DNA from: Actinokineospora diospyrosa
GTDB lineage: Bacteria > Actinomycetota > Actinomycetes > Mycobacteriales > Pseudonocardiaceae
DNA length: 64,000 bases
Assembly (NCBI RefSeq): GCF_024171925.1
Contig: NZ_JAMTCO010000009.1
Location: 152,705 to 216,704 of the forward strand
Reading direction: 5' to 3'
Under the pieces are notes generated by a model that worked only from the letters and a program-made list of their open reading frames with translations, searched no databases and had not been told where the DNA came from. Positions 1-64,000 of the stretch are shown here, one piece after another. Every line of letters starts with the position of its first letter. Within the stretch, counting starts at the first letter, position 1. The translations under genes and the position numbers were made by a program.

Positions 1-480
1 CCCGCCCATTCCCATTCCCGCACCAGTCGATGGCGATCGAGACCCTGCCCCAGCGCTGGCCTCGCCTGCGGTCGCTTCCGTCGTGTCGCCCGGTGATGCA
101 TCGAGTGCACCTATTGGTGTCCCGCCCATTGCCGTCCCCGCACCAGTCGATGGCGATCGGAGCCTTGTTCCTTCGCTGGCCTCGCCCGCAGTTGCTTCCG
201 TCGTGTCGCCCGCTGATTCATCCAGCGCACCTGTTGGTGCCTCGCCTACGGGCATCCCCGCATCAGCTGGTGGTGATCGGAGCCCTATCTCTGCACTGGC
301 TTCCTCTGCAGTGGGGTCCCCGGCGTCGCTGAGCGGCGTTTCAACCGCGCCCGCTGGTGCCCCGCCCATCACCATCTCCACATCAGCCGACGGCGTTCGG
401 AGCCCTGCCTCGGCCTCGCCCGCTGATGCCGCCGGCGACCCCGTCACGTCGAGTCCAATACCTGTCCCCGCTGGTTCCGT
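1..480 (+). repeat. About four tandem copies of a 120-bp in-frame repeat
   Basis: Copies begin at 1, 121, 241 and 361, each opening with a variant of CCCGCCCATTnCCnTCCCCG followed by a GATGGCGATCG-like segment. The unit is exactly 40 codons, so reading frame is kept, and it encodes variants of PPIAVPAPVDGDRS...ALASPAVAS. Copies 1 and 2 are the most alike; copies 3 and 4 have diverged. Confidence 0.85.
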
Positions 481-1717
481 TCGTCCGCCCTTGTCGATCC
501 CGCTCGCTGCTCCCCAGGCGGACCAGTCGGCCCCGACCGCTGATGTCGCTGGCCACCCCGTCGCGCCGAGTTCGACACCTGTCCCTGCTGCCTCGGCTCG
601 TCCGCCTTTGTCGATTCCGCTCGCCGCGTCTCAACTGGACCAGTCGACCTCGAGTTCGTTGTCAGAGCAGCCTGTTCCGGCGACTACCTCGTCGTTGCCG
701 TCAGCTCAACTGGCTCCCACGGCGATCCCGCTGCCCTCGTCGGGCCACGGGCTCCCGACACAGTCCGCGGCCTCTCGGATTCCCGCGTCGCTCCGTCCGA
801 CCTCCATTCCGCTAGCCGCGCCGGATCGATCGGCATCGGACGCCCAGTCCGCGGCTTCGGTGCCCGTGGTGCAACAGGGAACCGTCAGTGCACCGGAGCC
901 CAGCCCGGCAGCTGAGCGACCGCTGCCGCTCTCGGTGTCGTCGGTGTCCGTGCCGGTCGCGGTTACCCCCGCGTCCCAGGTACCCACAGCTCCACCCGCG
1001 CGCTCTCTCCCGCCCCTTCCCGGCAGCCTCGCCCCGGCAGCCGCACCTCCCACTGCCCGGCCGACCCCGCAGGCCGCTCCGGCGGGCACCCCCGCCGACG
1101 CGCGCAGCACCGAGGCACAGCGGCGCGCGGTGCGGACCGCCTTGGGCACTAAGTACGACTCCGCCACCCGCGCAGTCGTCCAGTTGCTTGCGGAGCGCCC
1201 TGGCCTGCGGGCTTCCGGTGACCCCGCCGCGTTGTTGACGGAGCTCGCGGTCGTCCGGGTGTTCGCTGAGGAGCCGGGAGCGTACGACGCCGCGTTTCAC
1301 ACGTGTTTGACGGCGGGGTTGCGGCGGTTGCCGACGATGCGTGGGGTCGTGGTCACGGGCTCGCGGCAGGTGAACCACCAGGAAGGCAGCAAGTTCAGGC
1401 TGCAAGGCCCCATGCTCGCCGTCGCCGCTGTTGGCGCTGCCGTCCCGGGGGAGACGGAACTGCTCATCTGGACGAACACCGCCCGCCGACTTGAAGGCCT
1501 TCTCGACGCCGACCGTCGCAACGACGTGGTCTTGGCCGCTCACACCCCCCTTCGAGTCTTGGCCGTTGAGGACAACCGGCTCCTCTTGGCCGAAGAAGGC
1601 GCGCCCACCGAGCGAGCACTCTCCAACCTCCGCGCCGCAGCGACCGCCCGAGCCGCCGTCGACATCCCGCACAACCCCAACGCCGCGCGCTGGTTCGGCG
1701 CGCTACCCGCCGCCTGA
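2..1717 (+). CDS. Repeat-rich protein with C-terminal ADP-ribosyltransferase-like domain (5' end outside the window)
   Basis: The frame is open from the left edge, so the N-terminus is missing; at least 571 codons are present. The first ~370 residues are Pro/Ala/Ser-rich and built from tandem repeats. The last ~200 residues form a folded domain beginning near AQRRAVRTALGTKYDSA. Its order (Tyr-rich helix, LRRLPTMRGVVVTGSR, later VVLAAHTPLRVLAVEDNRLL) follows the layout of R-S-E ADP-ribosyltransferase folds: a strand with Arg, then an E.x.E-PGT-FRVL strand. Here the ExE position reads RRNDVV, so the catalytic glutamates look absent. Similar tails occur on proteins beside ESX/type VII loci in actinobacteria (family knowledge). 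The next gene starts 12 bp after the stop, so they are probably one operon. The fold call is tentative; an inactive binding domain is as likely as an enzyme. Confidence 0.6.
   Translation, partial: PPIPIPAPVDGDRDPAPALASPAVASVVSPGDASSAPIGVPPIAVPAPVDGDRSLVPSLASPAVASVVSPADSSSAPVGASPTGIPASAGGDRSPISALASSAVGSPASLSGVSTAPAGAPPITISTSADGVRSPASASPADAAGDPVTSSPIPVPAGSVRPPLSIPLAAPQADQSAPTADVAGHPVAPSSTPVPAASARPPLSIPLAASQLDQSTSSSLSEQPVPATTSSLPSAQLAPTAIPLPSSGHGLPTQSAASRIPASLRPTSIPLAAPDRSASDAQSAASVPVVQQGTVSAPEPSPAAERPLPLSVSSVSVPVAVTPASQVPTAPPARSLPPLPGSLAPAAAPPTARPTPQAAPAGTPADARSTEAQRRAVRTALGTKYDSATRAVVQLLAERPGLRASGDPAALLTELAVVRVFAEEPGAYDAAFHTCLTAGLRRLPTMRGVVVTGSRQVNHQEGSKFRLQGPMLAVAAVGAAVPGETELLIWTNTARRLEGLLDADRRNDVVLAAHTPLRVLAVEDNRLLLAEEGAPTERALSNLRAAATARAAVDIPHNPNAARWFGALPAA
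422..650 (+). repeat. Two copies of a 117-bp in-frame repeat
   Basis: A second, different repeat follows the 120-bp array. Copies start at about 422 and 539 and encode variants of ADAAGDPV..SPIPVPA and VRPPLSIPLAA. The length is 39 codons. It shows that the low-complexity arm of the protein grew by two separate duplication series. Confidence 0.75.
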
Positions 1718-1729
1718 CCGGAGCCCGCC

Positions 1730-2746
1730 ATGCTCGCCACGCACCCCCTCACCTCGGACGCGGTGACCACCGCGCTCCCACACCCCCACGCCGCCCAAAG
1801 ACCGCGCGCTCCGCACTTGCCCTCTCACCACCCAATCCAGCCCTCCCACTCGGCGGCCGGTCACCCGGCAACCTCCACTCACGACACTCCTCACCGCACC
1901 ACCTCCACCCCCACCCACCACACGAACATCCAGCGACAGCCGCCCGACCAGCCCGCCATCGCTCTCCAACCACCTCGCCCGGCTTACAAGCGCCACGTCA
2001 CCGACCACCCGGCCACATCGCACCAGCCTCCCGAGGCAGGCGCCCCGAGCCATGCTCTCGGCCCGACCGCCCAGGCCACCCTCACCCCACAACCGCAAGC
2101 CGGTATCAATCCGAAGGCCACCAGTCAGCCAGCCACGTCTTCCCGGCTGGCCAGCTGTGCTTTCGCGCATCAGGCCACCGGCTCGGCGATGCCGTTTGAC
2201 CCGGCCGAGGCAGGTGCCGCGGGCAAGGCTGTTGGCCGCCGTTACCCGACGAACACTCAGGCTGAGCTCGCCTCGCGCCGTCACCTGGGTATCCAGCAGA
2301 CCACTGGTGATCCGGTCATGCCTTCTCAGCTGTTTCGCCCTGATGGCGCCCATCAGGCCACCGGCCGCCCGGCCTTGCCGCCTCAGCATTTTGGGGCGGG
2401 TGTGCCCAGCCGGGCTGTTGGTCATCCGGGTGCCTCGCGCCCTTGGGGGTTTGCCGAATCCCCGCAGCGGCCCGGGTACCCACTCGTGCCTCGAGTCGGC
2501 CACCCACTCGAGGTCACCGATCTCCCGATCACCCCTTTCCAGATCGTGCCTCCACCAACCTCCGCACGGCAAGCACCCGGCCACTCGGCCACGTCCCACC
2601 AGGTCCGTCCGGGGCAGGGCATTCCCGCGCACCTGCCACGACAGGCTCCACTCGGCTGGGACCCGCACGTCGACAACCACCAGCGGCTGATCGACTTCCT
2701 CGCCGGTGTTGACCCCCAGGAGGTGCCGTCATGGCGAGCAGGTTGA
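1730..2746 (+). CDS. Pro/Ala/His-rich low-complexity protein of unknown function
   Basis: 338 residues, no recognised domain, no signal peptide or membrane segment. Most of it is rich in Pro, Ala, His and Thr with loosely repeated A(T/V)(S/G)HQAT-like words. Only the last ~25 residues (HVDNHQRLIDFLAGVDP) look like a folded helix. It starts 12 bp after the previous stop and its last 16 bp overlap the next gene, whose AGGAGG ribosome site lies inside this frame. This supports a translated, coupled middle gene. Composition alone could also produce a long open frame in GC-rich DNA, so its reality rests on position and coupling. Confidence 0.5.
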   Translation: MLATHPLTSDAVTTALPHPHAAQRPRAPHLPSHHPIQPSHSAAGHPATSTHDTPHRTTSTPTHHTNIQRQPPDQPAIALQPPRPAYKRHVTDHPATSHQPPEAGAPSHALGPTAQATLTPQPQAGINPKATSQPATSSRLASCAFAHQATGSAMPFDPAEAGAAGKAVGRRYPTNTQAELASRRHLGIQQTTGDPVMPSQLFRPDGAHQATGRPALPPQHFGAGVPSRAVGHPGASRPWGFAESPQRPGYPLVPRVGHPLEVTDLPITPFQIVPPPTSARQAPGHSATSHQVRPGQGIPAHLPRQAPLGWDPHVDNHQRLIDFLAGVDPQEVPSWRAG

Positions 2747-5745
2747 CCAATGTCCGTTCGGTTCTCAGCGTCTCGCCCACCGACGCTGACTGTTTCCGGA
2801 CCGTCAACGACGCCATCGCGGCCGCGGCGGACGGTGACGTGATCGCCGTGCGGCCGGGGATCTACCGGGAGTCGGTCGTCATCGAGCGCGACATCACCCT
2901 CTCCGGTGCCGGGTCGGCGGGGGAGGTGCGCATCGAGGCGGTCGGGGCGCCCGCGTTGCACCTGACGGCCGAGCGGGCGACGGTCTCCGGGATCGTGCTC
3001 GCGCACAGCGATGGCGAGGCCGCCGTAGATCTCACCGCCGGTTCGTTGCGGATGGACGAGTGCGTGGTGGCAGCGGACTCGGCCGTCGCGGTCGCCGTGC
3101 GCGGGGGTGCGGAACTGCGGGCGAGGGACTGCACCGTCAGCAATCCGGGTGGCGCCGGTCTCCTGGTGTTCGACGGTGGCGGCGCGGAGGTGCGGACCAC
3201 CACCTTCACCGGCATCTCGACCACCGCCGTGGTCGCGCGCACCGGGGGAGCGCCCCGGCTCACCGATTGCGACATCGTCGAGTCCGGTGGCGCCTTCCTC
3301 GCCGCCGACAACGCGGGTGGCACGGTGAAGAAGTGCCGCATCGAGCGGATCAACGGTCCCGGCATCGTCGTGGAGGAGAACAGCACCCTCAGCGTCACCG
3401 GCACCACCCTGTCCGAAGTGGAGGGTGTGGCCCTCCTGGTCGGCGCGGGCTCGTCGCCGAGCATGTACGACAGCACCATCATCAACGCCCAGGCCCAGGC
3501 GATCGTCCTGGTCCAGGGCGCGACGGCGACGATCGAGCGCACCGAGATCCGCGGCGCGCGCGGCCACGGCCTGCACGTCCTCGACTCCTCCCGGGCCGAG
3601 CTCACCGAGTGCGCCTTCACCGACTCGGGCCACGACGCCATCCTCGTTGGCGGTACCGGATCCGCCACCCTGACGAAGCTCACCGTCACCGGCGGCACCA
3701 ACTCCGCGGTCATCGCTGAGGACAACGCAGACGTCGTCATCGCCGAGTCTCGAATCGAGCGAGTCAAGGCCACCGCGCTCATCGCTCGCGGGGCCGCCCG
3801 GCTTCGCGTAGACGGTGGCTCCATTAGAGAGTGTGGCACCGGCATCCTCTGGGAAGGGGCGTCCTCCGGGCAGCTCGGAGGCGTCGTGGTCGAACAGAAC
3901 CTCGGCGACGGCGTCGTGCTCCGCTCCAGCGAACCGATCGAACTGCGTGGCTGCCGCATCGAGCGAAACCGAGGCAAGGACCTGCGCGACGACTCCGGAC
4001 TTGCCCAGGTGGAAACTCCACAAGAGATCGGGCCACCCAAGGTCGAGACCTCCGACGACCTCAGCACCCTCCTGGAACAGCTCAACAAGCTCGTGGGTCT
4101 GGACGGCGTCAAGCGCGAAGTGGAAACCCTGGTGCGACTGCACCAGATGGCAGAGCGCCGCGCGGCCGCGGGCCTGCCGTCACCCCCGCTCGGCAGGCAC
4201 CTCGTCTTCGCGGGCTCACCGGGTACCGGCAAGACCACCATCGCCCGGCTGTACGGCCGCATCCTCACCGCACTCGGGGTTCTGCGCACCGGCCAGCTCG
4301 TCGAGGTGGCCCGAGCCGACCTGGTGGCGGCGGTCGTCGGCGGGACCGCGCTCAAGACCGCTGAGAAGTTCGAGGAAGCACTGGGCGGCGTCCTGTTCAT
4401 TGATGAGGCCTATTCCCTTTCCGCTGGGTCCGGCGGCACCGGACCGGACTTCGGCCGCGAGGCCATCGACACACTGGTGAAGCTGATGGAGGACCACCGC
4501 GATGACGTGGTGGTGATCGTTGCGGGCTACACCAACGACATGCGCACCTTCATGGCCGCCAACCCCGGACTGTCGTCGCGCTTCACCCGCACCATCGAGT
4601 TTACCGATTATTCGGCCCCCGAATTGGTGACAATTGTCGAGGGACTCTGCCGGGCTCATGATTACCGTCTGGAGTTTGAGACCCGGGCCGCGGTGCACTC
4701 TTACTTCACCAAGCTCCCGCGCGACGCCACTTTCGGGAACGGACGCACCGCACGCAAGGTGTTCGAGGAGATGGTTGGCAGGCAGGCCTACCGCCTCGCG
4801 GAAGACGACGAAGCGACTGCCATGGCTCTTACGAGGCTGCTCCCCGAAGACCTAGGACCGTTGCCCGGCAGCGGAATCGGTGCTGGAGCAGGGCGCATAG
4901 ACCAAGAGCAAGTGGACAGACTCTTGTCGGACCTGCGCGGTTTGGTGGGCCTAGATGACGTCAAGGGCGAAGTCAGCAGCATGGTCGATCTGCTTGACTC
5001 GGCAAGACAGCGCCGTGAAGCCAACCTGCCGGTGCCATCGCTAAGCAGGCACCTCATCTTCGCGGGCCCGCCAGGAACCGGTAAGACGACCGTGGCAAGG
5101 CTCTATGGCTCAATCCTTGCTGCTATGGGCGTTCTCGCTCAGGGTCAGGTGATCGAGGTGAGTCGCGCCGACCTTGTTGGCGAGTACATCGGCCACACCG
5201 CTAAGCGCACCACGGAGTCCTTTGACCGCGCGCGCGGTGGCCTCCTGTTCATCGACGAGGCTTACACGTTGTCCAGCCGTCCCGGTGGCGGGCAGGACTT
5301 CGGCCGTGAGGCGATCGACACGCTCGTCAAGCTCATGGAGGACCACCGCGACGAGGTTGTGGTCATCGCCGCGGGCTACGCGGGGGAGATGGCGGGGTTC
5401 CTCGCCGCCAACCCCGGCCTGCAGTCGCGGTTCTCCCACCACGTCAACTTCGCCAACTACACCGCCGACGAACTGGTCACCATCGTCAGCCAGCACGCCA
5501 CCAAGATCGGCTACGAGTGCACCGCCCCTACCGTCGCGGCGCTGCGCAGCCACTTCCTCGCGATCCGCCGCGATGAATCGTTCGGCAACGGACGATATGC
5601 GCGCCAGGTCCTCGATGAGGCGGTCACCCGGCACGCCCGCCGTATGCGCGGGATCACCTCGCCGACGATCAGCGATCTGTGCGTCCTGCTCCCGGAGGAC
5701 ATCCCGGCGGCGAGCCAGAGCGGCAAGCCACCCGGGCAGGCGTAG
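2731..5745 (+). CDS. Right-handed beta-helix protein with two CbxX/CfqX (EccA-like) AAA ATPase modules
   Basis: 1004 residues. Residues ~20-420 are a pectate-lyase-like parallel beta-helix: about 20 short rungs of the type V.(D/E)C.(V/I)...G..G(V/I)(V/L)V. Two AAA modules follow. Module 1 has Walker A GSPGTGKTT at ~494 and Walker B VLFIDEAYSL at ~555; module 2 has GPPGTGKTT at ~777 and LLFIDEAYTL at ~837. Both keep the DFGREAIDTLVKLMEDHRD block typical of CbxX/CfqX and mycobacterial EccA. Module 2 has the pore-loop word GEYIGHTA, whereas module 1 has AAVVGGTA and so lacks the aromatic residue. The start is set by AGGAGG at 2719-2724. EccA-type ATPases act in the cytosol on type VII substrates (family knowledge); the helix may be the substrate-binding part (inference). 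Confidence 0.85.
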   Translation: MASRLTNVRSVLSVSPTDADCFRTVNDAIAAAADGDVIAVRPGIYRESVVIERDITLSGAGSAGEVRIEAVGAPALHLTAERATVSGIVLAHSDGEAAVDLTAGSLRMDECVVAADSAVAVAVRGGAELRARDCTVSNPGGAGLLVFDGGGAEVRTTTFTGISTTAVVARTGGAPRLTDCDIVESGGAFLAADNAGGTVKKCRIERINGPGIVVEENSTLSVTGTTLSEVEGVALLVGAGSSPSMYDSTIINAQAQAIVLVQGATATIERTEIRGARGHGLHVLDSSRAELTECAFTDSGHDAILVGGTGSATLTKLTVTGGTNSAVIAEDNADVVIAESRIERVKATALIARGAARLRVDGGSIRECGTGILWEGASSGQLGGVVVEQNLGDGVVLRSSEPIELRGCRIERNRGKDLRDDSGLAQVETPQEIGPPKVETSDDLSTLLEQLNKLVGLDGVKREVETLVRLHQMAERRAAAGLPSPPLGRHLVFAGSPGTGKTTIARLYGRILTALGVLRTGQLVEVARADLVAAVVGGTALKTAEKFEEALGGVLFIDEAYSLSAGSGGTGPDFGREAIDTLVKLMEDHRDDVVVIVAGYTNDMRTFMAANPGLSSRFTRTIEFTDYSAPELVTIVEGLCRAHDYRLEFETRAAVHSYFTKLPRDATFGNGRTARKVFEEMVGRQAYRLAEDDEATAMALTRLLPEDLGPLPGSGIGAGAGRIDQEQVDRLLSDLRGLVGLDDVKGEVSSMVDLLDSARQRREANLPVPSLSRHLIFAGPPGTGKTTVARLYGSILAAMGVLAQGQVIEVSRADLVGEYIGHTAKRTTESFDRARGGLLFIDEAYTLSSRPGGGQDFGREAIDTLVKLMEDHRDEVVVIAAGYAGEMAGFLAANPGLQSRFSHHVNFANYTADELVTIVSQHATKIGYECTAPTVAALRSHFLAIRRDESFGNGRYARQVLDEAVTRHARRMRGITSPTISDLCVLLPEDIPAASQSGKPPGQA

Positions 5746-5763
5746 CGCTGGATTGGCCTGCCC
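5734..5763 (+). terminator. Possible hairpin at the end of the AAA gene
   Basis: GGGCAGGC at 5734-5741 pairs with GCCTGCCC at 5756-5763 across a 14-nt loop; the stop codon lies in the loop. The loop is long and there is no T-run, so this is a weak terminator candidate. Confidence 0.35.
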
Positions 5764-5852
5764 ATTCGGCGGGTTGTGCGGCCGGGCAAGGGAGTGTGAG
5801 CCTTGTCCGGACCGCGCGCCTTCTGCGCGGCAGCGTAGGGGGAGGAATCTCA

Positions 5853-7793
5853 ATGTACGAACAGAAACGGCGTAGACGGCTGTCCCTCGTCTTCGCCTTG
5901 ATCACGCTCTTATCCGTGTTGAGCCCAACTGCGTCTGGTGCGTCAAACAGCCCAGTACGGTCGCAGGCCAAGGAATCCGCAGTCATCGACGGTAGTTACA
6001 TCGTGGTGTTCAAGGATGCGCCCGGCCCCAGGTCAGCCACGTCGAACACCGCCGCGACTACGGCATCTCGCTACGGTGCGCAGTTGACTTACACGTATCG
6101 ACACGCCCTCAACGGTTTCGCGGGCCGCTTCGACGCTGAGACCGCCCGCAAGATCGCCGCTGACCCGGCGGTGGCGTACGTAAGCCAAGATCTCAAGGTC
6201 AAAGCCGACGGAACCCAGGTAACGCCACCGTCTTGGGGCCTGGACCGCATAGACCAACGCGATCGTCCATCGGACAACACATACAACTACCCGGCGAACA
6301 CGGCTTCCAACGTCACCGCGTACATCATCGACGGCGGCATCCGCACCACCCACCAGGACTTCGGTGGACGGGCGACATGGGGCACCAACACCACAGGCGA
6401 CGGCAACAACACTGACTGCAACGGCCATGGAACACACGTTGCGGGAACAGTCGGAGGTAGCACCTATGGCGTCGCGAAGGCTGTTAAGCTCGTGGCCGTC
6501 AAGGTACTGAACTGCGACGGTAACGGTACCTCCGCTAGCTTCATCGCGGGCCTCGACTGGGTGACGGCCAACCACGTGTCCGGGCCCGCAGTCGCCAACG
6601 TCAGCCTTGGTGCTTCCGGCACCAACCAGGCATGGGAAGACGCGGTCCGAAACTCCATCAATGACGGCATCGTCTACGCCATCTCCGCGGGCAATGACAC
6701 CGAGGACGCCTGTAACCACACGCCAGCGCGCACTCCGCAGGCCATCACTGTTGGCGCTACCGACATCAACGACCGCATCGCCGACTTCTCCAACTATGGC
6801 ACCTGCGTTGACATCCTCGCCCCCGGCGAGGCCATCCTCTCGGCCTACAATGACAGCGACACCGGTAGCGAGTACTTGGACGGCACCTCTATGGCCGCTC
6901 CGCATGTAACCGGAGCTGCCGCGCTGCTTGTCGCCGCAGAGCCCACCTTGACGCCTGCACGCGCCGCTGAGGCGCTCCTGCTCGATTCCACTCCCAACAA
7001 GGTCACCGCTGGCCGGGTCGGCACGCCCAACCGTCTGCTGGCGACCAACACCGGCAACCGGCCGGGCTACCCGGTTGTGGCGAACCCGGGCTTTCGCGCC
7101 GCACGCGTTGGTACCGCCTTCTCACTGACACTCACCGCGGCGGGTGGGACTGGACCGTACAAGTGGACCGCTACTGGTCTGCCTGCCGGCCTGACCATTA
7201 ACCTCAACACCGGTGCCATTACCGGTACTCCTACGACTGCGGCGACCTCAACCGCTACCGTTACCACTACCGACGCCGCCAACCGGACTCGGGCCACGGC
7301 GTTCCAGATCACGGTGACGCCAGCCGCGGGTAGTTGCTCCAGTCCTGGTCAACGGCTGGTGAACCCCGGGTTCGAGAGCGGCTTCGCCCCCTGGAACGGC
7401 TACACCAACGTTATCGGTGCGTGGACAGGCGGTGACCGAGGCCCACGCACCGGCACCCGCGCGGCGATCGTCAACGGCAACGGGGTGCAGCACGACGAGA
7501 TGCTCAACCAGGCCGTCCTGATCCCAGCGGGGTGTGTCCACTCGACACTGTCGTTCTACCTGCGCATCACGACGGAGGAGACCGATCCCGTCCCGTACGA
7601 CACTGTGAGTATCTGGCTGGGTAACACGATCCTGGCGACTTATAGCAACACCGACGCTGGTGCGTACGCACTCAAGTCGTTCCCCGTGGGTGCCTACGCG
7701 GGGCAGGTGCTGGTGTTGACGATCGATGGCTCGGAGGACTTCGCGGCCGCGACCACATACTCCTTCGATGACTTCTCTCTCGTAGCGTCCTAG
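5853..7793 (+). CDS. Secreted subtilisin-family serine protease (S8A) with Ig-like and C-terminal beta-sandwich domains
   Basis: 646 residues. The ATG is preceded by GGGGGAGG. A signal peptide (basic MYEQKRRRRL, hydrophobic core, cleavage after TASGA) leads to an I9 pro-domain (~45-115) and a catalytic domain with Asp160 in IIDGG, His192 in GHGTHVAG and Ser346 in GTSMAAPH. After ~400 comes a putative Ig domain (LPAGLTINLNTGAITGTPT), then a ~150-residue C-terminal sandwich (GQRLVNPGFESGFAPW to SFDDFSL) as found on secreted hydrolases. Extracellular protein degradation is the expected role. It is not a type VII mycosin: it has the wrong tail and no C-terminal membrane anchor. It lies 107 bp after the AAA gene and probably has its own promoter. 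Confidence 0.93.
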   Translation: MYEQKRRRRLSLVFALITLLSVLSPTASGASNSPVRSQAKESAVIDGSYIVVFKDAPGPRSATSNTAATTASRYGAQLTYTYRHALNGFAGRFDAETARKIAADPAVAYVSQDLKVKADGTQVTPPSWGLDRIDQRDRPSDNTYNYPANTASNVTAYIIDGGIRTTHQDFGGRATWGTNTTGDGNNTDCNGHGTHVAGTVGGSTYGVAKAVKLVAVKVLNCDGNGTSASFIAGLDWVTANHVSGPAVANVSLGASGTNQAWEDAVRNSINDGIVYAISAGNDTEDACNHTPARTPQAITVGATDINDRIADFSNYGTCVDILAPGEAILSAYNDSDTGSEYLDGTSMAAPHVTGAAALLVAAEPTLTPARAAEALLLDSTPNKVTAGRVGTPNRLLATNTGNRPGYPVVANPGFRAARVGTAFSLTLTAAGGTGPYKWTATGLPAGLTINLNTGAITGTPTTAATSTATVTTTDAANRTRATAFQITVTPAAGSCSSPGQRLVNPGFESGFAPWNGYTNVIGAWTGGDRGPRTGTRAAIVNGNGVQHDEMLNQAVLIPAGCVHSTLSFYLRITTEETDPVPYDTVSIWLGNTILATYSNTDAGAYALKSFPVGAYAGQVLVLTIDGSEDFAAATTYSFDDFSLVAS

Positions 7794-7801
7794 TGTGCAG
7801 A

Positions 7802-7837
7802 GGGCGGCGCGGGGTCAGCGATGACCTCGCGCCGCCC
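7802..7837. terminator. Bidirectional terminator between convergent genes
   Basis: A 16-bp stem (GGGCGGCGCGGGGTCA, 7802-7817, pairing with 7822-7837, one G-T wobble) is closed by the stable tetraloop GCGA. It sits between the stop of the protease and the stop of the convergent Hsp70-like gene. Confidence 0.85.
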
Positions 7838-7849
7838 GTGCGGCCGGTC

Positions 7850-9988
7850 CTAGGCCCCCGTGCTCAGGATGGTGACCGAGTCGCTGAGCGTATTGGTCAC
7901 GTAAGCCTCTTTGCCGTCAGGGGAGACGGCTAGTGACCACGGCTCTCGACCGACAGGCACCGTCGCCGTGACCTGGTTGGAGCCGACGTCAATGACCGAA
8001 ACGGTTCCCGAACCGTTGTTGGCGACGTAGGCATGCTTGCCATCCGGCGCTACCGCTACCGCCATCGGCCGCTCGCCTACGTCAATCGTGTCGGTTACCT
8101 TCTGGGACTCCGTGTCCACTACCGACACGGTGTTGTCGTCGAAGTTCGCTGTGTAGATGGTCTTACCGTCCGGCGATACGGCTAACGCCAAGCTGCTCTT
8201 GCCGACCCGTACCGAGCCGAGCACTCGATGGCTGTCCAGATCGAGGATGGTGACCTGGTTGAGTTCCACGCTCACGACATAGACCTTGTTGTGGTCCACC
8301 ACGAGGCCACGGGAGCCCGCCGGAGCCTTCGCGAACGGCGTCGCCACTGTGCCGTCCGTTTCCAGTTCGAGGATCTGGGCAGCTTCCTGGTCAGGGATGA
8401 GTAGCCTCTTACCATCAGGTGTCGTGTCCGGGACAAACAAGCCCTTGCCCGCCGGGACCGTCGACACCACCTCATCCTTCGCGGTATCGACGACAGCAAC
8501 AGCGTTGCCCGGGCTAAGAAGCGTCACGAAGGCCTTGTCGCCGCTGACCACCACGTACTGCGGTGGCGCGGTCATCGGGATCGCTCGGATCACCTTCCGC
8601 GTGGAGCGGTCGATCACCGACACCGTGTTGGACACGCTGCTCGGCACATACACCTTCGACCCGGAGACGGCCACGCCACGGGGACGCCGTCCTACCCCGT
8701 TGATCGTCCCCGCCACGGTGGGGGAGCCGCTGCTCGCGCCAATGACAGCATCTGCTTGCGCGGCCACGGTCTCGCTGCCGCCACCAGTGAGGAAAGCGAT
8801 GCCCCCGCCTACAACGGCGGCAGCCGCAACCGCGGCCACCGGGATCAGGAACTTCCGCCGACTGACCTTCGGGCGGGCTGATGGAGAGGGAACACGTACG
8901 GGCGTCGGTGCGACCCGCCTAGAGGCGATGGCGGCGGCGCCTAACGCAACGGTGAACTTCGGGTGTAGCCCGGTCCTCACTGGACGGCCGAAGGCGGCGG
9001 AGACAACCTGGTCCACCAGCGGGATGCGTGACGATCCACCAGCGAGTAGCACGGCCGCCAAGTCTCGTGGGGTAAGTCCAGCTGACGAGATGGTGCGGTA
9101 CAGCGCCTCCACTGTTAGGTCTACCGACGGCCGGATCATCTCGTTGAACGCCAGCCGGGTGACTACCACCTCACGATGACCGGACAGCAGTGGCACTCGA
9201 ACAGTCACGTCCGGCTCGATCGACAACTCTTCCTTGGCGCGCACACAGGCTGCCCGTGTCGCGGCCAGCACTCCGGCCATAGCCGGGTCCGCGGGGTCCG
9301 ACTCGGTGAGCCCGCCGCCCACGGCTGCGTCCACATGGGCGAACAAGGCCTCGTCGAAATCCATGCCCCCCAGGCGTTCGATGCCCTCGGGGGTACCCAC
9401 GATCTCCATGCCGTCTTCACGGGCCCGCAGGATGGTCGTGTCGAACGTTCCGCCGCCGAGGTCGTACACAGCGACAAGTTCGCCGACACCCAGTCGCCGC
9501 TCGGCCGCGTAGTGCGTGGCGGCCGCCTCAGGCTCAGTCACCAGGACCGCACCGGGTAGACCTGCCAGCCGGGGGACCTCGTCGAAGTGCTCCCGCCGGT
9601 ACGGCCCCCACACCGCCGGGCACGTCAAGACCACAGATTCAGGGACTGCGCCAATAGTTGCAGTCACCCTCGCCATCACGGACTTCAACTGCGCCGCTAA
9701 TAGCGCGGCGGGGGAGTAAGGGGCCCCTCCCACGACCAATGGTGTCGGATCACCCAACCGGCGCTTGAATCCGCGCGCCAACCTGTGCGGCTCATTCCGC
9801 GCCGCGTCCACCGCCGCGTCACCCGTGAGCAATGTCCCGTCCACCGTGGCGAAAACCGCTGATGGCTCAACGACTCCGGCTCGCCCCAGGGACACCATGG
9901 TCGTGGCGATCGGGCCGGAACCGGTCGGACCGATAATGGCGGCTCCGGTGAAGGTGGTGCCGAGGTCGATACCGACGCCGTGGCCCAT
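7850..9988 (-). CDS. Hsp70-type ATPase fused to a transmembrane segment and a YVTN beta-propeller
   Basis: 712 residues. Residues 1-~360 are the actin-fold ATPase half of DnaK: MGHGVGIDLGTTFTGA phosphate loop, AVYDLGGGTFDTTI, and VLLAGGSSRIPLV. There is no peptide-binding domain. At ~376-400 a basic stretch leads into one membrane helix (FLIPVAAVAAAAVVGGGIAF), followed by ~300 residues of seven similar blades (VAV.PDGK..YVAN...TVSVID) of the YVTN propeller type. This implies a cytosolic nucleotide-binding half and an extracytoplasmic propeller (inference). It could sense something at the cell surface. It is divergent from the two-component genes at 10.1 kb. Confidence 0.88.
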   Translation of the reverse strand: MGHGVGIDLGTTFTGAAIIGPTGSGPIATTMVSLGRAGVVEPSAVFATVDGTLLTGDAAVDAARNEPHRLARGFKRRLGDPTPLVVGGAPYSPAALLAAQLKSVMARVTATIGAVPESVVLTCPAVWGPYRREHFDEVPRLAGLPGAVLVTEPEAAATHYAAERRLGVGELVAVYDLGGGTFDTTILRAREDGMEIVGTPEGIERLGGMDFDEALFAHVDAAVGGGLTESDPADPAMAGVLAATRAACVRAKEELSIEPDVTVRVPLLSGHREVVVTRLAFNEMIRPSVDLTVEALYRTISSAGLTPRDLAAVLLAGGSSRIPLVDQVVSAAFGRPVRTGLHPKFTVALGAAAIASRRVAPTPVRVPSPSARPKVSRRKFLIPVAAVAAAAVVGGGIAFLTGGGSETVAAQADAVIGASSGSPTVAGTINGVGRRPRGVAVSGSKVYVPSSVSNTVSVIDRSTRKVIRAIPMTAPPQYVVVSGDKAFVTLLSPGNAVAVVDTAKDEVVSTVPAGKGLFVPDTTPDGKRLLIPDQEAAQILELETDGTVATPFAKAPAGSRGLVVDHNKVYVVSVELNQVTILDLDSHRVLGSVRVGKSSLALAVSPDGKTIYTANFDDNTVSVVDTESQKVTDTIDVGERPMAVAVAPDGKHAYVANNGSGTVSVIDVGSNQVTATVPVGREPWSLAVSPDGKEAYVTNTLSDSVTILSTGA

Positions 9989-10053
9989 GGAGTTCTCCCA
10001 GTCCGCGCGGGCGATAGCCCTGCTCCGGTAGTTGACTCTATCTTTGCGCGGCG

Positions 10054-10073
10054 GGGTAGGGATATCCCTACCC
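10054..10073. promoter_or_regulatory. Perfect 20-bp palindrome in the divergent promoter region
   Basis: GGGTAGGGATATCCCTACCC reads the same on both strands. It lies between the divergent starts at 9988 and 10129, 17 bp downstream of a TTGACT (10032-10037) that could be a -35 box for the rightward genes. It is a strong operator candidate; the response regulator encoded at 10620 is the natural first guess (inference). Confidence 0.6.
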
Positions 10074-10080
10074 GGCTAGA

Positions 10081-10098
10081 GGGCAACCCCTGTTGCCC
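10081..10098 (+). promoter_or_regulatory. Small hairpin in the probable leader of the two-component genes
   Basis: GGGCAAC (10081-10087) pairs with GTTGCCC (10092-10098) across a 4-nt loop, 30 bp before the ATG at 10129. It could be a second operator or a leader hairpin. Confidence 0.35.
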
Positions 10099-10128
10099 GT
10101 GGTCGCCCGCGAACCGCAATATTGTCCG

Positions 10129-10629
10129 ATGAACCCGATCACGCGCTGGTGGCGACGGGTCCGCCCGGTGCGACTGCGCCCGGTGGACCCGGTGACCTGC
10201 GCGCTGCGCCGGGGGCTGGAACGTGATCTTAACGACGGGCCCGCGCAGCGGGTCGCGGCCTTGTCGGTGGAGCTAGGGTTGCTGTCCGTGGACCTCCCCG
10301 ACGACCCCGCGTTGGCCGGGCGCATCGACCAACTGCAGGGCTCGCTGGACACCGTCCTGGCGGAGCTGCGCGAGATCGGTGGCGCGTTGTACCCGCCCGT
10401 GCTGGCCAGCGACGGGTTCGAACCGGCGCTGCACGCGGTGGCCGAGCGGCACGGCGTCGCCCTCGCCGTCAGCGGCGGCCCGGTGGACCGCGACACCGCG
10501 GACGCCGCGTGCCTGGCCGTGGCCGACCACCTGCGGTCGGTTCCCCGCGACACCCGGCTCGACGTGCGGGTCCGGCGCGGACTGGGCTCCGTGTGGGTCG
10601 ACATCACCGAGGAGCGGCAATGCGGGTAG
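10129..10629 (+). CDS. Histidine-kinase-like protein lacking the phospho-acceptor histidine
   Basis: 166 residues from the chosen ATG. The helix LRRGLERDLNDGPAQRVAAL matches the HisKA_3 dimerisation motif of NarL-type kinases (ERDLHDGAQQRL), but the acceptor His is Asn35 (codon AAC, one base from CAC). The family's REIGGALYPPVL element follows. The ATP-binding domain is a ~70-residue remnant without N, G1 or G2 boxes. It therefore cannot act as a normal kinase, but may still dimerise with one or bind the receiver domain. It overlaps the response regulator start by 10 bp and is translated with it. An in-frame TTG at 10093 is an alternative start. Confidence 0.75.
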   Translation: MNPITRWWRRVRPVRLRPVDPVTCALRRGLERDLNDGPAQRVAALSVELGLLSVDLPDDPALAGRIDQLQGSLDTVLAELREIGGALYPPVLASDGFEPALHAVAERHGVALAVSGGPVDRDTADAACLAVADHLRSVPRDTRLDVRVRRGLGSVWVDITEERQCG

Positions 10630-11282
10630 CCATCGCCGATGACGGTGCCCTGTTCCGGGAGGGCCTGGTCATGCTGCTGCGCGCGGCCGGGCACGAGGTC
10701 GTCGGATCCGTCTCCGATGGGGACAAGCTGGTCGCCCTGGTGGCCACGGACCCCGTGGACGTGGCCATCCTCGACATCCGGATGCCCCCTGAGCCCGATG
10801 GTGGGCTCGCGACCGCGGAGCGCGTGCGCGCGCTGCGACCGGAGACGGGGTTGTTGTTGCTGTCGCACTACGCCGAGACGCACTACCTGATGCGGGTCCT
10901 CGAGATCGGCACCGAAGGCGTCGGCTACCGGCTTAAGGAGAAGGTCGCGGGCGTGCAGGTGCTCGACGACACTCTCACCCGCCTGGCCTCAGGGGAGATC
11001 GTGATCGAACCGTCATTGGCCAAGCGCCTGGTGGAACGCCCCGCGGGTGGGGACGGTCCGGTCGGCGCGCTCAGCGAACGCGAACACGACGTGCTCCGGC
11101 TCATGGCCGAGGGGCGCACCAACAACGCCATCGCCAAGGAACTGTTCATCTCCGCGAAAGCCGTGGAGAAGCACATCGCGGCAATCTTCACCAAGTTGGA
11201 CCTACCTGGTGACCCCAGCGTCCACCACCGGAGGGTCCTGGCGGTGCTCGCGTACCTGCGGGCCAGGCGGATCGACGGGTAA
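10620..11282 (+). CDS. NarL/FixJ-family response regulator
   Basis: 220 residues. The receiver domain has acidic residues Asp7-Asp8, phospho-acceptor Asp52 in VAILDIRMPP, and the Lys of YRLKEKV. The LuxR-type helix-turn-helix follows at ~150-210 (LSEREHDVLRLMAEGRTNNAIAKELFISAKAVEKHI). All receiver residues needed for phosphorylation are present. It is flanked by two proteins with degenerate kinase motifs, so the phosphate donor is probably the intact kinase at 13109-14044 or a distant one (inference). The ATG overlaps the upstream gene. Confidence 0.93.
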   Translation: MRVAIADDGALFREGLVMLLRAAGHEVVGSVSDGDKLVALVATDPVDVAILDIRMPPEPDGGLATAERVRALRPETGLLLLSHYAETHYLMRVLEIGTEGVGYRLKEKVAGVQVLDDTLTRLASGEIVIEPSLAKRLVERPAGGDGPVGALSEREHDVLRLMAEGRTNNAIAKELFISAKAVEKHIAAIFTKLDLPGDPSVHHRRVLAVLAYLRARRIDG

Positions 11283-11286
11283 CGGG

Positions 11287-13104
11287 GTGGACTACGAGGC
11301 GTTAGTCCGTGAACTGGCTGAATCGACCGGTCAGTCCGCGGCGTACTACGCCCCCGACGGCGATGGACTGACCGTTGCCGCTGCCTGGCCCGGCCCGGCT
11401 GCCCCTGCTGATCGCGTCGAGTCGATCCCAGGTGTTGTCGAGCGGGTACCGGGTGGGGGAGCGGTGGCGTTGTCCGCCGCGGGTTCGGGTGATCTGCAGC
11501 GGTTAGGCCGAACGGCTCACAAGATCGCTCTAGTCGCTGCCGACGAGCGGTTACGTGCCGAACGAGAACGGCTCACTGAGCGGGTCCACGTGCTTGAGGC
11601 CGATGCGCGCGCTGCACGCGAACGGCTCGCGGAGGTAAGAGAACTCGAGCGGCGCCGGATCGCTGGTGCGCTCACCGCTGTCACCACTCGCGAGTTCACT
11701 GATCTGCGATCCCTACTCGCGGACTTGGACTACGCGGGCAGTGACACCGCCCGTGCCCTTACCGCGTTCCGCACTGCCCTCGACGACGTCATCGACCGCT
11801 TTCGTACGGTTGTGCGCGGTGTCCACCCTGCAATGCTGCCCGAACGCGGACCAGTTGCCGCGCTTGAAGAACTCGCGGCAGATCTACCCCGCCCGGTTCG
11901 CTTCACTGGTGACCTGGGACGCCGTGTCGGCTGGGAAGTGGAGTCCGGGATCTACCACGCCGCCGCGGCCGTGGTGTCGTTGTTGGCAGAGGGCTCATCC
12001 CGCGAACCAGTCGAGGTGGAACTGTCGCGTGTGAACGGTGCTCTGGTATTGACCTTCGCGGACAGCTCCTCAACACTCACCGCCGCCGAGTTGCGATCCA
12101 CGTTGAAGGACGATGCGGACCGGCTGGCGGCGTTCGGGGGCATCCTCGACACCTGGGTCACGGGTGGACGTGTGGTTGTGCGGATATGGCTACCAGAACG
12201 CCTCGACGGATCCGCCGTCGTGGCACCTGCCTCGGCCGAGGGGACTCTCTTAGCGCGGGTCCGGGACTTGGTGACCACGGCGGTGCGAGAGTCGGTAGCC
12301 GGTTGGTCGGAGATCGCCGATCGCTTAAACCAGCCGCCCACGGTCGCTCTGGTCGACTCTTCCGGCGCAGTGGAGCTGCTCACCGGATACACCTTCGCCA
12401 GCGACGGCGCGGTCACCTGGTACATGCACGGCCGTACCGGGGATGTCACCTTTCACCGCCAAGGCCTACCTCCCGTCACCACCCCAGTTTCGGTAGCGGG
12501 ACTCACCCGCCCCTCTGACGTTTCCCGCTTAGTGATCCGCTGGCCAGCAGACATCCTGCGCCACATCACTCTCGTCGACATCCCGACCCTGCCGACGGCG
12601 GTAACCGGCTACGACGTAGTGGTCCTACCGCAACCCAATCCCACTTTCTTGCGTACCTTCCGCGACAAGGTCGACATCATTGTCGGCACGGACGACCTCG
12701 CGACCCTCTTACGCCGCCGCGTCATCGAGCGGGCCGACCTCATCACCGCCCGTTCGGTCCTGGCGGCTGCACGTCGCGCTCCACGCCCAGAGCCTCTGGC
12801 CCGCCTCTTAGACCGCATCGAGGCTGACGCTCATGAACTCGCCGAGCTATCTCTGCTGAACGACCTGGAGTCCGGTCACTTAGCCCTTCCCGGTGACCCG
12901 ATACGCCTCTTAGGCGCCCACGGCCGCGCCCCTCATGCCCGTCTAGGGCTGCCAGCTTCCTCGAACCGCGACGAGATTCACCACGCCGCCGTCACTGCCA
13001 CCGCCCTCTGGCGTACCCGTGCAGGCAACCCCGCCACCAGCCCTCACCACCGCGACGCCTGCCTGATTCTTGTCCGAACCTGCGAGGGCCTGTCCCTGAT
13101 CTGA
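11287..13104 (+). CDS. Degenerate histidine-kinase-like protein with a degenerate dynamin-like GTPase tail
   Basis: 605 residues from GTG, 4 bp after the response regulator. Order: GAF-like start, coiled coil (~75-125), kinase-type dimer helix ERRRIAGALTAVTTREF where the usual RDLHDG is lost (no His), a weak ATPase-like region, then ~300 further residues. The last part resembles bacterial dynamin-like GTPases. VALVDSSGAVELLTGY sits where a P-loop would be, but without GK(S/T). HITLVDIPTL sits at the DTPG box, and the C-terminus (ALPGDPIRLLGAHG, HARLGLP, VRTCEGL) matches tails I know from actinobacterial dynamins. Both enzymatic parts look dead, which suggests a scaffold or sensor role. The dynamin relationship is my inference from motif order. 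Confidence 0.65.
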   Translation: MDYEALVRELAESTGQSAAYYAPDGDGLTVAAAWPGPAAPADRVESIPGVVERVPGGGAVALSAAGSGDLQRLGRTAHKIALVAADERLRAERERLTERVHVLEADARAARERLAEVRELERRRIAGALTAVTTREFTDLRSLLADLDYAGSDTARALTAFRTALDDVIDRFRTVVRGVHPAMLPERGPVAALEELAADLPRPVRFTGDLGRRVGWEVESGIYHAAAAVVSLLAEGSSREPVEVELSRVNGALVLTFADSSSTLTAAELRSTLKDDADRLAAFGGILDTWVTGGRVVVRIWLPERLDGSAVVAPASAEGTLLARVRDLVTTAVRESVAGWSEIADRLNQPPTVALVDSSGAVELLTGYTFASDGAVTWYMHGRTGDVTFHRQGLPPVTTPVSVAGLTRPSDVSRLVIRWPADILRHITLVDIPTLPTAVTGYDVVVLPQPNPTFLRTFRDKVDIIVGTDDLATLLRRRVIERADLITARSVLAAARRAPRPEPLARLLDRIEADAHELAELSLLNDLESGHLALPGDPIRLLGAHGRAPHARLGLPASSNRDEIHHAAVTATALWRTRAGNPATSPHHRDACLILVRTCEGLSLI

Positions 13105-13108
13105 GGGG

Positions 13109-14044
13109 TCACGACGACGCGGGGATGAATCCTTCGACCGTGGTCCCGTTGCCCAGGGCCGAATCCACCCGGACTGTGCCACCGACATCGGTGAGTCGCG
13201 TCGTCAGGTTGACCAGGCCGGTACCGCTGCCGACCGCCTCGAACCCCGGCCCGTCGTCGCGGACGGAGAAGTGCAGACCGTCGGTGGTGGTGTGCACACG
13301 GACATCGATGGCGGCGCCGACCGCGTGCTTGTGGGCGTTGTTCACCGCTTCCAGGCACACGAAGTAGACGGCGGTCTCGACTGGCGCGGGATAGCGGGGC
13401 AGATCGGCTGCGACTTCCAGGCGCACATCGGTGTGCGGGGCCAATTCGGCCCCCAGCGCTGCCACCAGCCCCTTGGCGAGCGCCGGTGGCAGGATTCCCG
13501 CCGCGGTGCGCACGAGGCTCTCCTGGGCCGCGTCAAGCCTGCCGGACAGGGTGCTGATGACCGCGGGGTCGTGCTCGGCGACGGCGACGGCCATGCGCAG
13601 GGCCACCAAGTGGTGCTGGGCGCCGTCGTGCAGGTCGCGTTCGATGCGGCGGCGCTCGGTGTCCATCTCGGCGGCGGCCCGCCAGCGGCCGTCGGCCAGG
13701 TCGGCGGTGGCCTCGTGGCCGCGGCCGCGCAGGTCGTCGACCGAGCGGGTGAGCCGGATCAGGTCGACCACCGGCGCGAGCACGGCGGCGACCGCGCCCA
13801 GCCTGGCCCGGCTCGGCCGCACGCGGAGTTCGGCACCCGGGCAGATCACCGCCCGGAACCCGCTCCCGCCCGCTCCCCACGCGTAGCGGGCACCGTCCAG
13901 TCGCAGTTCGCAGCCCTCGGCGCCCAAGGCAAGCCCAACCGCCTCGGCCACGGCTTCCGGGCGGGGATCGCGCTCACCGACGACCGTGGCGACAGCGGCG
14001 AGAACGGCATCCACCGCAGGGTCCCCGTGATCACGCCGCGCCAC
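13109..14044 (-). CDS. NarL-type sensor histidine kinase
   Basis: 311 residues, GTG start. No membrane segment, so it is cytosolic. The dimerisation motif ERRRIERDLHDGAQHHL keeps the acceptor His, and the ATPase domain has N-box EAVNNAHKHA, G1 DDGPGF and G2 GTGLVNL. It is the only complete kinase near the response regulator, lies convergent to the degenerate kinase gene with a 4-bp gap, and sits 25 bp downstream of the Ser/Thr kinase gene on the same strand. The two signalling types are therefore probably co-transcribed. Confidence 0.9.
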   Translation of the reverse strand: MARRDHGDPAVDAVLAAVATVVGERDPRPEAVAEAVGLALGAEGCELRLDGARYAWGAGGSGFRAVICPGAELRVRPSRARLGAVAAVLAPVVDLIRLTRSVDDLRGRGHEATADLADGRWRAAAEMDTERRRIERDLHDGAQHHLVALRMAVAVAEHDPAVISTLSGRLDAAQESLVRTAAGILPPALAKGLVAALGAELAPHTDVRLEVAADLPRYPAPVETAVYFVCLEAVNNAHKHAVGAAIDVRVHTTTDGLHFSVRDDGPGFEAVGSGTGLVNLTTRLTDVGGTVRVDSALGNGTTVEGFIPASS

Positions 14045-14069
14045 CCCACCACGGTACCTCTCGGGTACC

Positions 14070-15518
14070 TCAGGCGGGACGGCTGCTCAGCACCGTCGAC
14101 TGGTCGATCTTCCACTGACCACCTTCGTTAACCAACACGTAACGGTGTACTTCCCTGACGTTCCTGCCATTGGCGAACCGGTAGTCGATCGTGGCCGTCA
14201 CGGTGTTCTCCCCGGCAGGGGTCACCCCGGAGATCTTCACCCCCTTGATAGAGCCCCAGAAGCGCTGGTAGCCCTCGTACCCGCCCGCCGGGTTCCGCTG
14301 GAACTTCTCCGTTAGGCGCGCCCACCCCTGGTCGAGCCCACCCGGCATCAAGGCGTAGTACTCCGTTAGTGCTGCCACCGGGTCGCCCGGCGATTGCACT
14401 ACCGGGACCTCGGCAGGAGGAACGGTGGTGATGACAGGTGGCTGGGGTGTCGTGGTCGGGGACTGTGCCGTTCCCGAGGGAGTCGTCACCGGCGGAGTGG
14501 CCGCGGGGGGAGACGTCTCGGACGCTATCGGGGCAGCAACTCCCGAGCCTTGGCTATCAACCAAAGCAAGGACGGCAACGGTGCCGCCCGCTAGTAGTGC
14601 CAACGCCACCAAGACAATCGCCGACCTCTTGCGCCTCGGTGGCTCTACCGGCTCCAACTGCTGTGTCGGAGTGAAGGCAGTCGGAGTGAAGGCAATCGGA
14701 TCGGCCTCAAAGGTGCTCAACGCATCGCGGACTTCCACCATGGTCGGCCGCGCCGCCGGGTCTTGATCCAGCATCCGAAGAAGCAGGGGTGTTAAGCCGC
14801 CCGCTCGCGCTGGGTTTGTGAAGACCCCCGTCGAGACCCGATAGAGCAAGGCGATCGGGTTGTCGTCACGCCCAAACGGCGGCTCACCCTCGACAACGGT
14901 GTACAGCGTCGCTCCCAGCGAGAACACATCAGAAGCAAAGGTCGCCACCTCGCCCCTGGCGACCTCTGGAGCTAGGTAGGCCGGGGTGCCTCTAACGGTG
15001 GTGGTAGCGGTGGCGGATGAATCGGCGGCAAGGCGAGAGATCCCGAAGTCGGTGATCTTTATGCGGCCGTCCTCGCCTAAGAGCACGTTGGCTGGCTTGA
15101 CATCTCGGTGAACCACCCCAGCGTCGTGTGCGGCAGCCAAGCCCGACGCGACGGCCGCACCGATACGTGCGGCCTCCTCCGGGGAAAGCGGTCCGGAGGA
15201 GGCCAGCACCTCAGCCAAGCTTGTCGACGGCAGGTACTCCATGACAAGGCAGGGGTAACCGTCGTCATCGATGACGTCGAACACGGTGATGGCACCGGGG
15301 TGTTGCAGCTTCGCCGCGATCCGGCCTTCTCGCACCGCGAGCGCGCTGACGCGCTCCGCCTCGGGTCCAGGTGGGACCCGCATGCGCTTCACCGCCACCG
15401 TGCGGTGCAGGCGTTCGTCGTAGGCCCGCCACACCTCGCCCATGCCGCCTTTACCCAGCGGCTCGACCAGACGGTAGCGGCCGGAAACCTGTCGCCCGGA
15501 ATCCCGTCGTTCAATCAC
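14070..15518 (-). CDS. PknB-type membrane Ser/Thr protein kinase with an extracellular SnoaL/NTF2-like domain
   Basis: 482 residues. The kinase domain (~14-275) has GKGGMGEV (22-29), Lys44 in VAVKRM, HRDVKPANVLL, DFG and GTPAYLAPE. A Pro-rich linker precedes one membrane helix near residue 310 (AIVLVALALLAGGTVAVLAL), then a Thr/Pro-rich stalk and a ~95-residue C-terminal domain (ALTEYYALMPGGLDQGWARL to GGQWKIDQST) that looks like an NTF2/SnoaL sensor fold. It phosphorylates cytosolic targets in response to an outside signal (family role). There are no PASTA repeats, so a cell-wall muropeptide signal is less likely. Confidence 0.92.
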   Translation of the reverse strand: MIERRDSGRQVSGRYRLVEPLGKGGMGEVWRAYDERLHRTVAVKRMRVPPGPEAERVSALAVREGRIAAKLQHPGAITVFDVIDDDGYPCLVMEYLPSTSLAEVLASSGPLSPEEAARIGAAVASGLAAAHDAGVVHRDVKPANVLLGEDGRIKITDFGISRLAADSSATATTTVRGTPAYLAPEVARGEVATFASDVFSLGATLYTVVEGEPPFGRDDNPIALLYRVSTGVFTNPARAGGLTPLLLRMLDQDPAARPTMVEVRDALSTFEADPIAFTPTAFTPTQQLEPVEPPRRKRSAIVLVALALLAGGTVAVLALVDSQGSGVAAPIASETSPPAATPPVTTPSGTAQSPTTTPQPPVITTVPPAEVPVVQSPGDPVAALTEYYALMPGGLDQGWARLTEKFQRNPAGGYEGYQRFWGSIKGVKISGVTPAGENTVTATIDYRFANGRNVREVHRYVLVNEGGQWKIDQSTVLSSRPA

Positions 15519-15573
15519 TCAGGTGGGGTTACCCGCGCGGGGAACAGGTGAAACGGAGGGTTAGAACGGAGGG

Positions 15574-15714
15574 CTAGTTGTGGGTCATGCCGGGCGTGGA
15601 GTTGTGCGTCATGCCGGGGTCGGTGCCCGCCGAGGCCGGGGCGGCGATGACCGCGCCCACGACGAGCGCGACAGCGGCGAGGAGGGCGGCGAAAAGGGAA
15701 CGCTTGGCGCGCAT
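15574..15714 (-). CDS. 46-residue secreted peptide
   Basis: MRAKRSLFAALLAAVALVVG begins a typical signal peptide with cleavage near APASA-G, leaving only ~17 residues. These contain a direct repeat (DPGMTHN and TPGMTHN). GGAG lies 7 bp before the ATG. It is 55 bp upstream of the Ser/Thr kinase gene on the same strand and could be its signal or a wall-associated peptide (inference). No homologue is known to me. The signal peptide and ribosome site support a real gene despite its size. Confidence 0.6.
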   Translation of the reverse strand: MRAKRSLFAALLAAVALVVGAVIAAPASAGTDPGMTHNSTPGMTHN

Positions 15715-15948
15715 GGGGTTCTCCGTCGGTCGGCCGTCCGGCCGGTGCGGCCCGGACGGGCTGTGCACGGTGTGGAGCGGACCGATCGTCGCAATGCCAC
15801 GCCACGGTGACGCCACACCCGCGTCAACGGCCGGTGAATGCGCGCGGAACCCCAGGCGACCACGCTGGGTGAGCGGGCGCTAGGCCATTGGGTTCGACCT
15901 TGCCGGGAACGTCTGTTCACCTGCAGTTCATGTTTCTAGGCTGATCCG

Positions 15949-18702
15949 ATGTCCGCACCGCTGGGTCGCGCCCTTCAGCGTCGTCGCCTCGACGCCGCTG
16001 TCGACGCTGTGCGCGTCGGGCGGGGCCGTGTGCTGTTGGTCGAAGGTGAACCTGGCATCGGCAAGACGACCCTCGTGCGTGCGGTCACCGCGGCGGCTAC
16101 GGGGTGCGCTGTCCGTTGGGGCTATGGCGATGAACTTGGCCAAGACTTGCCGCTGCTGCCTGTGCTCGACGCTCTACGGGGGGACGACCCCAGGCTTGAG
16201 GCTGCTGACCGGCTGTTGCGGGGTGAGACCGGTGCTGTCGACCCCGTGGCCGCCGCGTCGCGCCACCTGCTCGCGATCATCGCTGACCAGTGCGCTGCCG
16301 TCCCCACCGTGATTGTCATCGACGACCTTCAGTGGGCCGATAGGGCTACCGCCACCCTCTGGTGCCACCTAGCGAGACTTGCCCGCGATCTACCCCTGCT
16401 CCTCATCGGCATGGCCCGCCGAGTCCCTCGCGGCACCGAGCTGCTGGCGATCCGGCGAGCCGCGGGCCGGTCCGGGATCCTGACCCTTGACCGCCTCGAT
16501 GACGACGCGGTGAACATGCTCGTCGCCGACCTCGCGGGCGGCACTCCCGGGGCGCGGCTGCTCGCACTGGCTGATGGTGCCGCCGGAAACCCGCTCTACA
16601 TAACCGAACTCGTTGAAGCACTTCGCCGCTCAGGTTCCATCGCCGCGCAAGAAGGGGAGGCGGAGCTAACCGCGGACCTAGCGCCCGGGTCGCTTGCCGC
16701 CGCTATCGCACACCGCCTGGACTTCCTGCCTGAACGAGTCCGTTCGGTCTTAGGTGCCGCCGCTCTGCTAGGTGTCGAGTTCGATCCGGCTGATGTAGCG
16801 GCAGTGTTGGGGGAGAGGGTCACCGATCTAGTGAGCGCGTTGGAGGAGGCCCGCGCGGCGGGCGTTCTTCGCGAGTCGGCAGACAGGCTTGCCTTTCGCC
16901 ATCCGCTGATCCGTTCCGCCATCCACGACGATCTACCCGCCGCCGTCAAGGCTGTTCTGCACCGTGACGCCGCGGTTGCTCTCGCTGGATCCGGTGCGCC
17001 GATCCGCCGTGTCGCGAAGCAGTTCCTGCGGGCGGTGGACCTCTCCGGAGCGGCCCGCCTCGACGCGTGGTCCACCGCATGGCTCGCCGACGCCGCATCG
17101 GCTCTTATCGCGCAATCCCCGGCTCTCGCTGTGCGCTTACTCGACCGCGCGGTTCGCGACACAGGCGAAGGCGGCCCGCTCGCGGCCCGTCTCGCCGACG
17201 CCCGCTATCGCACGGGCGACCCCGCTGGCGCCGAAGAGGTCGCAGCCCGTGCCTTGGCCGCTACAACCGACCCTGATCTGATCATCGACCTCCACTGGAC
17301 CCTCGCCCAATGCCGTGCATTGACCGGCCGTTCCCGAGAGTCACTCGCCGCTCTAGCGGCGGCGGGCGACCATCTGCCTGACAGGCACAAGGCTCGGCTG
17401 TTGGTGCTTACCGCTCGCGCTCACCGTGACCTCGGTGAAGTTGACTTGGCCGGAGTTGTCGCCGCCCGCGCGTTAGAGGCCGCTGAAGACGACCGCTGGA
17501 CAGTCGGCTGGGCCTTGCACGTCCTGACGGTCGTGTCAGTCATGAGAGGCGACGTCGCCTCCGCTCTGCCGCTGTTCGACCGGGCGCTCGCGGTCACCGG
17601 TGCCGACCCGGCGCTTCTCGACCTGCGCCTGCTGCTGCAGATCAATCAAGCTGTGGCACTCGGAGATGTCGACCGCTACCCGGAAGCCATCGCCGCTGCG
17701 ACGACTGTGCGCACGTTGGCCCAAGACGCGGGTGGCCTGGTCCGACTCGCCCAAGCCCACAGCGCTCTCGGTGAGCTCTTGTTCGACGTCGGCCGCTGGG
17801 ACGACGCGCTGACCGAAGTGACAGCTCTACCGGACGACGTCAAGGACCCCGGTGTCGCGTGCTGTGACCACGGCATCGCCGCTCTCATCGCCTTCCACCG
17901 TGGCGACCCCGAACGCGGCACCGCCCACCTCGCTGCGGCGGCTGAGCCCGCCAAGCACATCGGCAACCGTGTGATCGGGTCTCTAGCCCTCGCTAAAGCT
18001 CTCGACCATGAACGGCGAGGTAGGGCTGACCGCGCCCTCGCAGGGCTCTTGAGCTGTCTTTCCGAGACAGCTCAAGAGCTAGAGGAGATGGAAGACCTGC
18101 TCCCCGAGACCGTTCGTCTCGCGCTGCTGGTTGGTGACCACACCGCGACCGAGTACGTCGCGGGCTTGGCCGAGAAGTCCAACGAACCCACTGCGCACCG
18201 ACTAGGGGCGGCAGCGCTATGCCGAGGCCTGATCGACCGTGACCCGCTAGCGCTGTCTCGGGCCGCTGAGCACTACCTCACGGCTGGACGTCTCTTCGCA
18301 CGCGGCCGCGCGCTTCACGCTGCCGCAATTGCGTGGGCTCAGGCAGGGGACACGGTGTCCGCACGAGCGGCGTTCACAGCCGCCGACGACCTCTATGACA
18401 CCCTCGGAGCGGCCTGGGATGCGGCAGGACTGCGTTCGGCACTCCATACCCATGGCATCCGTCGCGGCCCCAGGTCTCGCCATCGCGTAGAGCGCACGGG
18501 ATGGAGCAGCCTCACTCCGGCAGAGTCAACGGTGGCGGAACTGGTAGCGCGCGGACTGACCAACCCCGCGATCGCCGCAAGGTTGGTGCTATCGCCACGA
18601 ACCGTGGCCACCCACGTCTCCCACATCCTCGCCAAACTGGGCATGGCCTCCCGGACGGAGATCGCCAGGGAGGCCGCCGCTCACTACCGCGAGTCCGGGT
18701 GA
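15949..18702 (+). CDS. LAL-type LuxR transcription regulator with AAA/STAND ATPase domain
   Basis: 917 residues. Walker A GEPGIGKTT is at ~33-41 and Walker B VIVIDDLQWAD follows near 125. A long TPR-like helical region (~350-840) comes next. The C-terminal LuxR helix-turn-helix (~855-910) reads LTPAESTVAELVARGLTNPAIAARL then LSPRTVATHVSHILAKLG. LAL proteins activate catabolic or secondary-metabolite genes using ATP hydrolysis and an unknown ligand (family knowledge). No partner operon is obvious here. Its last 19 bp overlap the end of the convergent membrane-protein gene. Confidence 0.93.
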   Translation: MSAPLGRALQRRRLDAAVDAVRVGRGRVLLVEGEPGIGKTTLVRAVTAAATGCAVRWGYGDELGQDLPLLPVLDALRGDDPRLEAADRLLRGETGAVDPVAAASRHLLAIIADQCAAVPTVIVIDDLQWADRATATLWCHLARLARDLPLLLIGMARRVPRGTELLAIRRAAGRSGILTLDRLDDDAVNMLVADLAGGTPGARLLALADGAAGNPLYITELVEALRRSGSIAAQEGEAELTADLAPGSLAAAIAHRLDFLPERVRSVLGAAALLGVEFDPADVAAVLGERVTDLVSALEEARAAGVLRESADRLAFRHPLIRSAIHDDLPAAVKAVLHRDAAVALAGSGAPIRRVAKQFLRAVDLSGAARLDAWSTAWLADAASALIAQSPALAVRLLDRAVRDTGEGGPLAARLADARYRTGDPAGAEEVAARALAATTDPDLIIDLHWTLAQCRALTGRSRESLAALAAAGDHLPDRHKARLLVLTARAHRDLGEVDLAGVVAARALEAAEDDRWTVGWALHVLTVVSVMRGDVASALPLFDRALAVTGADPALLDLRLLLQINQAVALGDVDRYPEAIAAATTVRTLAQDAGGLVRLAQAHSALGELLFDVGRWDDALTEVTALPDDVKDPGVACCDHGIAALIAFHRGDPERGTAHLAAAAEPAKHIGNRVIGSLALAKALDHERRGRADRALAGLLSCLSETAQELEEMEDLLPETVRLALLVGDHTATEYVAGLAEKSNEPTAHRLGAAALCRGLIDRDPLALSRAAEHYLTAGRLFARGRALHAAAIAWAQAGDTVSARAAFTAADDLYDTLGAAWDAAGLRSALHTHGIRRGPRSRHRVERTGWSSLTPAESTVAELVARGLTNPAIAARLVLSPRTVATHVSHILAKLGMASRTEIAREAAAHYRESG

Positions 18703-19163
18703 CGCTGTCCGCGCCGACGACTCCACATCGGCACCGCGAACCACCAAATCACAAACCACCCGACGATCCCCGTCGTCAGCCACGTCGCCTGACGCGTGCC
18801 CAGCACCACGTCCAGGATCAGAAGCATCGACGCCCCCAATGACAAGACCAGGAAGCCCAACCCGCACAAGGTGAACCACCCTGTCGCTGCCACCAAGTGG
18901 CTCTTGAGCCTCCGCCGGAACACAAGCCGGTGGAACGGCGCAGGCGCGATAAGAAGCGCCGTGGCCGCCGCCCCCAACAACAGGGCGATCACGTAGACGG
19001 TTCGCTGGAACTCGCTGATCTCAGCGAACCGGGGCGTGAACGCCAACGCCAGCAGGAAGGCCAAGAGGAACTGCACCCCGGTCTGCGCGACTCGGATCTC
19101 TTGCAACATCTCTCCGTAGTTGCGCGTCAGGCGCTGGTGCGGGGTCTCGGGATTGTGGATCAT
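18684..19163 (-). CDS. Four-helix membrane protein, DUF6328-type
   Basis: 159 residues from ATG 19161-19163, which has GGAG 6-7 bp upstream; the open frame extends further but has no better start. The N-terminal ETPHQRLTRNYGEMLQEIRVAQTG is a characteristic amphipathic start, followed by four membrane helices and a basic end (SRRRGQRHPDSR). It matches the DUF6328 proteins common in actinobacteria; function unknown. Its 3' end overlaps the LuxR gene antisense. Confidence 0.75.
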   Translation of the reverse strand: MIHNPETPHQRLTRNYGEMLQEIRVAQTGVQFLLAFLLALAFTPRFAEISEFQRTVYVIALLLGAAATALLIAPAPFHRLVFRRRLKSHLVAATGWFTLCGLGFLVLSLGASMLLILDVVLGTRQATWLTTGIVGWFVIWWFAVPMWSRRRGQRHPDSR

Positions 19164-19442
19164 CGCGCTCTCCAGGATCACAGGCAGGGTGGTTTGTCCT
19201 GGTATCAGCCTGCTCGTCCACCCCGCCCGAGACATCCGTCCACTGACCGACACGGGAACGCCGCGTGACGAACCACCCGGGATCGACACAGCGGCCGCGC
19301 GAGGGGCGGGTCGTCCTGCTCGGCGAGGCGAGGTGCTCGCTGATCTGCCTGGGTGAGGCTCGACTGGTCCGTTGCGTCGACTATCAGGCAGCTTGGCCGA
19401 TTTTCACTACCGCTGACGGTGGTCCTGTGCCACGGTCCGGCT

Positions 19443-20438
19443 GTGAACAGACGTATGCTTGTGACCAGCGTGCTCGCTTTGACAGGTGTGCTCGCGATGA
19501 CCACAGCGGCTACGGCAGCGCCAACTCTGACGGTATTGCCCGACCTGACCGGGCAGGCTTACTCCGCCGTGAGTGACGTGAACAACCTCGATGTGGCGGT
19601 GGGCGCCTCCGGCGACGGCGACGAGGTTTACCACGCCGTCCGGTGGGCCGCCGATGGGACGATCACCCAGTTGCCCACCCTGCCCGGCGACACGACCAGC
19701 GGCGCGACCGCCATCAACCGCCACGGTGTCATCATCGGGGCCTCCGGTACCCGGGCGGTCAAGTGGAACGCCAATGGCACGGTCGTCGAGCTTGCCAAGC
19801 CGGTCGGATACACCTCGGTGCGGGCTGCGGCGATCAACAACAGCGGCGTCGTCGTCGGCACGGCTACCACCGACTTCGGCCACTACGCGGCTGTGCGGTG
19901 GGCAGCTGACGGTACGCCCACCCTCCTGCCGCAACCGGTCGGTGCGCGCTTCTATAGAGCGGCGGACATCAACAAGGACGGCGTGATCGTGGGCGCGGCC
20001 GACTCCGGTTCGACGACGGAGGCCGTGGTCTGGAACATCGATGGCACCATCACCGCGCTGACCCTCCCCGCGGGTGGGAGTGATGGCGCGGCCTCGGGCA
20101 TCAACGACAACGGAGTTGTCGTCGGTAACGCTACCGTCGGCCCCAACCTCTTCCGCGCCGTGCGGTGGGATGCCTCAGGTGCACCCACCTTCCTGGCCAT
20201 CCGCTCTGACGCCACCGGTAGTGCCGCCGCTGACCTCAACAACAACGGCGTCGTTGTGGGATACGAGCGGGGATCTGGCTCCTTCTCCTTCCGCGCGGTG
20301 AAGTGGAACGCGGCCGGTGTCGTTGTCTCGCTTCCGATCCCGACAGGGTCGTGGAGCAGCCAGGCAACCTCGATCAACAACAAGGGCACGATCGCGGGCG
20401 TCTCGCTGAACGACGCGCTCCGCTGGAACAAGCCATAG
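19443..20438 (+). CDS. Secreted HAF-repeat beta-propeller protein
   Basis: 331 residues from GTG (VNRRMLVTSVLALTGVLA), which gives a compact signal peptide cleaved after TAATAA; ATG 19455 is an alternative. The mature part is a series of ~45-residue repeats of the type (A/S)INN.GVVVG.....G...AVRW.ADGT...L, the extracellular HAF propeller repeat. No catalytic motif. The role is unknown; such proteins are exported to the cell surface or medium. It ends 2 bp before a strong terminator. Confidence 0.82.
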   Translation: MNRRMLVTSVLALTGVLAMTTAATAAPTLTVLPDLTGQAYSAVSDVNNLDVAVGASGDGDEVYHAVRWAADGTITQLPTLPGDTTSGATAINRHGVIIGASGTRAVKWNANGTVVELAKPVGYTSVRAAAINNSGVVVGTATTDFGHYAAVRWAADGTPTLLPQPVGARFYRAADINKDGVIVGAADSGSTTEAVVWNIDGTITALTLPAGGSDGAASGINDNGVVVGNATVGPNLFRAVRWDASGAPTFLAIRSDATGSAAADLNNNGVVVGYERGSGSFSFRAVKWNAAGVVVSLPIPTGSWSSQATSINNKGTIAGVSLNDALRWNKP

Positions 20439-20440
20439 AT

Positions 20441-20481
20441 AGAAGCCTTGGCGGCGGCCATACGCCGCCGCCAAGGCTTCT
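20441..20481. terminator. Strong bidirectional terminator
   Basis: Perfect 18-bp stem (AGAAGCCTTGGCGGCGGC at 20441-20458 with its complement at 20464-20481) and a 5-nt loop, lying between two convergent stops (20438 and 20491). Confidence 0.92.
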
Positions 20482-20490
20482 AGTGAGCCA

Positions 20491-22854
20491 CTAGTGCTTG
20501 CGCGGCAGGATGATCTCCGCCCACACGACCTTGCCGTCGTGGGTCGCGCGGGTTCCCCATCGGGACGCGAAGGACTCGACGATGTGCAGGCCGCGGTGGT
20601 GCTCGTCCTCAAGAGCGGCGGGAAGGGTGCGAGGACGGGTAGAGCCGTAGTCGCTCACGTCGATGCTTAGGCGTGTCGTGTCGGCGTGCAGGCGTAGGAC
20701 AGCAGGCTGGCCGGTGTGCACGATCGCGTTGGTGACCAGTTCGCTGGCGATGGTGACAGCGCGATCTGTCAACGCACTCAAGCCCCAGGCTTCCAGATGC
20801 CTAGAGGTGAAGTCCCGCGCTCGCGCCGCAGCGTCAGTGCCGGTCGTAAGGGTAAGCGTGGCGAAGTGGCGGTTGTTGCCCTCGTTGCGTACGTACAGCA
20901 AGGCCACGTCATCGGTGTGGGCGCCTGCGGTCAGCTGCGTGATGAGCTCGTCCAACGCGTTCTCATCTTCGGGCAGTTCGCGTATCGCGCTGGCAAGAGA
21001 CTCGATGCCGTCGTTGAGGTAGCCGTTCCGAGTCTCGACCAGACCATCGGTGTAGAGCACAAGTCGTGCGCCTACCGGGAACTCGATCTGCTGCTGCGCG
21101 AAGGTAGTGCCAACACCCAGGGGCATCCCCATCATCTGCCCGATCAAGGAAGGTGTGCCGTCGGGCGATACGTACACCGCAGGCAGGTGACCGGCGCTGG
21201 AGAAGGTCAAGGTGTTGTCTGTGGGGTCGTGCACCGCATAGAGGCACGTGATGAAGTCAGCGTCCGGTGTCGCCATCGCCAACTCGGAACTGTTGCGCAG
21301 CACCTCTGACGGCGGTAGGTCCAACAGCGCGTACGAGCGCACCGCCGTCCGGATCTGCCCCATCACCGCAGCCGCTGAGACACCTCGGCCCGCGACATCC
21401 CCGATGACGAACGCCGTGCGCCCAACCGGCAGTGACACCACGTCGAACCAGTCACCGCCCACCTCGGCGCCGGTAGCGGCAGGCAGGTACCGGGACGAGA
21501 CACGCAAACCCGGGGTCTGCGGGATTGTCGGCAGCATGCTGCGAGCTAGCTCGGTCGCCATCGTCCGCTGCCTAGCGAACAGTCGCGCGTTGTCCAAGGC
21601 GATCGCGCTATAACCGGCGATGCCTTCCGCCAACTGCTCGTGCCGCTCGGTGAACTGTCCCGGCTCGGGATGGCCGAAGAAGAACCCACCCAGAACCTCG
21701 CCGGACGACGGAGATATCACCGGCACCGCAAGGTAGCTGCACACCGGCAGGTGACCCTCCGGCATCCCGTGATAGGGCGGGTTGTGCCCGTACCTCGAGT
21801 CGTTGGTGATATCGGGGGAGCGGGTGGTGCCGATCCCCTTGAACGTCGGCGCGAACACCTTGGTGTTGCGCGGCATGGGGAACTTCTCGAACGCCGACCG
21901 AGGTACGCCTGACAGCGTGAACAACGTGTACGACTCGCCATAGGAGTCGATCAGGTTGTAGAAGAACGCGCCGAACGATGCCCCGGTCGCCTTCGTCGCC
22001 GCGTCGGTCGCGTCCTGGACCATGGCGTCGATGTCCAGCTGCGCCGTCAGCCGCCTACCCACCACTTGCAGTGAGTCGACCAGATCGGCCGCGGCCCGCC
22101 ACTGCTCAACGGCTTCCTCAAGAGCGGTGGCCTGATCCCTAGAGGCCTTCTCGAGCACGGTCAGGTGCTGGCGCAGCGCGTCGCGTTCCGCGGGTAGCCC
22201 TGCCCCGTGCGCGAGCAGCCCGACGCGCAGCCCGATCGCGACCGCCTTGAACTGCTCCGCCGTCCCGGCGGGCACCGGCACCCGCGAGTAGAGCACCACC
22301 GCGAACGGCGTCCCACCTGGCAGCACGCCCCCGAAACCCAGCACCGAGGCGATCCCGTGCTCGGCCACCAGCGCCTGGTCCCGCACGAACCCGCTGCCCG
22401 CGGCGACCGGCACGTGGAACACCCCGTACCCGTCGGCGTCGCCGTGGCCCCCGAGCGTGTCGCCGGGGGTGAGGCCGAACTCCCGGGTCATCGCCGCCAT
22501 GATCGGCATCGAGTCGAACTCGTCGGCGGGTGGCAGCCCGCGCACCCGTTCGTCGTCGCTGTACGCCCCGACAGCGGCCTCCAGCACCAGGTACCTGGCC
22601 CCGGCCAGCACGCCGGGGTGCCCGGTCAGCTCCGCGCCACCGCGGATGGTGAGCAGCCGGACCAGCGGCAGGACCGGCCCGCGCGCGTCGGTGAAGCACT
22701 CGTGCAGCCGCTTGACCACCGCGCGCGAGGCCGCGGTGAAGTCGACCGCCAGCTCCGCCAGCCTGCGCAGGTCGGCGGCGGTGCGGACCATGTCGGAGAG
22801 ACCGAACCGGGTGATGTCGTAGGTCCGCGCGTCGGGCACCCGGTCCGGGCTCAC
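20491..22854 (-). CDS. GAF-SpoIIE phosphatase-HATPase regulator of a partner-switching pathway
   Basis: 787 residues. After an N-terminal region of ~230 residues and a coiled coil come a GAF domain (~255-420), a PP2C/SpoIIE phosphatase domain (~440-650; [38 protein letters not shown]) and a C-terminal GHKL ATPase (~665-785; [22 protein letters not shown]). It joins phosphatase and anti-sigma-like kinase in one chain, so it may both phosphorylate and dephosphorylate STAS proteins (inference). The GTG start overlaps the stop of the STAS gene by 4 bp, which makes that protein the obvious partner. Confidence 0.92.
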
Positions 22855-23186
22855 CGCCCCGGTACCTCGTCGGCGATGGTGAACAGCCGGTCGAGCGCGG
22901 TCGCCGAGATCGTCGCCGCCACCTGCGGCCGCAACCGGGCCAGCGTCAGCGCCCCGCCCGCGGCGACGGCCGCCTTGTGCAGCCGGACCAGCGCGCTGAG
23001 CCCGCTCGAGTCACAGAAGGACACCTCGCCCAGGTCGAGCACCACCGCCCGCCCGCTGCTCACCACGGCATCGGCCGCGCGCAGCAATTCCGGCGTCGTC
23101 CCGAAGTCCAGTTGTCCGATCACCGACACCACCGCGGTGGCCGCCTGATCGTCCACCGTGATCGTCAGCAGTGCCGGATCACTCAC
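22851..23186 (-). CDS. STAS-domain anti-sigma factor antagonist
   Basis: 111 residues, one STAS domain. [20 protein letters not shown] contains the conserved phosphorylatable Ser in the DSSG loop. Its state would be set by the kinase/phosphatase encoded just downstream, with which it is translationally coupled (GTGA overlap). No sigma factor gene is in the window. Confidence 0.92.
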
Positions 23187-23257
23187 CCCGGGCTCCTTCC
23201 GCTCGCTCGTCGGGTGCAGATCGTAGCCGCGTGTGCCCTAGTCACGCACAAAGCGCT

Positions 23258-23791
23258 CTATCGCCGGTCAGGCCATTGCCGGGCCTGTTCTGCCGCGCCT
23301 GTGATGGCGTCGACCACGGCAGACAGGGGCTGCCTCGCGTCCACGGGTATCGCGCCTAGAGCAGTCACCTGCTGCTGGTACTGAGGACACCAATTGCGCA
23401 ACCACGTTCGTTGGCCGGAGGCGCGGCCGAAGTCGTGGTCCCGACCGGGGTTGTCCAGGCGGGTCACCATGGTGGTTTCGTCGATCACCAGCAGATAGGC
23501 CCGGTCGAATCGGGGCCAGGCCAGGGCGACGTTGTCAGCGTTGCCGCACACATAGCGAATACCAGGCCCATCCACGAGTTCATCCAGGAGTTCCAGGTCC
23601 CATGACCAGGTGTGCTCCGAGAACCATGCCGGGTCAGCGTCGTCAGGCAACCACACCGGCTTGCCAGTGCGGTCCAACCACGCTGCCAACACGTTGTCAG
23701 CGTCAACTGCGTCTAACCCACGTCGTGTCAGCTCGGCGGCTACCGAGGTCTTGCCCGACCCAGAGCAGCCGGTGACTAGTACGGCTCCCAC
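23258..23791 (-). CDS. P-loop kinase-like protein
   Basis: 177 residues from GTG 23789-23791, placed 1 bp after the stop of the upstream hybrid kinase. An ATG at 23863 would overlap that gene by 71 bp and puts the P-loop unusually far in, so I prefer the GTG. Walker A is VTGCSGSGKTS at the N-terminus, with VDADNVLAAW and YLLVIDETTMVTRL later. It resembles small nucleotide or sugar kinases/AAA_18 proteins; the substrate is unknown. It belongs to the same leftward operon as the signalling genes. Confidence 0.75.
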   Translation of the reverse strand: MGAVLVTGCSGSGKTSVAAELTRRGLDAVDADNVLAAWLDRTGKPVWLPDDADPAWFSEHTWSWDLELLDELVDGPGIRYVCGNADNVALAWPRFDRAYLLVIDETTMVTRLDNPGRDHDFGRASGQRTWLRNWCPQYQQQVTALGAIPVDARQPLSAVVDAITGAAEQARQWPDRR

Positions 23792-23792
23792 G

Positions 23793-26700
23793 TCAGCGTG
23801 TCGACCTATAGGCGACCACTGCCACATCGTCGTCGTATCCCGTTGCGGGGCGTAGGTCGTCAAATACTTGGTCGATCACGGTGGCTAGGGGGACGTCGTG
23901 GGCGATTCGGTTCGACAGGCTCAGACGCAGCCGGTCAAGACCCGCATCCCAGGGTTCGTCTCGCCGTTCCACCAACCCGTCTGTGTAGAGCAGGACCGTT
24001 GAACCCGGTGGTAGCTCTGTCTGCGCGTCCGTCCGGTTTGTGTCCGGTAGTACCGCCAGCGGCACGGACCCAGCTTGGTCCAACACGTGCGTGTCGCCAT
24101 CCGCGGTGACCACGACCGGCGGCGGATGACCTGCACGGCTGTATCGCAATGTGCCAGTGGCAGGGTCAACAATCCCGCAGAACACCGTTGTGCAGCTTGC
24201 CCCGGGCACGTCTTCCGCATAAGAGTCCAGTTGAGACAACGCTTGCGCCGCACTGTCCGCCTGTTGCAGCAATGCCCGGCACGCGCTACGCAACTGGCCC
24301 ATCACCGCCGCCGCAGCCAGTCCATTTCCCACGCAGTCACCCACCACGATCCCGATGCGCCCCTCCGGTAGCCGGACAACGTCGTACCAGTCGCCGCCGA
24401 CCTCCAAGGGGACCACAGCGGGCTCGTAGCGCACGGCCAGCCCAGGTGGCAGATCAGTCGGCCCCAAGAGGGCGTGTTGCAGGGTCAGCGCCACCCCGCG
24501 TGTCTCATCGAAACTGCGGGCCCGTGCCGTCGCCAACGCCAGGTGCTGGGACATCAGCGCGAACAGGGACCGGTCGGCCGGGTCCGGCGCCGACCACGGC
24601 CGCACCACCAGCACGGCGTCCGCCGCGCCGAGTGCCGTGACCAGGGCCAGTCCCGCCTCATCGCGGGCCACGGCCACCGCTCCCGGCCTACGCCGCGTGG
24701 CGTCCGCGATGGCCTGCCTCAGGTCGGGTGACCAGTGCTCCCAGGTCACCGCGTCCGGATAGGCCACTACGCGCGGGTCAGGGGAGCCGGTCCGCCACAG
24801 CACCACCGCAGCCGACCACGCCCCGAACGCCTCCGCCAACCCGGGTAGCCCGGCGCCGAGCACGCCGTCGACGTCAACCGCCGTCGCCAGCGCCGCGGTG
24901 TACCGAGCCAGGGTGGCCTCCCGGTCGGCCGCCGTCACCCGAGCTGTCACGTCACGGACCGTGCCCACTGACATCCGAGCCGCTCCTGTCCGGTCCGGCA
25001 GGGTCGCCACCAGCGACGACACCCACACGCGGTGCCCATCCCGGTGCCGGATCGGATAGAGGAACTCGCCCTCCCCTTGGCGCAAGAACTGCTGGTGCAC
25101 CCGCTCTTGCTTGTGGCGGTCCGGCCCCTCTGACAGCCACGGGTAGGGCCACCGAAACGGCAACCCGCTCACCGGGTGGCCGGTGATCTTCCCGAAGGCC
25201 GCGTTCGCCTCGATCACCGTCCCCTCCGCGTCAGCCAGGTAGAACCCTTCCTGAAGCGCCTCAACGAGGGTCTTGCGGAACCTCGCTGCCCGCGTGCGTA
25301 GCCGAGCCAGTTCCAGGTTCGAGCGAACCCGCGCCACCAACTCCGCTGGCGAGAACGGCTTAGGTAGGAAATCGTCCGCGCCTGCGTCCAGGGCTTCCAC
25401 CGCGGCGTCCTCACCAGCGCGTGCCGATAGGAACACAACCGGTAGTTCCGCCGTCATTGGATCGGCGCGCAAGGTGCGCACCAACTCGAAGCCGTCCATT
25501 CCGGGCATCATCACGTCGCTAAGCACCAGGTCGGGGGCCTCTTCGGCTATCCGAGCCAAGGCGGAGGTGCCGTCCTCGGCCTGCACAACCTGCCAGGTGG
25601 GGCTTAGTAGCGCCGTCACGAACCGCCGCAGATCAGGGTTGTCGTCGACTACCAACACAGTCGGTGCGTCCTTCGGCGCTCGTGCCACCGGCTCCACCGC
25701 CGCGTCCGACCAGCGCAGCGCCTCCGTCAGATGCGCAGTCCGCCCCGCGGGGATCGGAACACTCGACTCGGTCGCGGTCTCTCCATAAGGGATACGAACG
25801 CGAAAGGCGCTACCCGCGCCGACCTGCGACGTGGCGCCGGTAGACCCGCCGTGCAGCCTCGCCAGCTCGTCGACCAAAGCCAGCCCGATCCCAGCGCCCT
25901 CGAACGAGCGCCCACGCCGATCCGTGACTCGATGGAATCGCATGAACACCTGGGGCAACTCGTCCTCGGGTATCCCTACACCGGTGTCGCGCACTACTAG
26001 TTCGACGTCATCGCCCAGGTCGACCAGGTCCACCTCGACGTGCCCGGCGAAGGTGTACTTAACCGCGTTCGACAGCAGGTTGAGCACGATCTTCTCCCAC
26101 ATGCCCCGGTCGACCGCGACCATCTGCGGCAGCAAGGGACACCGCAGCACCAGTGATAGCCCTGCCTTGCGCACCGCGGGCGCGAATGAGGTCGCCACCT
26201 CTTCGGTCAACGCCGCCAGGTTGGTCCACCTGAGTTCCGGTGTAAGTGCGCCCGCCTCCAACCGCGCCAGATCCAGCAAGTCGTCAACCAGCCTGCGCAA
26301 CCGCTCCGCGTTGCGCAGCACTACCTCGGCCCGCTTCTGCTGCGCAGGCGCAAGAGGGGTCACCTTGTCGGCTACCGCGTCGGCGGCCTCACCGGCGATC
26401 AGCGTCAACGGCGTGCGGAACTCATGGCTGACGTTCGCGAAGAAGTCCGACTTGATCCGGTCCAACTCGGCCAGGTCCGTGATCTGACGCCGTTGCTCCT
26501 GGTACGCCCGCGCGTCGGACACCGCCGCCGAGATCTGCCCACCCACCAACACCAGGAAGTCGTGGTAGTCCTCATCGAACTCCCGGTGCTCGGACACCCC
26601 CAACACCAGCACCCCGGGCGAATCGCCCCCACTACCTGGCTGCAACGGCACCAGCAGCTCGCGGTTGCCCCGCCGCACCGACTCCCGCGCGTGCCACGCC

Positions 26701-27389
26701 GCCGCTACCGCCGCGGCCCGTCCCTCGTCCTCGGGCGCCAACCCGCACTCGGCGGCCACCGGTAGCGCCTCGTCCGCCCCGAGCAGGTGGAACCGGGCAT
26801 AGGCGACCTCCGCGTGGTGCTCGGCCAGTACCCGCGCCGCCGCCGAGCACACCGCCTCGACCGAGTTGTCCGCCGAGCGGGGCAACCCGCCGAGGTCGCG
26901 CAGCGCTGCCAGCCTGCGCGCGGCCACCACCCGCGATGTCGTGTCGGTGGTCGTGCTGAACACCCCCGCGATCCGCCCGTCCCCCTCGCGCACCGGGCTG
27001 TGCGAGTAGGTCCAGAACGTCTCCTCGGCGAAGCCGCGGCGGTTCATCACCAGCCGGTGGTCGTCCACCCAGGTGCCGGTACCGGTGCGCAGCACCTCGT
27101 CGATCTCCGGCCCGATCGTCGGCCAGACCTCCGCGAACACCGCCCGCCCCGAGACGCCGAGGGCGCCGGGGTGCTTGGCGCCCGCCAGCGGCGCGAAGGC
27201 GTCGTTGTAGAGCACGGTCAGCTCGTCGCCCCACCACAGCAACATCGGGTGCCGTGATTCCAGCAACAGCCCGACCGCCGTGCGCAGCGCCTCCGACCAG
27301 CTCGTGCGCGGCCCCAGCGGCGTCTTCGACCAGTCGACGCGCAGCACCAGCCCGGCCATCTCCCCGGCTACCGGCTCGTCGACGCGCAC
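23793..27389 (-). CDS. Hybrid PAS-GAF-histidine kinase-receiver-PAS-GAF-SpoIIE phosphatase
   Basis: 1198 residues from GTG (AAGG 8 bp before it); ATG 27359 is an alternative. Order: PAS (~20-150), GAF (~170-300), HisKA with His322 in FFANVSHEFRTPL, HATPase (NLLSNAVKYTFAGH, DTGVGIPEDELP), receiver domain with Asp625 in LVLSDVMMPGMDG, PAS (~710-830), GAF, and a SpoIIE phosphatase (~960-1195; [45 protein letters not shown]). All catalytic residues of the three activities look present. It would link a phosphorelay directly to STAS-protein dephosphorylation (inference). It is divergent from the anti-sigma-type ATPase at 27.5 kb. Confidence 0.9.
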   Translation of the reverse strand: MRVDEPVAGEMAGLVLRVDWSKTPLGPRTSWSEALRTAVGLLLESRHPMLLWWGDELTVLYNDAFAPLAGAKHPGALGVSGRAVFAEVWPTIGPEIDEVLRTGTGTWVDDHRLVMNRRGFAEETFWTYSHSPVREGDGRIAGVFSTTTDTTSRVVAARRLAALRDLGGLPRSADNSVEAVCSAAARVLAEHHAEVAYARFHLLGADEALPVAAECGLAPEDEGRAAAVAAAWHARESVRRGNRELLVPLQPGSGGDSPGVLVLGVSEHREFDEDYHDFLVLVGGQISAAVSDARAYQEQRRQITDLAELDRIKSDFFANVSHEFRTPLTLIAGEAADAVADKVTPLAPAQQKRAEVVLRNAERLRRLVDDLLDLARLEAGALTPELRWTNLAALTEEVATSFAPAVRKAGLSLVLRCPLLPQMVAVDRGMWEKIVLNLLSNAVKYTFAGHVEVDLVDLGDDVELVVRDTGVGIPEDELPQVFMRFHRVTDRRGRSFEGAGIGLALVDELARLHGGSTGATSQVGAGSAFRVRIPYGETATESSVPIPAGRTAHLTEALRWSDAAVEPVARAPKDAPTVLVVDDNPDLRRFVTALLSPTWQVVQAEDGTSALARIAEEAPDLVLSDVMMPGMDGFELVRTLRADPMTAELPVVFLSARAGEDAAVEALDAGADDFLPKPFSPAELVARVRSNLELARLRTRAARFRKTLVEALQEGFYLADAEGTVIEANAAFGKITGHPVSGLPFRWPYPWLSEGPDRHKQERVHQQFLRQGEGEFLYPIRHRDGHRVWVSSLVATLPDRTGAARMSVGTVRDVTARVTAADREATLARYTAALATAVDVDGVLGAGLPGLAEAFGAWSAAVVLWRTGSPDPRVVAYPDAVTWEHWSPDLRQAIADATRRRPGAVAVARDEAGLALVTALGAADAVLVVRPWSAPDPADRSLFALMSQHLALATARARSFDETRGVALTLQHALLGPTDLPPGLAVRYEPAVVPLEVGGDWYDVVRLPEGRIGIVVGDCVGNGLAAAAVMGQLRSACRALLQQADSAAQALSQLDSYAEDVPGASCTTVFCGIVDPATGTLRYSRAGHPPPVVVTADGDTHVLDQAGSVPLAVLPDTNRTDAQTELPPGSTVLLYTDGLVERRDEPWDAGLDRLRLSLSNRIAHDVPLATVIDQVFDDLRPATGYDDDVAVVAYRSTR

Positions 27390-27530
27390 ATCGGTGACCT
27401 TGCCCCATCGCCGCGGTGGACGCGACCTCTTCCCCAGGTGAACCGCGTCCGTCAGGATGAACCTGCGGTAACGGATACATTGCCGGTGGCGACTCTTCCG
27501 ATGACGTGCGTATGGCGTGACCAAGGGGGT

Positions 27531-27995
27531 ATGACGGTGTCGACCGCACCGGACGCTGGGGAGACCGGCATGCCGACCGTCGTGTCCGCTGTGGCCTCGA
27601 CCCGGGGTGATGTGCTCACGGTGCACATGCCACCCAGGTTGGAGCACCTGGTCACGGTTCGTAACCACGTGCGGGTGTGGCTCGCCGACTTCGGCGTGGC
27701 CATCGAGACCGCCCGCAACATCGTCATGGCGACCGACGAGGCCATGACCAACGTCGTCGAGTACCGCTTCCGCGCGGACTCCGCTGCCGGGGTGGTGACG
27801 TTGACCGCCCAGGCCAGCTCCAACACCATCGTTGTCACGGTCGCCGACAACGGCCCCTGGCAGTTGCCGACGCAGGGCAACCCCATCAACGGCGGGTTCA
27901 ACCTCCCCCTCTTGCGTGTCCTCGCCGACGAGGTCCACCTCCACCACCAAGACGGTAGGAGCACCCTCGTCGCGCACTTCCCGCATCGCGGCTGA
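27531..27995 (+). CDS. Anti-sigma-factor-type GHKL ATPase (RsbW-like)
   Basis: 154 residues from the chosen ATG (MTVSTAPDAGE). Upstream in-frame ATG 27501 and GTG 27438 are possible, and no start has an ideal ribosome site. The HATPase_c_2 fold shows N-box ATDEAMTNVVEYRF and G1 VADNGPWQLP. Such proteins bind sigma factors or phosphorylate STAS antagonists. Divergent promoters would be shared with the hybrid kinase, so the 20.5-28 kb genes probably form one regulatory module. Confidence 0.85.
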   Translation: MTVSTAPDAGETGMPTVVSAVASTRGDVLTVHMPPRLEHLVTVRNHVRVWLADFGVAIETARNIVMATDEAMTNVVEYRFRADSAAGVVTLTAQASSNTIVVTVADNGPWQLPTQGNPINGGFNLPLLRVLADEVHLHHQDGRSTLVAHFPHRG

Positions 27996-28024
27996 GCGCA
28001 CGCGCTCACCCGGCTCGGGGCATC

Positions 28025-28852
28025 ATGGGCGCCATGAGCGTGCTGCGAAACGTCAAACGAGTCGGGTACGGAGCGATGCAGCTGGCCGGTCCAGGCGTCT
28101 TCGGGCCGCCCGCCGACCCGGATGCCGCCGTCGCCGTCCTGCGCCGTGCCGTCGAGTTGGGCGTGGACCACATCGACACCTCCGACTACTACGGCCCGTA
28201 CGTGGTCAACGAGCTGATCGCCCGCGCCCTGCGGCCCTACCCGGCCGACCTGGTGATCGTGACCAAGATCGGCGCCCGCCGTGACGACACCGGCAACTGG
28301 CTGCCCGCGCTGGCGCCCGCCGAGCTCCGCTCCGCCGTGCACGACAACCTCACCCGCCTCGGTGTAGAGCGACTCGACGTGGTCAACCTGCGTGTGATGG
28401 ACGAGTCGCCGCTGGAGGAGTCGTTCGCCGTCCTCGCCGCGCTACGCGAAGAGGGGTTGGTGGGGGAGTTGGGTATCAGCAACGTGACACTCCCTCAGCT
28501 CGAGAAGGCGCGCGAGGTCGCGCCGGTCTCTTGCGTCCAGAACCACTACAACGTCACCGAACGCGGCGACGACGCCTTGGTCGATCGGACCAACGAGCTC
28601 GGGATCGCTTATGTGCCGTTCTTCCCACTAGGTGGGTTCCAGCCGATCCAGGCTGAAGTGCTGCACACGGTCGCTTCCCGCCATGGCGCTACCGATCGGC
28701 AGGTAGCGCTCGCCTGGCTACTGGCTCGTTCGCCGAACATCCTGCTCATCCCGGGCACCAAGACGCTGGCGCACTTGGAGCAGAACCTGGCCGTGGCCGA
28801 TATCGATCTCACCGCCGAGGACATCGCCGAGCTCGACGCCATCGCGGGCTGA
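28025..28852 (+). CDS. Aldo/keto reductase
   Basis: 275 residues (ATG 28034 is an equally good start). TIM-barrel NADPH oxidoreductase. The Asp of HIDTSDYYGP, the Tyr four to five residues later and the Lys of VTKIGARR are conserved. The fourth tetrad position, normally His in a LHxxD-type word, reads VVNLRVMD, so His is Arg. The C-terminal NADPH-binding helix (IPGTKTLAHLEQNL) is intact. A subgroup with this change exists, so reductase activity is still likely, but the substrate is unknown. It is apparently a single-gene unit. Confidence 0.9.
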   Translation: MGAMSVLRNVKRVGYGAMQLAGPGVFGPPADPDAAVAVLRRAVELGVDHIDTSDYYGPYVVNELIARALRPYPADLVIVTKIGARRDDTGNWLPALAPAELRSAVHDNLTRLGVERLDVVNLRVMDESPLEESFAVLAALREEGLVGELGISNVTLPQLEKAREVAPVSCVQNHYNVTERGDDALVDRTNELGIAYVPFFPLGGFQPIQAEVLHTVASRHGATDRQVALAWLLARSPNILLIPGTKTLAHLEQNLAVADIDLTAEDIAELDAIAG

Positions 28853-28950
28853 TCACGGGGCTGATCACCGGGTTGGGACCGTCGGTGGGGACCGGCATCT
28901 GCGTCATCACGTCGTGGTGATTTGTCGGCCCCCGCTGATATCCTGGTTCG

Positions 28951-30102
28951 GTGACGGGGCAGAAAGCCGACTGGGGCGCCTTCGGGCGGCGTTACCGGAC
29001 ATTCTTCCGCAAGCGGGCCGAGGTGCCTTTCCGCGTCGAGCCCCCCACCGGGGACGGGCGCACGCTGGGTTCGGGTGAGCCGCTCTTCACCTTGATCGCC
29101 AACGACAGCAAGGGCATGGCCGCGCTGAACTCCCTGGACCAGGTCCAGGTCGGTCTCGCCTACCTCGAGGGCCACCTCGACATCGAGGGCGACATCCTCA
29201 CGGCCTTGAAGGTGCGCAAGTTCTTCGGGGACTTCCACCCCCTCTCTTACGCGAACCGGTTCCTGCCCGCCGTCGTGCGCGGTAAGACCGAGCACGACCG
29301 CAGGTCCATCACCGCGCATTACGACCGCGACCCCGAGTTCTTCCTGTCCTTCTTGGACGATCGGCACCGCTGCTACACCCAGGGTTCGTTCAAGTCCGAC
29401 GACGAGCCCATCGAAGACGCCATGACCCGCAAGATGGACATGGCCATCGAGCAGCTGGGCCTCAACCCGGGTGACAAGGTCCTCGAGGTCGGTGGTGGCT
29501 GGGGCGCGTTCGTCGAGTACGCGGGCCGCAAGGGCATCGAGGTCACCACGTTGACCCTGTCCGAGCCCTCTGAGCTCTACCTCAAGGAGCTCATCGCCCG
29601 CGAGAACCTCCCGTGCCAGGTGCTGCGCCAGCACATCTACAAGTACTCGCCGGGCATCAAATACGACGCGGTCGTCAACATGGGTGTCACTGAGCACTTG
29701 CCTGATTACGCGACGTCGTTGCGCAAGTACGAGGAACTGCTCAAGCCCGGTGGACGGGTCTATCTGGACGCCTTGGCCATGCGTGCCAAGCACCGGATGT
29801 CCACCTTCATGAGCCGCTATGTCTACCCGGGTGTGTCGAGCCCCCTGCTGCTGCACGACTACCTGCGCCATGTGGCGAAGTCGCCGTTCTCCCTGACCTC
29901 GGTGGACGACGAGCGCCACAACTACTACCTCACCTGCAAGATCTGGGCCGAGAAGCTCGACCGCAACCGCGAGCACGTGATCAAGAACTGGGGCGACCCG
30001 CTGTACCGGCACTTCCGGCTGTTCCTCTGGGGCTCCGCCGCGGGCTTCGACAGCGGCCTGGTGCAGGCGTACCGCTGGACTCTGGAGCTGCCCGCGCGCT
30101 GA
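28951..30102 (+). CDS. Cyclopropane-fatty-acid-synthase-type SAM methyltransferase
   Basis: 383 residues, GTG start. A CFA/mycolic-acid-methylase fold with SAM motif VLEVGGGWGAF (~170-180), TLTLSEPSELYLKEL and VVNMGVTEHLPDY. The family's N-terminal part (LDQVQVGLAYLEGHLDIEGD) is present. The active-site Cys region of E. coli Cfa is replaced by RHRCYTQGSFK. It probably modifies membrane lipid acyl chains, but may act on another lipid. It stands alone between a reductase and the large operon at 30.2 kb. Confidence 0.88.
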   Translation: MTGQKADWGAFGRRYRTFFRKRAEVPFRVEPPTGDGRTLGSGEPLFTLIANDSKGMAALNSLDQVQVGLAYLEGHLDIEGDILTALKVRKFFGDFHPLSYANRFLPAVVRGKTEHDRRSITAHYDRDPEFFLSFLDDRHRCYTQGSFKSDDEPIEDAMTRKMDMAIEQLGLNPGDKVLEVGGGWGAFVEYAGRKGIEVTTLTLSEPSELYLKELIARENLPCQVLRQHIYKYSPGIKYDAVVNMGVTEHLPDYATSLRKYEELLKPGGRVYLDALAMRAKHRMSTFMSRYVYPGVSSPLLLHDYLRHVAKSPFSLTSVDDERHNYYLTCKIWAEKLDRNREHVIKNWGDPLYRHFRLFLWGSAAGFDSGLVQAYRWTLELPAR

Positions 30103-30245
30103 TCCGACCGCGCCTGTGGACAACCGCGCCCGCACTGTCGGTGCCCGCCGCTACTCTCTCCGTGCGTGGGGGTTCTTCCTCCACTTCGGACCGGGTTGTG
30201 GAGGGGACTGGCTGTGCAGGGAACAGGCGCCGGGGGAACGGCCGC

Positions 30246-33200
30246 ATGAGCACCGACACCGCGCTGCTGGCCGCGGGAGCGGTCCTGCCGGGCGCGAGCG
30301 CGGGCGCCGATCGGGACGACCTGCTGGCCAGGCGCTACGAACACCCCGCGCTCGAGGACCGCGTGGTCGTGCGGCTGGTGGCGGGTGTGCTGGCCGAGGC
30401 CGAGGACCTCACCGCGGAGTACCTCGGGTTCGCCGCACCGGTGAGCAGTGCTCGAGTCGGCACCGCCCGTCGCGTCGCGCTGGGCTTCCCGGCGTGGGCG
30501 CTGGTGCACGACCCGGCCAACGCGCACCACGCGTTGGCCCTGGTCAAGGAGATCGAGCGGCTGGACAGGGTGGCCAAGTCCAAGGCCGGGGCGGCGAAGG
30601 ACGGGTTCACCGAGCTCGCCGCGATGCTGGGCCGGTCGGCGCCGCACTTCCTCCCGACCTTCTTCGAGGAGGCGGCGCGGATCTTCCTGCGGCACGGCAA
30701 CGCCAACTACGCCGCCACGATGTTCAGCAAGGCCCGCGAGGCGGAACAGGTCCACGACCTCACGGTTGACCCGGATCGGGTCCGCGCGGTCTTCCTGGAG
30801 TTCGCGTTCGCGGGCGTGCTGCCAGCGAAGACGTTGTCCGCTTATGCCAAGGAGCTTGCCCGCCGCTACCCGCCGGTTGAGGCCTACGAACGGTTCCGCA
30901 CCCTCTGCGTTGAACGCGTCAAGGGCGGGCTGCCCCCGCACGCCGGGATGCCCGAGGACCTCCGCCGCCTGGTCAAAGCGGCCAAACTCGATGCCCGAGT
31001 CGAGGACGAACAGGTGCTCCGGGCCATCCTGGACACCTCTGCCGTCGCCCACGCGGCGGCCGGGTTCTGGAAGTCCTATCGCGACGCCTTGATCGCACTG
31101 GCCGAGACCGACCCCGAGGCCAGGTCCCGGTTGCTGGTTCTCGTGCCGCGCAGGCACGGCACCCTGGAACCGTGGCTGGACATCATCACCACCGGTGGCG
31201 CGACCGCCCTGCTCACCGGCAGTCCCGAACCGACGGCCCCGGCCACTCTGACTCCGCCCACTCTGACTCCGCCCGCCCCGACCCCGCCCACTCTGACCCC
31301 GCCCGCCCCAGCCCCGCCCACCCCGGCCCGCTGGCTCAGCGAGGTCATCGCGGCCCGGTGGGCCGACTGGCGGACACCGGAGCGCACCCCGGCCCTGCTC
31401 GACCTGGTCGAGACGATGGCCGAGCGGCTGGTCGCCGACGGCGAGCCCGTCTCCGTGGTCGCCCGTCGTGACGACGTCGAACTGGACCTGCTCGACTTGC
31501 TCCTGGCCAACGGGGTACCGGTCACCACCGGTGAGGTCCCCTTGGACATGAACCTCCGGGCCTGGTTGTCCGACAACACCCCAGGTCGACGCGACCTGAC
31601 CGCGGTGGCGGGCAGCGCCCTCGCCGAACGCCTGGGCGCGGAGGTCTTCAGCTACCTGCGGATCCAGTCGCGCGGCGGTGTTGCCGATGCCGCCTTGCTA
31701 CGCGGTGCCCTGGAGGTACCCGGGTTGCGGGCAGCGCTGAAGGACTGGATCACCGTCCGGGCCGCCAGCCCCGGTCGGACGGTCATCGCTCTTGGCGCCA
31801 CCTTGCGCGAGCTGGCCGTGCTGGGCATTCCTGAAGCCTTCGTCGACGCTCCCGAGGCCGCTGACTCCCTGGCCGCGGTCGACGTCGAGAGCGCCCTCCA
31901 GCACACGCTGCGGGCGGGGCTGCTCGATGAAATCGGGTGGGACGCGCTGGACCAGGCCGTGGTCACGTTCCCGATCGACAAGGACGGCAAGCGCGCGGTC
32001 GAGGTCGTCGGCGAGGGCTGGCCCGCGTTGGTGTTGGGCCGCGAAAGCCGCATCGTCGTCGCAGGGCCGGACGGTGTCCTCGCTGAACACTTGGCGCAGA
32101 TCCCGGCCGAGGCCCGTGCGACGTGGCACTCCGCGATCAAGGCGGCGTGGTTCGACAGCGCACTCATCACTTATTGGCACGGACCCGAGAAGAACCTGGC
32201 CTACTGGAGTGACGATCCGCGAAAGCACTTCACCCCTGGCGAGCTGAGCGCGTGGGGTACCCATGCGATCACTCCCTCGGTTGCCCTGCCTGGTGGCGGT
32301 AGGTTCACCGGCAAGCGGGCGATTCACCCTGGCGACACGCATCTCTCCGAGCCACGAATGACCTATGGCGACGGAGCTACCGTGTGGTGCGCCCGGTGGG
32401 GCAATGGGTGGGAGTGGTTCCAGGTGGACCCGACCACCGGTGTGGCAGGCCGGGCCAGCCTTCCCGCCTTCCTCGACGACTTCACCGCTGATGGTGCTCA
32501 GCTGGAGCTTGTCCAGTGCGATCTGCGGCCGACGGCACCGGGTACCGAGTCCAGCCCTCTTGGCGCTGCTGGTGGCCTGCACGGGTGGCGGCTGCGCAGA
32601 GAGCAAGACGGGTCCTGGACCGGGGAAGGGATCGACGGTCGGCGCGTCCGCTCCACCAGCGCCGTCAGCGGCTTGCTTGAGGTACCGGGCGGCAGACTCG
32701 CCGTGGTGCGCAGCCACCGGGTCATGACCGTCCACGACGCGGATGACACCCCCGTGGCCACTGTCCTCGAAGGGGACAACCACCCCGACTACGCCGCCGG
32801 AACCCCCATGGTGGTCCCGTTCCTGTGGTGGCACCTGTTGCGTCCGCGGGACACAGTGGGTTCGGCCGCGCTACGCGGGGCGACTATCGACGCCGTGCGC
32901 ATCATGCTGGCGGCCGCGGTGGCAGAAATCGAAGCCGATACCGCGCCCGACAACCAGACCGCCTATAGCGACATCATGGCGGACAAGCGCGACACCGTTG
33001 CCACGGCCGTTCTCAGGGCCCTACCCGGCCTCAGCCACCCCGCGCTGCTCGCGGGGGTTGTCGGTGTGGTTCGCGCCGCCGCGCGGCACCAGGTCGGGCT
33101 ACGCGCCTTCGCCGACCTCGCCGTCAGGGCGAAGGAGCTCGGTGACTGGCTCGGCGACACCGCCCCCGTAGTGACTGACCACGACGTCAACACCGCGCTC

Positions 33201-35096
33201 AACTGGTTCGGCCACTTCAACGGCGGTCGTCAGACCGGGGCAGCGGCCACTCTGCCTGTTGTCATCGATGCGCTGCGCGCCGCTGCGGCACGGCCCACCC
33301 CGGTTGCTGAGGGCCTGCCGGAGCTCACCAGTACCGCGTGGCTCACGCTGCTGCCGCACCTCGGCGCCTTGGCACACCGAGCGGCCTCCCCGCTGGCGGC
33401 CGAGGACGAGCGGTCCGCGCTGGGGCACGTCCTGCGGTGGACCGCCGACAGCACCATCCTCGACCAACCGGGCCAGTGGCGGACACTCGCGATCAAGGTG
33501 CCGGACAACGACTCCTTCACCCGGCACAGCGTGATCCCGGTGGCAGGCGGATTCCTGAACGTGGTCGAAGGCGGCTGGTACGGCAGGCACGCGACCGGGA
33601 TCCAGTTCACGGCGAACCCGGGCAGCTTCGCGATGCCGTCGGGCTGGACCGTCGAGCGGGAAGAGGTGGTGCCCACGACCCTGGACCGTGGTTGGATCCA
33701 CCGCTTCCTCGACAACCTCGCCACCCATGGGCCGTTGCCGTGGCGCGAAGAAGCGGTCGCGGAGCTCGTCGAAGCCACCGGGATGGGCACAGCCGAGGCC
33801 GCCTACCTGCTCGCGGGGATGCCCGGCGTCACCAATTGGGGAAAGACCTTCCTCAGTACCCAGGACCGCGCTCTGCTCGGGCTGTCCGCGCCAGCGGCGA
33901 ACGCGGCGCGGGAGCGGATGAAGGGCCTCAAGGACGACGTGCGCGGGCGGCTGCTGGCGGCGCTGGCTCCCGTGGACCCCGACGACCTGTGGACCACCGG
34001 CCCGGACGTCGCCGCCGCGGCCCGCGTGTGGAACGAGGTGTTCGGCCGGTCACGCCCGGTGGACGACGCCATCCTGGTGGAGGCGGCCAAGCTGCTCGTG
34101 CAGAGCCCGGTCGAGCACGTCGTCGGCTTGCTCAACCCAGCCGGGGCCCGTGTCCTCACCACCGACGCGGTGATGCGGCACAACGGACGGCACCTGGTGA
34201 GTCAGAACCCGGACGGGTTCACGCTCAACGACCTGGACGCCATCCCGCGGGTGCTGCTCTGGTTGGCGCAGCGCCTCCCGGCGGGGTCGGCGCACCGCGC
34301 CACCCTGCCCGAAGCCCTGGCCCTGGCCAGGCAACGCGCGGCGCACCCGGATTTCGGGATCACCTTCAGCAGCCTGGTCGGTGCGGCAGAGGTGCAGGCG
34401 TTGCTGGGGGTGGACCTGCCCGAGCCCGACGCCACCGCCAGCGTCCGCGAGTGGCTGGACGTCCATGGCAGCAGGCACACGATCTACTTCACGGTGTGGC
34501 CGGGCCGGGTCGGCCCACAAGACCGGGAACTCCTGGTGGCCATTGCCGAGATCTCCACCTCTCGTGACTTCCTCGCGGTGTGGGACCTCCTTGCCAGCGA
34601 CGGTCTCGCCGCCGCGTGCGCGGTGCCGCCGCAAGGCGGACCGGACGCCTACTTCCAGGACCCCACGTTCTCCGTGCCACACTTGGTGAACCAGGTTGTG
34701 GAACGCCACAACCTGGACCCGGACGCCGCCGCCATCTACCTGCAACTGTTGGCGTTACCTGACCCGACAGACGCCAATGTGGCCCGCTGGACCGGGTGGA
34801 AGCCTGCCCGGCTGCGTAAGGCGCGGACGGCGCTCGCTGAGACCGACCTCGTGCTCACCGCCAAACGCGCCCGCGCGGGCCGTTCGCTGTTCCTGCCCGG
34901 CGGGTGGCTCGCTCTGCCCACACCCCACGTACCTTTGGAGACCTGGAAAGCCCCCATGTTCGGTTTCACTGACATCCCCACCCGCGTGATCGCCGCGCGA
35001 GAACCGATCACCGACCTGTTCACCCGCGCCTGGCAACGGGTGCTCGACGACGACGCCCCCGCGTACGAGGAAATCCGTACTGGGCGGCGCCGATGA
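30246..35096 (+). CDS. Very large protein of unknown function heading a MoxR-VWA operon
   Basis: 1616 residues from ATG 30246 (GGGGGAA 7 bp upstream). No signal peptide or membrane segment. Mostly helical, repeat-like sequence, broken by a Pro/Thr linker near residues 335-365. An internal ~130-residue beta-rich block has WCARWGNGWEWFQVDP near ~720 and a related DNDSFTRHSVIPVAGGFLNVVE block near ~1095. I do not recognise a catalytic motif. It overlaps the MoxR gene by 4 bp (ATGA), so it is made together with it. In MoxR-VWA ternary systems a third large component of this kind is thought to be the client or effector (family knowledge); that role here is inference. Confidence 0.8.
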   Translation: MSTDTALLAAGAVLPGASAGADRDDLLARRYEHPALEDRVVVRLVAGVLAEAEDLTAEYLGFAAPVSSARVGTARRVALGFPAWALVHDPANAHHALALVKEIERLDRVAKSKAGAAKDGFTELAAMLGRSAPHFLPTFFEEAARIFLRHGNANYAATMFSKAREAEQVHDLTVDPDRVRAVFLEFAFAGVLPAKTLSAYAKELARRYPPVEAYERFRTLCVERVKGGLPPHAGMPEDLRRLVKAAKLDARVEDEQVLRAILDTSAVAHAAAGFWKSYRDALIALAETDPEARSRLLVLVPRRHGTLEPWLDIITTGGATALLTGSPEPTAPATLTPPTLTPPAPTPPTLTPPAPAPPTPARWLSEVIAARWADWRTPERTPALLDLVETMAERLVADGEPVSVVARRDDVELDLLDLLLANGVPVTTGEVPLDMNLRAWLSDNTPGRRDLTAVAGSALAERLGAEVFSYLRIQSRGGVADAALLRGALEVPGLRAALKDWITVRAASPGRTVIALGATLRELAVLGIPEAFVDAPEAADSLAAVDVESALQHTLRAGLLDEIGWDALDQAVVTFPIDKDGKRAVEVVGEGWPALVLGRESRIVVAGPDGVLAEHLAQIPAEARATWHSAIKAAWFDSALITYWHGPEKNLAYWSDDPRKHFTPGELSAWGTHAITPSVALPGGGRFTGKRAIHPGDTHLSEPRMTYGDGATVWCARWGNGWEWFQVDPTTGVAGRASLPAFLDDFTADGAQLELVQCDLRPTAPGTESSPLGAAGGLHGWRLRREQDGSWTGEGIDGRRVRSTSAVSGLLEVPGGRLAVVRSHRVMTVHDADDTPVATVLEGDNHPDYAAGTPMVVPFLWWHLLRPRDTVGSAALRGATIDAVRIMLAAAVAEIEADTAPDNQTAYSDIMADKRDTVATAVLRALPGLSHPALLAGVVGVVRAAARHQVGLRAFADLAVRAKELGDWLGDTAPVVTDHDVNTALNWFGHFNGGRQTGAAATLPVVIDALRAAAARPTPVAEGLPELTSTAWLTLLPHLGALAHRAASPLAAEDERSALGHVLRWTADSTILDQPGQWRTLAIKVPDNDSFTRHSVIPVAGGFLNVVEGGWYGRHATGIQFTANPGSFAMPSGWTVEREEVVPTTLDRGWIHRFLDNLATHGPLPWREEAVAELVEATGMGTAEAAYLLAGMPGVTNWGKTFLSTQDRALLGLSAPAANAARERMKGLKDDVRGRLLAALAPVDPDDLWTTGPDVAAAARVWNEVFGRSRPVDDAILVEAAKLLVQSPVEHVVGLLNPAGARVLTTDAVMRHNGRHLVSQNPDGFTLNDLDAIPRVLLWLAQRLPAGSAHRATLPEALALARQRAAHPDFGITFSSLVGAAEVQALLGVDLPEPDATASVREWLDVHGSRHTIYFTVWPGRVGPQDRELLVAIAEISTSRDFLAVWDLLASDGLAAACAVPPQGGPDAYFQDPTFSVPHLVNQVVERHNLDPDAAAIYLQLLALPDPTDANVARWTGWKPARLRKARTALAETDLVLTAKRARAGRSLFLPGGWLALPTPHVPLETWKAPMFGFTDIPTRVIAAREPITDLFTRAWQRVLDDDAPAYEEIRTGRRR
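31243..31330 (+). repeat. 15-bp tandem repeat in a Pro-rich linker
   Basis: About six units of CCCACTCTGACTCCG or CCCGCCCCGACCCCG type, five codons each, encoding (T/A)PP(T/A)(L/P) blocks. The number of units is probably variable between strains, and frame is kept. Confidence 0.8.
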
Positions 35097-36223
35097 GCAG
35101 GCAAGTGGATCCCGCCGAGGACGCCTACCGCGACGAGTTGGCGTTCCTCGCCGCTTATGACGACGGCCGCAAACCCCCGGGTTGGCTGCTCACCCCACGC
35201 GCCGCTGTCACCTTCATCATGGGCAGCGATCCGCTAACCCTGCCCACGCCCGTTGACGGGCTCCCCGCGCGACTGGCGATCAGCCAGAAGTTCGTCGGCG
35301 AGCGCGCGCTGGTGGAACGCGCCGTGATCACCTTGGCGGGCGAGCGCGGCCTGTTGCTGGTCGGTGAGCCGGGCACGGCCAAGTCGATGCTGTCGGAGTT
35401 GTTGGCGGCGGCGGTGTCCGGAACCAGCCAGCTGGTAGTGCAAGGGACCGCGGGGACCACTGAGGACCAGTTGCGCTACGGCTGGAACTACGCCCTGCTC
35501 CTCGCGGAGGGGCCCAGCCCGCGTGCGTTGGTTCCCTCTCCGGTCTTCACCGCCATGCGCGGTGGTGGTGTCGTGCGGGTCGAAGAGATCACCCGGTGTC
35601 TGCCGGAGGTGCAAGACGCGTTGGTATCGATTCTGTCGGATCGACGCATCGCCGTACCTGAGCTGTCGGGTACTGATGACGCCACCGTGCACGCGGCTCC
35701 CGGCTTCACCGTGATCGCCACCGCGAACCTGCGCGACCGGGGGGTGTCGGAGATGTCAGCGGCTCTCAAACGCCGCTTCAACTTCGAGGCCGTCGGCCCC
35801 ATCGGCGACTTGACGGCCGAGATCGCGCTGGTGCGGAGGCAGGCCACGACAGCCCTCGACCGGGTCAACGCGCCGTTCGCGATCGACGACGTCGTGCTGG
35901 AGGCCTTGGTGACCGCGTTCCGCGACCTGCGCGCGGGGACCTCGGTGGAGGGCTGGGCGGTCGAGCGCCCCAGCACGGTCATGAGCACCGCCGAGGCCGT
36001 CTCGGTCGCCACCTCACTCGGCCTGGCCAACGCCTACTTCGCGGGCGACCGCGACCCGTTGTCGCTGCTGCCCGGCCACCTGCTGGGGGTCGTCCGCAAG
36101 GACGATCCCGCCGACGCCGCCCGACTCCTCGCCTACTGGGACGGCGCGGTGCGCCGCCGCGCCGAGTCCGGCACCCACACCTGGCGCCGCCTCTGGGACC
36201 TGCGCGATGTCCTCGACCACTGA
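35093..36223 (+). CDS. MoxR-family AAA ATPase
   Basis: 376 residues. Walker A GEPGTAKSMLSELL (~86-99), Walker B VVRVEEITRCLPEVQDAL, and sensor 1 GFTVIATANLRDRG. Walker B has Glu-Glu instead of Asp-Glu. MoxR ATPases remodel a partner, typically working with a VWA protein, and the next gene encodes one. This pairing resembles E. coli YehL with YehP. It overlaps the upstream gene by 4 bp and the downstream one by 17 bp. Confidence 0.92.
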   Translation: MSRQVDPAEDAYRDELAFLAAYDDGRKPPGWLLTPRAAVTFIMGSDPLTLPTPVDGLPARLAISQKFVGERALVERAVITLAGERGLLLVGEPGTAKSMLSELLAAAVSGTSQLVVQGTAGTTEDQLRYGWNYALLLAEGPSPRALVPSPVFTAMRGGGVVRVEEITRCLPEVQDALVSILSDRRIAVPELSGTDDATVHAAPGFTVIATANLRDRGVSEMSAALKRRFNFEAVGPIGDLTAEIALVRRQATTALDRVNAPFAIDDVVLEALVTAFRDLRAGTSVEGWAVERPSTVMSTAEAVSVATSLGLANAYFAGDRDPLSLLPGHLLGVVRKDDPADAARLLAYWDGAVRRRAESGTHTWRRLWDLRDVLDH

Positions 36224-39200
36224 CCTGGCGACGACCACTGACCTGGCGACGCTCGACGAGCTCGTGACCCACCGCGCGCCGTTCCTGATCGGCGTGCGGC
36301 ACCACTCGCCCGCGGTCGCCGCCGTGGTGCCCGCGTTGTTGGCGGCGGCCGAGCCGGAGGTCGTGCTGATCGAACTGCCGGAGGAACTGGGGGAGTGGCT
36401 TCCCCATCTGGCCGACCCCGGGTTGGTGGCCCCGGTTGCGTTGTCAGGCGCCGATCGCGAAGGCGGCGGTCTCGCCTTCTACCCGTTCGCCGACTTCTCA
36501 CCGGAGTTGGCGGCGATCCGGTGGGCTCACCAAGCAGGCGTGGAGGTGAGGACCTGCGATCTCCCGCTGTCACGCCACGGCAGCGGCTACCGGCAACGCC
36601 AGGCCCAGGCAACGCCGCTGTCCGATGCCCTGCGGGACAAGGCAACCGGCCGCGGGGGCGACGACCTGTGGGACCGGCTCGTCGAGGCTGCCGCACCTGG
36701 ACAGACCCCGGAGGCGGTCCGGCGGGCTGCGCTCTACGTCGGGTGGGCCATGCGCGCTGACGGCACTGTCGACCCGTTCGACACGCGTCGTGAGGCATGG
36801 ATGCGTCAGGTCATCGCGGAAACCGACGGGCGGCGCTGCGCGGCTGTGATCGGCTCTTACCACGCTGCCGGGTTGCTGCGCGGTGCCGAGATCTCCCAAG
36901 AGCCCGCCAGCGCGCGTGAGACCATCACGTCATTGGTGCCTTACACCTTTGCCATGCTCGATGAGCGTTCCGGTTACCCGGCAGGCATTCGCGACCCGGA
37001 GTGGCAGCAGGCAGTTCTATCGGCCGCTGGTGATCCTGCCGAGGTCGAGGCGGCCGCAGCGAACGTGATTGTGCGAATCTGTTCCAGGGTAAGAGAACTG
37101 GGGCACCCCGCTGGTCCCGCCGAGGCGCGCGAGGCACTGCGCCTAGCGGTCGACCTTGCCCGGCTGCGCGGGCTTCCGGCGCCGGGCCGCAGCGAGGTAG
37201 TCGAAGCCATGCAAACGGTGCTCACTCACGCGGAGCCTCTAGGGCGCGGTCGGGTTGTCGCCAAGGCAGCCGGAGATGTCTTGGTTGGGCGGCGCACCGG
37301 AGGGCTCGCGCCAGGCACACCCCGCTCCGGCCTGGCACCGTCGGTGGAGGCACTGCTCACCCAGTTGCGGCTACCCGGCCCGTCAGACCGCGACCCTGCC
37401 GACTTGCGGCTAGACCCGCTGCGCTCCGAACGGGACGCGCGCCGCGAAGTCACCTTGCACAGACTCGCACTGCTGGGCGTCCCCTACGGAGAACCGACCG
37501 CCACCACCGGAGTCGGCGGCGCGGACGCCCTCACCACCCGTTGGCGGGCCACGTGGACCCCGGCCACCGCGGCGACCCTCCCCGTCGCCGGGCTGTGGGG
37601 TCCGACGCTGCCTCTTGCCGCTGCCGGACGGCTGAGGGCCAGGCGAGCCGATCGCGACGGTCACACCGCCCGAGATGTCGTCACGGACCTCGCCGACGCC
37701 GCCCGCTGCGGACTCGACGAGCTCCTCGCCGACGTCCTCGCCGACGCCGCCATCGTCCTCCCCGCCACGGCAACCCTGCCTGACCTGCTCGCCGCGCTCG
37801 ACCAGCTCGACCGCCTCCGCGCGGGTCACTCGCCCGGCGTCACCGGCGACCCGGTCCCGCCGGACCTGGCGCGTGAGCTGGAGACCGCCGCCGTGGCACA
37901 ACTCGACGGCCTAGCGGGCTCGCAATCCCCGGCCGACGCCCGATCCTTGGTCGAACTCGGCCAACGCCACGACGCCCACGGCACGGGCCTTCGCCTCGGC
38001 GCCGCTCTACGCGGCCTGACCGACCATGGCGCCCCGCTCATCGCCGGTGCCGCAGGCGCGACCCGGGTCTTGCTCGGCCTCCTCCCGCCGCAAGACCTGG
38101 GCGAACGGGCCGCCTCCCTGGTCGACACCGCCTCCTCCACGTCAGGCCGCGACACCCTGCGGGGATTCCTCACCGGTGTCCTCGCCGCGGCGGAACCGCT
38201 CTTGGAGACACCGGAAGCCCTGACGCCGCTGCTCGACCGCGTCGCCACGCTCACCGACCGCCAGTTCCTCGACCGCCTCCCGGCCCTGCGCGCCGCGTTC
38301 GCCACCGTGGGCCCCACCCCTCGACAGCGCATCACCGCCGTCGTCGAGCAGCACACCGGCGCTCGGATCGACACCGCGCATGACCCCGTGCTGCTGGCTC
38401 GGTGGATCCGGGCCGAACAGGCCGCCCTCGCCATCGTCGGCGCGCACGGCCTCCAGCCGGGCAGGCAGGCCGCGCCAACCCCGGCCGAGCCCGAGGCAGC
38501 ACCGCAGCAAGGTGACATCACGCCCACGACCCGGTGGCGGCTGGTGCTGGGGTCGCGTGACGAGCAGACCGACGGCGCCAGCAGGCGGTACGCGGCCGCG
38601 CTGGACGAGCTGTACGGCGGGGGCAGCGGAGAGGGCGCGGACCGGCACGGTGTCGGAGCGGGCCGGGGCACGCCGTTCCCGAGCGCCCGCGAGTGGTCGA
38701 TCGAGCTGGGCGAGTTGTTCGGCGAGCGCGTCCGAGAGGAGGTCCTGGCCGCGGCGGTCGAGAGCGGTCGCGTGGAGGCGGCCCTGCACCTCGACCCCGA
38801 CGCCGTGCGCCCGTCGGTCGAACTGCTGCGGGATGTGTTGTCCCTGGCCGGTGGCCTGCCGGAGGCGACCCTCGCGCGGCTGCGGCCCCTGGTCGCGCGG
38901 CTGGTGCGGGAACTGGCCGCGCAGCTCGCCGTCCGGCTGCGGCCCGCGCTGACCGGGATCCAGCTCCCCGTGCCCAGCAGACGCCCCGGCGGTGGCCTCG
39001 ACCTGCACCGGACCGTGCGCGCGAACCTGGCCACCGCCCGGCGCGGCGCCGACGGTCGCGTGCAGGTCCTGCCGGACAAGCCGGTCTTCCGCACCCGTGC
39101 CCGCCGCACCAGCGACTGGCGACTTGTCCTCGTGGTCGACGTGTCCGGCTCGATGGAGGCCTCGACGGTCTGGTCGGCGCTCACCGCGGCCGTGTTCGCG

Positions 39201-39611
39201 GGCATCCCCTCGCTGACCACCCACTTCCTCGCGTTCTCCACCGAGGTCATCGACCTGACCGAGCACGTGGCCGACCCGCTCGCCCTGCTGGTCGAGGTCC
39301 AGGTCGGCGGCGGGACCGACATCGCGGGCGCGCTTCGCCACGCCCGCACCTTGGTGACCGTGCCCGAACGCACGATGGTGGTGGTTGTGAGCGACTTCGA
39401 GGAAGGCGGACCTATCGGCCCCCTCTTGGCGCAAGTCAAGGAGTTGGTCACGGCAGGGGTAACCGTCCTTGGTTGTGCCAGCCTCGATGACACCGGTACT
39501 GCCCGCTACTCGGCTGCCATCGCCGGAGGGCTTGTTGCCGCCGGGATGCCTGTGGCGGCGTTGAGCCCGCTGGAGTTGGCGCGCTGGGTAGGGGAGAAGG
39601 TGCGCGGATGA
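36207..39611 (+). CDS. DUF5682-VWA fusion protein
   Basis: 1134 residues. The N-terminal ~780 residues match the DUF5682 type (PFLIGVRHHSPAVAAVVPAL, VVLIELPEELGEWL, AVIGSYHAAGLL). After a ~90-residue variable linker comes a C-terminal von Willebrand A domain with a complete metal site: Asp978-x-Ser980-x-Ser982 in DVSGSME, Thr in GGGTDIAGAL, and Asp in VVVSDFEEGG. In E. coli the corresponding functions are on separate proteins (YehM-like and YehP), so this appears to be a fusion. The VWA part should dock on the MoxR ATPase through its metal site. It overlaps both neighbours, so strict co-translation is expected. Confidence 0.88.
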   Translation: MSSTTDLATTTDLATLDELVTHRAPFLIGVRHHSPAVAAVVPALLAAAEPEVVLIELPEELGEWLPHLADPGLVAPVALSGADREGGGLAFYPFADFSPELAAIRWAHQAGVEVRTCDLPLSRHGSGYRQRQAQATPLSDALRDKATGRGGDDLWDRLVEAAAPGQTPEAVRRAALYVGWAMRADGTVDPFDTRREAWMRQVIAETDGRRCAAVIGSYHAAGLLRGAEISQEPASARETITSLVPYTFAMLDERSGYPAGIRDPEWQQAVLSAAGDPAEVEAAAANVIVRICSRVRELGHPAGPAEAREALRLAVDLARLRGLPAPGRSEVVEAMQTVLTHAEPLGRGRVVAKAAGDVLVGRRTGGLAPGTPRSGLAPSVEALLTQLRLPGPSDRDPADLRLDPLRSERDARREVTLHRLALLGVPYGEPTATTGVGGADALTTRWRATWTPATAATLPVAGLWGPTLPLAAAGRLRARRADRDGHTARDVVTDLADAARCGLDELLADVLADAAIVLPATATLPDLLAALDQLDRLRAGHSPGVTGDPVPPDLARELETAAVAQLDGLAGSQSPADARSLVELGQRHDAHGTGLRLGAALRGLTDHGAPLIAGAAGATRVLLGLLPPQDLGERAASLVDTASSTSGRDTLRGFLTGVLAAAEPLLETPEALTPLLDRVATLTDRQFLDRLPALRAAFATVGPTPRQRITAVVEQHTGARIDTAHDPVLLARWIRAEQAALAIVGAHGLQPGRQAAPTPAEPEAAPQQGDITPTTRWRLVLGSRDEQTDGASRRYAAALDELYGGGSGEGADRHGVGAGRGTPFPSAREWSIELGELFGERVREEVLAAAVESGRVEAALHLDPDAVRPSVELLRDVLSLAGGLPEATLARLRPLVARLVRELAAQLAVRLRPALTGIQLPVPSRRPGGGLDLHRTVRANLATARRGADGRVQVLPDKPVFRTRARRTSDWRLVLVVDVSGSMEASTVWSALTAAVFAGIPSLTTHFLAFSTEVIDLTEHVADPLALLVEVQVGGGTDIAGALRHARTLVTVPERTMVVVVSDFEEGGPIGPLLAQVKELVTAGVTVLGCASLDDTGTARYSAAIAGGLVAAGMPVAALSPLELARWVGEKVRG
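36214..36249 (+). repeat. Exact 18-bp tandem duplication across a gene junction
   Basis: CGACCACTGACCTGGCGA occurs twice back to back. The first copy contains the stop codon of the MoxR gene. Both copies encode the TTDLAT repeat at the N-terminus of the following protein. Confidence 0.9.
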
Positions 39612-41281
39612 CCCTCCCACCGGTGGCACCGGAAGTGGTGCCGGAAGTCCTGGACGCCCTGCCGCCACGATTGCGCAAGCGGATCGACGGCGCTCTCGAC
39701 CGGGCGGGCACTTGGCAGGTCGAGAACACCGACACGGGTGCGCGGGCGGTGCTCGACGCCGACACGACCTTGACCTGGACACTCCACAGTGGAGTTCTGA
39801 CGGTCGCCGATGGCCTGGTGTGCAGCTGTTTGCTGGCGCCCAAGTGTCTCCATCGCGCGATAGCTGTCGCCGCGGCCGAGGTGGGCGAGACATCGGTGGT
39901 GGTCGAGGAAGTACCAGTGGTCGAAGGTGACCCAGTTCGTGAAGACGAACGTGCGGCCGCAGGAGCACTGTGGGCCGCCTGCGCGGAGGTCTTGCGGGTC
40001 GGGGCGACCGCAAGTGGTGCCGTCGTGCGCGGTGAGGTGCTGCGGGCCGTGCACAGTGCCCGGGTCGTGGGACTGCACCGCGCGGCGGCCGGTGGGGTCC
40101 GGGTCGCGACCGGGCTCGCCGAGGCGAAGGCAGGGGCGTCGTCTTTCGACCGGGAGACCTTGGCTGATGACCTCGTCGAGGTGATGCTGCTGTGCCACGA
40201 CCTCCAGACCGGAGTGGGTGACCCGACGTCGCTGAGGGGGACCGCGCGCCGCGAGTACCGACCGGTCGGGTCGCTCCGGTTGCACGGTCTGTGCACGGAA
40301 GCTGTCCTCTCCGATACGGGATATGCCGGTGCCGTCACCTACCTGGTGGCCGCGGATAGAACACTGTGGACGGTCAACGCGGTCCTCCCCGGCGGCGAGG
40401 ACCGGGTCATGGCCGCGGCGAACGGGCCGGTCGCGATGGGGGAGACGGGCCTGACGCACCGAGAACTCGGCCGTGCGGGACTCATGCTCACCGGTGCCAC
40501 CGCATCCGAGGACCGCAGGTTGGGCGCGGGCAGCGGTGTCCGCGCTGTCGCCGCCACCGGAGCGGGGTGGGACGCGTCCCCCATCGCCGACTTGTGGGAT
40601 GAGCCGCTGGCTGACCAACTCACCCGCGCGGACGGTCTCTTGTTCCTATCGGGAGCCGTGAGCGGCCCGACCTCGACCGCCCTCCGCATGAGCCTGAACA
40701 CCGGTGACATCAACCTTCTAGGCGCTACCGACGCGGCGCGCGACAACCTCCGCCTCCTCGGCGAGCGCCCGGGGATGCCCATGCGCGTGGTCGCCCGGCT
40801 GGTGCCCGACCAGCCCGCGACCGCGGTCGCCATTGCCGTGCTGGCCCCACTCAACCGGCCCGGCCACGTCGACCTCACCCTCGATCGCCTGCAACGAGCC
40901 CACCTCCCCGCGGGTGAACCCAGCCCTCCGCTGCCCACCCCGCGTCCCGAACCGACCCCGTCCAGCCTGATCGCCAGCGTCGTCCAGCGAGTGGTCATCG
41001 GTGGCCGTGCCGTCGCTGCCTTGCCTTCCACCGCCCGCGACGCGGGAACCCTGGCCCGGTTGGGACTCGCCGCCACCGCGGGGCTGCTCGGCGACCTGGC
41101 CTCGACCGCCCGCGACCGCGAGCGCGACGCCTTCGGCCGGGTTGTCCCGGACCGCACCGACGCCTTCCCGGTCGCGTGGTTGACCGCCGCCGTCCACAGC
41201 AGGGAGTTCGCCCGGGCCGAGGTCCGACTCAGCTGGCCATTACCCGACGGCCAGGAAGATGAGGACACCGACGAGGGCTAG
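39608..41281 (+). CDS. SWIM zinc-finger protein
   Basis: 557 residues. The SWIM motif is Cys72-x-Cys74-x5-Cys80-x-His82 in VCSCLLAPKCLHRAI. The rest is unassigned helical and beta sequence ending in a run of acidic residues (EDEDTDEG). SWIM fingers bind DNA or proteins; in yehLMPQ-like loci the SWIM protein is the fourth member. It overlaps the previous gene by 4 bp. Its last 42 bp overlap the convergent membrane-protein gene. Confidence 0.88.
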   Translation: MTLPPVAPEVVPEVLDALPPRLRKRIDGALDRAGTWQVENTDTGARAVLDADTTLTWTLHSGVLTVADGLVCSCLLAPKCLHRAIAVAAAEVGETSVVVEEVPVVEGDPVREDERAAAGALWAACAEVLRVGATASGAVVRGEVLRAVHSARVVGLHRAAAGGVRVATGLAEAKAGASSFDRETLADDLVEVMLLCHDLQTGVGDPTSLRGTARREYRPVGSLRLHGLCTEAVLSDTGYAGAVTYLVAADRTLWTVNAVLPGGEDRVMAAANGPVAMGETGLTHRELGRAGLMLTGATASEDRRLGAGSGVRAVAATGAGWDASPIADLWDEPLADQLTRADGLLFLSGAVSGPTSTALRMSLNTGDINLLGATDAARDNLRLLGERPGMPMRVVARLVPDQPATAVAIAVLAPLNRPGHVDLTLDRLQRAHLPAGEPSPPLPTPRPEPTPSSLIASVVQRVVIGGRAVAALPSTARDAGTLARLGLAATAGLLGDLASTARDRERDAFGRVVPDRTDAFPVAWLTAAVHSREFARAEVRLSWPLPDGQEDEDTDEG

Positions 41282-41749
41282 GCCGCCTGCGATGGCGGCC
41301 GCGACGAGCGACCAGACCACGGCCAGGCCGAACCGCCAGTCGTCGTCGCGAACCGCCAAGCGGACGAGGTAGCCGCCGAACCCGACAAGTGTCGCCACAG
41401 CGCCGGTGATGAACACGAACCCGACCGCGGCGATGCCCTCGCTCGGTACGAACACCTGGTCGCCGACGCGGCGGACGGTCAGCCGGGCGCCCTCTTGGTG
41501 CGTCTCCCGCGCCGGGGCGAGCACCGACTTGCCCGCGGGCTGGCTGCTGCCCTCGGGGTAGAACACGCCCGTGCACTGGTGCACGTCGCCGTCGGGTGTC
41601 GAGCGGCTCGTGCACCCGGCGACCTCGAACACGCCCGGCTCGCCCTTGTACCCGGAGTCGGTCCTGACCCCGCCCCAAACCAGCACGAACAGGACAACCG
41701 CGGTGGCCACCAACACCACCGCTGCCACCACCCGCGTCACCCTCAGCAC
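41240..41749 (-). CDS. Membrane protein with an extracytoplasmic loop, paralogue A
   Basis: 169 residues from GTG 41747-41749 with GGGGAGG just upstream. One N-terminal membrane helix, a ~70-residue outside loop with two Cys (VAGCTSRSTPDGDVHQCTG), then two membrane helices. It shares topology, the paired Cys and a FxxG...P.G motif with the gene 35 bp upstream, so the pair arose by duplication (inference). Function unknown. Confidence 0.7.
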   Translation of the reverse strand: MLRVTRVVAAVVLVATAVVLFVLVWGGVRTDSGYKGEPGVFEVAGCTSRSTPDGDVHQCTGVFYPEGSSQPAGKSVLAPARETHQEGARLTVRRVGDQVFVPSEGIAAVGFVFITGAVATLVGFGGYLVRLAVRDDDWRFGLAVVWSLVAAAIAGGLALVGVLIFLAVG

Positions 41750-41784
41750 CGTGGCCTCCCCGCTTCTCGAACCGGGAGTATGGC

Positions 41785-42300
41785 TCACCCGACGAGGTAG
41801 AGGACCACCGCCAGCACCAACACCGGCACACCGACCCCGAGCGCGGTGGCGAATCCCCGTCCCAGCGCCTCCCAGGTGCGCCACGGCTGCCGCCGCACCG
41901 CCTGCAGCCCGATCGACACCGCGAACACCACCAGCGCGACGACGCAGATCAGCAGCGCGCTCAGCAGCAGCACCAGCCGCCACACCTCGCGCTGGTTCGC
42001 CAGGGTGCCCTCGCGGTACACCGTGACGTGCTGCCCCTCGCCGATGCCGTGCGCGTCGGCGACGCTGACCCTGGTCACCGGCGCCAGCGCCCCGTCCGGG
42101 GTGAACTGGCCCCGGCAGCCGCGCGGCCCCGACTCGACCTCGTGCGCGCACTCGTCGACCGCCACCGTGCCGCGCTCCCCGGTGAACCCCGACATCACCA
42201 GCGCGCGGGGACCGAACAGCAGCACCAGCCCCACGGCGAGCCCGGCGACCACGACGGCCACCACAGCCTGGGCCAGTCGCCGTCGCCGCCGGTGTGTCAT
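41785..42300 (-). CDS. Membrane protein with an extracytoplasmic loop, paralogue B
   Basis: 171 residues from ATG (MTHRRRRRLAQ), a positive-inside start. One membrane helix, a loop with two Cys (VDECAHEVESGPRGCRGQFTPDG), then two membrane helices. It is probably the first gene of a two-gene unit with paralogue A. Function unknown. Confidence 0.7.
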   Translation of the reverse strand: MTHRRRRRLAQAVVAVVVAGLAVGLVLLFGPRALVMSGFTGERGTVAVDECAHEVESGPRGCRGQFTPDGALAPVTRVSVADAHGIGEGQHVTVYREGTLANQREVWRLVLLLSALLICVVALVVFAVSIGLQAVRRQPWRTWEALGRGFATALGVGVPVLVLAVVLYLVG

Positions 42301-42486
42301 GCCTCCATGGTTACCACGCCGCACCGACGAAACCGGCGGATCGGCGGAAGATCAGGGCCGCGGCACCGGGGTTGGACAAGATCACACCGCGCTGGGCAGG
42401 CCCCGAACCCGGCCCACCGGGCGGCCGCGCGGGCGGGTCTGCCGGTGGACAACCCGGCTCGGGGTGGAAGTGTTGCCGCCCAACGA

Positions 42487-42528
42487 GGTGCTGGCCCCTC
42501 TCCGGGCACGAGGAGAGGGGCCAGCACC
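42487..42528 (-). terminator. Strong terminator after the chitinase gene
   Basis: Perfect 17-bp stem (GGTGCTGGCCCCTCTCC at 42487-42503, complement at 42512-42528) with an 8-nt loop, starting 10 bp after the chitinase stop. Confidence 0.9.
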
Positions 42529-42538
42529 GGTGTTCGGG

Positions 42539-44341
42539 TTACGGCAGGGCGTTGAGGAACGGCCGGTGCGCGTTCTGGAATTCCCAGTTGTAGTACCGGT
42601 CCCAGTTGATCGACCAGGTCATCAGCCCGCGCAGGTTCGGCGAGGTCCCGCCGCGCAGGGTGTAGCTCCCGCAGCTCTGCCCCTTGACCAGGCAGGTCAA
42701 CGCCTGCTGGACGGCGGCGGGCGCGGTGTGCCCGCCACCGGCGCTGACCGCGGCGGGAACGCCGAAGCCGAGCTGGTCGTCGCGCAGGCCGGGGAAGGTG
42801 AACCCGGTGTTGGCCACCGGGAACCCGGCCTTGAGCATGTCGGTCATGGCGATGTGGAAGTCCGCGTTGCCCATCGAGTGCCACTGGTTGTCCAGACCGG
42901 TGACCGAGCCGGAGTTGTAGTCCTGCACGTGCAGCACGGTCAGCGCGTCGCGCATCGCGTGGATGACCGGCAGGTACGACCCGGTGCGGTTGTCCCCGGC
43001 GCTGGTGCCGCCGTAGAACTGGTAGCCGACCTGGACGAAGAACGTCTCCGGCGCCATGGTCAGCACGAACTTGGCGCCGTACTTGGCCTTCAGCGACTTG
43101 AGCGCGGCGATCAGGTTCACCACGACCGGGGTGGTCGGGTTGCGGAAGTCCTTGTCACCGGCGTTGAGGTAGAGCGAGTGGCCCTCGAAGTCGACGTCGA
43201 GCCCGTCGAGGCCGTACTTGTCGATGATCGCCGACACCGAGCTGACGAACTTGTCGCGCGCCGCGGCCGAGGTCAGCTGCACCTGGCCGTTCTGGCCACC
43301 GATGGAGATCAGCACCTTCTTGCCCTTGGCCTGCTTGGCGCGGATGGCGGCGATGAAGTCCGCCTCGCTCTCGACCGACGGGCACTCGGCGACCGGGCAC
43401 TGCGTGAACCGGATGTCGCCGGAGGTCACCGAGGTGGGCTCACCGAAGGACAGGTTGATGATGTCCCAGCTGTCCGGGACGTCGGCCATCTTGATGTAGC
43501 CGGACCCGTTGGCGAAGCTGGCGTGCAAGTAGCCGATCAACGCGTGCTTGGGTAGCCCGGTGTCCGGGCAACCGGGGGTCGTGGCACTGGCCTCTTGGCT
43601 GCGCGCCGACTCGCCCTTGTCGTTGTACGCGGTCACTGCGAAGCCGTGCGTCGTGCACGCGGTGAGGCCGCTGATCGTCGCCGAGGTGCCGGTGACCGTC
43701 GCCTTGAGCGCCGATCCCTCGTAGACCTTGTAGCCGGTGACGGTCCCGGTGGCCGCGCCCCACGACAGCGCGATCGAGTTCGCGGTGACCGCGCCGACGG
43801 ACGGGTTGCCCGGCGCGCTCGGTGCGCCGCCGCCCGGGTTGTCGCCGCCACCACCGGGGCCGTCGAGGACGAGGTCGTCGACGTTGAAGGTGCCCGCGCC
43901 GTACCAGCCGTGCACGTAGAGCTCGGCGGAGGTCTGGGTGGCGGCGCTGGTGAACGACAGGGACAACTGCGTGTAGTTGGCGGCGGCGGTCCAGGTGGAG
44001 CCACCGCCGGTGATGCCGAGGTAGACCGGGTTGCCGCGCACCCACGCGGAGACGGTGTACTTGGTGTTCGGCAGGACCGACACGGTCTGCGAGCACCGGC
44101 CGTTCTTCGCGCCCGCGGCGGTAGAGGCCAGCGCGTTGGTACCGGAGTGCACCGGGGTCGTGACCACGGTCGCCGAGTCGCAGGTCCAGCCCGCGGTGGT
44201 GCCGGTCTCGAACCCGGGGTTGGTGAGCAGGTTGGCCGCCGCCGCGGGACCGGCGGCGAGGACACCGGTCGCGATCGCGGCGACGGCGGCCAACCCGGCC
44301 ACCACCACCCGCCCACGCCGGCGTCGGGGAACGACTGTCAT
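42539..44341 (-). CDS. Secreted GH18 chitinase with carbohydrate-binding and fibronectin type III domains
   Basis: 600 residues from ATG 44339-44341 (GGAGG 8 bp before). A basic N-terminus and hydrophobic core, cleaved after GPAAA, lead to a beta-sandwich carbohydrate-binding domain (~32-160; NLLTNPGFETGTTAGW), a Gly-rich hinge, a fibronectin III domain (~175-260) and the GH18 barrel (~270-600). The catalytic DxxDxDxE motif is DGLDVDFE with proton donor Glu386. It degrades chitin outside the cell. The upstream region carries DasR-like sites, so it is probably repressed by DasR and induced by chitin-derived aminosugars (inference from Streptomyces). Confidence 0.95.
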   Translation of the reverse strand: MTVVPRRRRGRVVVAGLAAVAAIATGVLAAGPAAAANLLTNPGFETGTTAGWTCDSATVVTTPVHSGTNALASTAAGAKNGRCSQTVSVLPNTKYTVSAWVRGNPVYLGITGGGSTWTAAANYTQLSLSFTSAATQTSAELYVHGWYGAGTFNVDDLVLDGPGGGGDNPGGGAPSAPGNPSVGAVTANSIALSWGAATGTVTGYKVYEGSALKATVTGTSATISGLTACTTHGFAVTAYNDKGESARSQEASATTPGCPDTGLPKHALIGYLHASFANGSGYIKMADVPDSWDIINLSFGEPTSVTSGDIRFTQCPVAECPSVESEADFIAAIRAKQAKGKKVLISIGGQNGQVQLTSAAARDKFVSSVSAIIDKYGLDGLDVDFEGHSLYLNAGDKDFRNPTTPVVVNLIAALKSLKAKYGAKFVLTMAPETFFVQVGYQFYGGTSAGDNRTGSYLPVIHAMRDALTVLHVQDYNSGSVTGLDNQWHSMGNADFHIAMTDMLKAGFPVANTGFTFPGLRDDQLGFGVPAAVSAGGGHTAPAAVQQALTCLVKGQSCGSYTLRGGTSPNLRGLMTWSINWDRYYNWEFQNAHRPFLNALP

Positions 44342-44388
44342 CTCGACAACCTCCATTGCCGCGGTGCGCAGGGGGGACACCGCTGCCT

Positions 44389-44425
44389 ATTGTCTAGACC
44401 AATCAGCTGGGGTTGTCCAGACCTC
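44389..44425 (-). promoter_or_regulatory. Two DasR-like (dre) sites upstream of the chitinase gene
   Basis: TTGTCTAGACC at 44390-44400 and TTGTCCAGACC at 44413-44423 are near-identical direct repeats 23 bp apart. Read on the gene's strand the first is ATTGGTCTAGACAAT, a close match to the Streptomyces dre palindrome AGTGGTCTAGACCACT. The paired arrangement is also seen in Streptomyces chitinase promoters (established knowledge). Confidence 0.7.
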
Positions 44426-45316
44426 TGCGGCCCAGCGGTGGCCCGCTTCCGGTGCTGGTCGGGCCGGGTGGGAGTCGGATGTCGCCGGGGACCCCCGGGC
44501 GGTCCGGGCCCGATCATCGGATGACCTTGTGGACCTGGCGATCTTGTCGGGCGGGGGGGGCGGGTGCCGGGAGAGTTCACCCGGTTCAGGGACAGAAGTT
44601 ATCCACAGGTGGGCCCCGTGGAGATCGACAACGCCGGTTTCGTCGGACCCCTCGGGTAGAATGGTCCTGGGGACGCCCCCCGGGACAGGGTGGGGGCTGG
44701 GGTCGTTGATCTTGGGGGATCGCGGCGCCGGGGGCGGGGCGGTCGTGGGGGGTCCGAAGTGGGTGGGGTGGTCCACTGTGGATGGTTGATGACTCTCCGG
44801 GTGTCAAGGGGTTGGTGCGGGGGCGTGTTGTCCGAGCGGGACGGCGTGGGCAAATCAGCCACAGTGGACAGATGTGTCGTGTGAGGACTAATGGTGCGTG
44901 GCGGGGTGGTGAACGTTGCGCGGTGGGTGGGGGCCGAATGGGTGATCGCTGGGCCGTTCGGGGGTGCGGGTTGATCAAGGTGGCGGAGTCTGCGCCTTGT
45001 GGAGTAGTGGGTTGCTGCATTCGTCGAGATGTCCTTTGAGGACAGAGGTGTGTCCATTCGGCCTAGTCGGGGGTTGGCGCCTTTTGGCGTATCGACGCCC
45101 CGCGCGCGGCGGCCATATGCTCACGCGAAAATCGGCGGTCTCGTCGAGGATCGACGCGAAGGGGAGAGGGGGGTCCGACATGCGCAACGTCCGCGAGCTC
45201 TGATCAACCGGTAGTACGAGCAGGAGCCTGATCGGGGCGCTACCCGAGACGGTGTGAGCGGGCGCGGCCGCCGAGCCTGGACGGCCGCGCCCCCTCGGGT
45301 GGGAGACGAACCAAGG
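44426..45316. other. Long intergenic region without a convincing gene
   Basis: About 0.9 kb. Open frames exist on both strands but are low-complexity (His/Pro/Thr or Gly/Val/Arg runs), overlap each other and lack ribosome sites. It holds one perfect DnaA-box-like TTATCCACA (44599-44607), the palindrome TCCACTGTGGA (44770-44780) and its near copy at 44859-44868. Gly-coding-like G-runs dominate 44550-44770. No tRNA, rRNA or clear terminator was seen. A small RNA cannot be excluded. Confidence 0.5.
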
Positions 45317-46240
45317 ATGACCCTGGACCCCCAGGTTGAGCGGTACCGCGCCGAGCGTGAGCGGCTGCGGGTCACCCCGCTCTACGAGTTGACCCTCGAC
45401 CAGGCCCGGGCGCAGGACCTGCGGTCCATCCAGGACGCGGCGGGCGAGCCCGAGCCGGTGGCGGCCACCGAGGACCTCGACGCGCGGGGGATACCGGTGC
45501 GGGTGTACCGACCGGACAGCACCGGCACGAGTCCGACCGCTCCGGTGCTGGTCTACTTCTTCGGCGGCGGTTGGACGTTGGGCACCATCGACACCGCCGA
45601 CGCCATCTGCAGGCGGCTGACCAACGCCACCGGCTGCGTCACCGTGGCCGTCGGCTACCGACTGGCCCCCGAGCACAAGTTCCCCGCCGCGGTCGAGGAC
45701 TGCCACGCCGCGACGAAGTGGGTCGCCGAGCAGGACTGGGCGGGCGAGATCGCCGTCGGCGGTGACAGCGCCGGGGGCAACCTCGCTGCTGCGGTGGCGC
45801 TGTTGGCGCGCGACAGCGGCCCCGACCTGGTGCACCAGGTGCTGGTCTACCCCAACACCGACCACGGCGCCGACACGGCCTCGCTCGCCGAGCACACCGA
45901 CCGGTACCTGTTCAACCGGCACTCCGTGGCCTGGTACTGGGACAACTACCTCGCCGATCCGGCCGACGGCGCCAATCCCCTCGCCTCCCCGCTGCGCGCG
46001 ACCGACCACAGCGGCCTGCCACCGGCGACGGTGATCACCGCCGGGTACGACCCGCTGCGCGACGAGGGCGAAGCCTACGCCCGCGCGCTCGCCGAGGCGG
46101 GCGTGTCCACCGAACTCACCCGGTTCCCCGGCATGGCACACGGTTTCTTCACCATGTTCGGGGTCCTGCCCGCCGCCGAGCAGGCCGTGGCGATCGCCGC
46201 GAGCAGGCTGCGCGCCGCGTTCGGCCTACCACCGGGGTGA
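45317..46240 (+). CDS. Alpha/beta-hydrolase fold-3 esterase
   Basis: 307 residues from ATG 45317. Hormone-sensitive-lipase family: nucleophile Ser in GGDSAGGNLA, Asp in DPLRDEGEAYA and His in GMAHGFF. The oxyanion HGGG motif reads FFGGGW, so the first His is Phe. The LAPEHKFPAAVEDC block is typical. It probably hydrolyses a small ester or lactone. It ends 5 bp from the convergent mandelate oxidase gene and could mark the left edge of the biosynthetic cluster or act in it. Confidence 0.88.
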   Translation: MTLDPQVERYRAERERLRVTPLYELTLDQARAQDLRSIQDAAGEPEPVAATEDLDARGIPVRVYRPDSTGTSPTAPVLVYFFGGGWTLGTIDTADAICRRLTNATGCVTVAVGYRLAPEHKFPAAVEDCHAATKWVAEQDWAGEIAVGGDSAGGNLAAAVALLARDSGPDLVHQVLVYPNTDHGADTASLAEHTDRYLFNRHSVAWYWDNYLADPADGANPLASPLRATDHSGLPPATVITAGYDPLRDEGEAYARALAEAGVSTELTRFPGMAHGFFTMFGVLPAAEQAVAIAASRLRAAFGLPPG

Positions 46241-46252
46241 TCGGATCACCCC
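46234..46252. terminator. Palindrome spanning both stop codons of convergent genes
   Basis: GGGGTGATCGGATCACCCC is a perfect inverted repeat with a single central base. It contains the stop codons of both the hydrolase and the oxidase. As RNA it can fold into a 7-bp hairpin and may end both transcripts. Confidence 0.5.
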
Positions 46253-47319
46253 AGCACCGACCGGTCCAGTTGGGCCGTCGTCGGGCGGCCGCACAACGCC
46301 ATGGCCTCGGCCAACTCCTCGCGCAGCAGGGTCAGCACGTGCTCGGCCCCCGCCGCGCCCGAGTGCGCCAAGCCCCACAGCACCGGCCTGCCCACCAGGA
46401 CCGCCGCCGCGCCGAGAGCGAGGGCTTTGAGCACGTCGGCCCCGGTGCGCACCCCGCCGTCGACCAGCACCGGCAGCCGTCCGGCGATCGCGGCCACCAC
46501 CTCGGCCAGCACGTCGGCGGTGGCCGCGACCCCGTCGAGCTGGCGACCGCCGTGGTTGGACACCACGATCGCGTCCACCTCGTGCTCGGCGGCCAGCCGC
46601 GCGTCTTCGGCGGTGAGAATTCCCTTGAGCACCAGCGGGAGTCGGGTGCGATCGCGAAGCCAGGCCAGATCGGCCCAGGTGATCGTCGGGTCGAACCGCT
46701 CCCGCGAGTGCCGCTCGATCGCCGACACCCCGGCCGCGGCGAGGTGGCTCTCGGCCATCAACTCCCTGCTCAGGTTCACCGCGCGCACGTGCGGGGGCAA
46801 CGTGAAACCGCTGCGCAGGTCCCGGTGCCGCCGCGCCACCCTGGGCGCGTCCACGGTCAGCACCAGCGCCCGGTACCCGGCCCGCTCCGCGCGGCCGACC
46901 AGCTCCAGCAGCGCCGGGCGGTCGCGCAGCCAGTACAGCTGCATCCACAGTGGACCCGTGGCGACCGCCGCCATCTCGGCCAGGTCGGTGCTGGCGAAGA
47001 TGCTGGCCACGAACAACGCGCCCGCGGCTCCTGCGGCCTTGACCGTGGCCAATTCCCCGTCCTCGTGCACCAACCTGTGGTATGCCATCGGCGCGACCCC
47101 CAGCGGTGCGGCCAGCGACGAACCAAGCAGGTCAACGCTCGTGTCGCAGGTCCCCACGTCCACCAACACCCGCGGTCGCAACCGGATCCGCTGGTAGGCG
47201 GCGGTGTTGGCGCGCAGTGTCCACTCCGCGCCGGACCCGCCGTCGAGGTAGCCGAGCACATCGCCCGCGAGGGTGGCTTTCGCGTGGTCGGCGTAGTCGC
47301 CGACGTGTAGTGGATTCAC
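46246..47319 (-). CDS. hmo: FMN-dependent alpha-hydroxyacid oxidase, 4-hydroxymandelate oxidase-like
   Basis: 357 residues, GTG start with AGGAG 8-9 bp before. Glycolate-oxidase-type TIM barrel: PLGVAPMAYHRL, LYWLRDRP, LVLTVDAPRVARRHRDLRSGF, LVLKGILTAEDA, the catalytic His in VVSNHGGRQLD and the phosphate loop VLVDGGVRTGADVLKALALGA. It would oxidise 4-hydroxymandelate to 4-hydroxybenzoylformate with O2, as Hmo does in glycopeptide clusters. The assignment is strengthened by a 4-hydroxymandelate synthase homologue at 54.2 kb; lactate or another hydroxyacid is possible on sequence alone. It is transcribed divergently from the main biosynthetic operon. Confidence 0.8.
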   Translation of the reverse strand: MNPLHVGDYADHAKATLAGDVLGYLDGGSGAEWTLRANTAAYQRIRLRPRVLVDVGTCDTSVDLLGSSLAAPLGVAPMAYHRLVHEDGELATVKAAGAAGALFVASIFASTDLAEMAAVATGPLWMQLYWLRDRPALLELVGRAERAGYRALVLTVDAPRVARRHRDLRSGFTLPPHVRAVNLSRELMAESHLAAAGVSAIERHSRERFDPTITWADLAWLRDRTRLPLVLKGILTAEDARLAAEHEVDAIVVSNHGGRQLDGVAATADVLAEVVAAIAGRLPVLVDGGVRTGADVLKALALGAAAVLVGRPVLWGLAHSGAAGAEHVLTLLREELAEAMALCGRPTTAQLDRSVLG

Positions 47320-47658
47320 GAGTGCACTCCTGGGCCGCGCCGCTACTCTGCGCCGTTCGGGGTATTGAGCGGGGCATATCCTGTCATCCGCTCACCACAA
47401 TTTCCAGCGTTTGGATCAGCTGGTCACCGACCGCGTTTCGGCCCCTTCTTTCGTGCGCTCCGCGTAGTCGGCGCCGAGCCCGATTCGCCTGTGCACACAG
47501 TGAGAACGCCTGGTAGTGGGCTTGTTGGCGCGACCGCGATTAGTCCTTTCGGGCGACCTTGACTCTCGTTGAGCCGGTATGCGATTGTTTCAGCCAGCCA
47601 GGGCGGCTAATGAACTCTCGCTACGGCGTTCGGCCTAGCAAACAATGTGAAGGAACCA
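47320..47658. other. Divergent promoter region of the biosynthetic cluster
   Basis: 339 bp, noticeably less GC-rich than the flanking genes, between the oxidase (leftward) and the first ligase (rightward). TTGACT at 47559-47564 is a possible -35 box for the rightward operon, with only a poor -10 (GATTGT, 47583-47588). No clear operator was seen. Confidence 0.45.
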
Positions 47659-49065
47659 ATGGCGGGCGTGGATCTTCCGCTGGTGAATGAGCCTGCGGTG
47701 AACCCGGAATGGGTGGATGACCTGCTGCTCGGCGGGCCGGACGCGACTGTGCGGCTGCGGCTCGATCGGCCGATCGACACCGCGGCGCTGCGCCGATCGG
47801 TCGCGCTGGCGGGGGACCGGTTGCGCGCCGAGGGGCTCGTCGCGGGTGGCACTGTCGCATTGCGACTGCCCCCCTCGCTGACCTACATCGCTTTCCTGCT
47901 CGCCGCCTGGCGGATCGGCGCGCAGGTCAGCCTGCTCGACCACCGGCTCACCCAGCACGAGGTGGACGGCGCGCTCGAGCGGATCGGTGCGCAGTACGTC
48001 GTGGACGCCCTGGAGAGCAAGGGCCACCGGCTGTGCGGCTACGCCGAGGTCGTCGCCCGGGTGTCCGCCCGGGAGGGTGGCCGTCCGGCCGGGACGGCGC
48101 ACGCGCTGGTGCAGTTCAGTTCCGGCTCGACCGGCGCGTCCAAGGTGATCGCCCGCACATCCGATGACCTGATCGCCGAACTCGCGCGCTACGACCGCCT
48201 CCCCGAGTTCCCCCGCGCCGGGGAACGGGTCGTGCTGCTGTCGTCGATCGTGCACGTGCTCGGCCTCGTCGGCGGTCTGCTCAACGCGCTGCACACCGGC
48301 GCGGAACTGGTGTTCCCGCGCAGGCTCACCGCCGAGGGCATCCTCGCCGCGGTCGCCGAGTCCGACCTGCCCACGACGATCATCGGCGTGCCGTTCCACG
48401 CCGAGCTGCTCACCTCGATCGCCGACCCCGCACCGCTTCCGCAGCTGCGCCGGATGATCGTCGCGGGCGAACTGGTCCGCCCCTCGGTGCCGACCAGGTT
48501 CCGCGAGACCTTCGGCGTCGCGCTGGGGACGATGTACGGGATGACCGAGCTCGGCGTCATCGCCACCGACCTCGACGGCACCCGGTGGCCCTCGGTCGAA
48601 CCGACCCACGGCATGGACCTGCGCGTCAGCGGCGGTGAACTGTGGATCGCGATGCCCGCCTCGCCCTACCTGGGCGCGCAGGACCCGTCCCGCTTCGTCG
48701 ACGGCTGGCTGTGCACCAAGGACGCCGCCGAACTCGACGCCGGTCTGCTGACCGTGCTGGGCCGGTTGGACTCGCAGGTCTCCATCGGCGGCCTCAAGGT
48801 CGACCTGACCGAGGTGGAGCAGGCGATCGCGGCCCTGCCCGCGGTCCGCGAAGCCGTTGTGCTGTACGACGGCGGGATCCAGGCCTACCTCAGCCTCACC
48901 GACGGCGCGACCGCGGAGCAGGTCCAGGCCGCGCTCACCGAGACCCTCGCGCCCTTCAAGCGCCCGCGCAGGCTGGTGGTGCTCCCGGCGCTGCCGCGCA
49001 CCACGACCGGCAAGGTCGTGCGGGCCACCGCCGCACTCGTCGCCGCGGAGGCCGCATCGCGGTAG
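47659..49065 (+). CDS. Acyl-adenylate-forming ligase 1 (ANL family)
   Basis: 468 residues from ATG 47659 (AAGGAA 4-5 bp upstream; GTG 47647 is possible but would overlap that site). AMP-forming motifs: FSSGSTGASKVI (P-loop), YGMTELG, WLCTKDAAEL, and the catalytic Lys in PRTTTGKVVR at the C-terminus. It is shorter than usual (~520), lacking part of the N-terminal subdomain. It activates a carboxylic acid as adenylate and loads it onto CoA or an ACP; the two carrier proteins encoded next make ACP loading likely. The substrate is unknown; an aromatic acid from the hydroxymandelate branch is a reasonable guess. Confidence 0.88.
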   Translation: MAGVDLPLVNEPAVNPEWVDDLLLGGPDATVRLRLDRPIDTAALRRSVALAGDRLRAEGLVAGGTVALRLPPSLTYIAFLLAAWRIGAQVSLLDHRLTQHEVDGALERIGAQYVVDALESKGHRLCGYAEVVARVSAREGGRPAGTAHALVQFSSGSTGASKVIARTSDDLIAELARYDRLPEFPRAGERVVLLSSIVHVLGLVGGLLNALHTGAELVFPRRLTAEGILAAVAESDLPTTIIGVPFHAELLTSIADPAPLPQLRRMIVAGELVRPSVPTRFRETFGVALGTMYGMTELGVIATDLDGTRWPSVEPTHGMDLRVSGGELWIAMPASPYLGAQDPSRFVDGWLCTKDAAELDAGLLTVLGRLDSQVSIGGLKVDLTEVEQAIAALPAVREAVVLYDGGIQAYLSLTDGATAEQVQAALTETLAPFKRPRRLVVLPALPRTTTGKVVRATAALVAAEAASR

Positions 49066-49150
49066 CCCCATGGTGACGGCCGCACAGCAATGGCCAGTGG
49101 TACCCCGGTCCGGGCAACACCGACGGCAATCGCACAGATAGGAGGCAGCG

Positions 49151-49420
49151 ATGCAGGACCAGCTCCGCGAGTTCGTGCTCGACACGTTGCGGGAGATGAA
49201 CTACGACGTCAGCGAGGTCACCGAGGACACCGACCTCGGGCCTGCCGGACTCGACCTGGAGTCCTTGGCACTGGCCGACCTGGCGGTGCAGATCGAGGAC
49301 AAGTACCAGATCAAGTTCGGTGACGACGACATGGAGTCGCTCGCGCTGATGAACCTGGGGGAGTTCGTCGACGCCCTCGCCGACCGCCTCTCGGTGGCCC
49401 CGGCCGACACCGCGTCCTGA
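49151..49420 (+). CDS. Acyl carrier protein 1
   Basis: 89 residues, preceded by AGGAGG. The phosphopantetheine Ser is Ser38 in GLDLESLALADL. The acidic helix II and IEDKYQIKFGDDD continuation are typical of ACPs. The DLESL form (Glu before Ser) is unusual but known. First of two adjacent carrier genes. Confidence 0.9.
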   Translation: MQDQLREFVLDTLREMNYDVSEVTEDTDLGPAGLDLESLALADLAVQIEDKYQIKFGDDDMESLALMNLGEFVDALADRLSVAPADTAS

Positions 49421-49421
49421 G

Positions 49422-49691
49422 ATGGCCGCACCCGTACCACCGGAACCGACCGGTGGCGTACCCGATCGCGCCCAGGTGGTCGCGATGCTCAGCGGTTTCG
49501 GCGACCGCGGCACCGGCGAGGTCGGCGAGACCCTCGACTCCCTGGAGCTGACCTGGCTCATCGCCCAGGTCGAACAGCGCTACGGCGTCGAACTGGAACT
49601 GTCCGACGAGGTGTTCGCGGGCATGGCCACGGTCACCGGCGCGGTGGACACGCTGGCCAGGGTGCTGCCCGGGGCACAGGGCCATGGCTGA
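49422..49691 (+). CDS. Acyl carrier protein 2
   Basis: 89 residues, ATG one base after the previous stop. Carrier Ser40 in ETLDSLELTWL, followed by VEQRYGVELEL. It has a Pro-rich first 12 residues and a shortened helix I. Its end overlaps the ketosynthase gene by 8 bp. Confidence 0.87.
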   Translation: MAAPVPPEPTGGVPDRAQVVAMLSGFGDRGTGEVGETLDSLELTWLIAQVEQRYGVELELSDEVFAGMATVTGAVDTLARVLPGAQGHG

Positions 49692-50727
49692 TCGCCGCGT
49701 CCTGATCGCCGCCGCCGCGGCGCGCACCGCGTTCGGCGACCACGCCCGGCTACTGGCCGAGGGGTTCGCCGGGGTACCGGCGTTCGCCCCGGTCACCCGG
49801 TTCAGCACCGCGGGCCGCCGCACCCAGCACGCCGCGACGTTGCCCGGTTCTCCTTCCCTGGTCGACGAACTGGTGCGGGTCGTCGACCAGGTCTACCCCG
49901 GTGACCGCGCATCGGTTCCACTGCTGCTCGCCGCGCACGCGGACGCGAGCAACCGCGCCTTGGCCGAGGAGGTGGCGGCCAGGACCGGGGTGCGTGACGT
50001 GCCCCGGGTCTACACCGGGGCTTGCGTGGCGGCGACCTCGGCGGTGGCCGACGCGGCGACGATGATCGCCACCGGTCAGGCCGACCGGGTGCTGGTCGCC
50101 GCCGGGTACCTGGTGGAGCCCTCGACCTTCGCGCTGTTCGACGCCGGGAGGGCGTTGGCGCGCGACGGTCGGGTCCGGCCGTTCAGCGCGGGCAGGCAGG
50201 GGATGTTGCTCGGCGACGGGGTGGCCGCGGTGCTGTTGACGGCCGAGTCCGCGCGCCCGGTGGCGAGGTTGGTGGGCTGGGCCCGGTCGGGTGACGCCTA
50301 CCACGTGTGCAAGCCACGCCCGGACGGGACGGGCCTGGCCCGGGCGATCCGGGGTGCGGTGGACCGGGCCGGGGTGTCCACAACAGACATCGACTACGTC
50401 AACGCGAACGGCACCGGCACCGGCTTCAACGACGCCGCCGAGGTCGCCGCGCTGCGCTTGGCCGGTCTGGACCGGGTGCCGGTGAGTTCCACGAAGTCCG
50501 TGCACGGCCACGCCCTGGAGGCTTCCGGGCTGGTCGAGCTGGTGGTCACCGCGTTGGCCATGCGAGCGGGCAGGCTGCCGGTGAACTCGGGTTTCCTCGG
50601 TGCCGACCCGGACTGCGCGGTGGAGTTGGTCGTCGACGGGCCGCGGCGAGCGCGCGTGGGGTACGCGCTGACCGTGAACTCGGCGTTCGGTGGCGCCAAC
50701 ACCGCACTGCTGCTGGAGGCCGCGTGA
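49684..50727 (+). CDS. Ketosynthase-fold protein 1, one catalytic His replaced by Asn
   Basis: 347 residues, about 60 shorter than FabF. The nucleophile is Cys114 in TGACVAATSAV. The first His (normally NAHGTGT) is Asn242 in VNANGTGTGF. The second is His276 in KSVHGHALEASG. The Lys before it is kept. With Cys and one His it may still accept and transfer acyl groups, but decarboxylation would be impaired (inference). Pairs naturally with the short ketosynthase-like protein encoded next (overlap 4 bp). Confidence 0.85.
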   Translation: MADRRVLIAAAAARTAFGDHARLLAEGFAGVPAFAPVTRFSTAGRRTQHAATLPGSPSLVDELVRVVDQVYPGDRASVPLLLAAHADASNRALAEEVAARTGVRDVPRVYTGACVAATSAVADAATMIATGQADRVLVAAGYLVEPSTFALFDAGRALARDGRVRPFSAGRQGMLLGDGVAAVLLTAESARPVARLVGWARSGDAYHVCKPRPDGTGLARAIRGAVDRAGVSTTDIDYVNANGTGTGFNDAAEVAALRLAGLDRVPVSSTKSVHGHALEASGLVELVVTALAMRAGRLPVNSGFLGADPDCAVELVVDGPRRARVGYALTVNSAFGGANTALLLEAA

Positions 50728-51221
50728 ACGCCACCGTCGTCCCGGTCGTGGCCTCGGCCAGCTGGCCGGAGTCCGATGTGGACACGATCACACCGGTGAC
50801 CGGGTTCGTCCTGTCCACCTTCAACCCGCTGGTGGCCGAGGTTGCGGCGCGATGCTTGGCCGGGCAGCAGCCCGGTGCGCGGACCGCGATCGTGCTCGCC
50901 AGCGCGACCGGTGACCGCACCAGTGCCGACGCCGTCGCCGAGGCGGTGGCGTCGGGCACCCGGGTGGCACCGCTGTTGTTCTTCCAGTCCAACCCGAACG
51001 CGGTGCTCGGGCACGTCGCCGCGCGGTGGGGGCTGACCGGCCCGGTGGTGTGCACCAGCCCCACCGGGGACCCGATGGCGGACGCTTTGGCGTGCGCCGA
51101 GCTGCTCTTCGCCGCGGGCGAGGCGGACGCGGCACTGGTGATCACCGTCGAGTTGGCGGACGACCGAGGCGGAACCGACCGGGCGGACGCCGTCCTGGTC
51201 ACGGCGAGGGAGCGGGCATGA
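50724..51221 (+). CDS. Short ketosynthase-like protein (chain-length-factor type)
   Basis: 165 residues, GTG start overlapping the previous stop. It corresponds only to the N-terminal half of a ketosynthase (LASATGDRTSADA, FFQSNPNAVLGHVAARWGL, DALACAELLFAAGEADAALV). At the active-site position it has CTSPTGDP rather than a TACA-type Cys word. This resembles the small ketosynthase-like chain length factors of aryl polyene clusters. It likely forms a heterodimer with ketosynthase 1 or 2. Confidence 0.72.
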   Translation: MNATVVPVVASASWPESDVDTITPVTGFVLSTFNPLVAEVAARCLAGQQPGARTAIVLASATGDRTSADAVAEAVASGTRVAPLLFFQSNPNAVLGHVAARWGLTGPVVCTSPTGDPMADALACAELLFAAGEADAALVITVELADDRGGTDRADAVLVTARERA

Positions 51222-52831
51222 CAGCCACGAGCATCCGGGCCACGATGGCGCGCGATCCGGAACTGGGCGCGGGCAGCGTGCTGAGCACCCTGGTGGCGCT
51301 GGGCGGCGATCTCGACCGGCCCGCGTTCACCTTCGACACCGCCGTCGAGGACATCCCCGCCTGGACCGCGCTCACCGTGCGCCAGCTCGACGAACGGGTG
51401 CGCGCCAGGGCCGCCGCGCTGCACGCGGTCGGCATCGGCAGGCGCGACCCGGTCGCGGTCACCGCCACCAGCGCGGCCGACAACATCCTCACCTTCCTCG
51501 CCCTGGCCAGGCTCGGCGCCATCCCGGCGCTCATCAACGCCAAGGTGACACCGGAGATCACCGCGCTCTACATCAACCGCCTCGGCGCGGTGGGTGTCCT
51601 CGCCGACGCCGCCCGCCGCGAAGCGCTCGCCCCGCACGGGCTGAAGTTGCTTCCCCCCATCGAGGACCTGGGCCACGCCGACCCGGCGGACGCCCCCGAG
51701 CCCTACCGCTTCTTCCGCGACGACCCGGTCGCGATCACGCACTCCTCCGGCACCACCGGTGTCCCGAAAGCCGTGCTGCACTCGCACTCCAGCCTCTTCG
51801 CCGCCAACCGGCACCGGCTGCGGATGCCCAAGGCGCAGGGGACCGACCGCATCCTGTCCGCGCTCCCGGCCCCGCACGCCGCCACCCTCATCGCGCTCAA
51901 CCTGGCGTTGGCCAGCGAGAGCCAGCTGCTCGCGCTGTCGGCCCAGACCGGGTCGAGCGTGGTCGAGGCCATCGAGCGGTGGCGCCCCAGCGGCGTGCTC
52001 GGGTTCGCCGCTACCTGGTCGGAGATGGCCAAGACCGACCTGCGCGGCCGCGACCTCGACTCGGTCGCCCTGTGGTGGAACACCGGTGACTGCGCGCACG
52101 AGGCGCACATCCGCAGGCTGATCTCCCTCGGCTACCGCGAGGTGTCCACAAAGGAAGGCCGGGTCCGCAAGCCCGGTTCGGCGTTCATCGACGGCCTCGG
52201 CTCGAGCGAGATGGGTCACTCGCACTTCTACATCACGCACACCACCGACACCAACCGGTACGGCCGCTGCATCGGCCGCCCGCACACCTTCGCCGAACCC
52301 GTCGTGCTCGATCCCGACGGCAACGAGCTGCCACCGGGTGCGGTGGGGGAGTTGGGCACGAAGTCGCCGACGCTCTCACTCGGGTACTGGAACGACTCGG
52401 TCACCACGTACCGCACCCGCGTCCGCGGCTACTTCCTCACCGGGGACCTCGTCTACCGCGACGAAGAGGGTTACTTCTACCACGTGGACCGGCTTGTCGA
52501 CTCCGTCGACCTCGGCGGTGGCAAGCGCTTGCACACGGCGCTGTCGGAGGAGCGGGTCCTCAACGCCTGCCCGGATGTCGCCGACTGCACCGTCGTCGCC
52601 GTTCGCGCCGACAGCGGCGTCGTCACCGACGTGCTGCTCCAACTCGACGCCGCGGGTGACCCCAACGCCGATCGCGTCGAGGCGATCCGCGCGGCCCTCG
52701 GCCCGGACGTCGCCGCTACGCTGCGCGAGGTCGTGGTCGTCGACGAGGACCGGATCCCGTTGGGCCCCACCGGCAAGGTCCGCAAGGTCGCGCTGCGCGA
52801 GCAGTACCTGCAGAGCCTGGGCGCGCGGTGA
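51218..52831 (+). CDS. Acyl-adenylate-forming ligase 2 (ANL family)
   Basis: 537 residues, ATGA overlap with the previous gene. THSSGTTGVPKAVLHSH (P-loop), GLGSSEMGHS, YFLTGDLVYRDEEGYFYHVD and the catalytic Lys in LGPTGKVRKVAL are all present. Full length for the family. It is more like fatty-acyl/aryl-CoA ligases than NRPS adenylation domains. A second ligase suggests that two different acids enter the pathway. Confidence 0.9.
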   Translation: MTATSIRATMARDPELGAGSVLSTLVALGGDLDRPAFTFDTAVEDIPAWTALTVRQLDERVRARAAALHAVGIGRRDPVAVTATSAADNILTFLALARLGAIPALINAKVTPEITALYINRLGAVGVLADAARREALAPHGLKLLPPIEDLGHADPADAPEPYRFFRDDPVAITHSSGTTGVPKAVLHSHSSLFAANRHRLRMPKAQGTDRILSALPAPHAATLIALNLALASESQLLALSAQTGSSVVEAIERWRPSGVLGFAATWSEMAKTDLRGRDLDSVALWWNTGDCAHEAHIRRLISLGYREVSTKEGRVRKPGSAFIDGLGSSEMGHSHFYITHTTDTNRYGRCIGRPHTFAEPVVLDPDGNELPPGAVGELGTKSPTLSLGYWNDSVTTYRTRVRGYFLTGDLVYRDEEGYFYHVDRLVDSVDLGGGKRLHTALSEERVLNACPDVADCTVVAVRADSGVVTDVLLQLDAAGDPNADRVEAIRAALGPDVAATLREVVVVDEDRIPLGPTGKVRKVALREQYLQSLGAR

Positions 52832-54105
52832 GACCGGCCGCGGCGATCACCGGGATCGGGCTGGTGACCCCGCTGGGTCGCAAGCCCGCCGAGGTCTTCG
52901 ACGCCCTGTGCGTCGGCCGCTCCGGTGTGGTCTCCCCACCCGAGGGGCACCCGCTCGCCGGGCTGCTCGACGCTGCGGGCATCGCGCCGGACATCGACCC
53001 GGCCGAGGTCATGGACGCCAAGTCCGCCAAGGCCGTCGACCGGTTCGTGCTGCAGGCCATGGCCGCCGCCGATGACGCGCTGGCCGACGCCCGGATCACC
53101 GTGGGCACCGACGTCGACCCGGAGCGGGTCGCGGTCGTCGTCTCCACCGGTGGCGCGGGGCTGGAGACCTACGAGCATTTCGCAGCGCAGCGCTGGGAAC
53201 GCGGCCGCGCCAAGGTGAGCCCGTACCTGCTGCCCGGGATGTTGGCCAACATGGCGGCCGCCCGGATCGCGATCAAGCACGGCATCCGCGGCCACAGCGC
53301 GTGCATCGCCACCGCTTGCGCCGCCGGGGCCCAGTCCATCGCCGAGGCGCTGCGGCTCATCCGCGGCGGCGAGGCGGACGTGGTCGTGTGCGGTGGCAGC
53401 GATACCGCCCTGCACCCGACAGTGGCGTCCGCGTTCGCCAACGCCTGGGCCCTCGCTCGCGGCTGGGGCGCCGACCCGACGGCGGCGAGCAGGCCGTTCG
53501 ACAAGCGCCGCAACGGGTTCGTGCTCGGGGAGGGCGCGGGCGTGCTGGTCGTCGAACGCGCCGATTTCGCTGACGCGCGCGGCGTACCCGCCTATGCTGG
53601 ACTCCTCGGGTGGTCGGTCAGCACCGACGCGCACCACCCGACCACCCCGCGCCCGGACGGCTCCGGTGCCGCGGCCGTCATGCGCCGCGCCACCGCTGAC
53701 GCGGGCCTCACACCATCTGATGTGGACTACATCAACGCGCACGGCACGTCGACACCACTCGGCGACGCGGCGGAAGCCGCCGCGGTGCGCGCGGTGTTCG
53801 GTGACGACAGCCCTGCTGTCAGCTCCATCAAGGCGCTCACCGGACACATGCTCGGCGGCTCCGGTGCCGTCGAGGCCGCCGTGACCGCGCTGTCGGTCGC
53901 GGGCGGCGTCCTGCCCCCGACGCACAACCTCGACGACCCCGACCCGGACTGCGCGCTCGACCACGTGCGCGGCGCCCCGCGCCTCGGACCGGTGCGCGCG
54001 GCCCTGTCCAACTCCTTCGCCTTCGGCGGCCACAACGTCAGCCTCCTGATCGGCGCGCCCACGACCCGGCTGACCCGCGCCACCCCACCCGCTGACCCTC
54101 ACTGA
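52828..54105 (+). CDS. FabF-type ketosynthase 2 with intact catalytic triad
   Basis: 425 residues, GTGA overlap. Cys164 in IATACAAGAQS, His305 in INAHGTSTPLGD and His340 in KALTGHMLGGSG give the full Cys-His-His set. It should carry out decarboxylative condensation on ACP-bound substrates. It is the only fully canonical elongating ketosynthase in the cluster. No ketoreductase or dehydratase accompanies it, so intermediates may stay as beta-keto thioesters or be reduced by host fatty-acid enzymes. Confidence 0.94.
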   Translation: MRPAAAITGIGLVTPLGRKPAEVFDALCVGRSGVVSPPEGHPLAGLLDAAGIAPDIDPAEVMDAKSAKAVDRFVLQAMAAADDALADARITVGTDVDPERVAVVVSTGGAGLETYEHFAAQRWERGRAKVSPYLLPGMLANMAAARIAIKHGIRGHSACIATACAAGAQSIAEALRLIRGGEADVVVCGGSDTALHPTVASAFANAWALARGWGADPTAASRPFDKRRNGFVLGEGAGVLVVERADFADARGVPAYAGLLGWSVSTDAHHPTTPRPDGSGAAAVMRRATADAGLTPSDVDYINAHGTSTPLGDAAEAAAVRAVFGDDSPAVSSIKALTGHMLGGSGAVEAAVTALSVAGGVLPPTHNLDDPDPDCALDHVRGAPRLGPVRAALSNSFAFGGHNVSLLIGAPTTRLTRATPPADPH

Positions 54106-54159
54106 CCCCTCTCACCCACCCGAATCCCGTAACCCCCGTCCACTGGCCAGAGGTCAAAC

Positions 54160-55179
54160 ATGCACGTACAAGCGATAGACCACGTCGAGTTCTACGTCGG
54201 TGACGCCGATGAGGTGGCCGCCACGCTGCGCGCCCAGTACGGCTTCCGGCTGCACGGGTGGGTGCGCGACCAGCCCGACCACTACTCCGTCCTGCTGCGC
54301 CAGGGGTCGATCCAGGTGCTGCTCACCACCGGGCGCGCCGAGAGCCACCCGGCCGCGGTGTACGTCGCCGAGCACGGTGACGGGCTGGCCACGGTCGCGC
54401 TCTCCACCGACGACCCCGCCGCCGCGCTGGCCGAGGCGCTGACCAGGGGCGGCACGGCCACGGGCACCCGGGTCACCGGTTTCGGCGACGTCGGCCACGT
54501 CTTCGTCCGCCCGGGTGAGCTGCTGTCCACAGTGGAGCAGGCCGACGGCGTCGACGAGGGCGCGCTCGACCTGCTCGACGCGGTGGACCACATCGCCGCC
54601 TGCGTCGGCCCCGGCGAGCTGGACCCGATCGTCGAGTACTACGAGAAGGTCCTGGGCTTCAAGCAGATCTTCGAGGAGCACATCGAGGTCGGCGGCCAGG
54701 CGATGAACTCCAAGGTCGTGCAGAGCGTGTCCAAAGAGGTCACGCTGACCCTGCTGGAGCCCGACACCACCGCCGAACCCGGCCAGATCGACGACTTCCT
54801 CGCGGCTCACCACGGCCCGGGCGTGCAGCACCTGGCCTTCCGCACCGACGACATCGCCACCGCCGTGCGCACCCTGCGCGAGCGCGGTGTCGGCTTCCTG
54901 AGCACCCCGGGCAGCTACTACGACGCGCTGGCCGAGCGCTTCGACCACGTCGCCGTGCCCGTGGAGCAGTTGCGCGAACTCAGCATCCTGGTCGACCAGG
55001 ACAACGAGGGCGAGCTGTTCCAGATCTTCACCCAGACCACCCACCCCCGCCGCACGCTGTTCTTCGAGGTCATCGAGCGCCTCGGCGCGCTCACCTTCGG
55101 CAGCGCGAACATCAAGGCGCTCTACCAGGCCGTCGAGCGCGAGCGCAGCGGGGAGAACGCGCGAGGAGCAGCCCAGTGA
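54160..55179 (+). CDS. hmaS: 4-Hydroxymandelate synthase (HPPD-family dioxygenase)
   Basis: 339 residues. Two vicinal-oxygen-chelate halves with iron ligands His144 (AVDHIAACV), His224 (VQHLAFRTDD) and Glu303 (TLFFEVIERLG). Their spacing of 80 and 79 equals that of Amycolatopsis HmaS (161/241/320, from memory). The tail FGSANIKALYQAVERE is closer to HmaS than to the GFGxGNFxALFxAIE of HPPD. It would convert 4-hydroxyphenylpyruvate to 4-hydroxymandelate and CO2. The oxidase at 46.2 kb supplies the next step. Homogentisate formation (HPPD) is the main alternative. The last 4 bp overlap the next gene. Confidence 0.82.
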   Translation: MHVQAIDHVEFYVGDADEVAATLRAQYGFRLHGWVRDQPDHYSVLLRQGSIQVLLTTGRAESHPAAVYVAEHGDGLATVALSTDDPAAALAEALTRGGTATGTRVTGFGDVGHVFVRPGELLSTVEQADGVDEGALDLLDAVDHIAACVGPGELDPIVEYYEKVLGFKQIFEEHIEVGGQAMNSKVVQSVSKEVTLTLLEPDTTAEPGQIDDFLAAHHGPGVQHLAFRTDDIATAVRTLRERGVGFLSTPGSYYDALAERFDHVAVPVEQLRELSILVDQDNEGELFQIFTQTTHPRRTLFFEVIERLGALTFGSANIKALYQAVERERSGENARGAAQ

Positions 55180-56087
55180 CCGCCGAGTTGACCGACCAGT
55201 ACGCCCTCACTGAGGCCGAGCGCGCCCTCCTGCCGACCGACGACGAGGTCGCCGAGTACGCCGCCCGCGGCTGGTACCTCTCGCGCAAGCTGTTCTCCGA
55301 CGCCGAGATGGACACCCTGGTCGAGGCCACCGAGCGCTTCTACGCCGGGCACACCGACCGCCGTCTGCCGCTGCGCCCGCCGAACCTGGCCTACTGGACG
55401 CCGGAGAAGGGCGATGTCCAGCGGCACAACGACTACATCCACTACGAGAGCGACGAGGTCGCCGCGATCCTGCGCAAACCGCTGCTGGGCGCGGTCGCCG
55501 CCCGGCTGGCCCGGGCCGAGGAGATCCGGGTGTGGCAGAGCACCCTGATCTTCAAGCCGCCGCGCCCGCAGGAGCAGTCCAACCAGGTCCCCTGGCACAT
55601 GGACCGGCACTACTGGCAGACCTGCACCTCCGAGCGGATGCTCACCGCGTTCATCCCGTTCCACGACTGCGACGAGCGCATGGGCACCATCACCATGGTC
55701 GACGGCAGCAACACCTGGACCGAGATCCCCGGCGACGACTCCACCCGGCACTTCGCCCACCGCGACAAGGCCGAGCTGGAGCAGCTGCTGGCCGCCAACG
55801 CCGCGCACAACGGCGCCGAGGTCCGCAAGATCCCCATGATCATCCCCAAGGGCCACGTCAGCTTCCACCACTGCCGCACCTACCACGGCAGCGGCGCCAA
55901 CCTCGCCGACCACCCCCGCCGCGCCATCTCCCTGCACCTGCAGGACGGCGACAACCGCTTCCGCCCCTACCTCAAGCCCGACGGCACCCCCGTCTTCTAC
56001 AACCACGACGTCCTGGTCCGCCGCAACGACGAGGGAATGCCCGACTACACCGACCCGACCTACTGCCCCACCCTCTGGCGGAAATAG
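55176..56087 (+). CDS. Phytanoyl-CoA-hydroxylase-type Fe(II)/2-oxoglutarate oxygenase
   Basis: 303 residues, GTGA overlap with hmaS. The facial triad is His141-x-Asp143 (PWHMDRHYW) and His237 (TYHGSGAN). An Arg at ~251 (HPRRAISLHLQ) is placed to bind 2-oxoglutarate. PhyH enzymes in biosynthetic clusters hydroxylate, desaturate or halogenate carrier-bound or free intermediates. The Asp in the triad excludes a halogenase. Last gene of the rightward operon; a terminator follows. Confidence 0.9.
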   Translation: MTAELTDQYALTEAERALLPTDDEVAEYAARGWYLSRKLFSDAEMDTLVEATERFYAGHTDRRLPLRPPNLAYWTPEKGDVQRHNDYIHYESDEVAAILRKPLLGAVAARLARAEEIRVWQSTLIFKPPRPQEQSNQVPWHMDRHYWQTCTSERMLTAFIPFHDCDERMGTITMVDGSNTWTEIPGDDSTRHFAHRDKAELEQLLAANAAHNGAEVRKIPMIIPKGHVSFHHCRTYHGSGANLADHPRRAISLHLQDGDNRFRPYLKPDGTPVFYNHDVLVRRNDEGMPDYTDPTYCPTLWRK

Positions 56088-56102
56088 AACTTCGCACCCT
56101 GC

Positions 56103-56138
56103 GGAAATAGCCCGGATCTCCACCTCCGGGCTATTTCC
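56103..56138 (+). terminator. Terminator after the hmaS-oxygenase genes
   Basis: 14-bp perfect stem (GGAAATAGCCCGGA, 56103-56116, with 56125-56138) and an 8-nt loop, 15 bp after the stop. The word GCGGAAATAG also occurs just before at the stop codon, so the stem arm may be a copy of the gene end. Confidence 0.85.
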
Positions 56139-56237
56139 CATGCCCATTTATTGCCGCACTGAGCGCCTCGACCACTTTCCTCGCCCGCTGCCCCTCCACT
56201 ACCCCTCACCCCGACCTTGATCCCACTCCTGTTCCTG

Positions 56238-56379
56238 CTCGATGGGGCGAACTTGTTTTGCGTGGGGGAGCACCACCCGTAGCGTTACCAGCGGCAGGGC
56301 CACGCTTTTCGGCCCCTGCTTTGCGGACCTGCGTCGGGTGGTGCAGGGGCCCCGCGCAAAACAAGTTCGCCCCATCGAG
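56238..56379. repeat. 142-bp nested inverted-repeat element
   Basis: Outer arms of 25 bp are perfectly complementary (CTCGATGGGGCGAACTTG... at 56238-56262 and 56355-56379). Inside, CACCACCCG (56271-56279) pairs with CGGGTGGTG (56335-56343), and GCAGGGCC near 56294-56301 pairs with GGCCCCTGC (56311-56319). The arms include a TTGTTTTG run that is AT-rich compared with the surroundings. It has the size and structure of a MITE-like or REP-like element; no target-site duplication is evident. The rest of the intergenic stretch 56139-56506 is C-rich with no gene. Confidence 0.75.
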
Positions 56380-56506
56380 TCCCCCCACCTGCGCACCCCC
56401 ACCTGCGCACCCCCACGCCCAGCCCACACCCCAAGCGCCGTCCCGACCCAGCCCAGGACACAGCCCGGACCTAGCGCCGCCCCCGACACACCCCCCCAAC
56501 GCCAAG

Positions 56507-56536
56507 AAGGCCCCCGGGAGCAGTCCCGGGGGCCTT
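56507..56536. terminator. Terminator after the ABC transporter operon
   Basis: Perfect 13-bp stem (AAGGCCCCCGGGA with TCCCGGGGGCCTT) and a GCAG loop, 16 bp beyond the permease stop. Flanking A and T residues make it work in both directions. Confidence 0.88.
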
Positions 56537-56552
56537 CCAGCACAGCAGTCGG

Positions 56553-57317
56553 TCACCGCACCTGACGTGCGAACATCCGCGTGGCCCAGGTCACCGTCAG
56601 CGCCGCCAGCGCGATCACGATCAGCATGCCCGCCCACACCGACACGTCCCCCGGGTTACCCGTGAACAGCGACCGGGTGCCGTTGGTCGTCCAGTAGATC
56701 GGGTTCCACTCGGCGATCGCCACCAGCCAGCCCGGGGCCAGCGACAGCGGCAGCAGCACGCCCGAGAGCAGCGACAACGGCTGCGACACGCTGTTGATCA
56801 GCGGGCCGAGCGCGGCCGGGGAGGGGATCAGCATCGCCATCGCGTAGGACAGCGCGCAGGCCATGAGCGCCATCAGTGCCAGCATCAGGTAGGCCAGCAT
56901 CAGCCAGCCCAGGTGCACCGTCAGCCCGAACGGCAGCGCGACCACGGTGATCACCACCGCCTGCCCCATCAGGGTCACGACCTCGGAGAACGCCCGGCCC
57001 AGGATCAGCGCGGTGCGGCTGACCGGGGTCACCCGGGAGCGCTCGATCACCCCGGAGCGCAGTTCACCGAGCAGCCCGAACCCGGCGAAGAAGCCGCTGA
57101 GCAGCACCAGCACCACCAGCAGGCCGGGCACGTACACCCGGTAGGCGTCGGCGTAGGTCTGCGCGCCGGTCGGGGCGAGCGCGGTCTTGAGCAGCGGGGC
57201 GAACAGCACCAGGTAGGCGACGGGCTGCACGAACCCGATCACCAGCCGGGCCGGGGTGCGCCACACCAGCAGCATCTGGCGGGTGAAGACCAGCCACGTG
57301 TCACGGAGGAACTTCAT
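56553..57317 (-). CDS. ABC-2-type exporter permease (DrrB-like)
   Basis: 254 residues, six membrane helices, with the family word RSGVIERSRVTPVSRTALILGR between helices 2 and 3. It forms a drug-type exporter with the ATPase encoded 9 bp upstream. Probable role: export of, and self-resistance to, the product of the cluster. Confidence 0.92.
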   Translation of the reverse strand: MKFLRDTWLVFTRQMLLVWRTPARLVIGFVQPVAYLVLFAPLLKTALAPTGAQTYADAYRVYVPGLLVVLVLLSGFFAGFGLLGELRSGVIERSRVTPVSRTALILGRAFSEVVTLMGQAVVITVVALPFGLTVHLGWLMLAYLMLALMALMACALSYAMAMLIPSPAALGPLINSVSQPLSLLSGVLLPLSLAPGWLVAIAEWNPIYWTTNGTRSLFTGNPGDVSVWAGMLIVIALAALTVTWATRMFARQVR

Positions 57318-57326
57318 CTCGGACTC

Positions 57327-58280
57327 CTACTTGTCCCGCAGCGAGCGGCCGGTCTTGATCAGGAACACGTCGTCCAGGCTGGGCCGGTGCAGCTCGACGG
57401 TGTCGAAGTGGATCTCGCCGGCGTCCAGCACCCGCATGATCTGCGGCATCGCGGTGGTGCCGTCGTCGACGTAGAGGCGCAGGCCGTCCTCCCCGAGCTC
57501 CAGCTTGCGCACGTAGTCGTGGCCGTCGAGCAGCTCGGCAGCCTTGGGCCCGCTCCCGTTGAGGCCAACGGTCACCACGTCACCGGCCACGCCGTGCTTG
57601 AGCTCGGTCGGGGTGCCCAGCGCGACGATCTCACCGTGGTCGATGATCGCGATCCGGTCGCACAGCGCGTCGGCCTCCTCCAGGTAGTGCGTGGTGAGGA
57701 AGACCGTCATGCCCGCGTCGCGCAGCCTGCGCACCTCGTCCCACAGGTGCGCCCGCGACTGCGGGTCCAGCCCGGTGGTCGGCTCGTCGAGGAACAGCAC
57801 CTTGGGCTCGTGGATGATGCCCATCGCGATGTCCACCCGGCGGCGCTGACCACCCGAGTAGGTGCGGCACTGCCGGTCGGCGAACTCGGTCAGCTCGAAG
57901 GCGGCCAGCGCCTGCTCCGCCCGCTCGATCGCCTCGGCCTTGCCGATGCCGTACATCCTGGCCTGCAGCACCAGCTCCTCGCGGGCGGTGACCTCGTCGG
58001 TCGTGGTGCCGCCCTGGGGGACGTAGCCGACCTTGGTGCGCACCGCCCCGGGGTCCTTGCGCAGGTCGGCGCCCGCGATGACCGCCTCCCCGTCGTCGGG
58101 TTCGAGCAGCGTGCACAGGATGCGCGCGGTGGTCGTCTTGCCCGCGCCGTTGGGGCCGAGGAAGCCGAAGATCTCCCCCTCCGCCACCGACAGGTCGACG
58201 CCGCGGACGGCCTCGACTGTGCGGGTCTTGCGCCGTTTGCCCAGCGTGAAGGACTTGCGCAGTCCCTTGACCTCGATCAT
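57327..58280 (-). CDS. Daunorubicin-resistance-type ABC transporter ATPase (DrrA-like)
   Basis: 317 residues from ATG 58278-58280. Walker A GPNGAGKTT, signature YSGGQRRRVDIAMGI, Walker B VLFLDEPTTGLDP, and the switch His in FLTTHYLEEADAL. The C-terminal DrrA extension (RPSLDDVFLIKTGRSLRD) is present. The ATGA overlap with the glycosyltransferase gene ties export to product glycosylation. Confidence 0.94.
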   Translation of the reverse strand: MIEVKGLRKSFTLGKRRKTRTVEAVRGVDLSVAEGEIFGFLGPNGAGKTTTARILCTLLEPDDGEAVIAGADLRKDPGAVRTKVGYVPQGGTTTDEVTAREELVLQARMYGIGKAEAIERAEQALAAFELTEFADRQCRTYSGGQRRRVDIAMGIIHEPKVLFLDEPTTGLDPQSRAHLWDEVRRLRDAGMTVFLTTHYLEEADALCDRIAIIDHGEIVALGTPTELKHGVAGDVVTVGLNGSGPKAAELLDGHDYVRKLELGEDGLRLYVDDGTTAMPQIMRVLDAGEIHFDTVELHRPSLDDVFLIKTGRSLRDK

Positions 58281-59455
58281 GACGTGCTCCTGCTCAGGCC
58301 GGCGGGGGCCGGCGACCGGGTGGTCAGCTCCAGCAGCGCCGCCGCGGCGGCGTCCGCTCCGCCCGCCTCGGCGAACGAGGCGCTGACCGTGGCGGCGGCG
58401 GCCCGGTGGCCCGGGTCGCCGAGGACGTGGGTGGTGGCGGCGCGCAGCTGGGCCGCGTCCGCCCTGGCGAACCCGACCCGCACGCCTGCACCGGCCGCGA
58501 CCACGCCGTTGGCGTTGATCGGCTGGTCGTGCCGGATCGGCGCGACCACCAGCGGGACGCCGTGGGCCAGCGACTCGCAGACGGTGTTGAGGCCGCCGTG
58601 CGAGACGACCAGGTCCATCCGCGGCAGCAGTGCCAGCATCGGCACCCTGGTGCGGGCGATCAGGTGTGGCGGTAGGTCGGGCAGGGTGTCCGGTGGGGCG
58701 ATGAAGACGGCTTGCAGCCGGTCGCCCAGGGGCGCCAGCGCGGCGGCGGTCTCGCGCAGGAAGCGGGTCGACACGTCGTCGGCGAGGGTGCCCACGGACA
58801 CCAGGACGTGCTGTTTGTCCTGGTCCAGCCAGTCGAACGGGAAATCGGGCTGACCGTGGCGCTTCGCCAGGATCGGGCCGACGCCCAGGACGTCCTCCGG
58901 CAGCGCGCCGGTGAGCGCCCGCGTGGTGCACGCCAGCACCAGGTGCGGTGAGTAGCGCAGGTCGAAGTACTCCTCGGCGGGCATCCCGGCCTTGTCCCAC
59001 AGGTACCGCAGCCGACCGCGCAGCCACTCGTGCACCCGGGGCAGGTCGGCCAGCGGCTCGCCGAGCTCCATCGTCGAGCAGGCCAGCGTCGCCCAGGTGA
59101 CCCCGAGCCGGTGCGCCACTATCGCCCCCGCGGGGGAGTGCTGGTCGACCACCACGACGTCCGGGCGCACCGCCTCGACGGCCTTCTCGACCGCGGGGAG
59201 GCTGAACCGGGCGAACGGCACGATGAACCGGTCCCACACCGAGCGCACCGCGGCCAGCCCGTGGTCCGACTGCGGCCGGTGCAGCCGCGTGCCGGTCGGG
59301 TGGATCACCGCGTCCGGGCCCAGCATCGGGCGCAGGTGCAGCTCAGGGCCGCACCAGGCGACCTCGTGGCCGCGCTCGACCAGCGCCGCCGCCAGCCCGA
59401 TGGTGGGGTTGACGTGGCCCGCCAGCGGGGGGACGACGAACAGGAAGCGGCTCAC
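58277..59455 (-). CDS. GT1 (MGT/YjiC-type) UDP- or dNDP-sugar glycosyltransferase
   Basis: 392 residues, GTG start overlapping the carrier-protein stop by 4 bp. N-terminal acceptor domain (FVVPPLAGHVNPTIGLAAAL) and C-terminal donor-binding motif VVSHGGLNTVCESLAHGVPL with PIRHDQPINA. It should glycosylate a phenol or hydroxyl, such as the hydroxyphenyl group supplied by the mandelate branch, for resistance or as a final step. The window has no deoxysugar genes, so a common sugar such as glucose or GlcNAc is likely. Confidence 0.92.
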   Translation of the reverse strand: MSRFLFVVPPLAGHVNPTIGLAAALVERGHEVAWCGPELHLRPMLGPDAVIHPTGTRLHRPQSDHGLAAVRSVWDRFIVPFARFSLPAVEKAVEAVRPDVVVVDQHSPAGAIVAHRLGVTWATLACSTMELGEPLADLPRVHEWLRGRLRYLWDKAGMPAEEYFDLRYSPHLVLACTTRALTGALPEDVLGVGPILAKRHGQPDFPFDWLDQDKQHVLVSVGTLADDVSTRFLRETAAALAPLGDRLQAVFIAPPDTLPDLPPHLIARTRVPMLALLPRMDLVVSHGGLNTVCESLAHGVPLVVAPIRHDQPINANGVVAAGAGVRVGFARADAAQLRAATTHVLGDPGHRAAAATVSASFAEAGGADAAAAALLELTTRSPAPAGLSRSTS

Positions 59456-59718
59456 CGCGCCCGCCCCGCCACGTAGTCGACGACCTGCCCGACGGTGAAC
59501 CCGGTGATCTCGTCCAGCTCCAGCCCGCGCACGTGCCGCGCCAGTTCCACAGCGGGGCCGTAGCGCCCGCTCAGCGCGGCGTCGACCCGGGTCAGGTCCA
59601 GGCTGTCGAAACGCAGATCCCCTTCGAGTGTGGCGTTCGGCGTAATTGCGGGCGGGCATCCGCCGCACGGGCCGACGACCTCTCGGAGTATTCCCGAGAC
59701 TTCCTCGAATAGCGCCAC
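59452..59718 (-). CDS. Acyl carrier protein 3
   Basis: 88 residues from GTG 59716-59718, which has GGAGGGG 6 bp upstream (the frame extends to 59781 but without a site). Carrier Ser39 in RFDSLDLTRVD, then GLELDEITGFTVGQVVDYV. The stretch GPCGGCPP is atypical. First gene of the leftward ACP-glycosyltransferase-exporter operon, so the glycosyltransferase may act on an ACP-bound intermediate (inference). Confidence 0.82.
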   Translation of the reverse strand: MALFEEVSGILREVVGPCGGCPPAITPNATLEGDLRFDSLDLTRVDAALSGRYGPAVELARHVRGLELDEITGFTVGQVVDYVAGRAR

Positions 59719-59821
59719 CGCGCCCCTCCAAACACCGCCCCAGTTGCGCGCCAAGGTACCGCACCCCGCCCGGTCCGTCACGAAGTATCTCGACGCGGGT
59801 GAATGGTCGGCAGGTGGAGTA

Positions 59822-59850
59822 TTGACACTTTCCGACCGGCTCCCAACAAT
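59822..59850 (+). promoter_or_regulatory. Probable promoter of the condensation-ketosynthase operon
   Basis: Consensus -35 TTGACA (59822-59827), a 17-bp spacer and AACAAT (59845-59850) as -10, ending 38 bp before the ATG at 59889. The position in the divergent gap fits. Confidence 0.55.
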
Positions 59851-59888
59851 GCCCGCTAGAAGCTCAATGCGGCGGGGAGTAAAGCGGG

Positions 59889-61247
59889 ATGACGGAGAAG
59901 ATCCTCGTCGATTTCCACGGGACCGGCTCCGGGGTCGGTGACCTCACCTGGGGCCAGCGCACCGTGTGGCGCACGGTGGTCAAGACCGGGCACTCGGAGA
60001 CCATGGGCGGCATCACGGCGCTGCCCCCGGGGACGACGGTCGAGCAGTCGGCGATGGTGCTGCGCTACGTGATGGGCAGGCACCAGTCGCTGCGCACCCG
60101 GCTGGTGTTCGACAAGCCCGACGGTGGTCCGCGCCAACAGGTGCACACCTCGGGGCAGGTCGCCCTGGCGGTCGTCGACGCGGGCGCCGAGGACCCGGCG
60201 GAGGTCGCCGAGCGGGTCAAGGCCGAGTACGAGGACGCGGACTTCGACTACGCCCAGGAGTGGCCGGTGCGGATGGCCGTGGTCACCAAGGACGGCGAGC
60301 CGACGCACTCGGTCGCGGTCTACAGCCACCTGGCCATCGACGCGCACGGCCTGGACGCGCTGGTGTCCGATCTGGCCACAATGGACTGGGCGACCGGTGA
60401 GCCGACGCTGCCGCTGACCGCGACCCAGCCGCTGGAGCTGGCCGAGCAGCAGCGCAAACCCAACGTGCTGCGCAACAGCGAGGCCGCGCTGCGCTACTGG
60501 GAGCGGGTGCTGCGCACCGTCTCGGCCAAGCGCGTCGAGGGCGAGTCAGACGACCACCGGTCCCCGCGCTGGGGCGACCTGTCGCTGCGGTCCCCGGCGT
60601 CCTGGCTGGCGACCAAGGCGATCGCCGCGCGGCTGGGCACCGACACCTCGCCGGTGCTGCTCGCCGGCTACGCGTGCGCGCTGGCCAGGACCGTGGGCAA
60701 CAACCCGGTCGCGGTGCAGATCGCGGTGAACAACCGGTTCCGCCAGTCGCTGGTGGGGTCGGTCAGCACCATGGCCCAGACCTGCCCGCTGATGGTCGAC
60801 CTCGCCGACGCCGGGTTCGACGAGGCGGTGCACCGGGCCAGGCAGGCCACCATGGTCACCTACAAGTACGCCTACTACGACCCCGAGAAGCGCGCCGCCA
60901 TGGTCGACCGGGTCGCCGAGGAGCTGGGCGGGCGGGTCGAGATGGACACCTACTTCAACGACCGCCGCCCGCCCGGGCGCGACGAACACGAACTGGTGGC
61001 GCCCCCGGCTGAGGAGATCCTGGCCGCCCGCGGGTCGAGCACCCACGAGTGGGTCATGTGGACCGATGTGGACAGTCCGCTGCTCTACCTCGACGTGGAC
61101 GCCGAGCCGGACGCGATCGTGTTCACCCTCACCGGCGACACGACCCGGGTCGCGCCCAAGTCCATGCTCGACCTGCTCACCGAGATCGAGACCGTGCTGG
61201 TCGACGCCGCGCTCGACCCGGGCGCCACGACGGGCATCCGGTCGTGA
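59889..61247 (+). CDS. Stand-alone condensation-domain-like acyltransferase
   Basis: 452 residues, NRPS condensation/PapA-type fold without other domains. The active-site motif HHxxxDG is present as SHLAIDA: Ser146, His147 and Asp151 in YSHLAIDAHG, so the first His is Ser and the Gly is Ala. The catalytic second His and the structural Asp remain. It probably joins an ACP-bound acyl group to an amine or alcohol on another carrier, or to a free acceptor, making an amide or ester. The downstream ketosynthase gene overlaps by 4 bp. Confidence 0.83.
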   Translation: MTEKILVDFHGTGSGVGDLTWGQRTVWRTVVKTGHSETMGGITALPPGTTVEQSAMVLRYVMGRHQSLRTRLVFDKPDGGPRQQVHTSGQVALAVVDAGAEDPAEVAERVKAEYEDADFDYAQEWPVRMAVVTKDGEPTHSVAVYSHLAIDAHGLDALVSDLATMDWATGEPTLPLTATQPLELAEQQRKPNVLRNSEAALRYWERVLRTVSAKRVEGESDDHRSPRWGDLSLRSPASWLATKAIAARLGTDTSPVLLAGYACALARTVGNNPVAVQIAVNNRFRQSLVGSVSTMAQTCPLMVDLADAGFDEAVHRARQATMVTYKYAYYDPEKRAAMVDRVAEELGGRVEMDTYFNDRRPPGRDEHELVAPPAEEILAARGSSTHEWVMWTDVDSPLLYLDVDAEPDAIVFTLTGDTTRVAPKSMLDLLTEIETVLVDAALDPGATTGIRS

Positions 61248-62176
61248 CCGCGCTGCGCGAGGTGGCCGCGTACCTGCCGCCGGACCGGGTCCCGCTCGAC
61301 GAGCTGGCACCCCGGTTCGGGCTCACCGAGCGGCAGGTCCGGTTGTTCCGCCGCTTCCACGGCCTCGACCAGGTGTGCCTCGACACCGGCGGCACCCTGC
61401 TGGACCTGCTCGTGGGCGCGACCGACCGGCTGGAGACGTTGCGCGGCCAGGAATCGCGGGTCCGCTACGTCATCTACGCCCGCGGCATGCCGGTCGCCGT
61501 GCCCTACCCGCGCAACCCGTTGCGCGAGTTGTGCGGCAAGCTCGGGTTGGACCACGCGCTGACCTTCACCGTGACCCACCAGGCGTGCGCCACGGGTCTG
61601 CTCGCGCTGGACGTGGCGGGCAGGCTGCTCGCCGCCGACCCGGACCCCGAGGCGTTGGCGCTGATCGTGTCCGGGGAGAAGACCTTCACCCCGGACGCGA
61701 TGCTGGTGCCCGACACCGCCGTGTTCGGCGAGGGTGCCGCGGCCGCGCTGGTCGGCGCCGACGGTCCGCGCGACCGGCTGCTGGCCTACGCCTCGAGCGT
61801 GCGCGGCGACTTCGACGGCAGGCTGATCATCGACCCGGAGTTGGCCGCCCGGTTCCAGTACGAGTACCCGGAGCTGCTGACCGGGGTGCTGCTCGCCGCG
61901 GTCGAGCGGGCCGGGCTCACCCTCGACGACATCGCGTTGGTGTTGCCGCACAACGTGAACTCGGTGTCGTGGCGGCGGGTCGCCAAACGGATCGGGTACC
62001 CGGTGGAGCAGGTGCTGCTCGACAACGTGGCGGTCACCGGGCACAGCTTCGCCGCGGACCCGTTCCTCAACTACCGCACCGCCCTGGACCGGGGGCGGTT
62101 GCGGCCGGGGGACCGGTACCTGGTCGGCGCCGCCGGGTTGGGCGCGACGTTCTCCGCGATGGTCTTCGAGCACTAG
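61244..62176 (+). CDS. KAS III-type ketosynthase with a Cys-His-His site
   Basis: 310 residues, GTG start. Cys115 in THQACATGLLAL and His236 in LPHNVNSVSW are conserved. The third residue, Asn in the usual GN..S word, is His267 in VTGHSFAADP. Loss of Asn is found in KAS III relatives that transfer acyl groups rather than condense them (family knowledge), so this may be an acyl shuttle or offloading enzyme. It lies between the condensation protein and carrier protein 4, the obvious partners. Confidence 0.87.
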   Translation: MTALREVAAYLPPDRVPLDELAPRFGLTERQVRLFRRFHGLDQVCLDTGGTLLDLLVGATDRLETLRGQESRVRYVIYARGMPVAVPYPRNPLRELCGKLGLDHALTFTVTHQACATGLLALDVAGRLLAADPDPEALALIVSGEKTFTPDAMLVPDTAVFGEGAAAALVGADGPRDRLLAYASSVRGDFDGRLIIDPELAARFQYEYPELLTGVLLAAVERAGLTLDDIALVLPHNVNSVSWRRVAKRIGYPVEQVLLDNVAVTGHSFAADPFLNYRTALDRGRLRPGDRYLVGAAGLGATFSAMVFEH

Positions 62177-62193
62177 CGTGATGGGAGGGCCCC

Positions 62194-62529
62194 GTGGGGT
62201 CTGTTGAGGTTGCTGAAGTTGAGGCTGTTGGTGCTGCTGACGCCGGGGCGGTCGGCGCCGGAGTGGACACCGAGTTGCTCGGGCGGGTCACCGACAGCAT
62301 GGCGGAGCTGCTGCCGCGGGTGCTCAAGCGCGAGGTCACCGGGCTGAGCGCGGACACCAAGCTGTTCACCGAGCTGGGGTTGAGCTCGGCGAGCACGCTG
62401 GAGCTGCTGCTGGAGCTCGAGGACGAGCTGGAGATCCAGATCGACGTCGAGGAGATCGACCAGAACGACCTGGAGACCGTCGGCACCCTCGCGGCCTACA
62501 TCGCCGCCCACACCGTCGCGGACGAGTGA
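62194..62529 (+). CDS. Acyl carrier protein 4 with altered DSL motif
   Basis: 111 residues, GTG start with GGGAGGG before it. The first ~22 residues are Val/Ala/Glu-rich. LFTELGLSSASTLELLLELE aligns with the usual LGLDSLxxVEL: the Asp before the carrier Ser is Ser64, and the carrier Ser is Ser65. The acidic recognition helix is intact. It overlaps the next gene by 1-4 bp. Confidence 0.85.
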   Translation: MGSVEVAEVEAVGAADAGAVGAGVDTELLGRVTDSMAELLPRVLKREVTGLSADTKLFTELGLSSASTLELLLELEDELEIQIDVEEIDQNDLETVGTLAAYIAAHTVADE

Positions 62530-63371
62530 TGTTCACCTCCGGCGCCCCCGGCGCGGCCACCGGGCCGGCCCGGCTGGTCGCCGCGCACGCCAGGGTGTTC
62601 GCCGAGACCTCGCCCACCGCGCTGGACCCGGCGTTGCGCCCGTTCCTGGCCGACCTGGTCCGCCCGTACGGCAACGCTCTGCGCGAGGACCTGCTCGAGG
62701 AGGGCGTCGGGCACTCGTTCGGTGAGATGGCCGAGGCGATGCTGCCCTCGATCGTCGGACCGGACGAACCGGTCGACCTGCTGGTGCTCGCCTTCGCCAT
62801 GCACGACCTGCGCCTGGGGCGGGCCACGGCCTGCTACCTGAGCGACCGGTGCTCGGGCAGGCCCATGGCGTTCGCGGTGTGCGACCAGGGCAGCGGCGCG
62901 GCGTTCACCGCGCTCCGGCTCACCGAGGCGTACTTGGGTTCAGGGGAGTGTTCGCGGGCGCTGGTGTTCATCGTCGAGCAGTCCGCGTTGCACTACGAAC
63001 TCCAAGAGCCCGCACCGGTTCCCGATCGCCACACCGCCGTCGCCCTGCGGTTGGAGCAGGAGGGTCGCCGGCTCGGCCTGCGCCAGCACACCGGCGTCGA
63101 CGCGCAGCGCGTCCCCGGCCTGCTGCGCTCGTCCCTGGCCGGGAACGACGCCCCGGTGATCGCGTCCGCGCGGTTGGCCGAGGTGGCCCCCGGCGTGGCG
63201 ACCGTGGTGGCCGACGCGGGGCAGCCCTACACCGGGATCTGGTGGGAGCTGGCGCAAGGCGGCCACGAGGGCCCGGTGGTCCTCGCCGACTACGAACCCG
63301 CACACGGTCTACTGTGTATATCCACTGTGGATCAACTCACCCTGGCGCGACCGGCACCGGCGGTGGCATGA
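62529..63371 (+). CDS. Thiolase-fold, KAS III-like protein with degenerate site
   Basis: 280 residues from ATG 62529 (GTG 62526 is the alternative). Residues ~85-150 follow a KAS III N-terminal half: LVLAFAMHDLRLGRATACYL then FAVCDQGSGAAFTALRLTEAYL, with Cys118 where the nucleophile belongs. The second half is short and lacks clear His and Asn words. It may bind an acyl-ACP without condensing, or partner the full KAS III encoded upstream. Overlaps the PPTase gene by 4 bp. Confidence 0.68.
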   Translation: MFTSGAPGAATGPARLVAAHARVFAETSPTALDPALRPFLADLVRPYGNALREDLLEEGVGHSFGEMAEAMLPSIVGPDEPVDLLVLAFAMHDLRLGRATACYLSDRCSGRPMAFAVCDQGSGAAFTALRLTEAYLGSGECSRALVFIVEQSALHYELQEPAPVPDRHTAVALRLEQEGRRLGLRQHTGVDAQRVPGLLRSSLAGNDAPVIASARLAEVAPGVATVVADAGQPYTGIWWELAQGGHEGPVVLADYEPAHGLLCISTVDQLTLARPAPAVA

Positions 63372-64000
63372 TGGACACGGTCAGCGTCTGGCTCGTCGAT
63401 TCGGTTCTCCCGCAAGGGTTCCTCGACGAGCTGCACGGCTACCTCGACGCCCGCGAGCGGGAGCGGGCCGGGGAGCTGGACCCGCCGCGGCGGCGCGAGT
63501 ACGTCGCGGCGCACGGCGCGGCCCGGGTGCTCACCGGGCGGGCGCTCGGGATCAGCCCCGACCGGGTGCGCTTCACGATCGGGCGGCACGGCAAACCCGA
63601 GGTCGACGGCCTGCGGATGAGCCTGTCCAAGTCCGAGGGGTTGGCGATGGTCGCCTGCACCGCCGAGCGGGCGGTGGGGGTCGACCTGCAGCGCGTCGAC
63701 GCGGGCATGGACGCGGCGCGCACCGCGCGCAGGTTCTACCCGGGCGAGGAGGCCGAGCACGTGGCCGACTGCCCGGTCCGGTTCACCGATCTGCTCGCGC
63801 GCAAAGAGGCGTGCGTGAAGGCGGCGGGCGGACGGCTGTTCCCCGGTTTGCGGTTGCCGGTGCACGGGCGCCGCGTGGTCCGCCAGGCCGACGGGCCCTA
63901 CCGGGTGCGGGACCTGCCCGCGCCGAGCGGCTACGCGGCGGCGGTGGCGCTGGCGGGCGAGGACGACTACCAGGTGCGCGAGCACCTCTGGCCAGGACAG
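63368..64000 (+). CDS. 4'-Phosphopantetheinyl transferase, Sfp type (3' end outside the window)
   Basis: At least 211 residues; the frame is still open at the right edge but is near the usual length (~225). The magnesium-binding word reads GVDLQRVD (usual GxDxE, so Glu is Gln). ARKEACVKAAGG matches the WxxKEAxxKxxG helix. The N-terminal RRREYVAAHGAARVL and GRHGKPEV words are typical. It installs the phosphopantetheine arm on the four carrier proteins of this cluster. ATG 63371 is an equally possible start. Confidence 0.9.
   Translation, partial: MMDTVSVWLVDSVLPQGFLDELHGYLDARERERAGELDPPRRREYVAAHGAARVLTGRALGISPDRVRFTIGRHGKPEVDGLRMSLSKSEGLAMVACTAERAVGVDLQRVDAGMDAARTARRFYPGEEAEHVADCPVRFTDLLARKEACVKAAGGRLFPGLRLPVHGRRVVRQADGPYRVRDLPAPSGYAAAVALAGEDDYQVREHLWPGQ

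Follow-up and report, generated by a model that had tools for sequence, protein, structure and literature searches.

A putative 4-hydroxyphenylglycine-linked gene cluster with a predicted diazotase-type ligase in Actinokineospora diospyrosa and related actinobacteria

Gene content and distribution of the cluster

The window, that is the whole stretch of 64,000 nucleotides of Actinokineospora diospyrosa DNA analysed here, ends within a gene cluster. In window coordinates this cluster starts near 45317 (or 46246) and reaches to about 71634. The following genes occur in the window.

45317..46240, +, HSL-type alpha/beta hydrolase, LipP1 family (g23), probable left edge; Abhydrolase_3, NCBIfam LipP1 356.7 bits (cut-off 350 exceeded)
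46246..47319, -, Hmo-like FMN 2-hydroxyacid oxidase (g24); FMN_dh 438 bits
47659..49065, +, ANL1, acyl-ACP ligase, AvaA1/CmaA1 counterpart (g25); AMP-binding, 46% to A1 of the cma-type cluster of genome G019
49151..49420, +, ACP1, A2 counterpart (g26); PP-binding, 41% to A2 of G019
49485..49691, +, ACP2, A3 counterpart (g27); weak PP-binding, DSL motif, 41% identity to A3 of G019 across 41 aa
49684..50727, +, KS with catalytic set Cys-Asn-His, A4 counterpart (g28); ketoacyl-synt domains, 42% to A4 of G019
50724..51221, +, half-length KS-fold chain length factor (CLF), A5 counterpart (g29); Ketoacyl-synt_2, weak AmcG, 48% identity to A5 of G019 across 122 aa
51218..52831, +, ANL2, predicted diazotase-type adenylate-forming enzyme, AvaA6/CmaA6 counterpart (g30); AvaA6 model, PDB matches, tree and motif
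52864..54105, +, FabF-type ketosynthase, intact Cys-His-His (g31); NCBIfam FabF 420.8 bits
54160..55179, +, 4-hydroxymandelate synthase HmaS, assigned by sequence (g32); best PDB match 2r5v (PCZA361.1), 322 bits
55176..56087, +, PhyH-type Fe/2-oxoglutarate oxygenase (g33); PF05721, E 3.9e-22
56553..57317, -, DrrB-like ABC-2 permease (g34); read from the sequence, beside DrrA in Actinokineospora loci
57327..58280, -, DrrA-like ABC ATPase (g35); TIGR01188 342.5 bits (cut-off 312 exceeded)
58277..59455, -, GT1 glycosyltransferase, MGT type (g36); PF06722, TIGR01426 150 bits (below cut-off 260)
59452..59718, -, ACP3 (g37); weak PP-binding, DSL motif
59889..61247, +, stand-alone condensation protein C1, HxxxDA motif (g38); PF00668 58.4 bits
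61244..62176, +, KASIII-type protein, Cys-His-His (g39); ACP_syn_III_C, FabH and CerJ PDB profile matches
62263..62529, +, ACP4 (g40); PP-binding 42 bits
62529..63371, +, KASIII-fold partner without the conserved active-site Cys (g41); AlphaFold fold matches
63368..64000 in the window and to 64015 beyond it, +, phosphopantetheinyl transferase (g42); ACPS domain

To the right of the window the cluster continues with an amino acid:carrier-protein ligase, PDH-E1 alpha/beta, a second condensation protein and homologues of CreE and CreD of the nitrous acid pathway. The nitrite genes, the ligase and E1 are located beyond the window end, where a first-pass annotation of the window could not see them. 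An aminotransferase to complete the route to hydroxyphenylglycine (Hpg) is found in relatives and on another contig. A third condensation protein (81664-83373) is set apart by regulatory and transport genes and is not claimed as a member; it is kept near the cluster in genomes G167, G119, G078 and G203.

This annotation had described a coherent cluster that joins an HmaS/Hmo-like route to free ACP, KS and condensation proteins, and profile searches recovered these gene families. Its view that the set does not fit the modular-NRPS glycopeptide or nocardicin type is also borne out: eight long genes from the window and from the 35 kb flanking it on the right were scanned, and none is a modular NRPS or PKS (AAA, kinase/SpoIIE, DUF5682, NACHT and TPR proteins, a single-domain condensation protein and a 1616-aa protein with no Pfam match). 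The set also differs from aryl polyene clusters, as the annotation stated, and from highly reducing type II PKS clusters in having no KR and DH among the families found in the scanned cluster proteins (g34 was outside the scan). A protein homology search gave no specific function from any name listed (best 120 of 2057 proteins).

Related loci were represented by the best 80 of 181 confirmed, several of them from one genus, and 13 loci no longer than 19 kb were excluded before counting. Among the at least 67 long loci with a diazotase-type ligase obtained in this way, HmaS and PhyH are each present in 66/67, every one of ANL1, ACP1, ANL2, FabF, HmaS and PhyH in 65-67, and a counterpart of the g23 hydrolase in 53. 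The hosts include Actinokineospora, Kitasatospora, Streptomyces, Catellatospora, Kribbella and Dactylosporangium, among others, and a screen of 16 Actinokineospora genomes found the cluster in nine.

A probable hydroxyphenylglycine route

The identification of g32 as 4-hydroxymandelate synthase is supported by its sequence: its best PDB match, PCZA361.1, is a protein which we take to be HmaS, and the next is an entry named HPPD (257 bits). The protein also exceeds the cut-off of the TIGR01263 HPPD model (317 vs 277) because the HmaS and HPPD families are close. Gene g24 clearly belongs to the FMN 2-hydroxyacid oxidase class; its PDB scores for Hmo (299.5) and glycolate oxidase (302.7) tie, 342 is reached by two stretches of a lactate oxidase tandem chain, and the substrate is assigned by context.

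No HpgT-like gene occurs between 46240 and 46246 in the window strain, and contig C18 of this strain carries a 62% homologue, of putative function, of the relatives' HpgT-like aminotransferase gene. In the Actinokineospora screen the HpgT-like gene is present in 9/9 cluster-bearing and 0/7 other genomes; it is inside the cluster in four of the nine, while the other five carry it near a second cluster, at 8-10 kb from the ANL2 there. Together, HmaS, the Hmo-like oxidase and, in relatives, the HpgT-like aminotransferase point to an Hpg route. This recalls the HmaS-Hmo-HpgT pathway of glycopeptide and nocardicin clusters, from which the nearest match of HmaS (2r5v, a glycopeptide-cluster protein) comes; however, no modular NRPS that could use Hpg is present among the genes scanned around the cluster.

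An ava/cma-like core with putative nitrite genes

The available portion of PMC10777205 describes ava and cma as avenalumic and p-coumaric acid clusters in which a highly reducing type II PKS operates with an ATP-dependent diazotase. The core gene order ANL-ACP-ACP-KS-CLF-ANL, from the acyl-ACP ligase to the diazotase-type ANL, is that of the ava/cma clusters, and identity to the cma-type cluster of G019 amounts to 41-48% for six core proteins, 54% for CreE and 64% for CreD. The statement that the locus matches nothing described is not supported, its core being that already described cassette. No cluster combining hydroxymandelate or Hpg genes with diazo, ketosynthase or condensation genes is described among the open-licence PubMed Central matches listed. 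Unlike ava/cma, the present cluster has HmaS, an Hmo-like oxidase, in relatives an HpgT-like gene, and further PhyH and FabF, and its KS is devoid of one catalytic His. Homologues of the 3,4-AHBA synthase AvaH/AvaI and of A7, the denitrifying enzyme of G019, gave no match in the pooled proteins (blastp for AvaH/AvaI) or the 80 loci (E 1e-4), nor in the window together with its right flank (E 0.01; tblastn for AvaH/AvaI at the loci and here).

Of the two adenylate ligases named in the first reading, ANL1 is read as an acyl-ACP ligase, and ANL2, which falls beside the nitrite-dependent AvaA6 and Tri17, is predicted to be a diazotase-type enzyme. It scores 473.5 bits with the NCBIfam AvaA6 model, below the cut-off of 975 (next model 165.7), and is 42% identical to A6 of G019. 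Its PDB scores are 390 for 8ztz (taken to be CmaA6, as its distance to the row of G019 is zero), 307 for Tri17 and 267 for 9xb8, and then drop to 100 and less. A GDxxH motif is present in 45/45 HmaS-associated and AvaA6/Tri17/9xb8 rows and not at that place in four outgroup ligases, one of which the motif script matched at a TGDLGH stretch that was read as another place. ANL2 thus shares motif and tree neighbourhood with Tri17 (triacsin) and the CreM/AvaA6-type enzymes, whereas it belongs to a separate, HmaS-associated group of rows: in a tree whose distant outgroup leaves the root unsettled, and from which one row (L173) with a missing N-terminal anchor was dropped, this group lies opposite the AvaA6/Tri17/9xb8 rows across one supported branch.

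The same placement, beside and not demonstrably within the diazotases, would suit a doubtful but serious competitor, in which ANL2, although a relative of the diazotases, makes no use of nitrite and acts as a common acyl/aryl carrier-protein or amide ligase; CreE/CreD would then serve otherwise and the product would be an Hpg ketide/peptide hybrid with no N-N bond. The ANL lysine is kept in 80/80 relatives (best 80 of 181), and identities to the window ANL2 overlap between Streptomyces loci with CreE/CreD (62-63%) and non-Actinokineospora loci without them (56-72%), which suggests one function for all. The fall in score, from 267 bits for the weakest diazotase-type match to 100 for the best ordinary ANL, argues against it, and the nitrite genes bear on both sides.

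The CreE assignment is supported by sequence, and the CreD homologue is by its sequence a probable nitrosuccinate lyase. The CreE homologue (g47) shares 54% identity (321/595) with 8cp2, an L-Asp N-hydroxylase of solved structure, and keeps ten of the eleven residues, an arginine cluster among them, that the accessible part of PMC10404684 names for that enzyme, R597 being Ala. From the same set, nine residues (R13, N62, R266, R276, R409, R412, N413, R416 and R577) are conserved without exception in 18 further CreE rows, which represent 16 distinct genes chosen for a GPRG motif containing R13. The PDB profile of the CreD homologue gives 409 bits for CreD 5xny and 261 for PcaB, and its NCBIfam score of 547.5 bits is below the cut-off of 650, which 0/13 related genomes reach. 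Identity and catalytic residues thus resemble the ANS nitrous-acid pathway of cremeomycin and others, but here the pair stands beside an Hpg-type route and not beside aminobenzoate genes.

Within Actinokineospora (16 genomes), CreD occurs in 8/9 cluster genomes, A. spheciospongiae being the exception, and in 0/7 others, with 18.6-19.6 kb between the starts of ANL2 and CreD. A chance neighbourhood is unlikely within the genus (p = 0.0007 by counting, uncorrected for phylogeny), and the association could go back to a small number of inherited events. In 6/67 long loci (from the best 80 of 181), all of Streptomyces, CreE and CreD adjoin HmaS-PhyH. Both distributions speak against an ordinary ligase. 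On its side, among 39 related genomes whose locus is without CreE/CreD, 24 encode no CreD homologue anywhere at E 1e-60 and 27 none above 300 bits; the search also took in two CreE/CreD-positive loci and recovered both. This rules out that every relative encodes CreE/CreD, yet such absence is weak evidence because 72/134 ava/cma clusters likewise have no avaE/avaD in the survey portion available (PMC10777205). A 238-aa DUF3050 (haem-oxygenase-like) protein, found in 31/67 long loci (from the best 80 of 181), many of Kitasatospora type, and in 0/8 loci with CreE, is a possible replacement for CreE/CreD, but 19 loci with E1 have neither.

The cassette, its order and the nitrite genes are equally those expected if, as in ava/cma, a diazo group were made and then removed in a diazotisation-dependent deamination, leaving a product with no N-N bond. 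Against this improbable reading, A7 has no match in the sets searched, and making Hpg merely to deaminate it would be wasteful.

Condensing enzymes, proposed pathway and significance

The KS of the KS-CLF pair is without one catalytic His in 53/55 relatives, while the separate FabF keeps Cys-His-His in 72/72. The KS of the second cluster is intact as well. Decarboxylation needs both KS histidines. In the KS tree at least two changes of these histidines are needed, but the CHQ rows lie among CNH rows at weak forks, which allow more than one order of events; convergent loss was set aside. The KASIII-type g39 keeps Cys-His-His in 19/19 aligned rows (18/18 relatives), presumably with an Asn-to-His change. 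Its neighbour g41 has no Pfam or NCBIfam match; its AlphaFold model (pLDDT 88.8) matches KASIII folds, FabH, OleA and ChlB3 as well as PqsBC, and the fold alone suggests kinship to KASIII. At the site opposite the KASIII Cys in a weak profile alignment, g41 has Cys in 0/19 rows, a nearby Cys being kept in 14/19. An active-type KASIII next to a KASIII-fold protein without the conserved Cys is reminiscent of a PqsBC-type heterodimer, and the two may pair; sequence kinship of g41 to PqsB was rejected (probability 2.5 in profile comparison with g39; no PDB profile match below E 0.2).

Both condensation proteins carry an HxxxD motif. The amino acid:ACP ligase gives 194-195 bits to Bll0957-type amino acid:[carrier protein] ligases (NCBIfam 277.6, below the cut-off of 357), from which it differs by its location inside a secondary-metabolite operon. 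Together with the four ACPs, these proteins would also suit a simple trans-acting NRPS/PKS in which the ava-like core survives as a vestige and the product is an N-acylated and glycosylated Hpg amide; this is very unlikely, given that ANL1, ACP1, ANL2, FabF, HmaS and PhyH each persist in nearly all of the 67 long loci and condensation proteins within 10 kb in 13-14 (from the best 80 of 181).

The reading favoured here, at a probability of about 0.5, is that the cluster belongs to the ava/cma kind as a variant fed by Hpg and makes an N-N-bonded product. The sequence supports the gene set, its order and the catalytic residues; the substrates of ANL1, ANL2, PhyH, E1 and the condensation proteins are inferred, as are the succession of reactions and the final compound. 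HmaS, Hmo and the HpgT-like aminotransferase would convert 4-hydroxyphenylpyruvate into 4-hydroxyphenylglycine, the window strain drawing the aminotransferase from its second, paralogous cluster on the other contig. ANL1 would load an aryl starter onto an ACP. The KS-CLF pair, having lost one catalytic His, may serve as an acyltransferase, leaving any C-C extension to the intact FabF. CreE and CreD would form nitrous acid from aspartate; ANL2 would adenylate nitrite and place it on the amine of a carrier-bound Hpg-derived intermediate, creating an N-N bond (a diazo group, or a ring such as pyrazole). A second acyl unit might be supplied by E1 alpha/beta, the KASIII protein with its KASIII-fold partner and ACP4. 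The amino acid:ACP ligase might, with both condensation proteins, attach an amino acid; GT1 would glycosylate and DrrAB would export.

The full proposal, that throughout a widespread actinobacterial class a nitrite-dependent ANL forms the N-N bond on the alpha-nitrogen of carrier-bound Hpg instead of an aromatic amine, with the KS-CLF turned from extender into acyltransferase, is tentative and on balance unlikely in all its parts. A candidate precedent on an aliphatic amine is AzpL of alazopeptin. It is among the ANL enzymes covered in the available part of PMC11705231, where the diazotases act on anilines, hydrazones and some cyclic amines, and none on an amino acid alpha-amine.

These loci apparently represent a widespread, undescribed class of natural products, and the compound made here is presumably an unusual one derived from tyrosine. 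If the favoured reading is true, an amino-acid-fed branch would be added to the diazotase clusters, one that the ava/cma survey, which in the portion available requires 3,4-AHBA synthase genes (PMC10777205), could not list, and a ready gene set would be at hand for testing whether ANL diazotases accept alpha-amines. Within the family, the KS-CLF pairs that have one catalytic His replaced, with an intact FabF beside them, make up a natural series in which the passage from condensing pair to acyltransferase can be addressed.

Cluster layout and conservation

The first-pass annotation had proposed a biosynthetic cluster joining hydroxymandelate enzymes to ACPs, ketosynthases and a condensation protein, and this cluster proved to be real, coherent and conserved among relatives. 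Its layout was read from the window, at G000:C9:152705-216704, and 35 kb of right flank (numbered beyond 64000) in a genome of 8.1 Mb:

Hydrolase; 45317-46240; +; probable left end
Hmo-like oxidase; -; after the hydrolase
Operon, in order: ANL1 (AvaA1/CmaA1 counterpart), ACP, ACP, KS, CLF, ANL2 (diazotase-type adenylate-forming enzyme, AvaA6/CmaA6 counterpart), FabF, HmaS (4-hydroxymandelate synthase), PhyH
Reverse-strand operon, in order: ACP, GT1, DrrA, DrrB
Next set, in order: C1 (stand-alone condensation protein), KASIII, ACP, g41 (putative partner of the KASIII), PPTase, amino acid:ACP ligase (64012-64899), E1 alpha and E1 beta (64883-66955), C2 (second condensation protein; 66952-68358)
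CreE-like; about 68483-70300 (longer frame, the initial gene call being too short); follows C2
CreD-like; 70309-71634; follows CreE-like

In the fetched parts of the other eight Actinokineospora genomes gene order equals that of the window cluster with two exceptions: the left-side hydrolase and aminotransferase vary, and A. spheciospongiae has no CreE/CreD downstream of C2. Genes past CreD, where fetched, differ between genomes.

The scan for ANL2 relatives retained the best 80 of 181 loci, and in the 67 of these longer than 19 kb the following were counted: ACP1 and ANL2 67 (ANL2 by construction, because it was the query), HmaS and PhyH 66, FabF and ANL1 65, KS 55, Hmo and E1 alpha 49, HpgT 46, CreE 8 and CreD 6. 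These loci extend only 10 kb from ANL2, so missing far genes mean little, including Actinokineospora CreE/CreD. A DUF3050, haem-oxygenase-like protein occurs in 31 of the 67 (L057-L127), which are of Kitasatospora, Kribbella and Catellatospora type; it mostly adjoins E1 and is absent from all eight loci with CreE.

Adjoining the right edge is a NACHT-type protein with an N-terminal NNH7 domain (L004:10048-12723, window-equivalent 72043-74718); large related proteins lie near the same place in A. inagensis and Actinokineospora sp. NBRC 105648. PADLOC gave no match for it, nor for three genes at 30246-39611 encoding a 1616-aa protein without Pfam match, a 376-aa protein read as AAA/MoxR-like and a 755-aa DUF5682 and VWA_CoxE protein. 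A third stand-alone condensation-domain protein (L005:1369-3078, reverse strand, 569 aa) is retained close to the cluster in several Actinokineospora, with relatives within fetched loci of genomes G172, G143 and G030.

Predicted nitrogen chemistry and condensing enzymes

The window strain is very probably able to make nitrous acid from within this cluster, because its predicted CreE is 54% identical to a solved L-aspartate N-hydroxylase and retains 10 of 11 compared residues named in PMC10404684, and the CreD-like protein has CreD as best match. ANL2 scored 473.5 bits against the AvaA6 model (runner-up model, 165.7); its PDB matches were 8ztz (390 bits), Tri17 (307) and 9xb8 (267), the next ligase reaching 100. 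In a 49-row tree, with long outgroup branches and the root not fixed, 25 HmaS-associated rows and the AvaA6/Tri17/9xb8 rows fell on opposite sides of one supported branch. All 80 ANL2 (best 80 of 181 loci) retain the Asp of the motif, two His residues and the ANL lysine. We infer that ANL2 uses nitrous acid from CreE/CreD; it counts against this that a CreD search at E 1e-60, which recovered both CreE/CreD-positive loci included, gave no match genome-wide for 24 of the 39 relatives in which CreE/CreD were not seen at the locus.

The catalytic set of 55 KS relatives was Cys-Asn-His in 42, Cys-His-Gln in 11 and Cys-His-His in two, both from second Actinokineospora clusters; the second KS of the window genome and three A4 proteins from ava clusters are likewise Cys-His-His. 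Intact rows cluster beside ava rows in the KS tree, and at least two changes are required. Since malonyl decarboxylation by a KS requires both histidines, the KS-CLF pair probably serves here as an acyltransferase. Cys-His-His was present in FabF (72/72) and KASIII (19/19 rows); g41 is predicted to have the KASIII fold, and the place aligned (weakly) to the KASIII Cys held Cys in 0 of 19 rows.

Putative hydroxyphenylglycine (Hpg) genes and a second cluster

HmaS best matched the glycopeptide-cluster protein 2r5v (322 bits), followed by an HPPD entry (257 bits). For the oxidase, of the FMN 2-hydroxyacid class, the score does not separate Hmo from glycolate oxidase. An HpgT-like aminotransferase sits between hydrolase and oxidase in four Actinokineospora species; the window cluster has none there, the gap being 5 bp. 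Across 16 Actinokineospora genomes an HpgT-like gene (E 1e-90) was found in 9/9 with the cluster and 0/7 without it. The window strain, A. inagensis, A. globicatena, A. terrae and G201 have no such gene in this cluster; each has a second ANL2, 61-62% identical to that of the window, and its sole HpgT-like gene (E 1e-90) lies 8-10 kb from this second copy. No second ANL2 at 61-62% similarity was found in the four genomes with the gene inside the cluster. This pattern may rest on one evolutionary event.

The paralogous HmaS/diazotase-type cluster of the window genome (L129-L130, G000:C18, ANL2 at 82859-84466) carries genes for HpgT-like, CreE, AvaB-like and P450 proteins; its KS is intact, and no CreD lies within the fetched stretch. 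The genome's single CreD homologue at E 1e-60 is in the window cluster. It looks as if two clusters in one genome share enzymes. The A. terrae counterpart reads as having FabI-like and GMC-oxidoreductase-like genes. Separate HmaS-, Hmo- and HpgT-like genes near P450-like genes in A. auranticolor (L135, G119:C4:82001-102000) are possibly another Hpg user. In Streptomyces, a TyrA-like gene is present as well in L080, one of the loci read.

Relation to avenalumic and p-coumaric acid clusters

The cma-type cluster of genome G019 contains I, H, A1-A6, B, A7, E and D (names follow PMC10777205, Table 1). Identities to the window proteins were A1 46%, A2 41%, A3 41% (41 aa), A4 42%, A5 48%, A6 42%, E 54% and D 64%. 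The avenalumic (ava) and p-coumaric acid (cma) type II PKS clusters have H, I and A7, whereas the HmaS loci gave no match to these or to G; among the HmaS loci searched, B matched in second Actinokineospora clusters only. The published ava/cma survey demanded H and I (PMC10777205), so HmaS loci could not appear in it. Within the open-access literature searched the HmaS/ANL2 cluster is undescribed, and the window cluster belongs with the ava/cma kind as a variant, not as a kind of its own.
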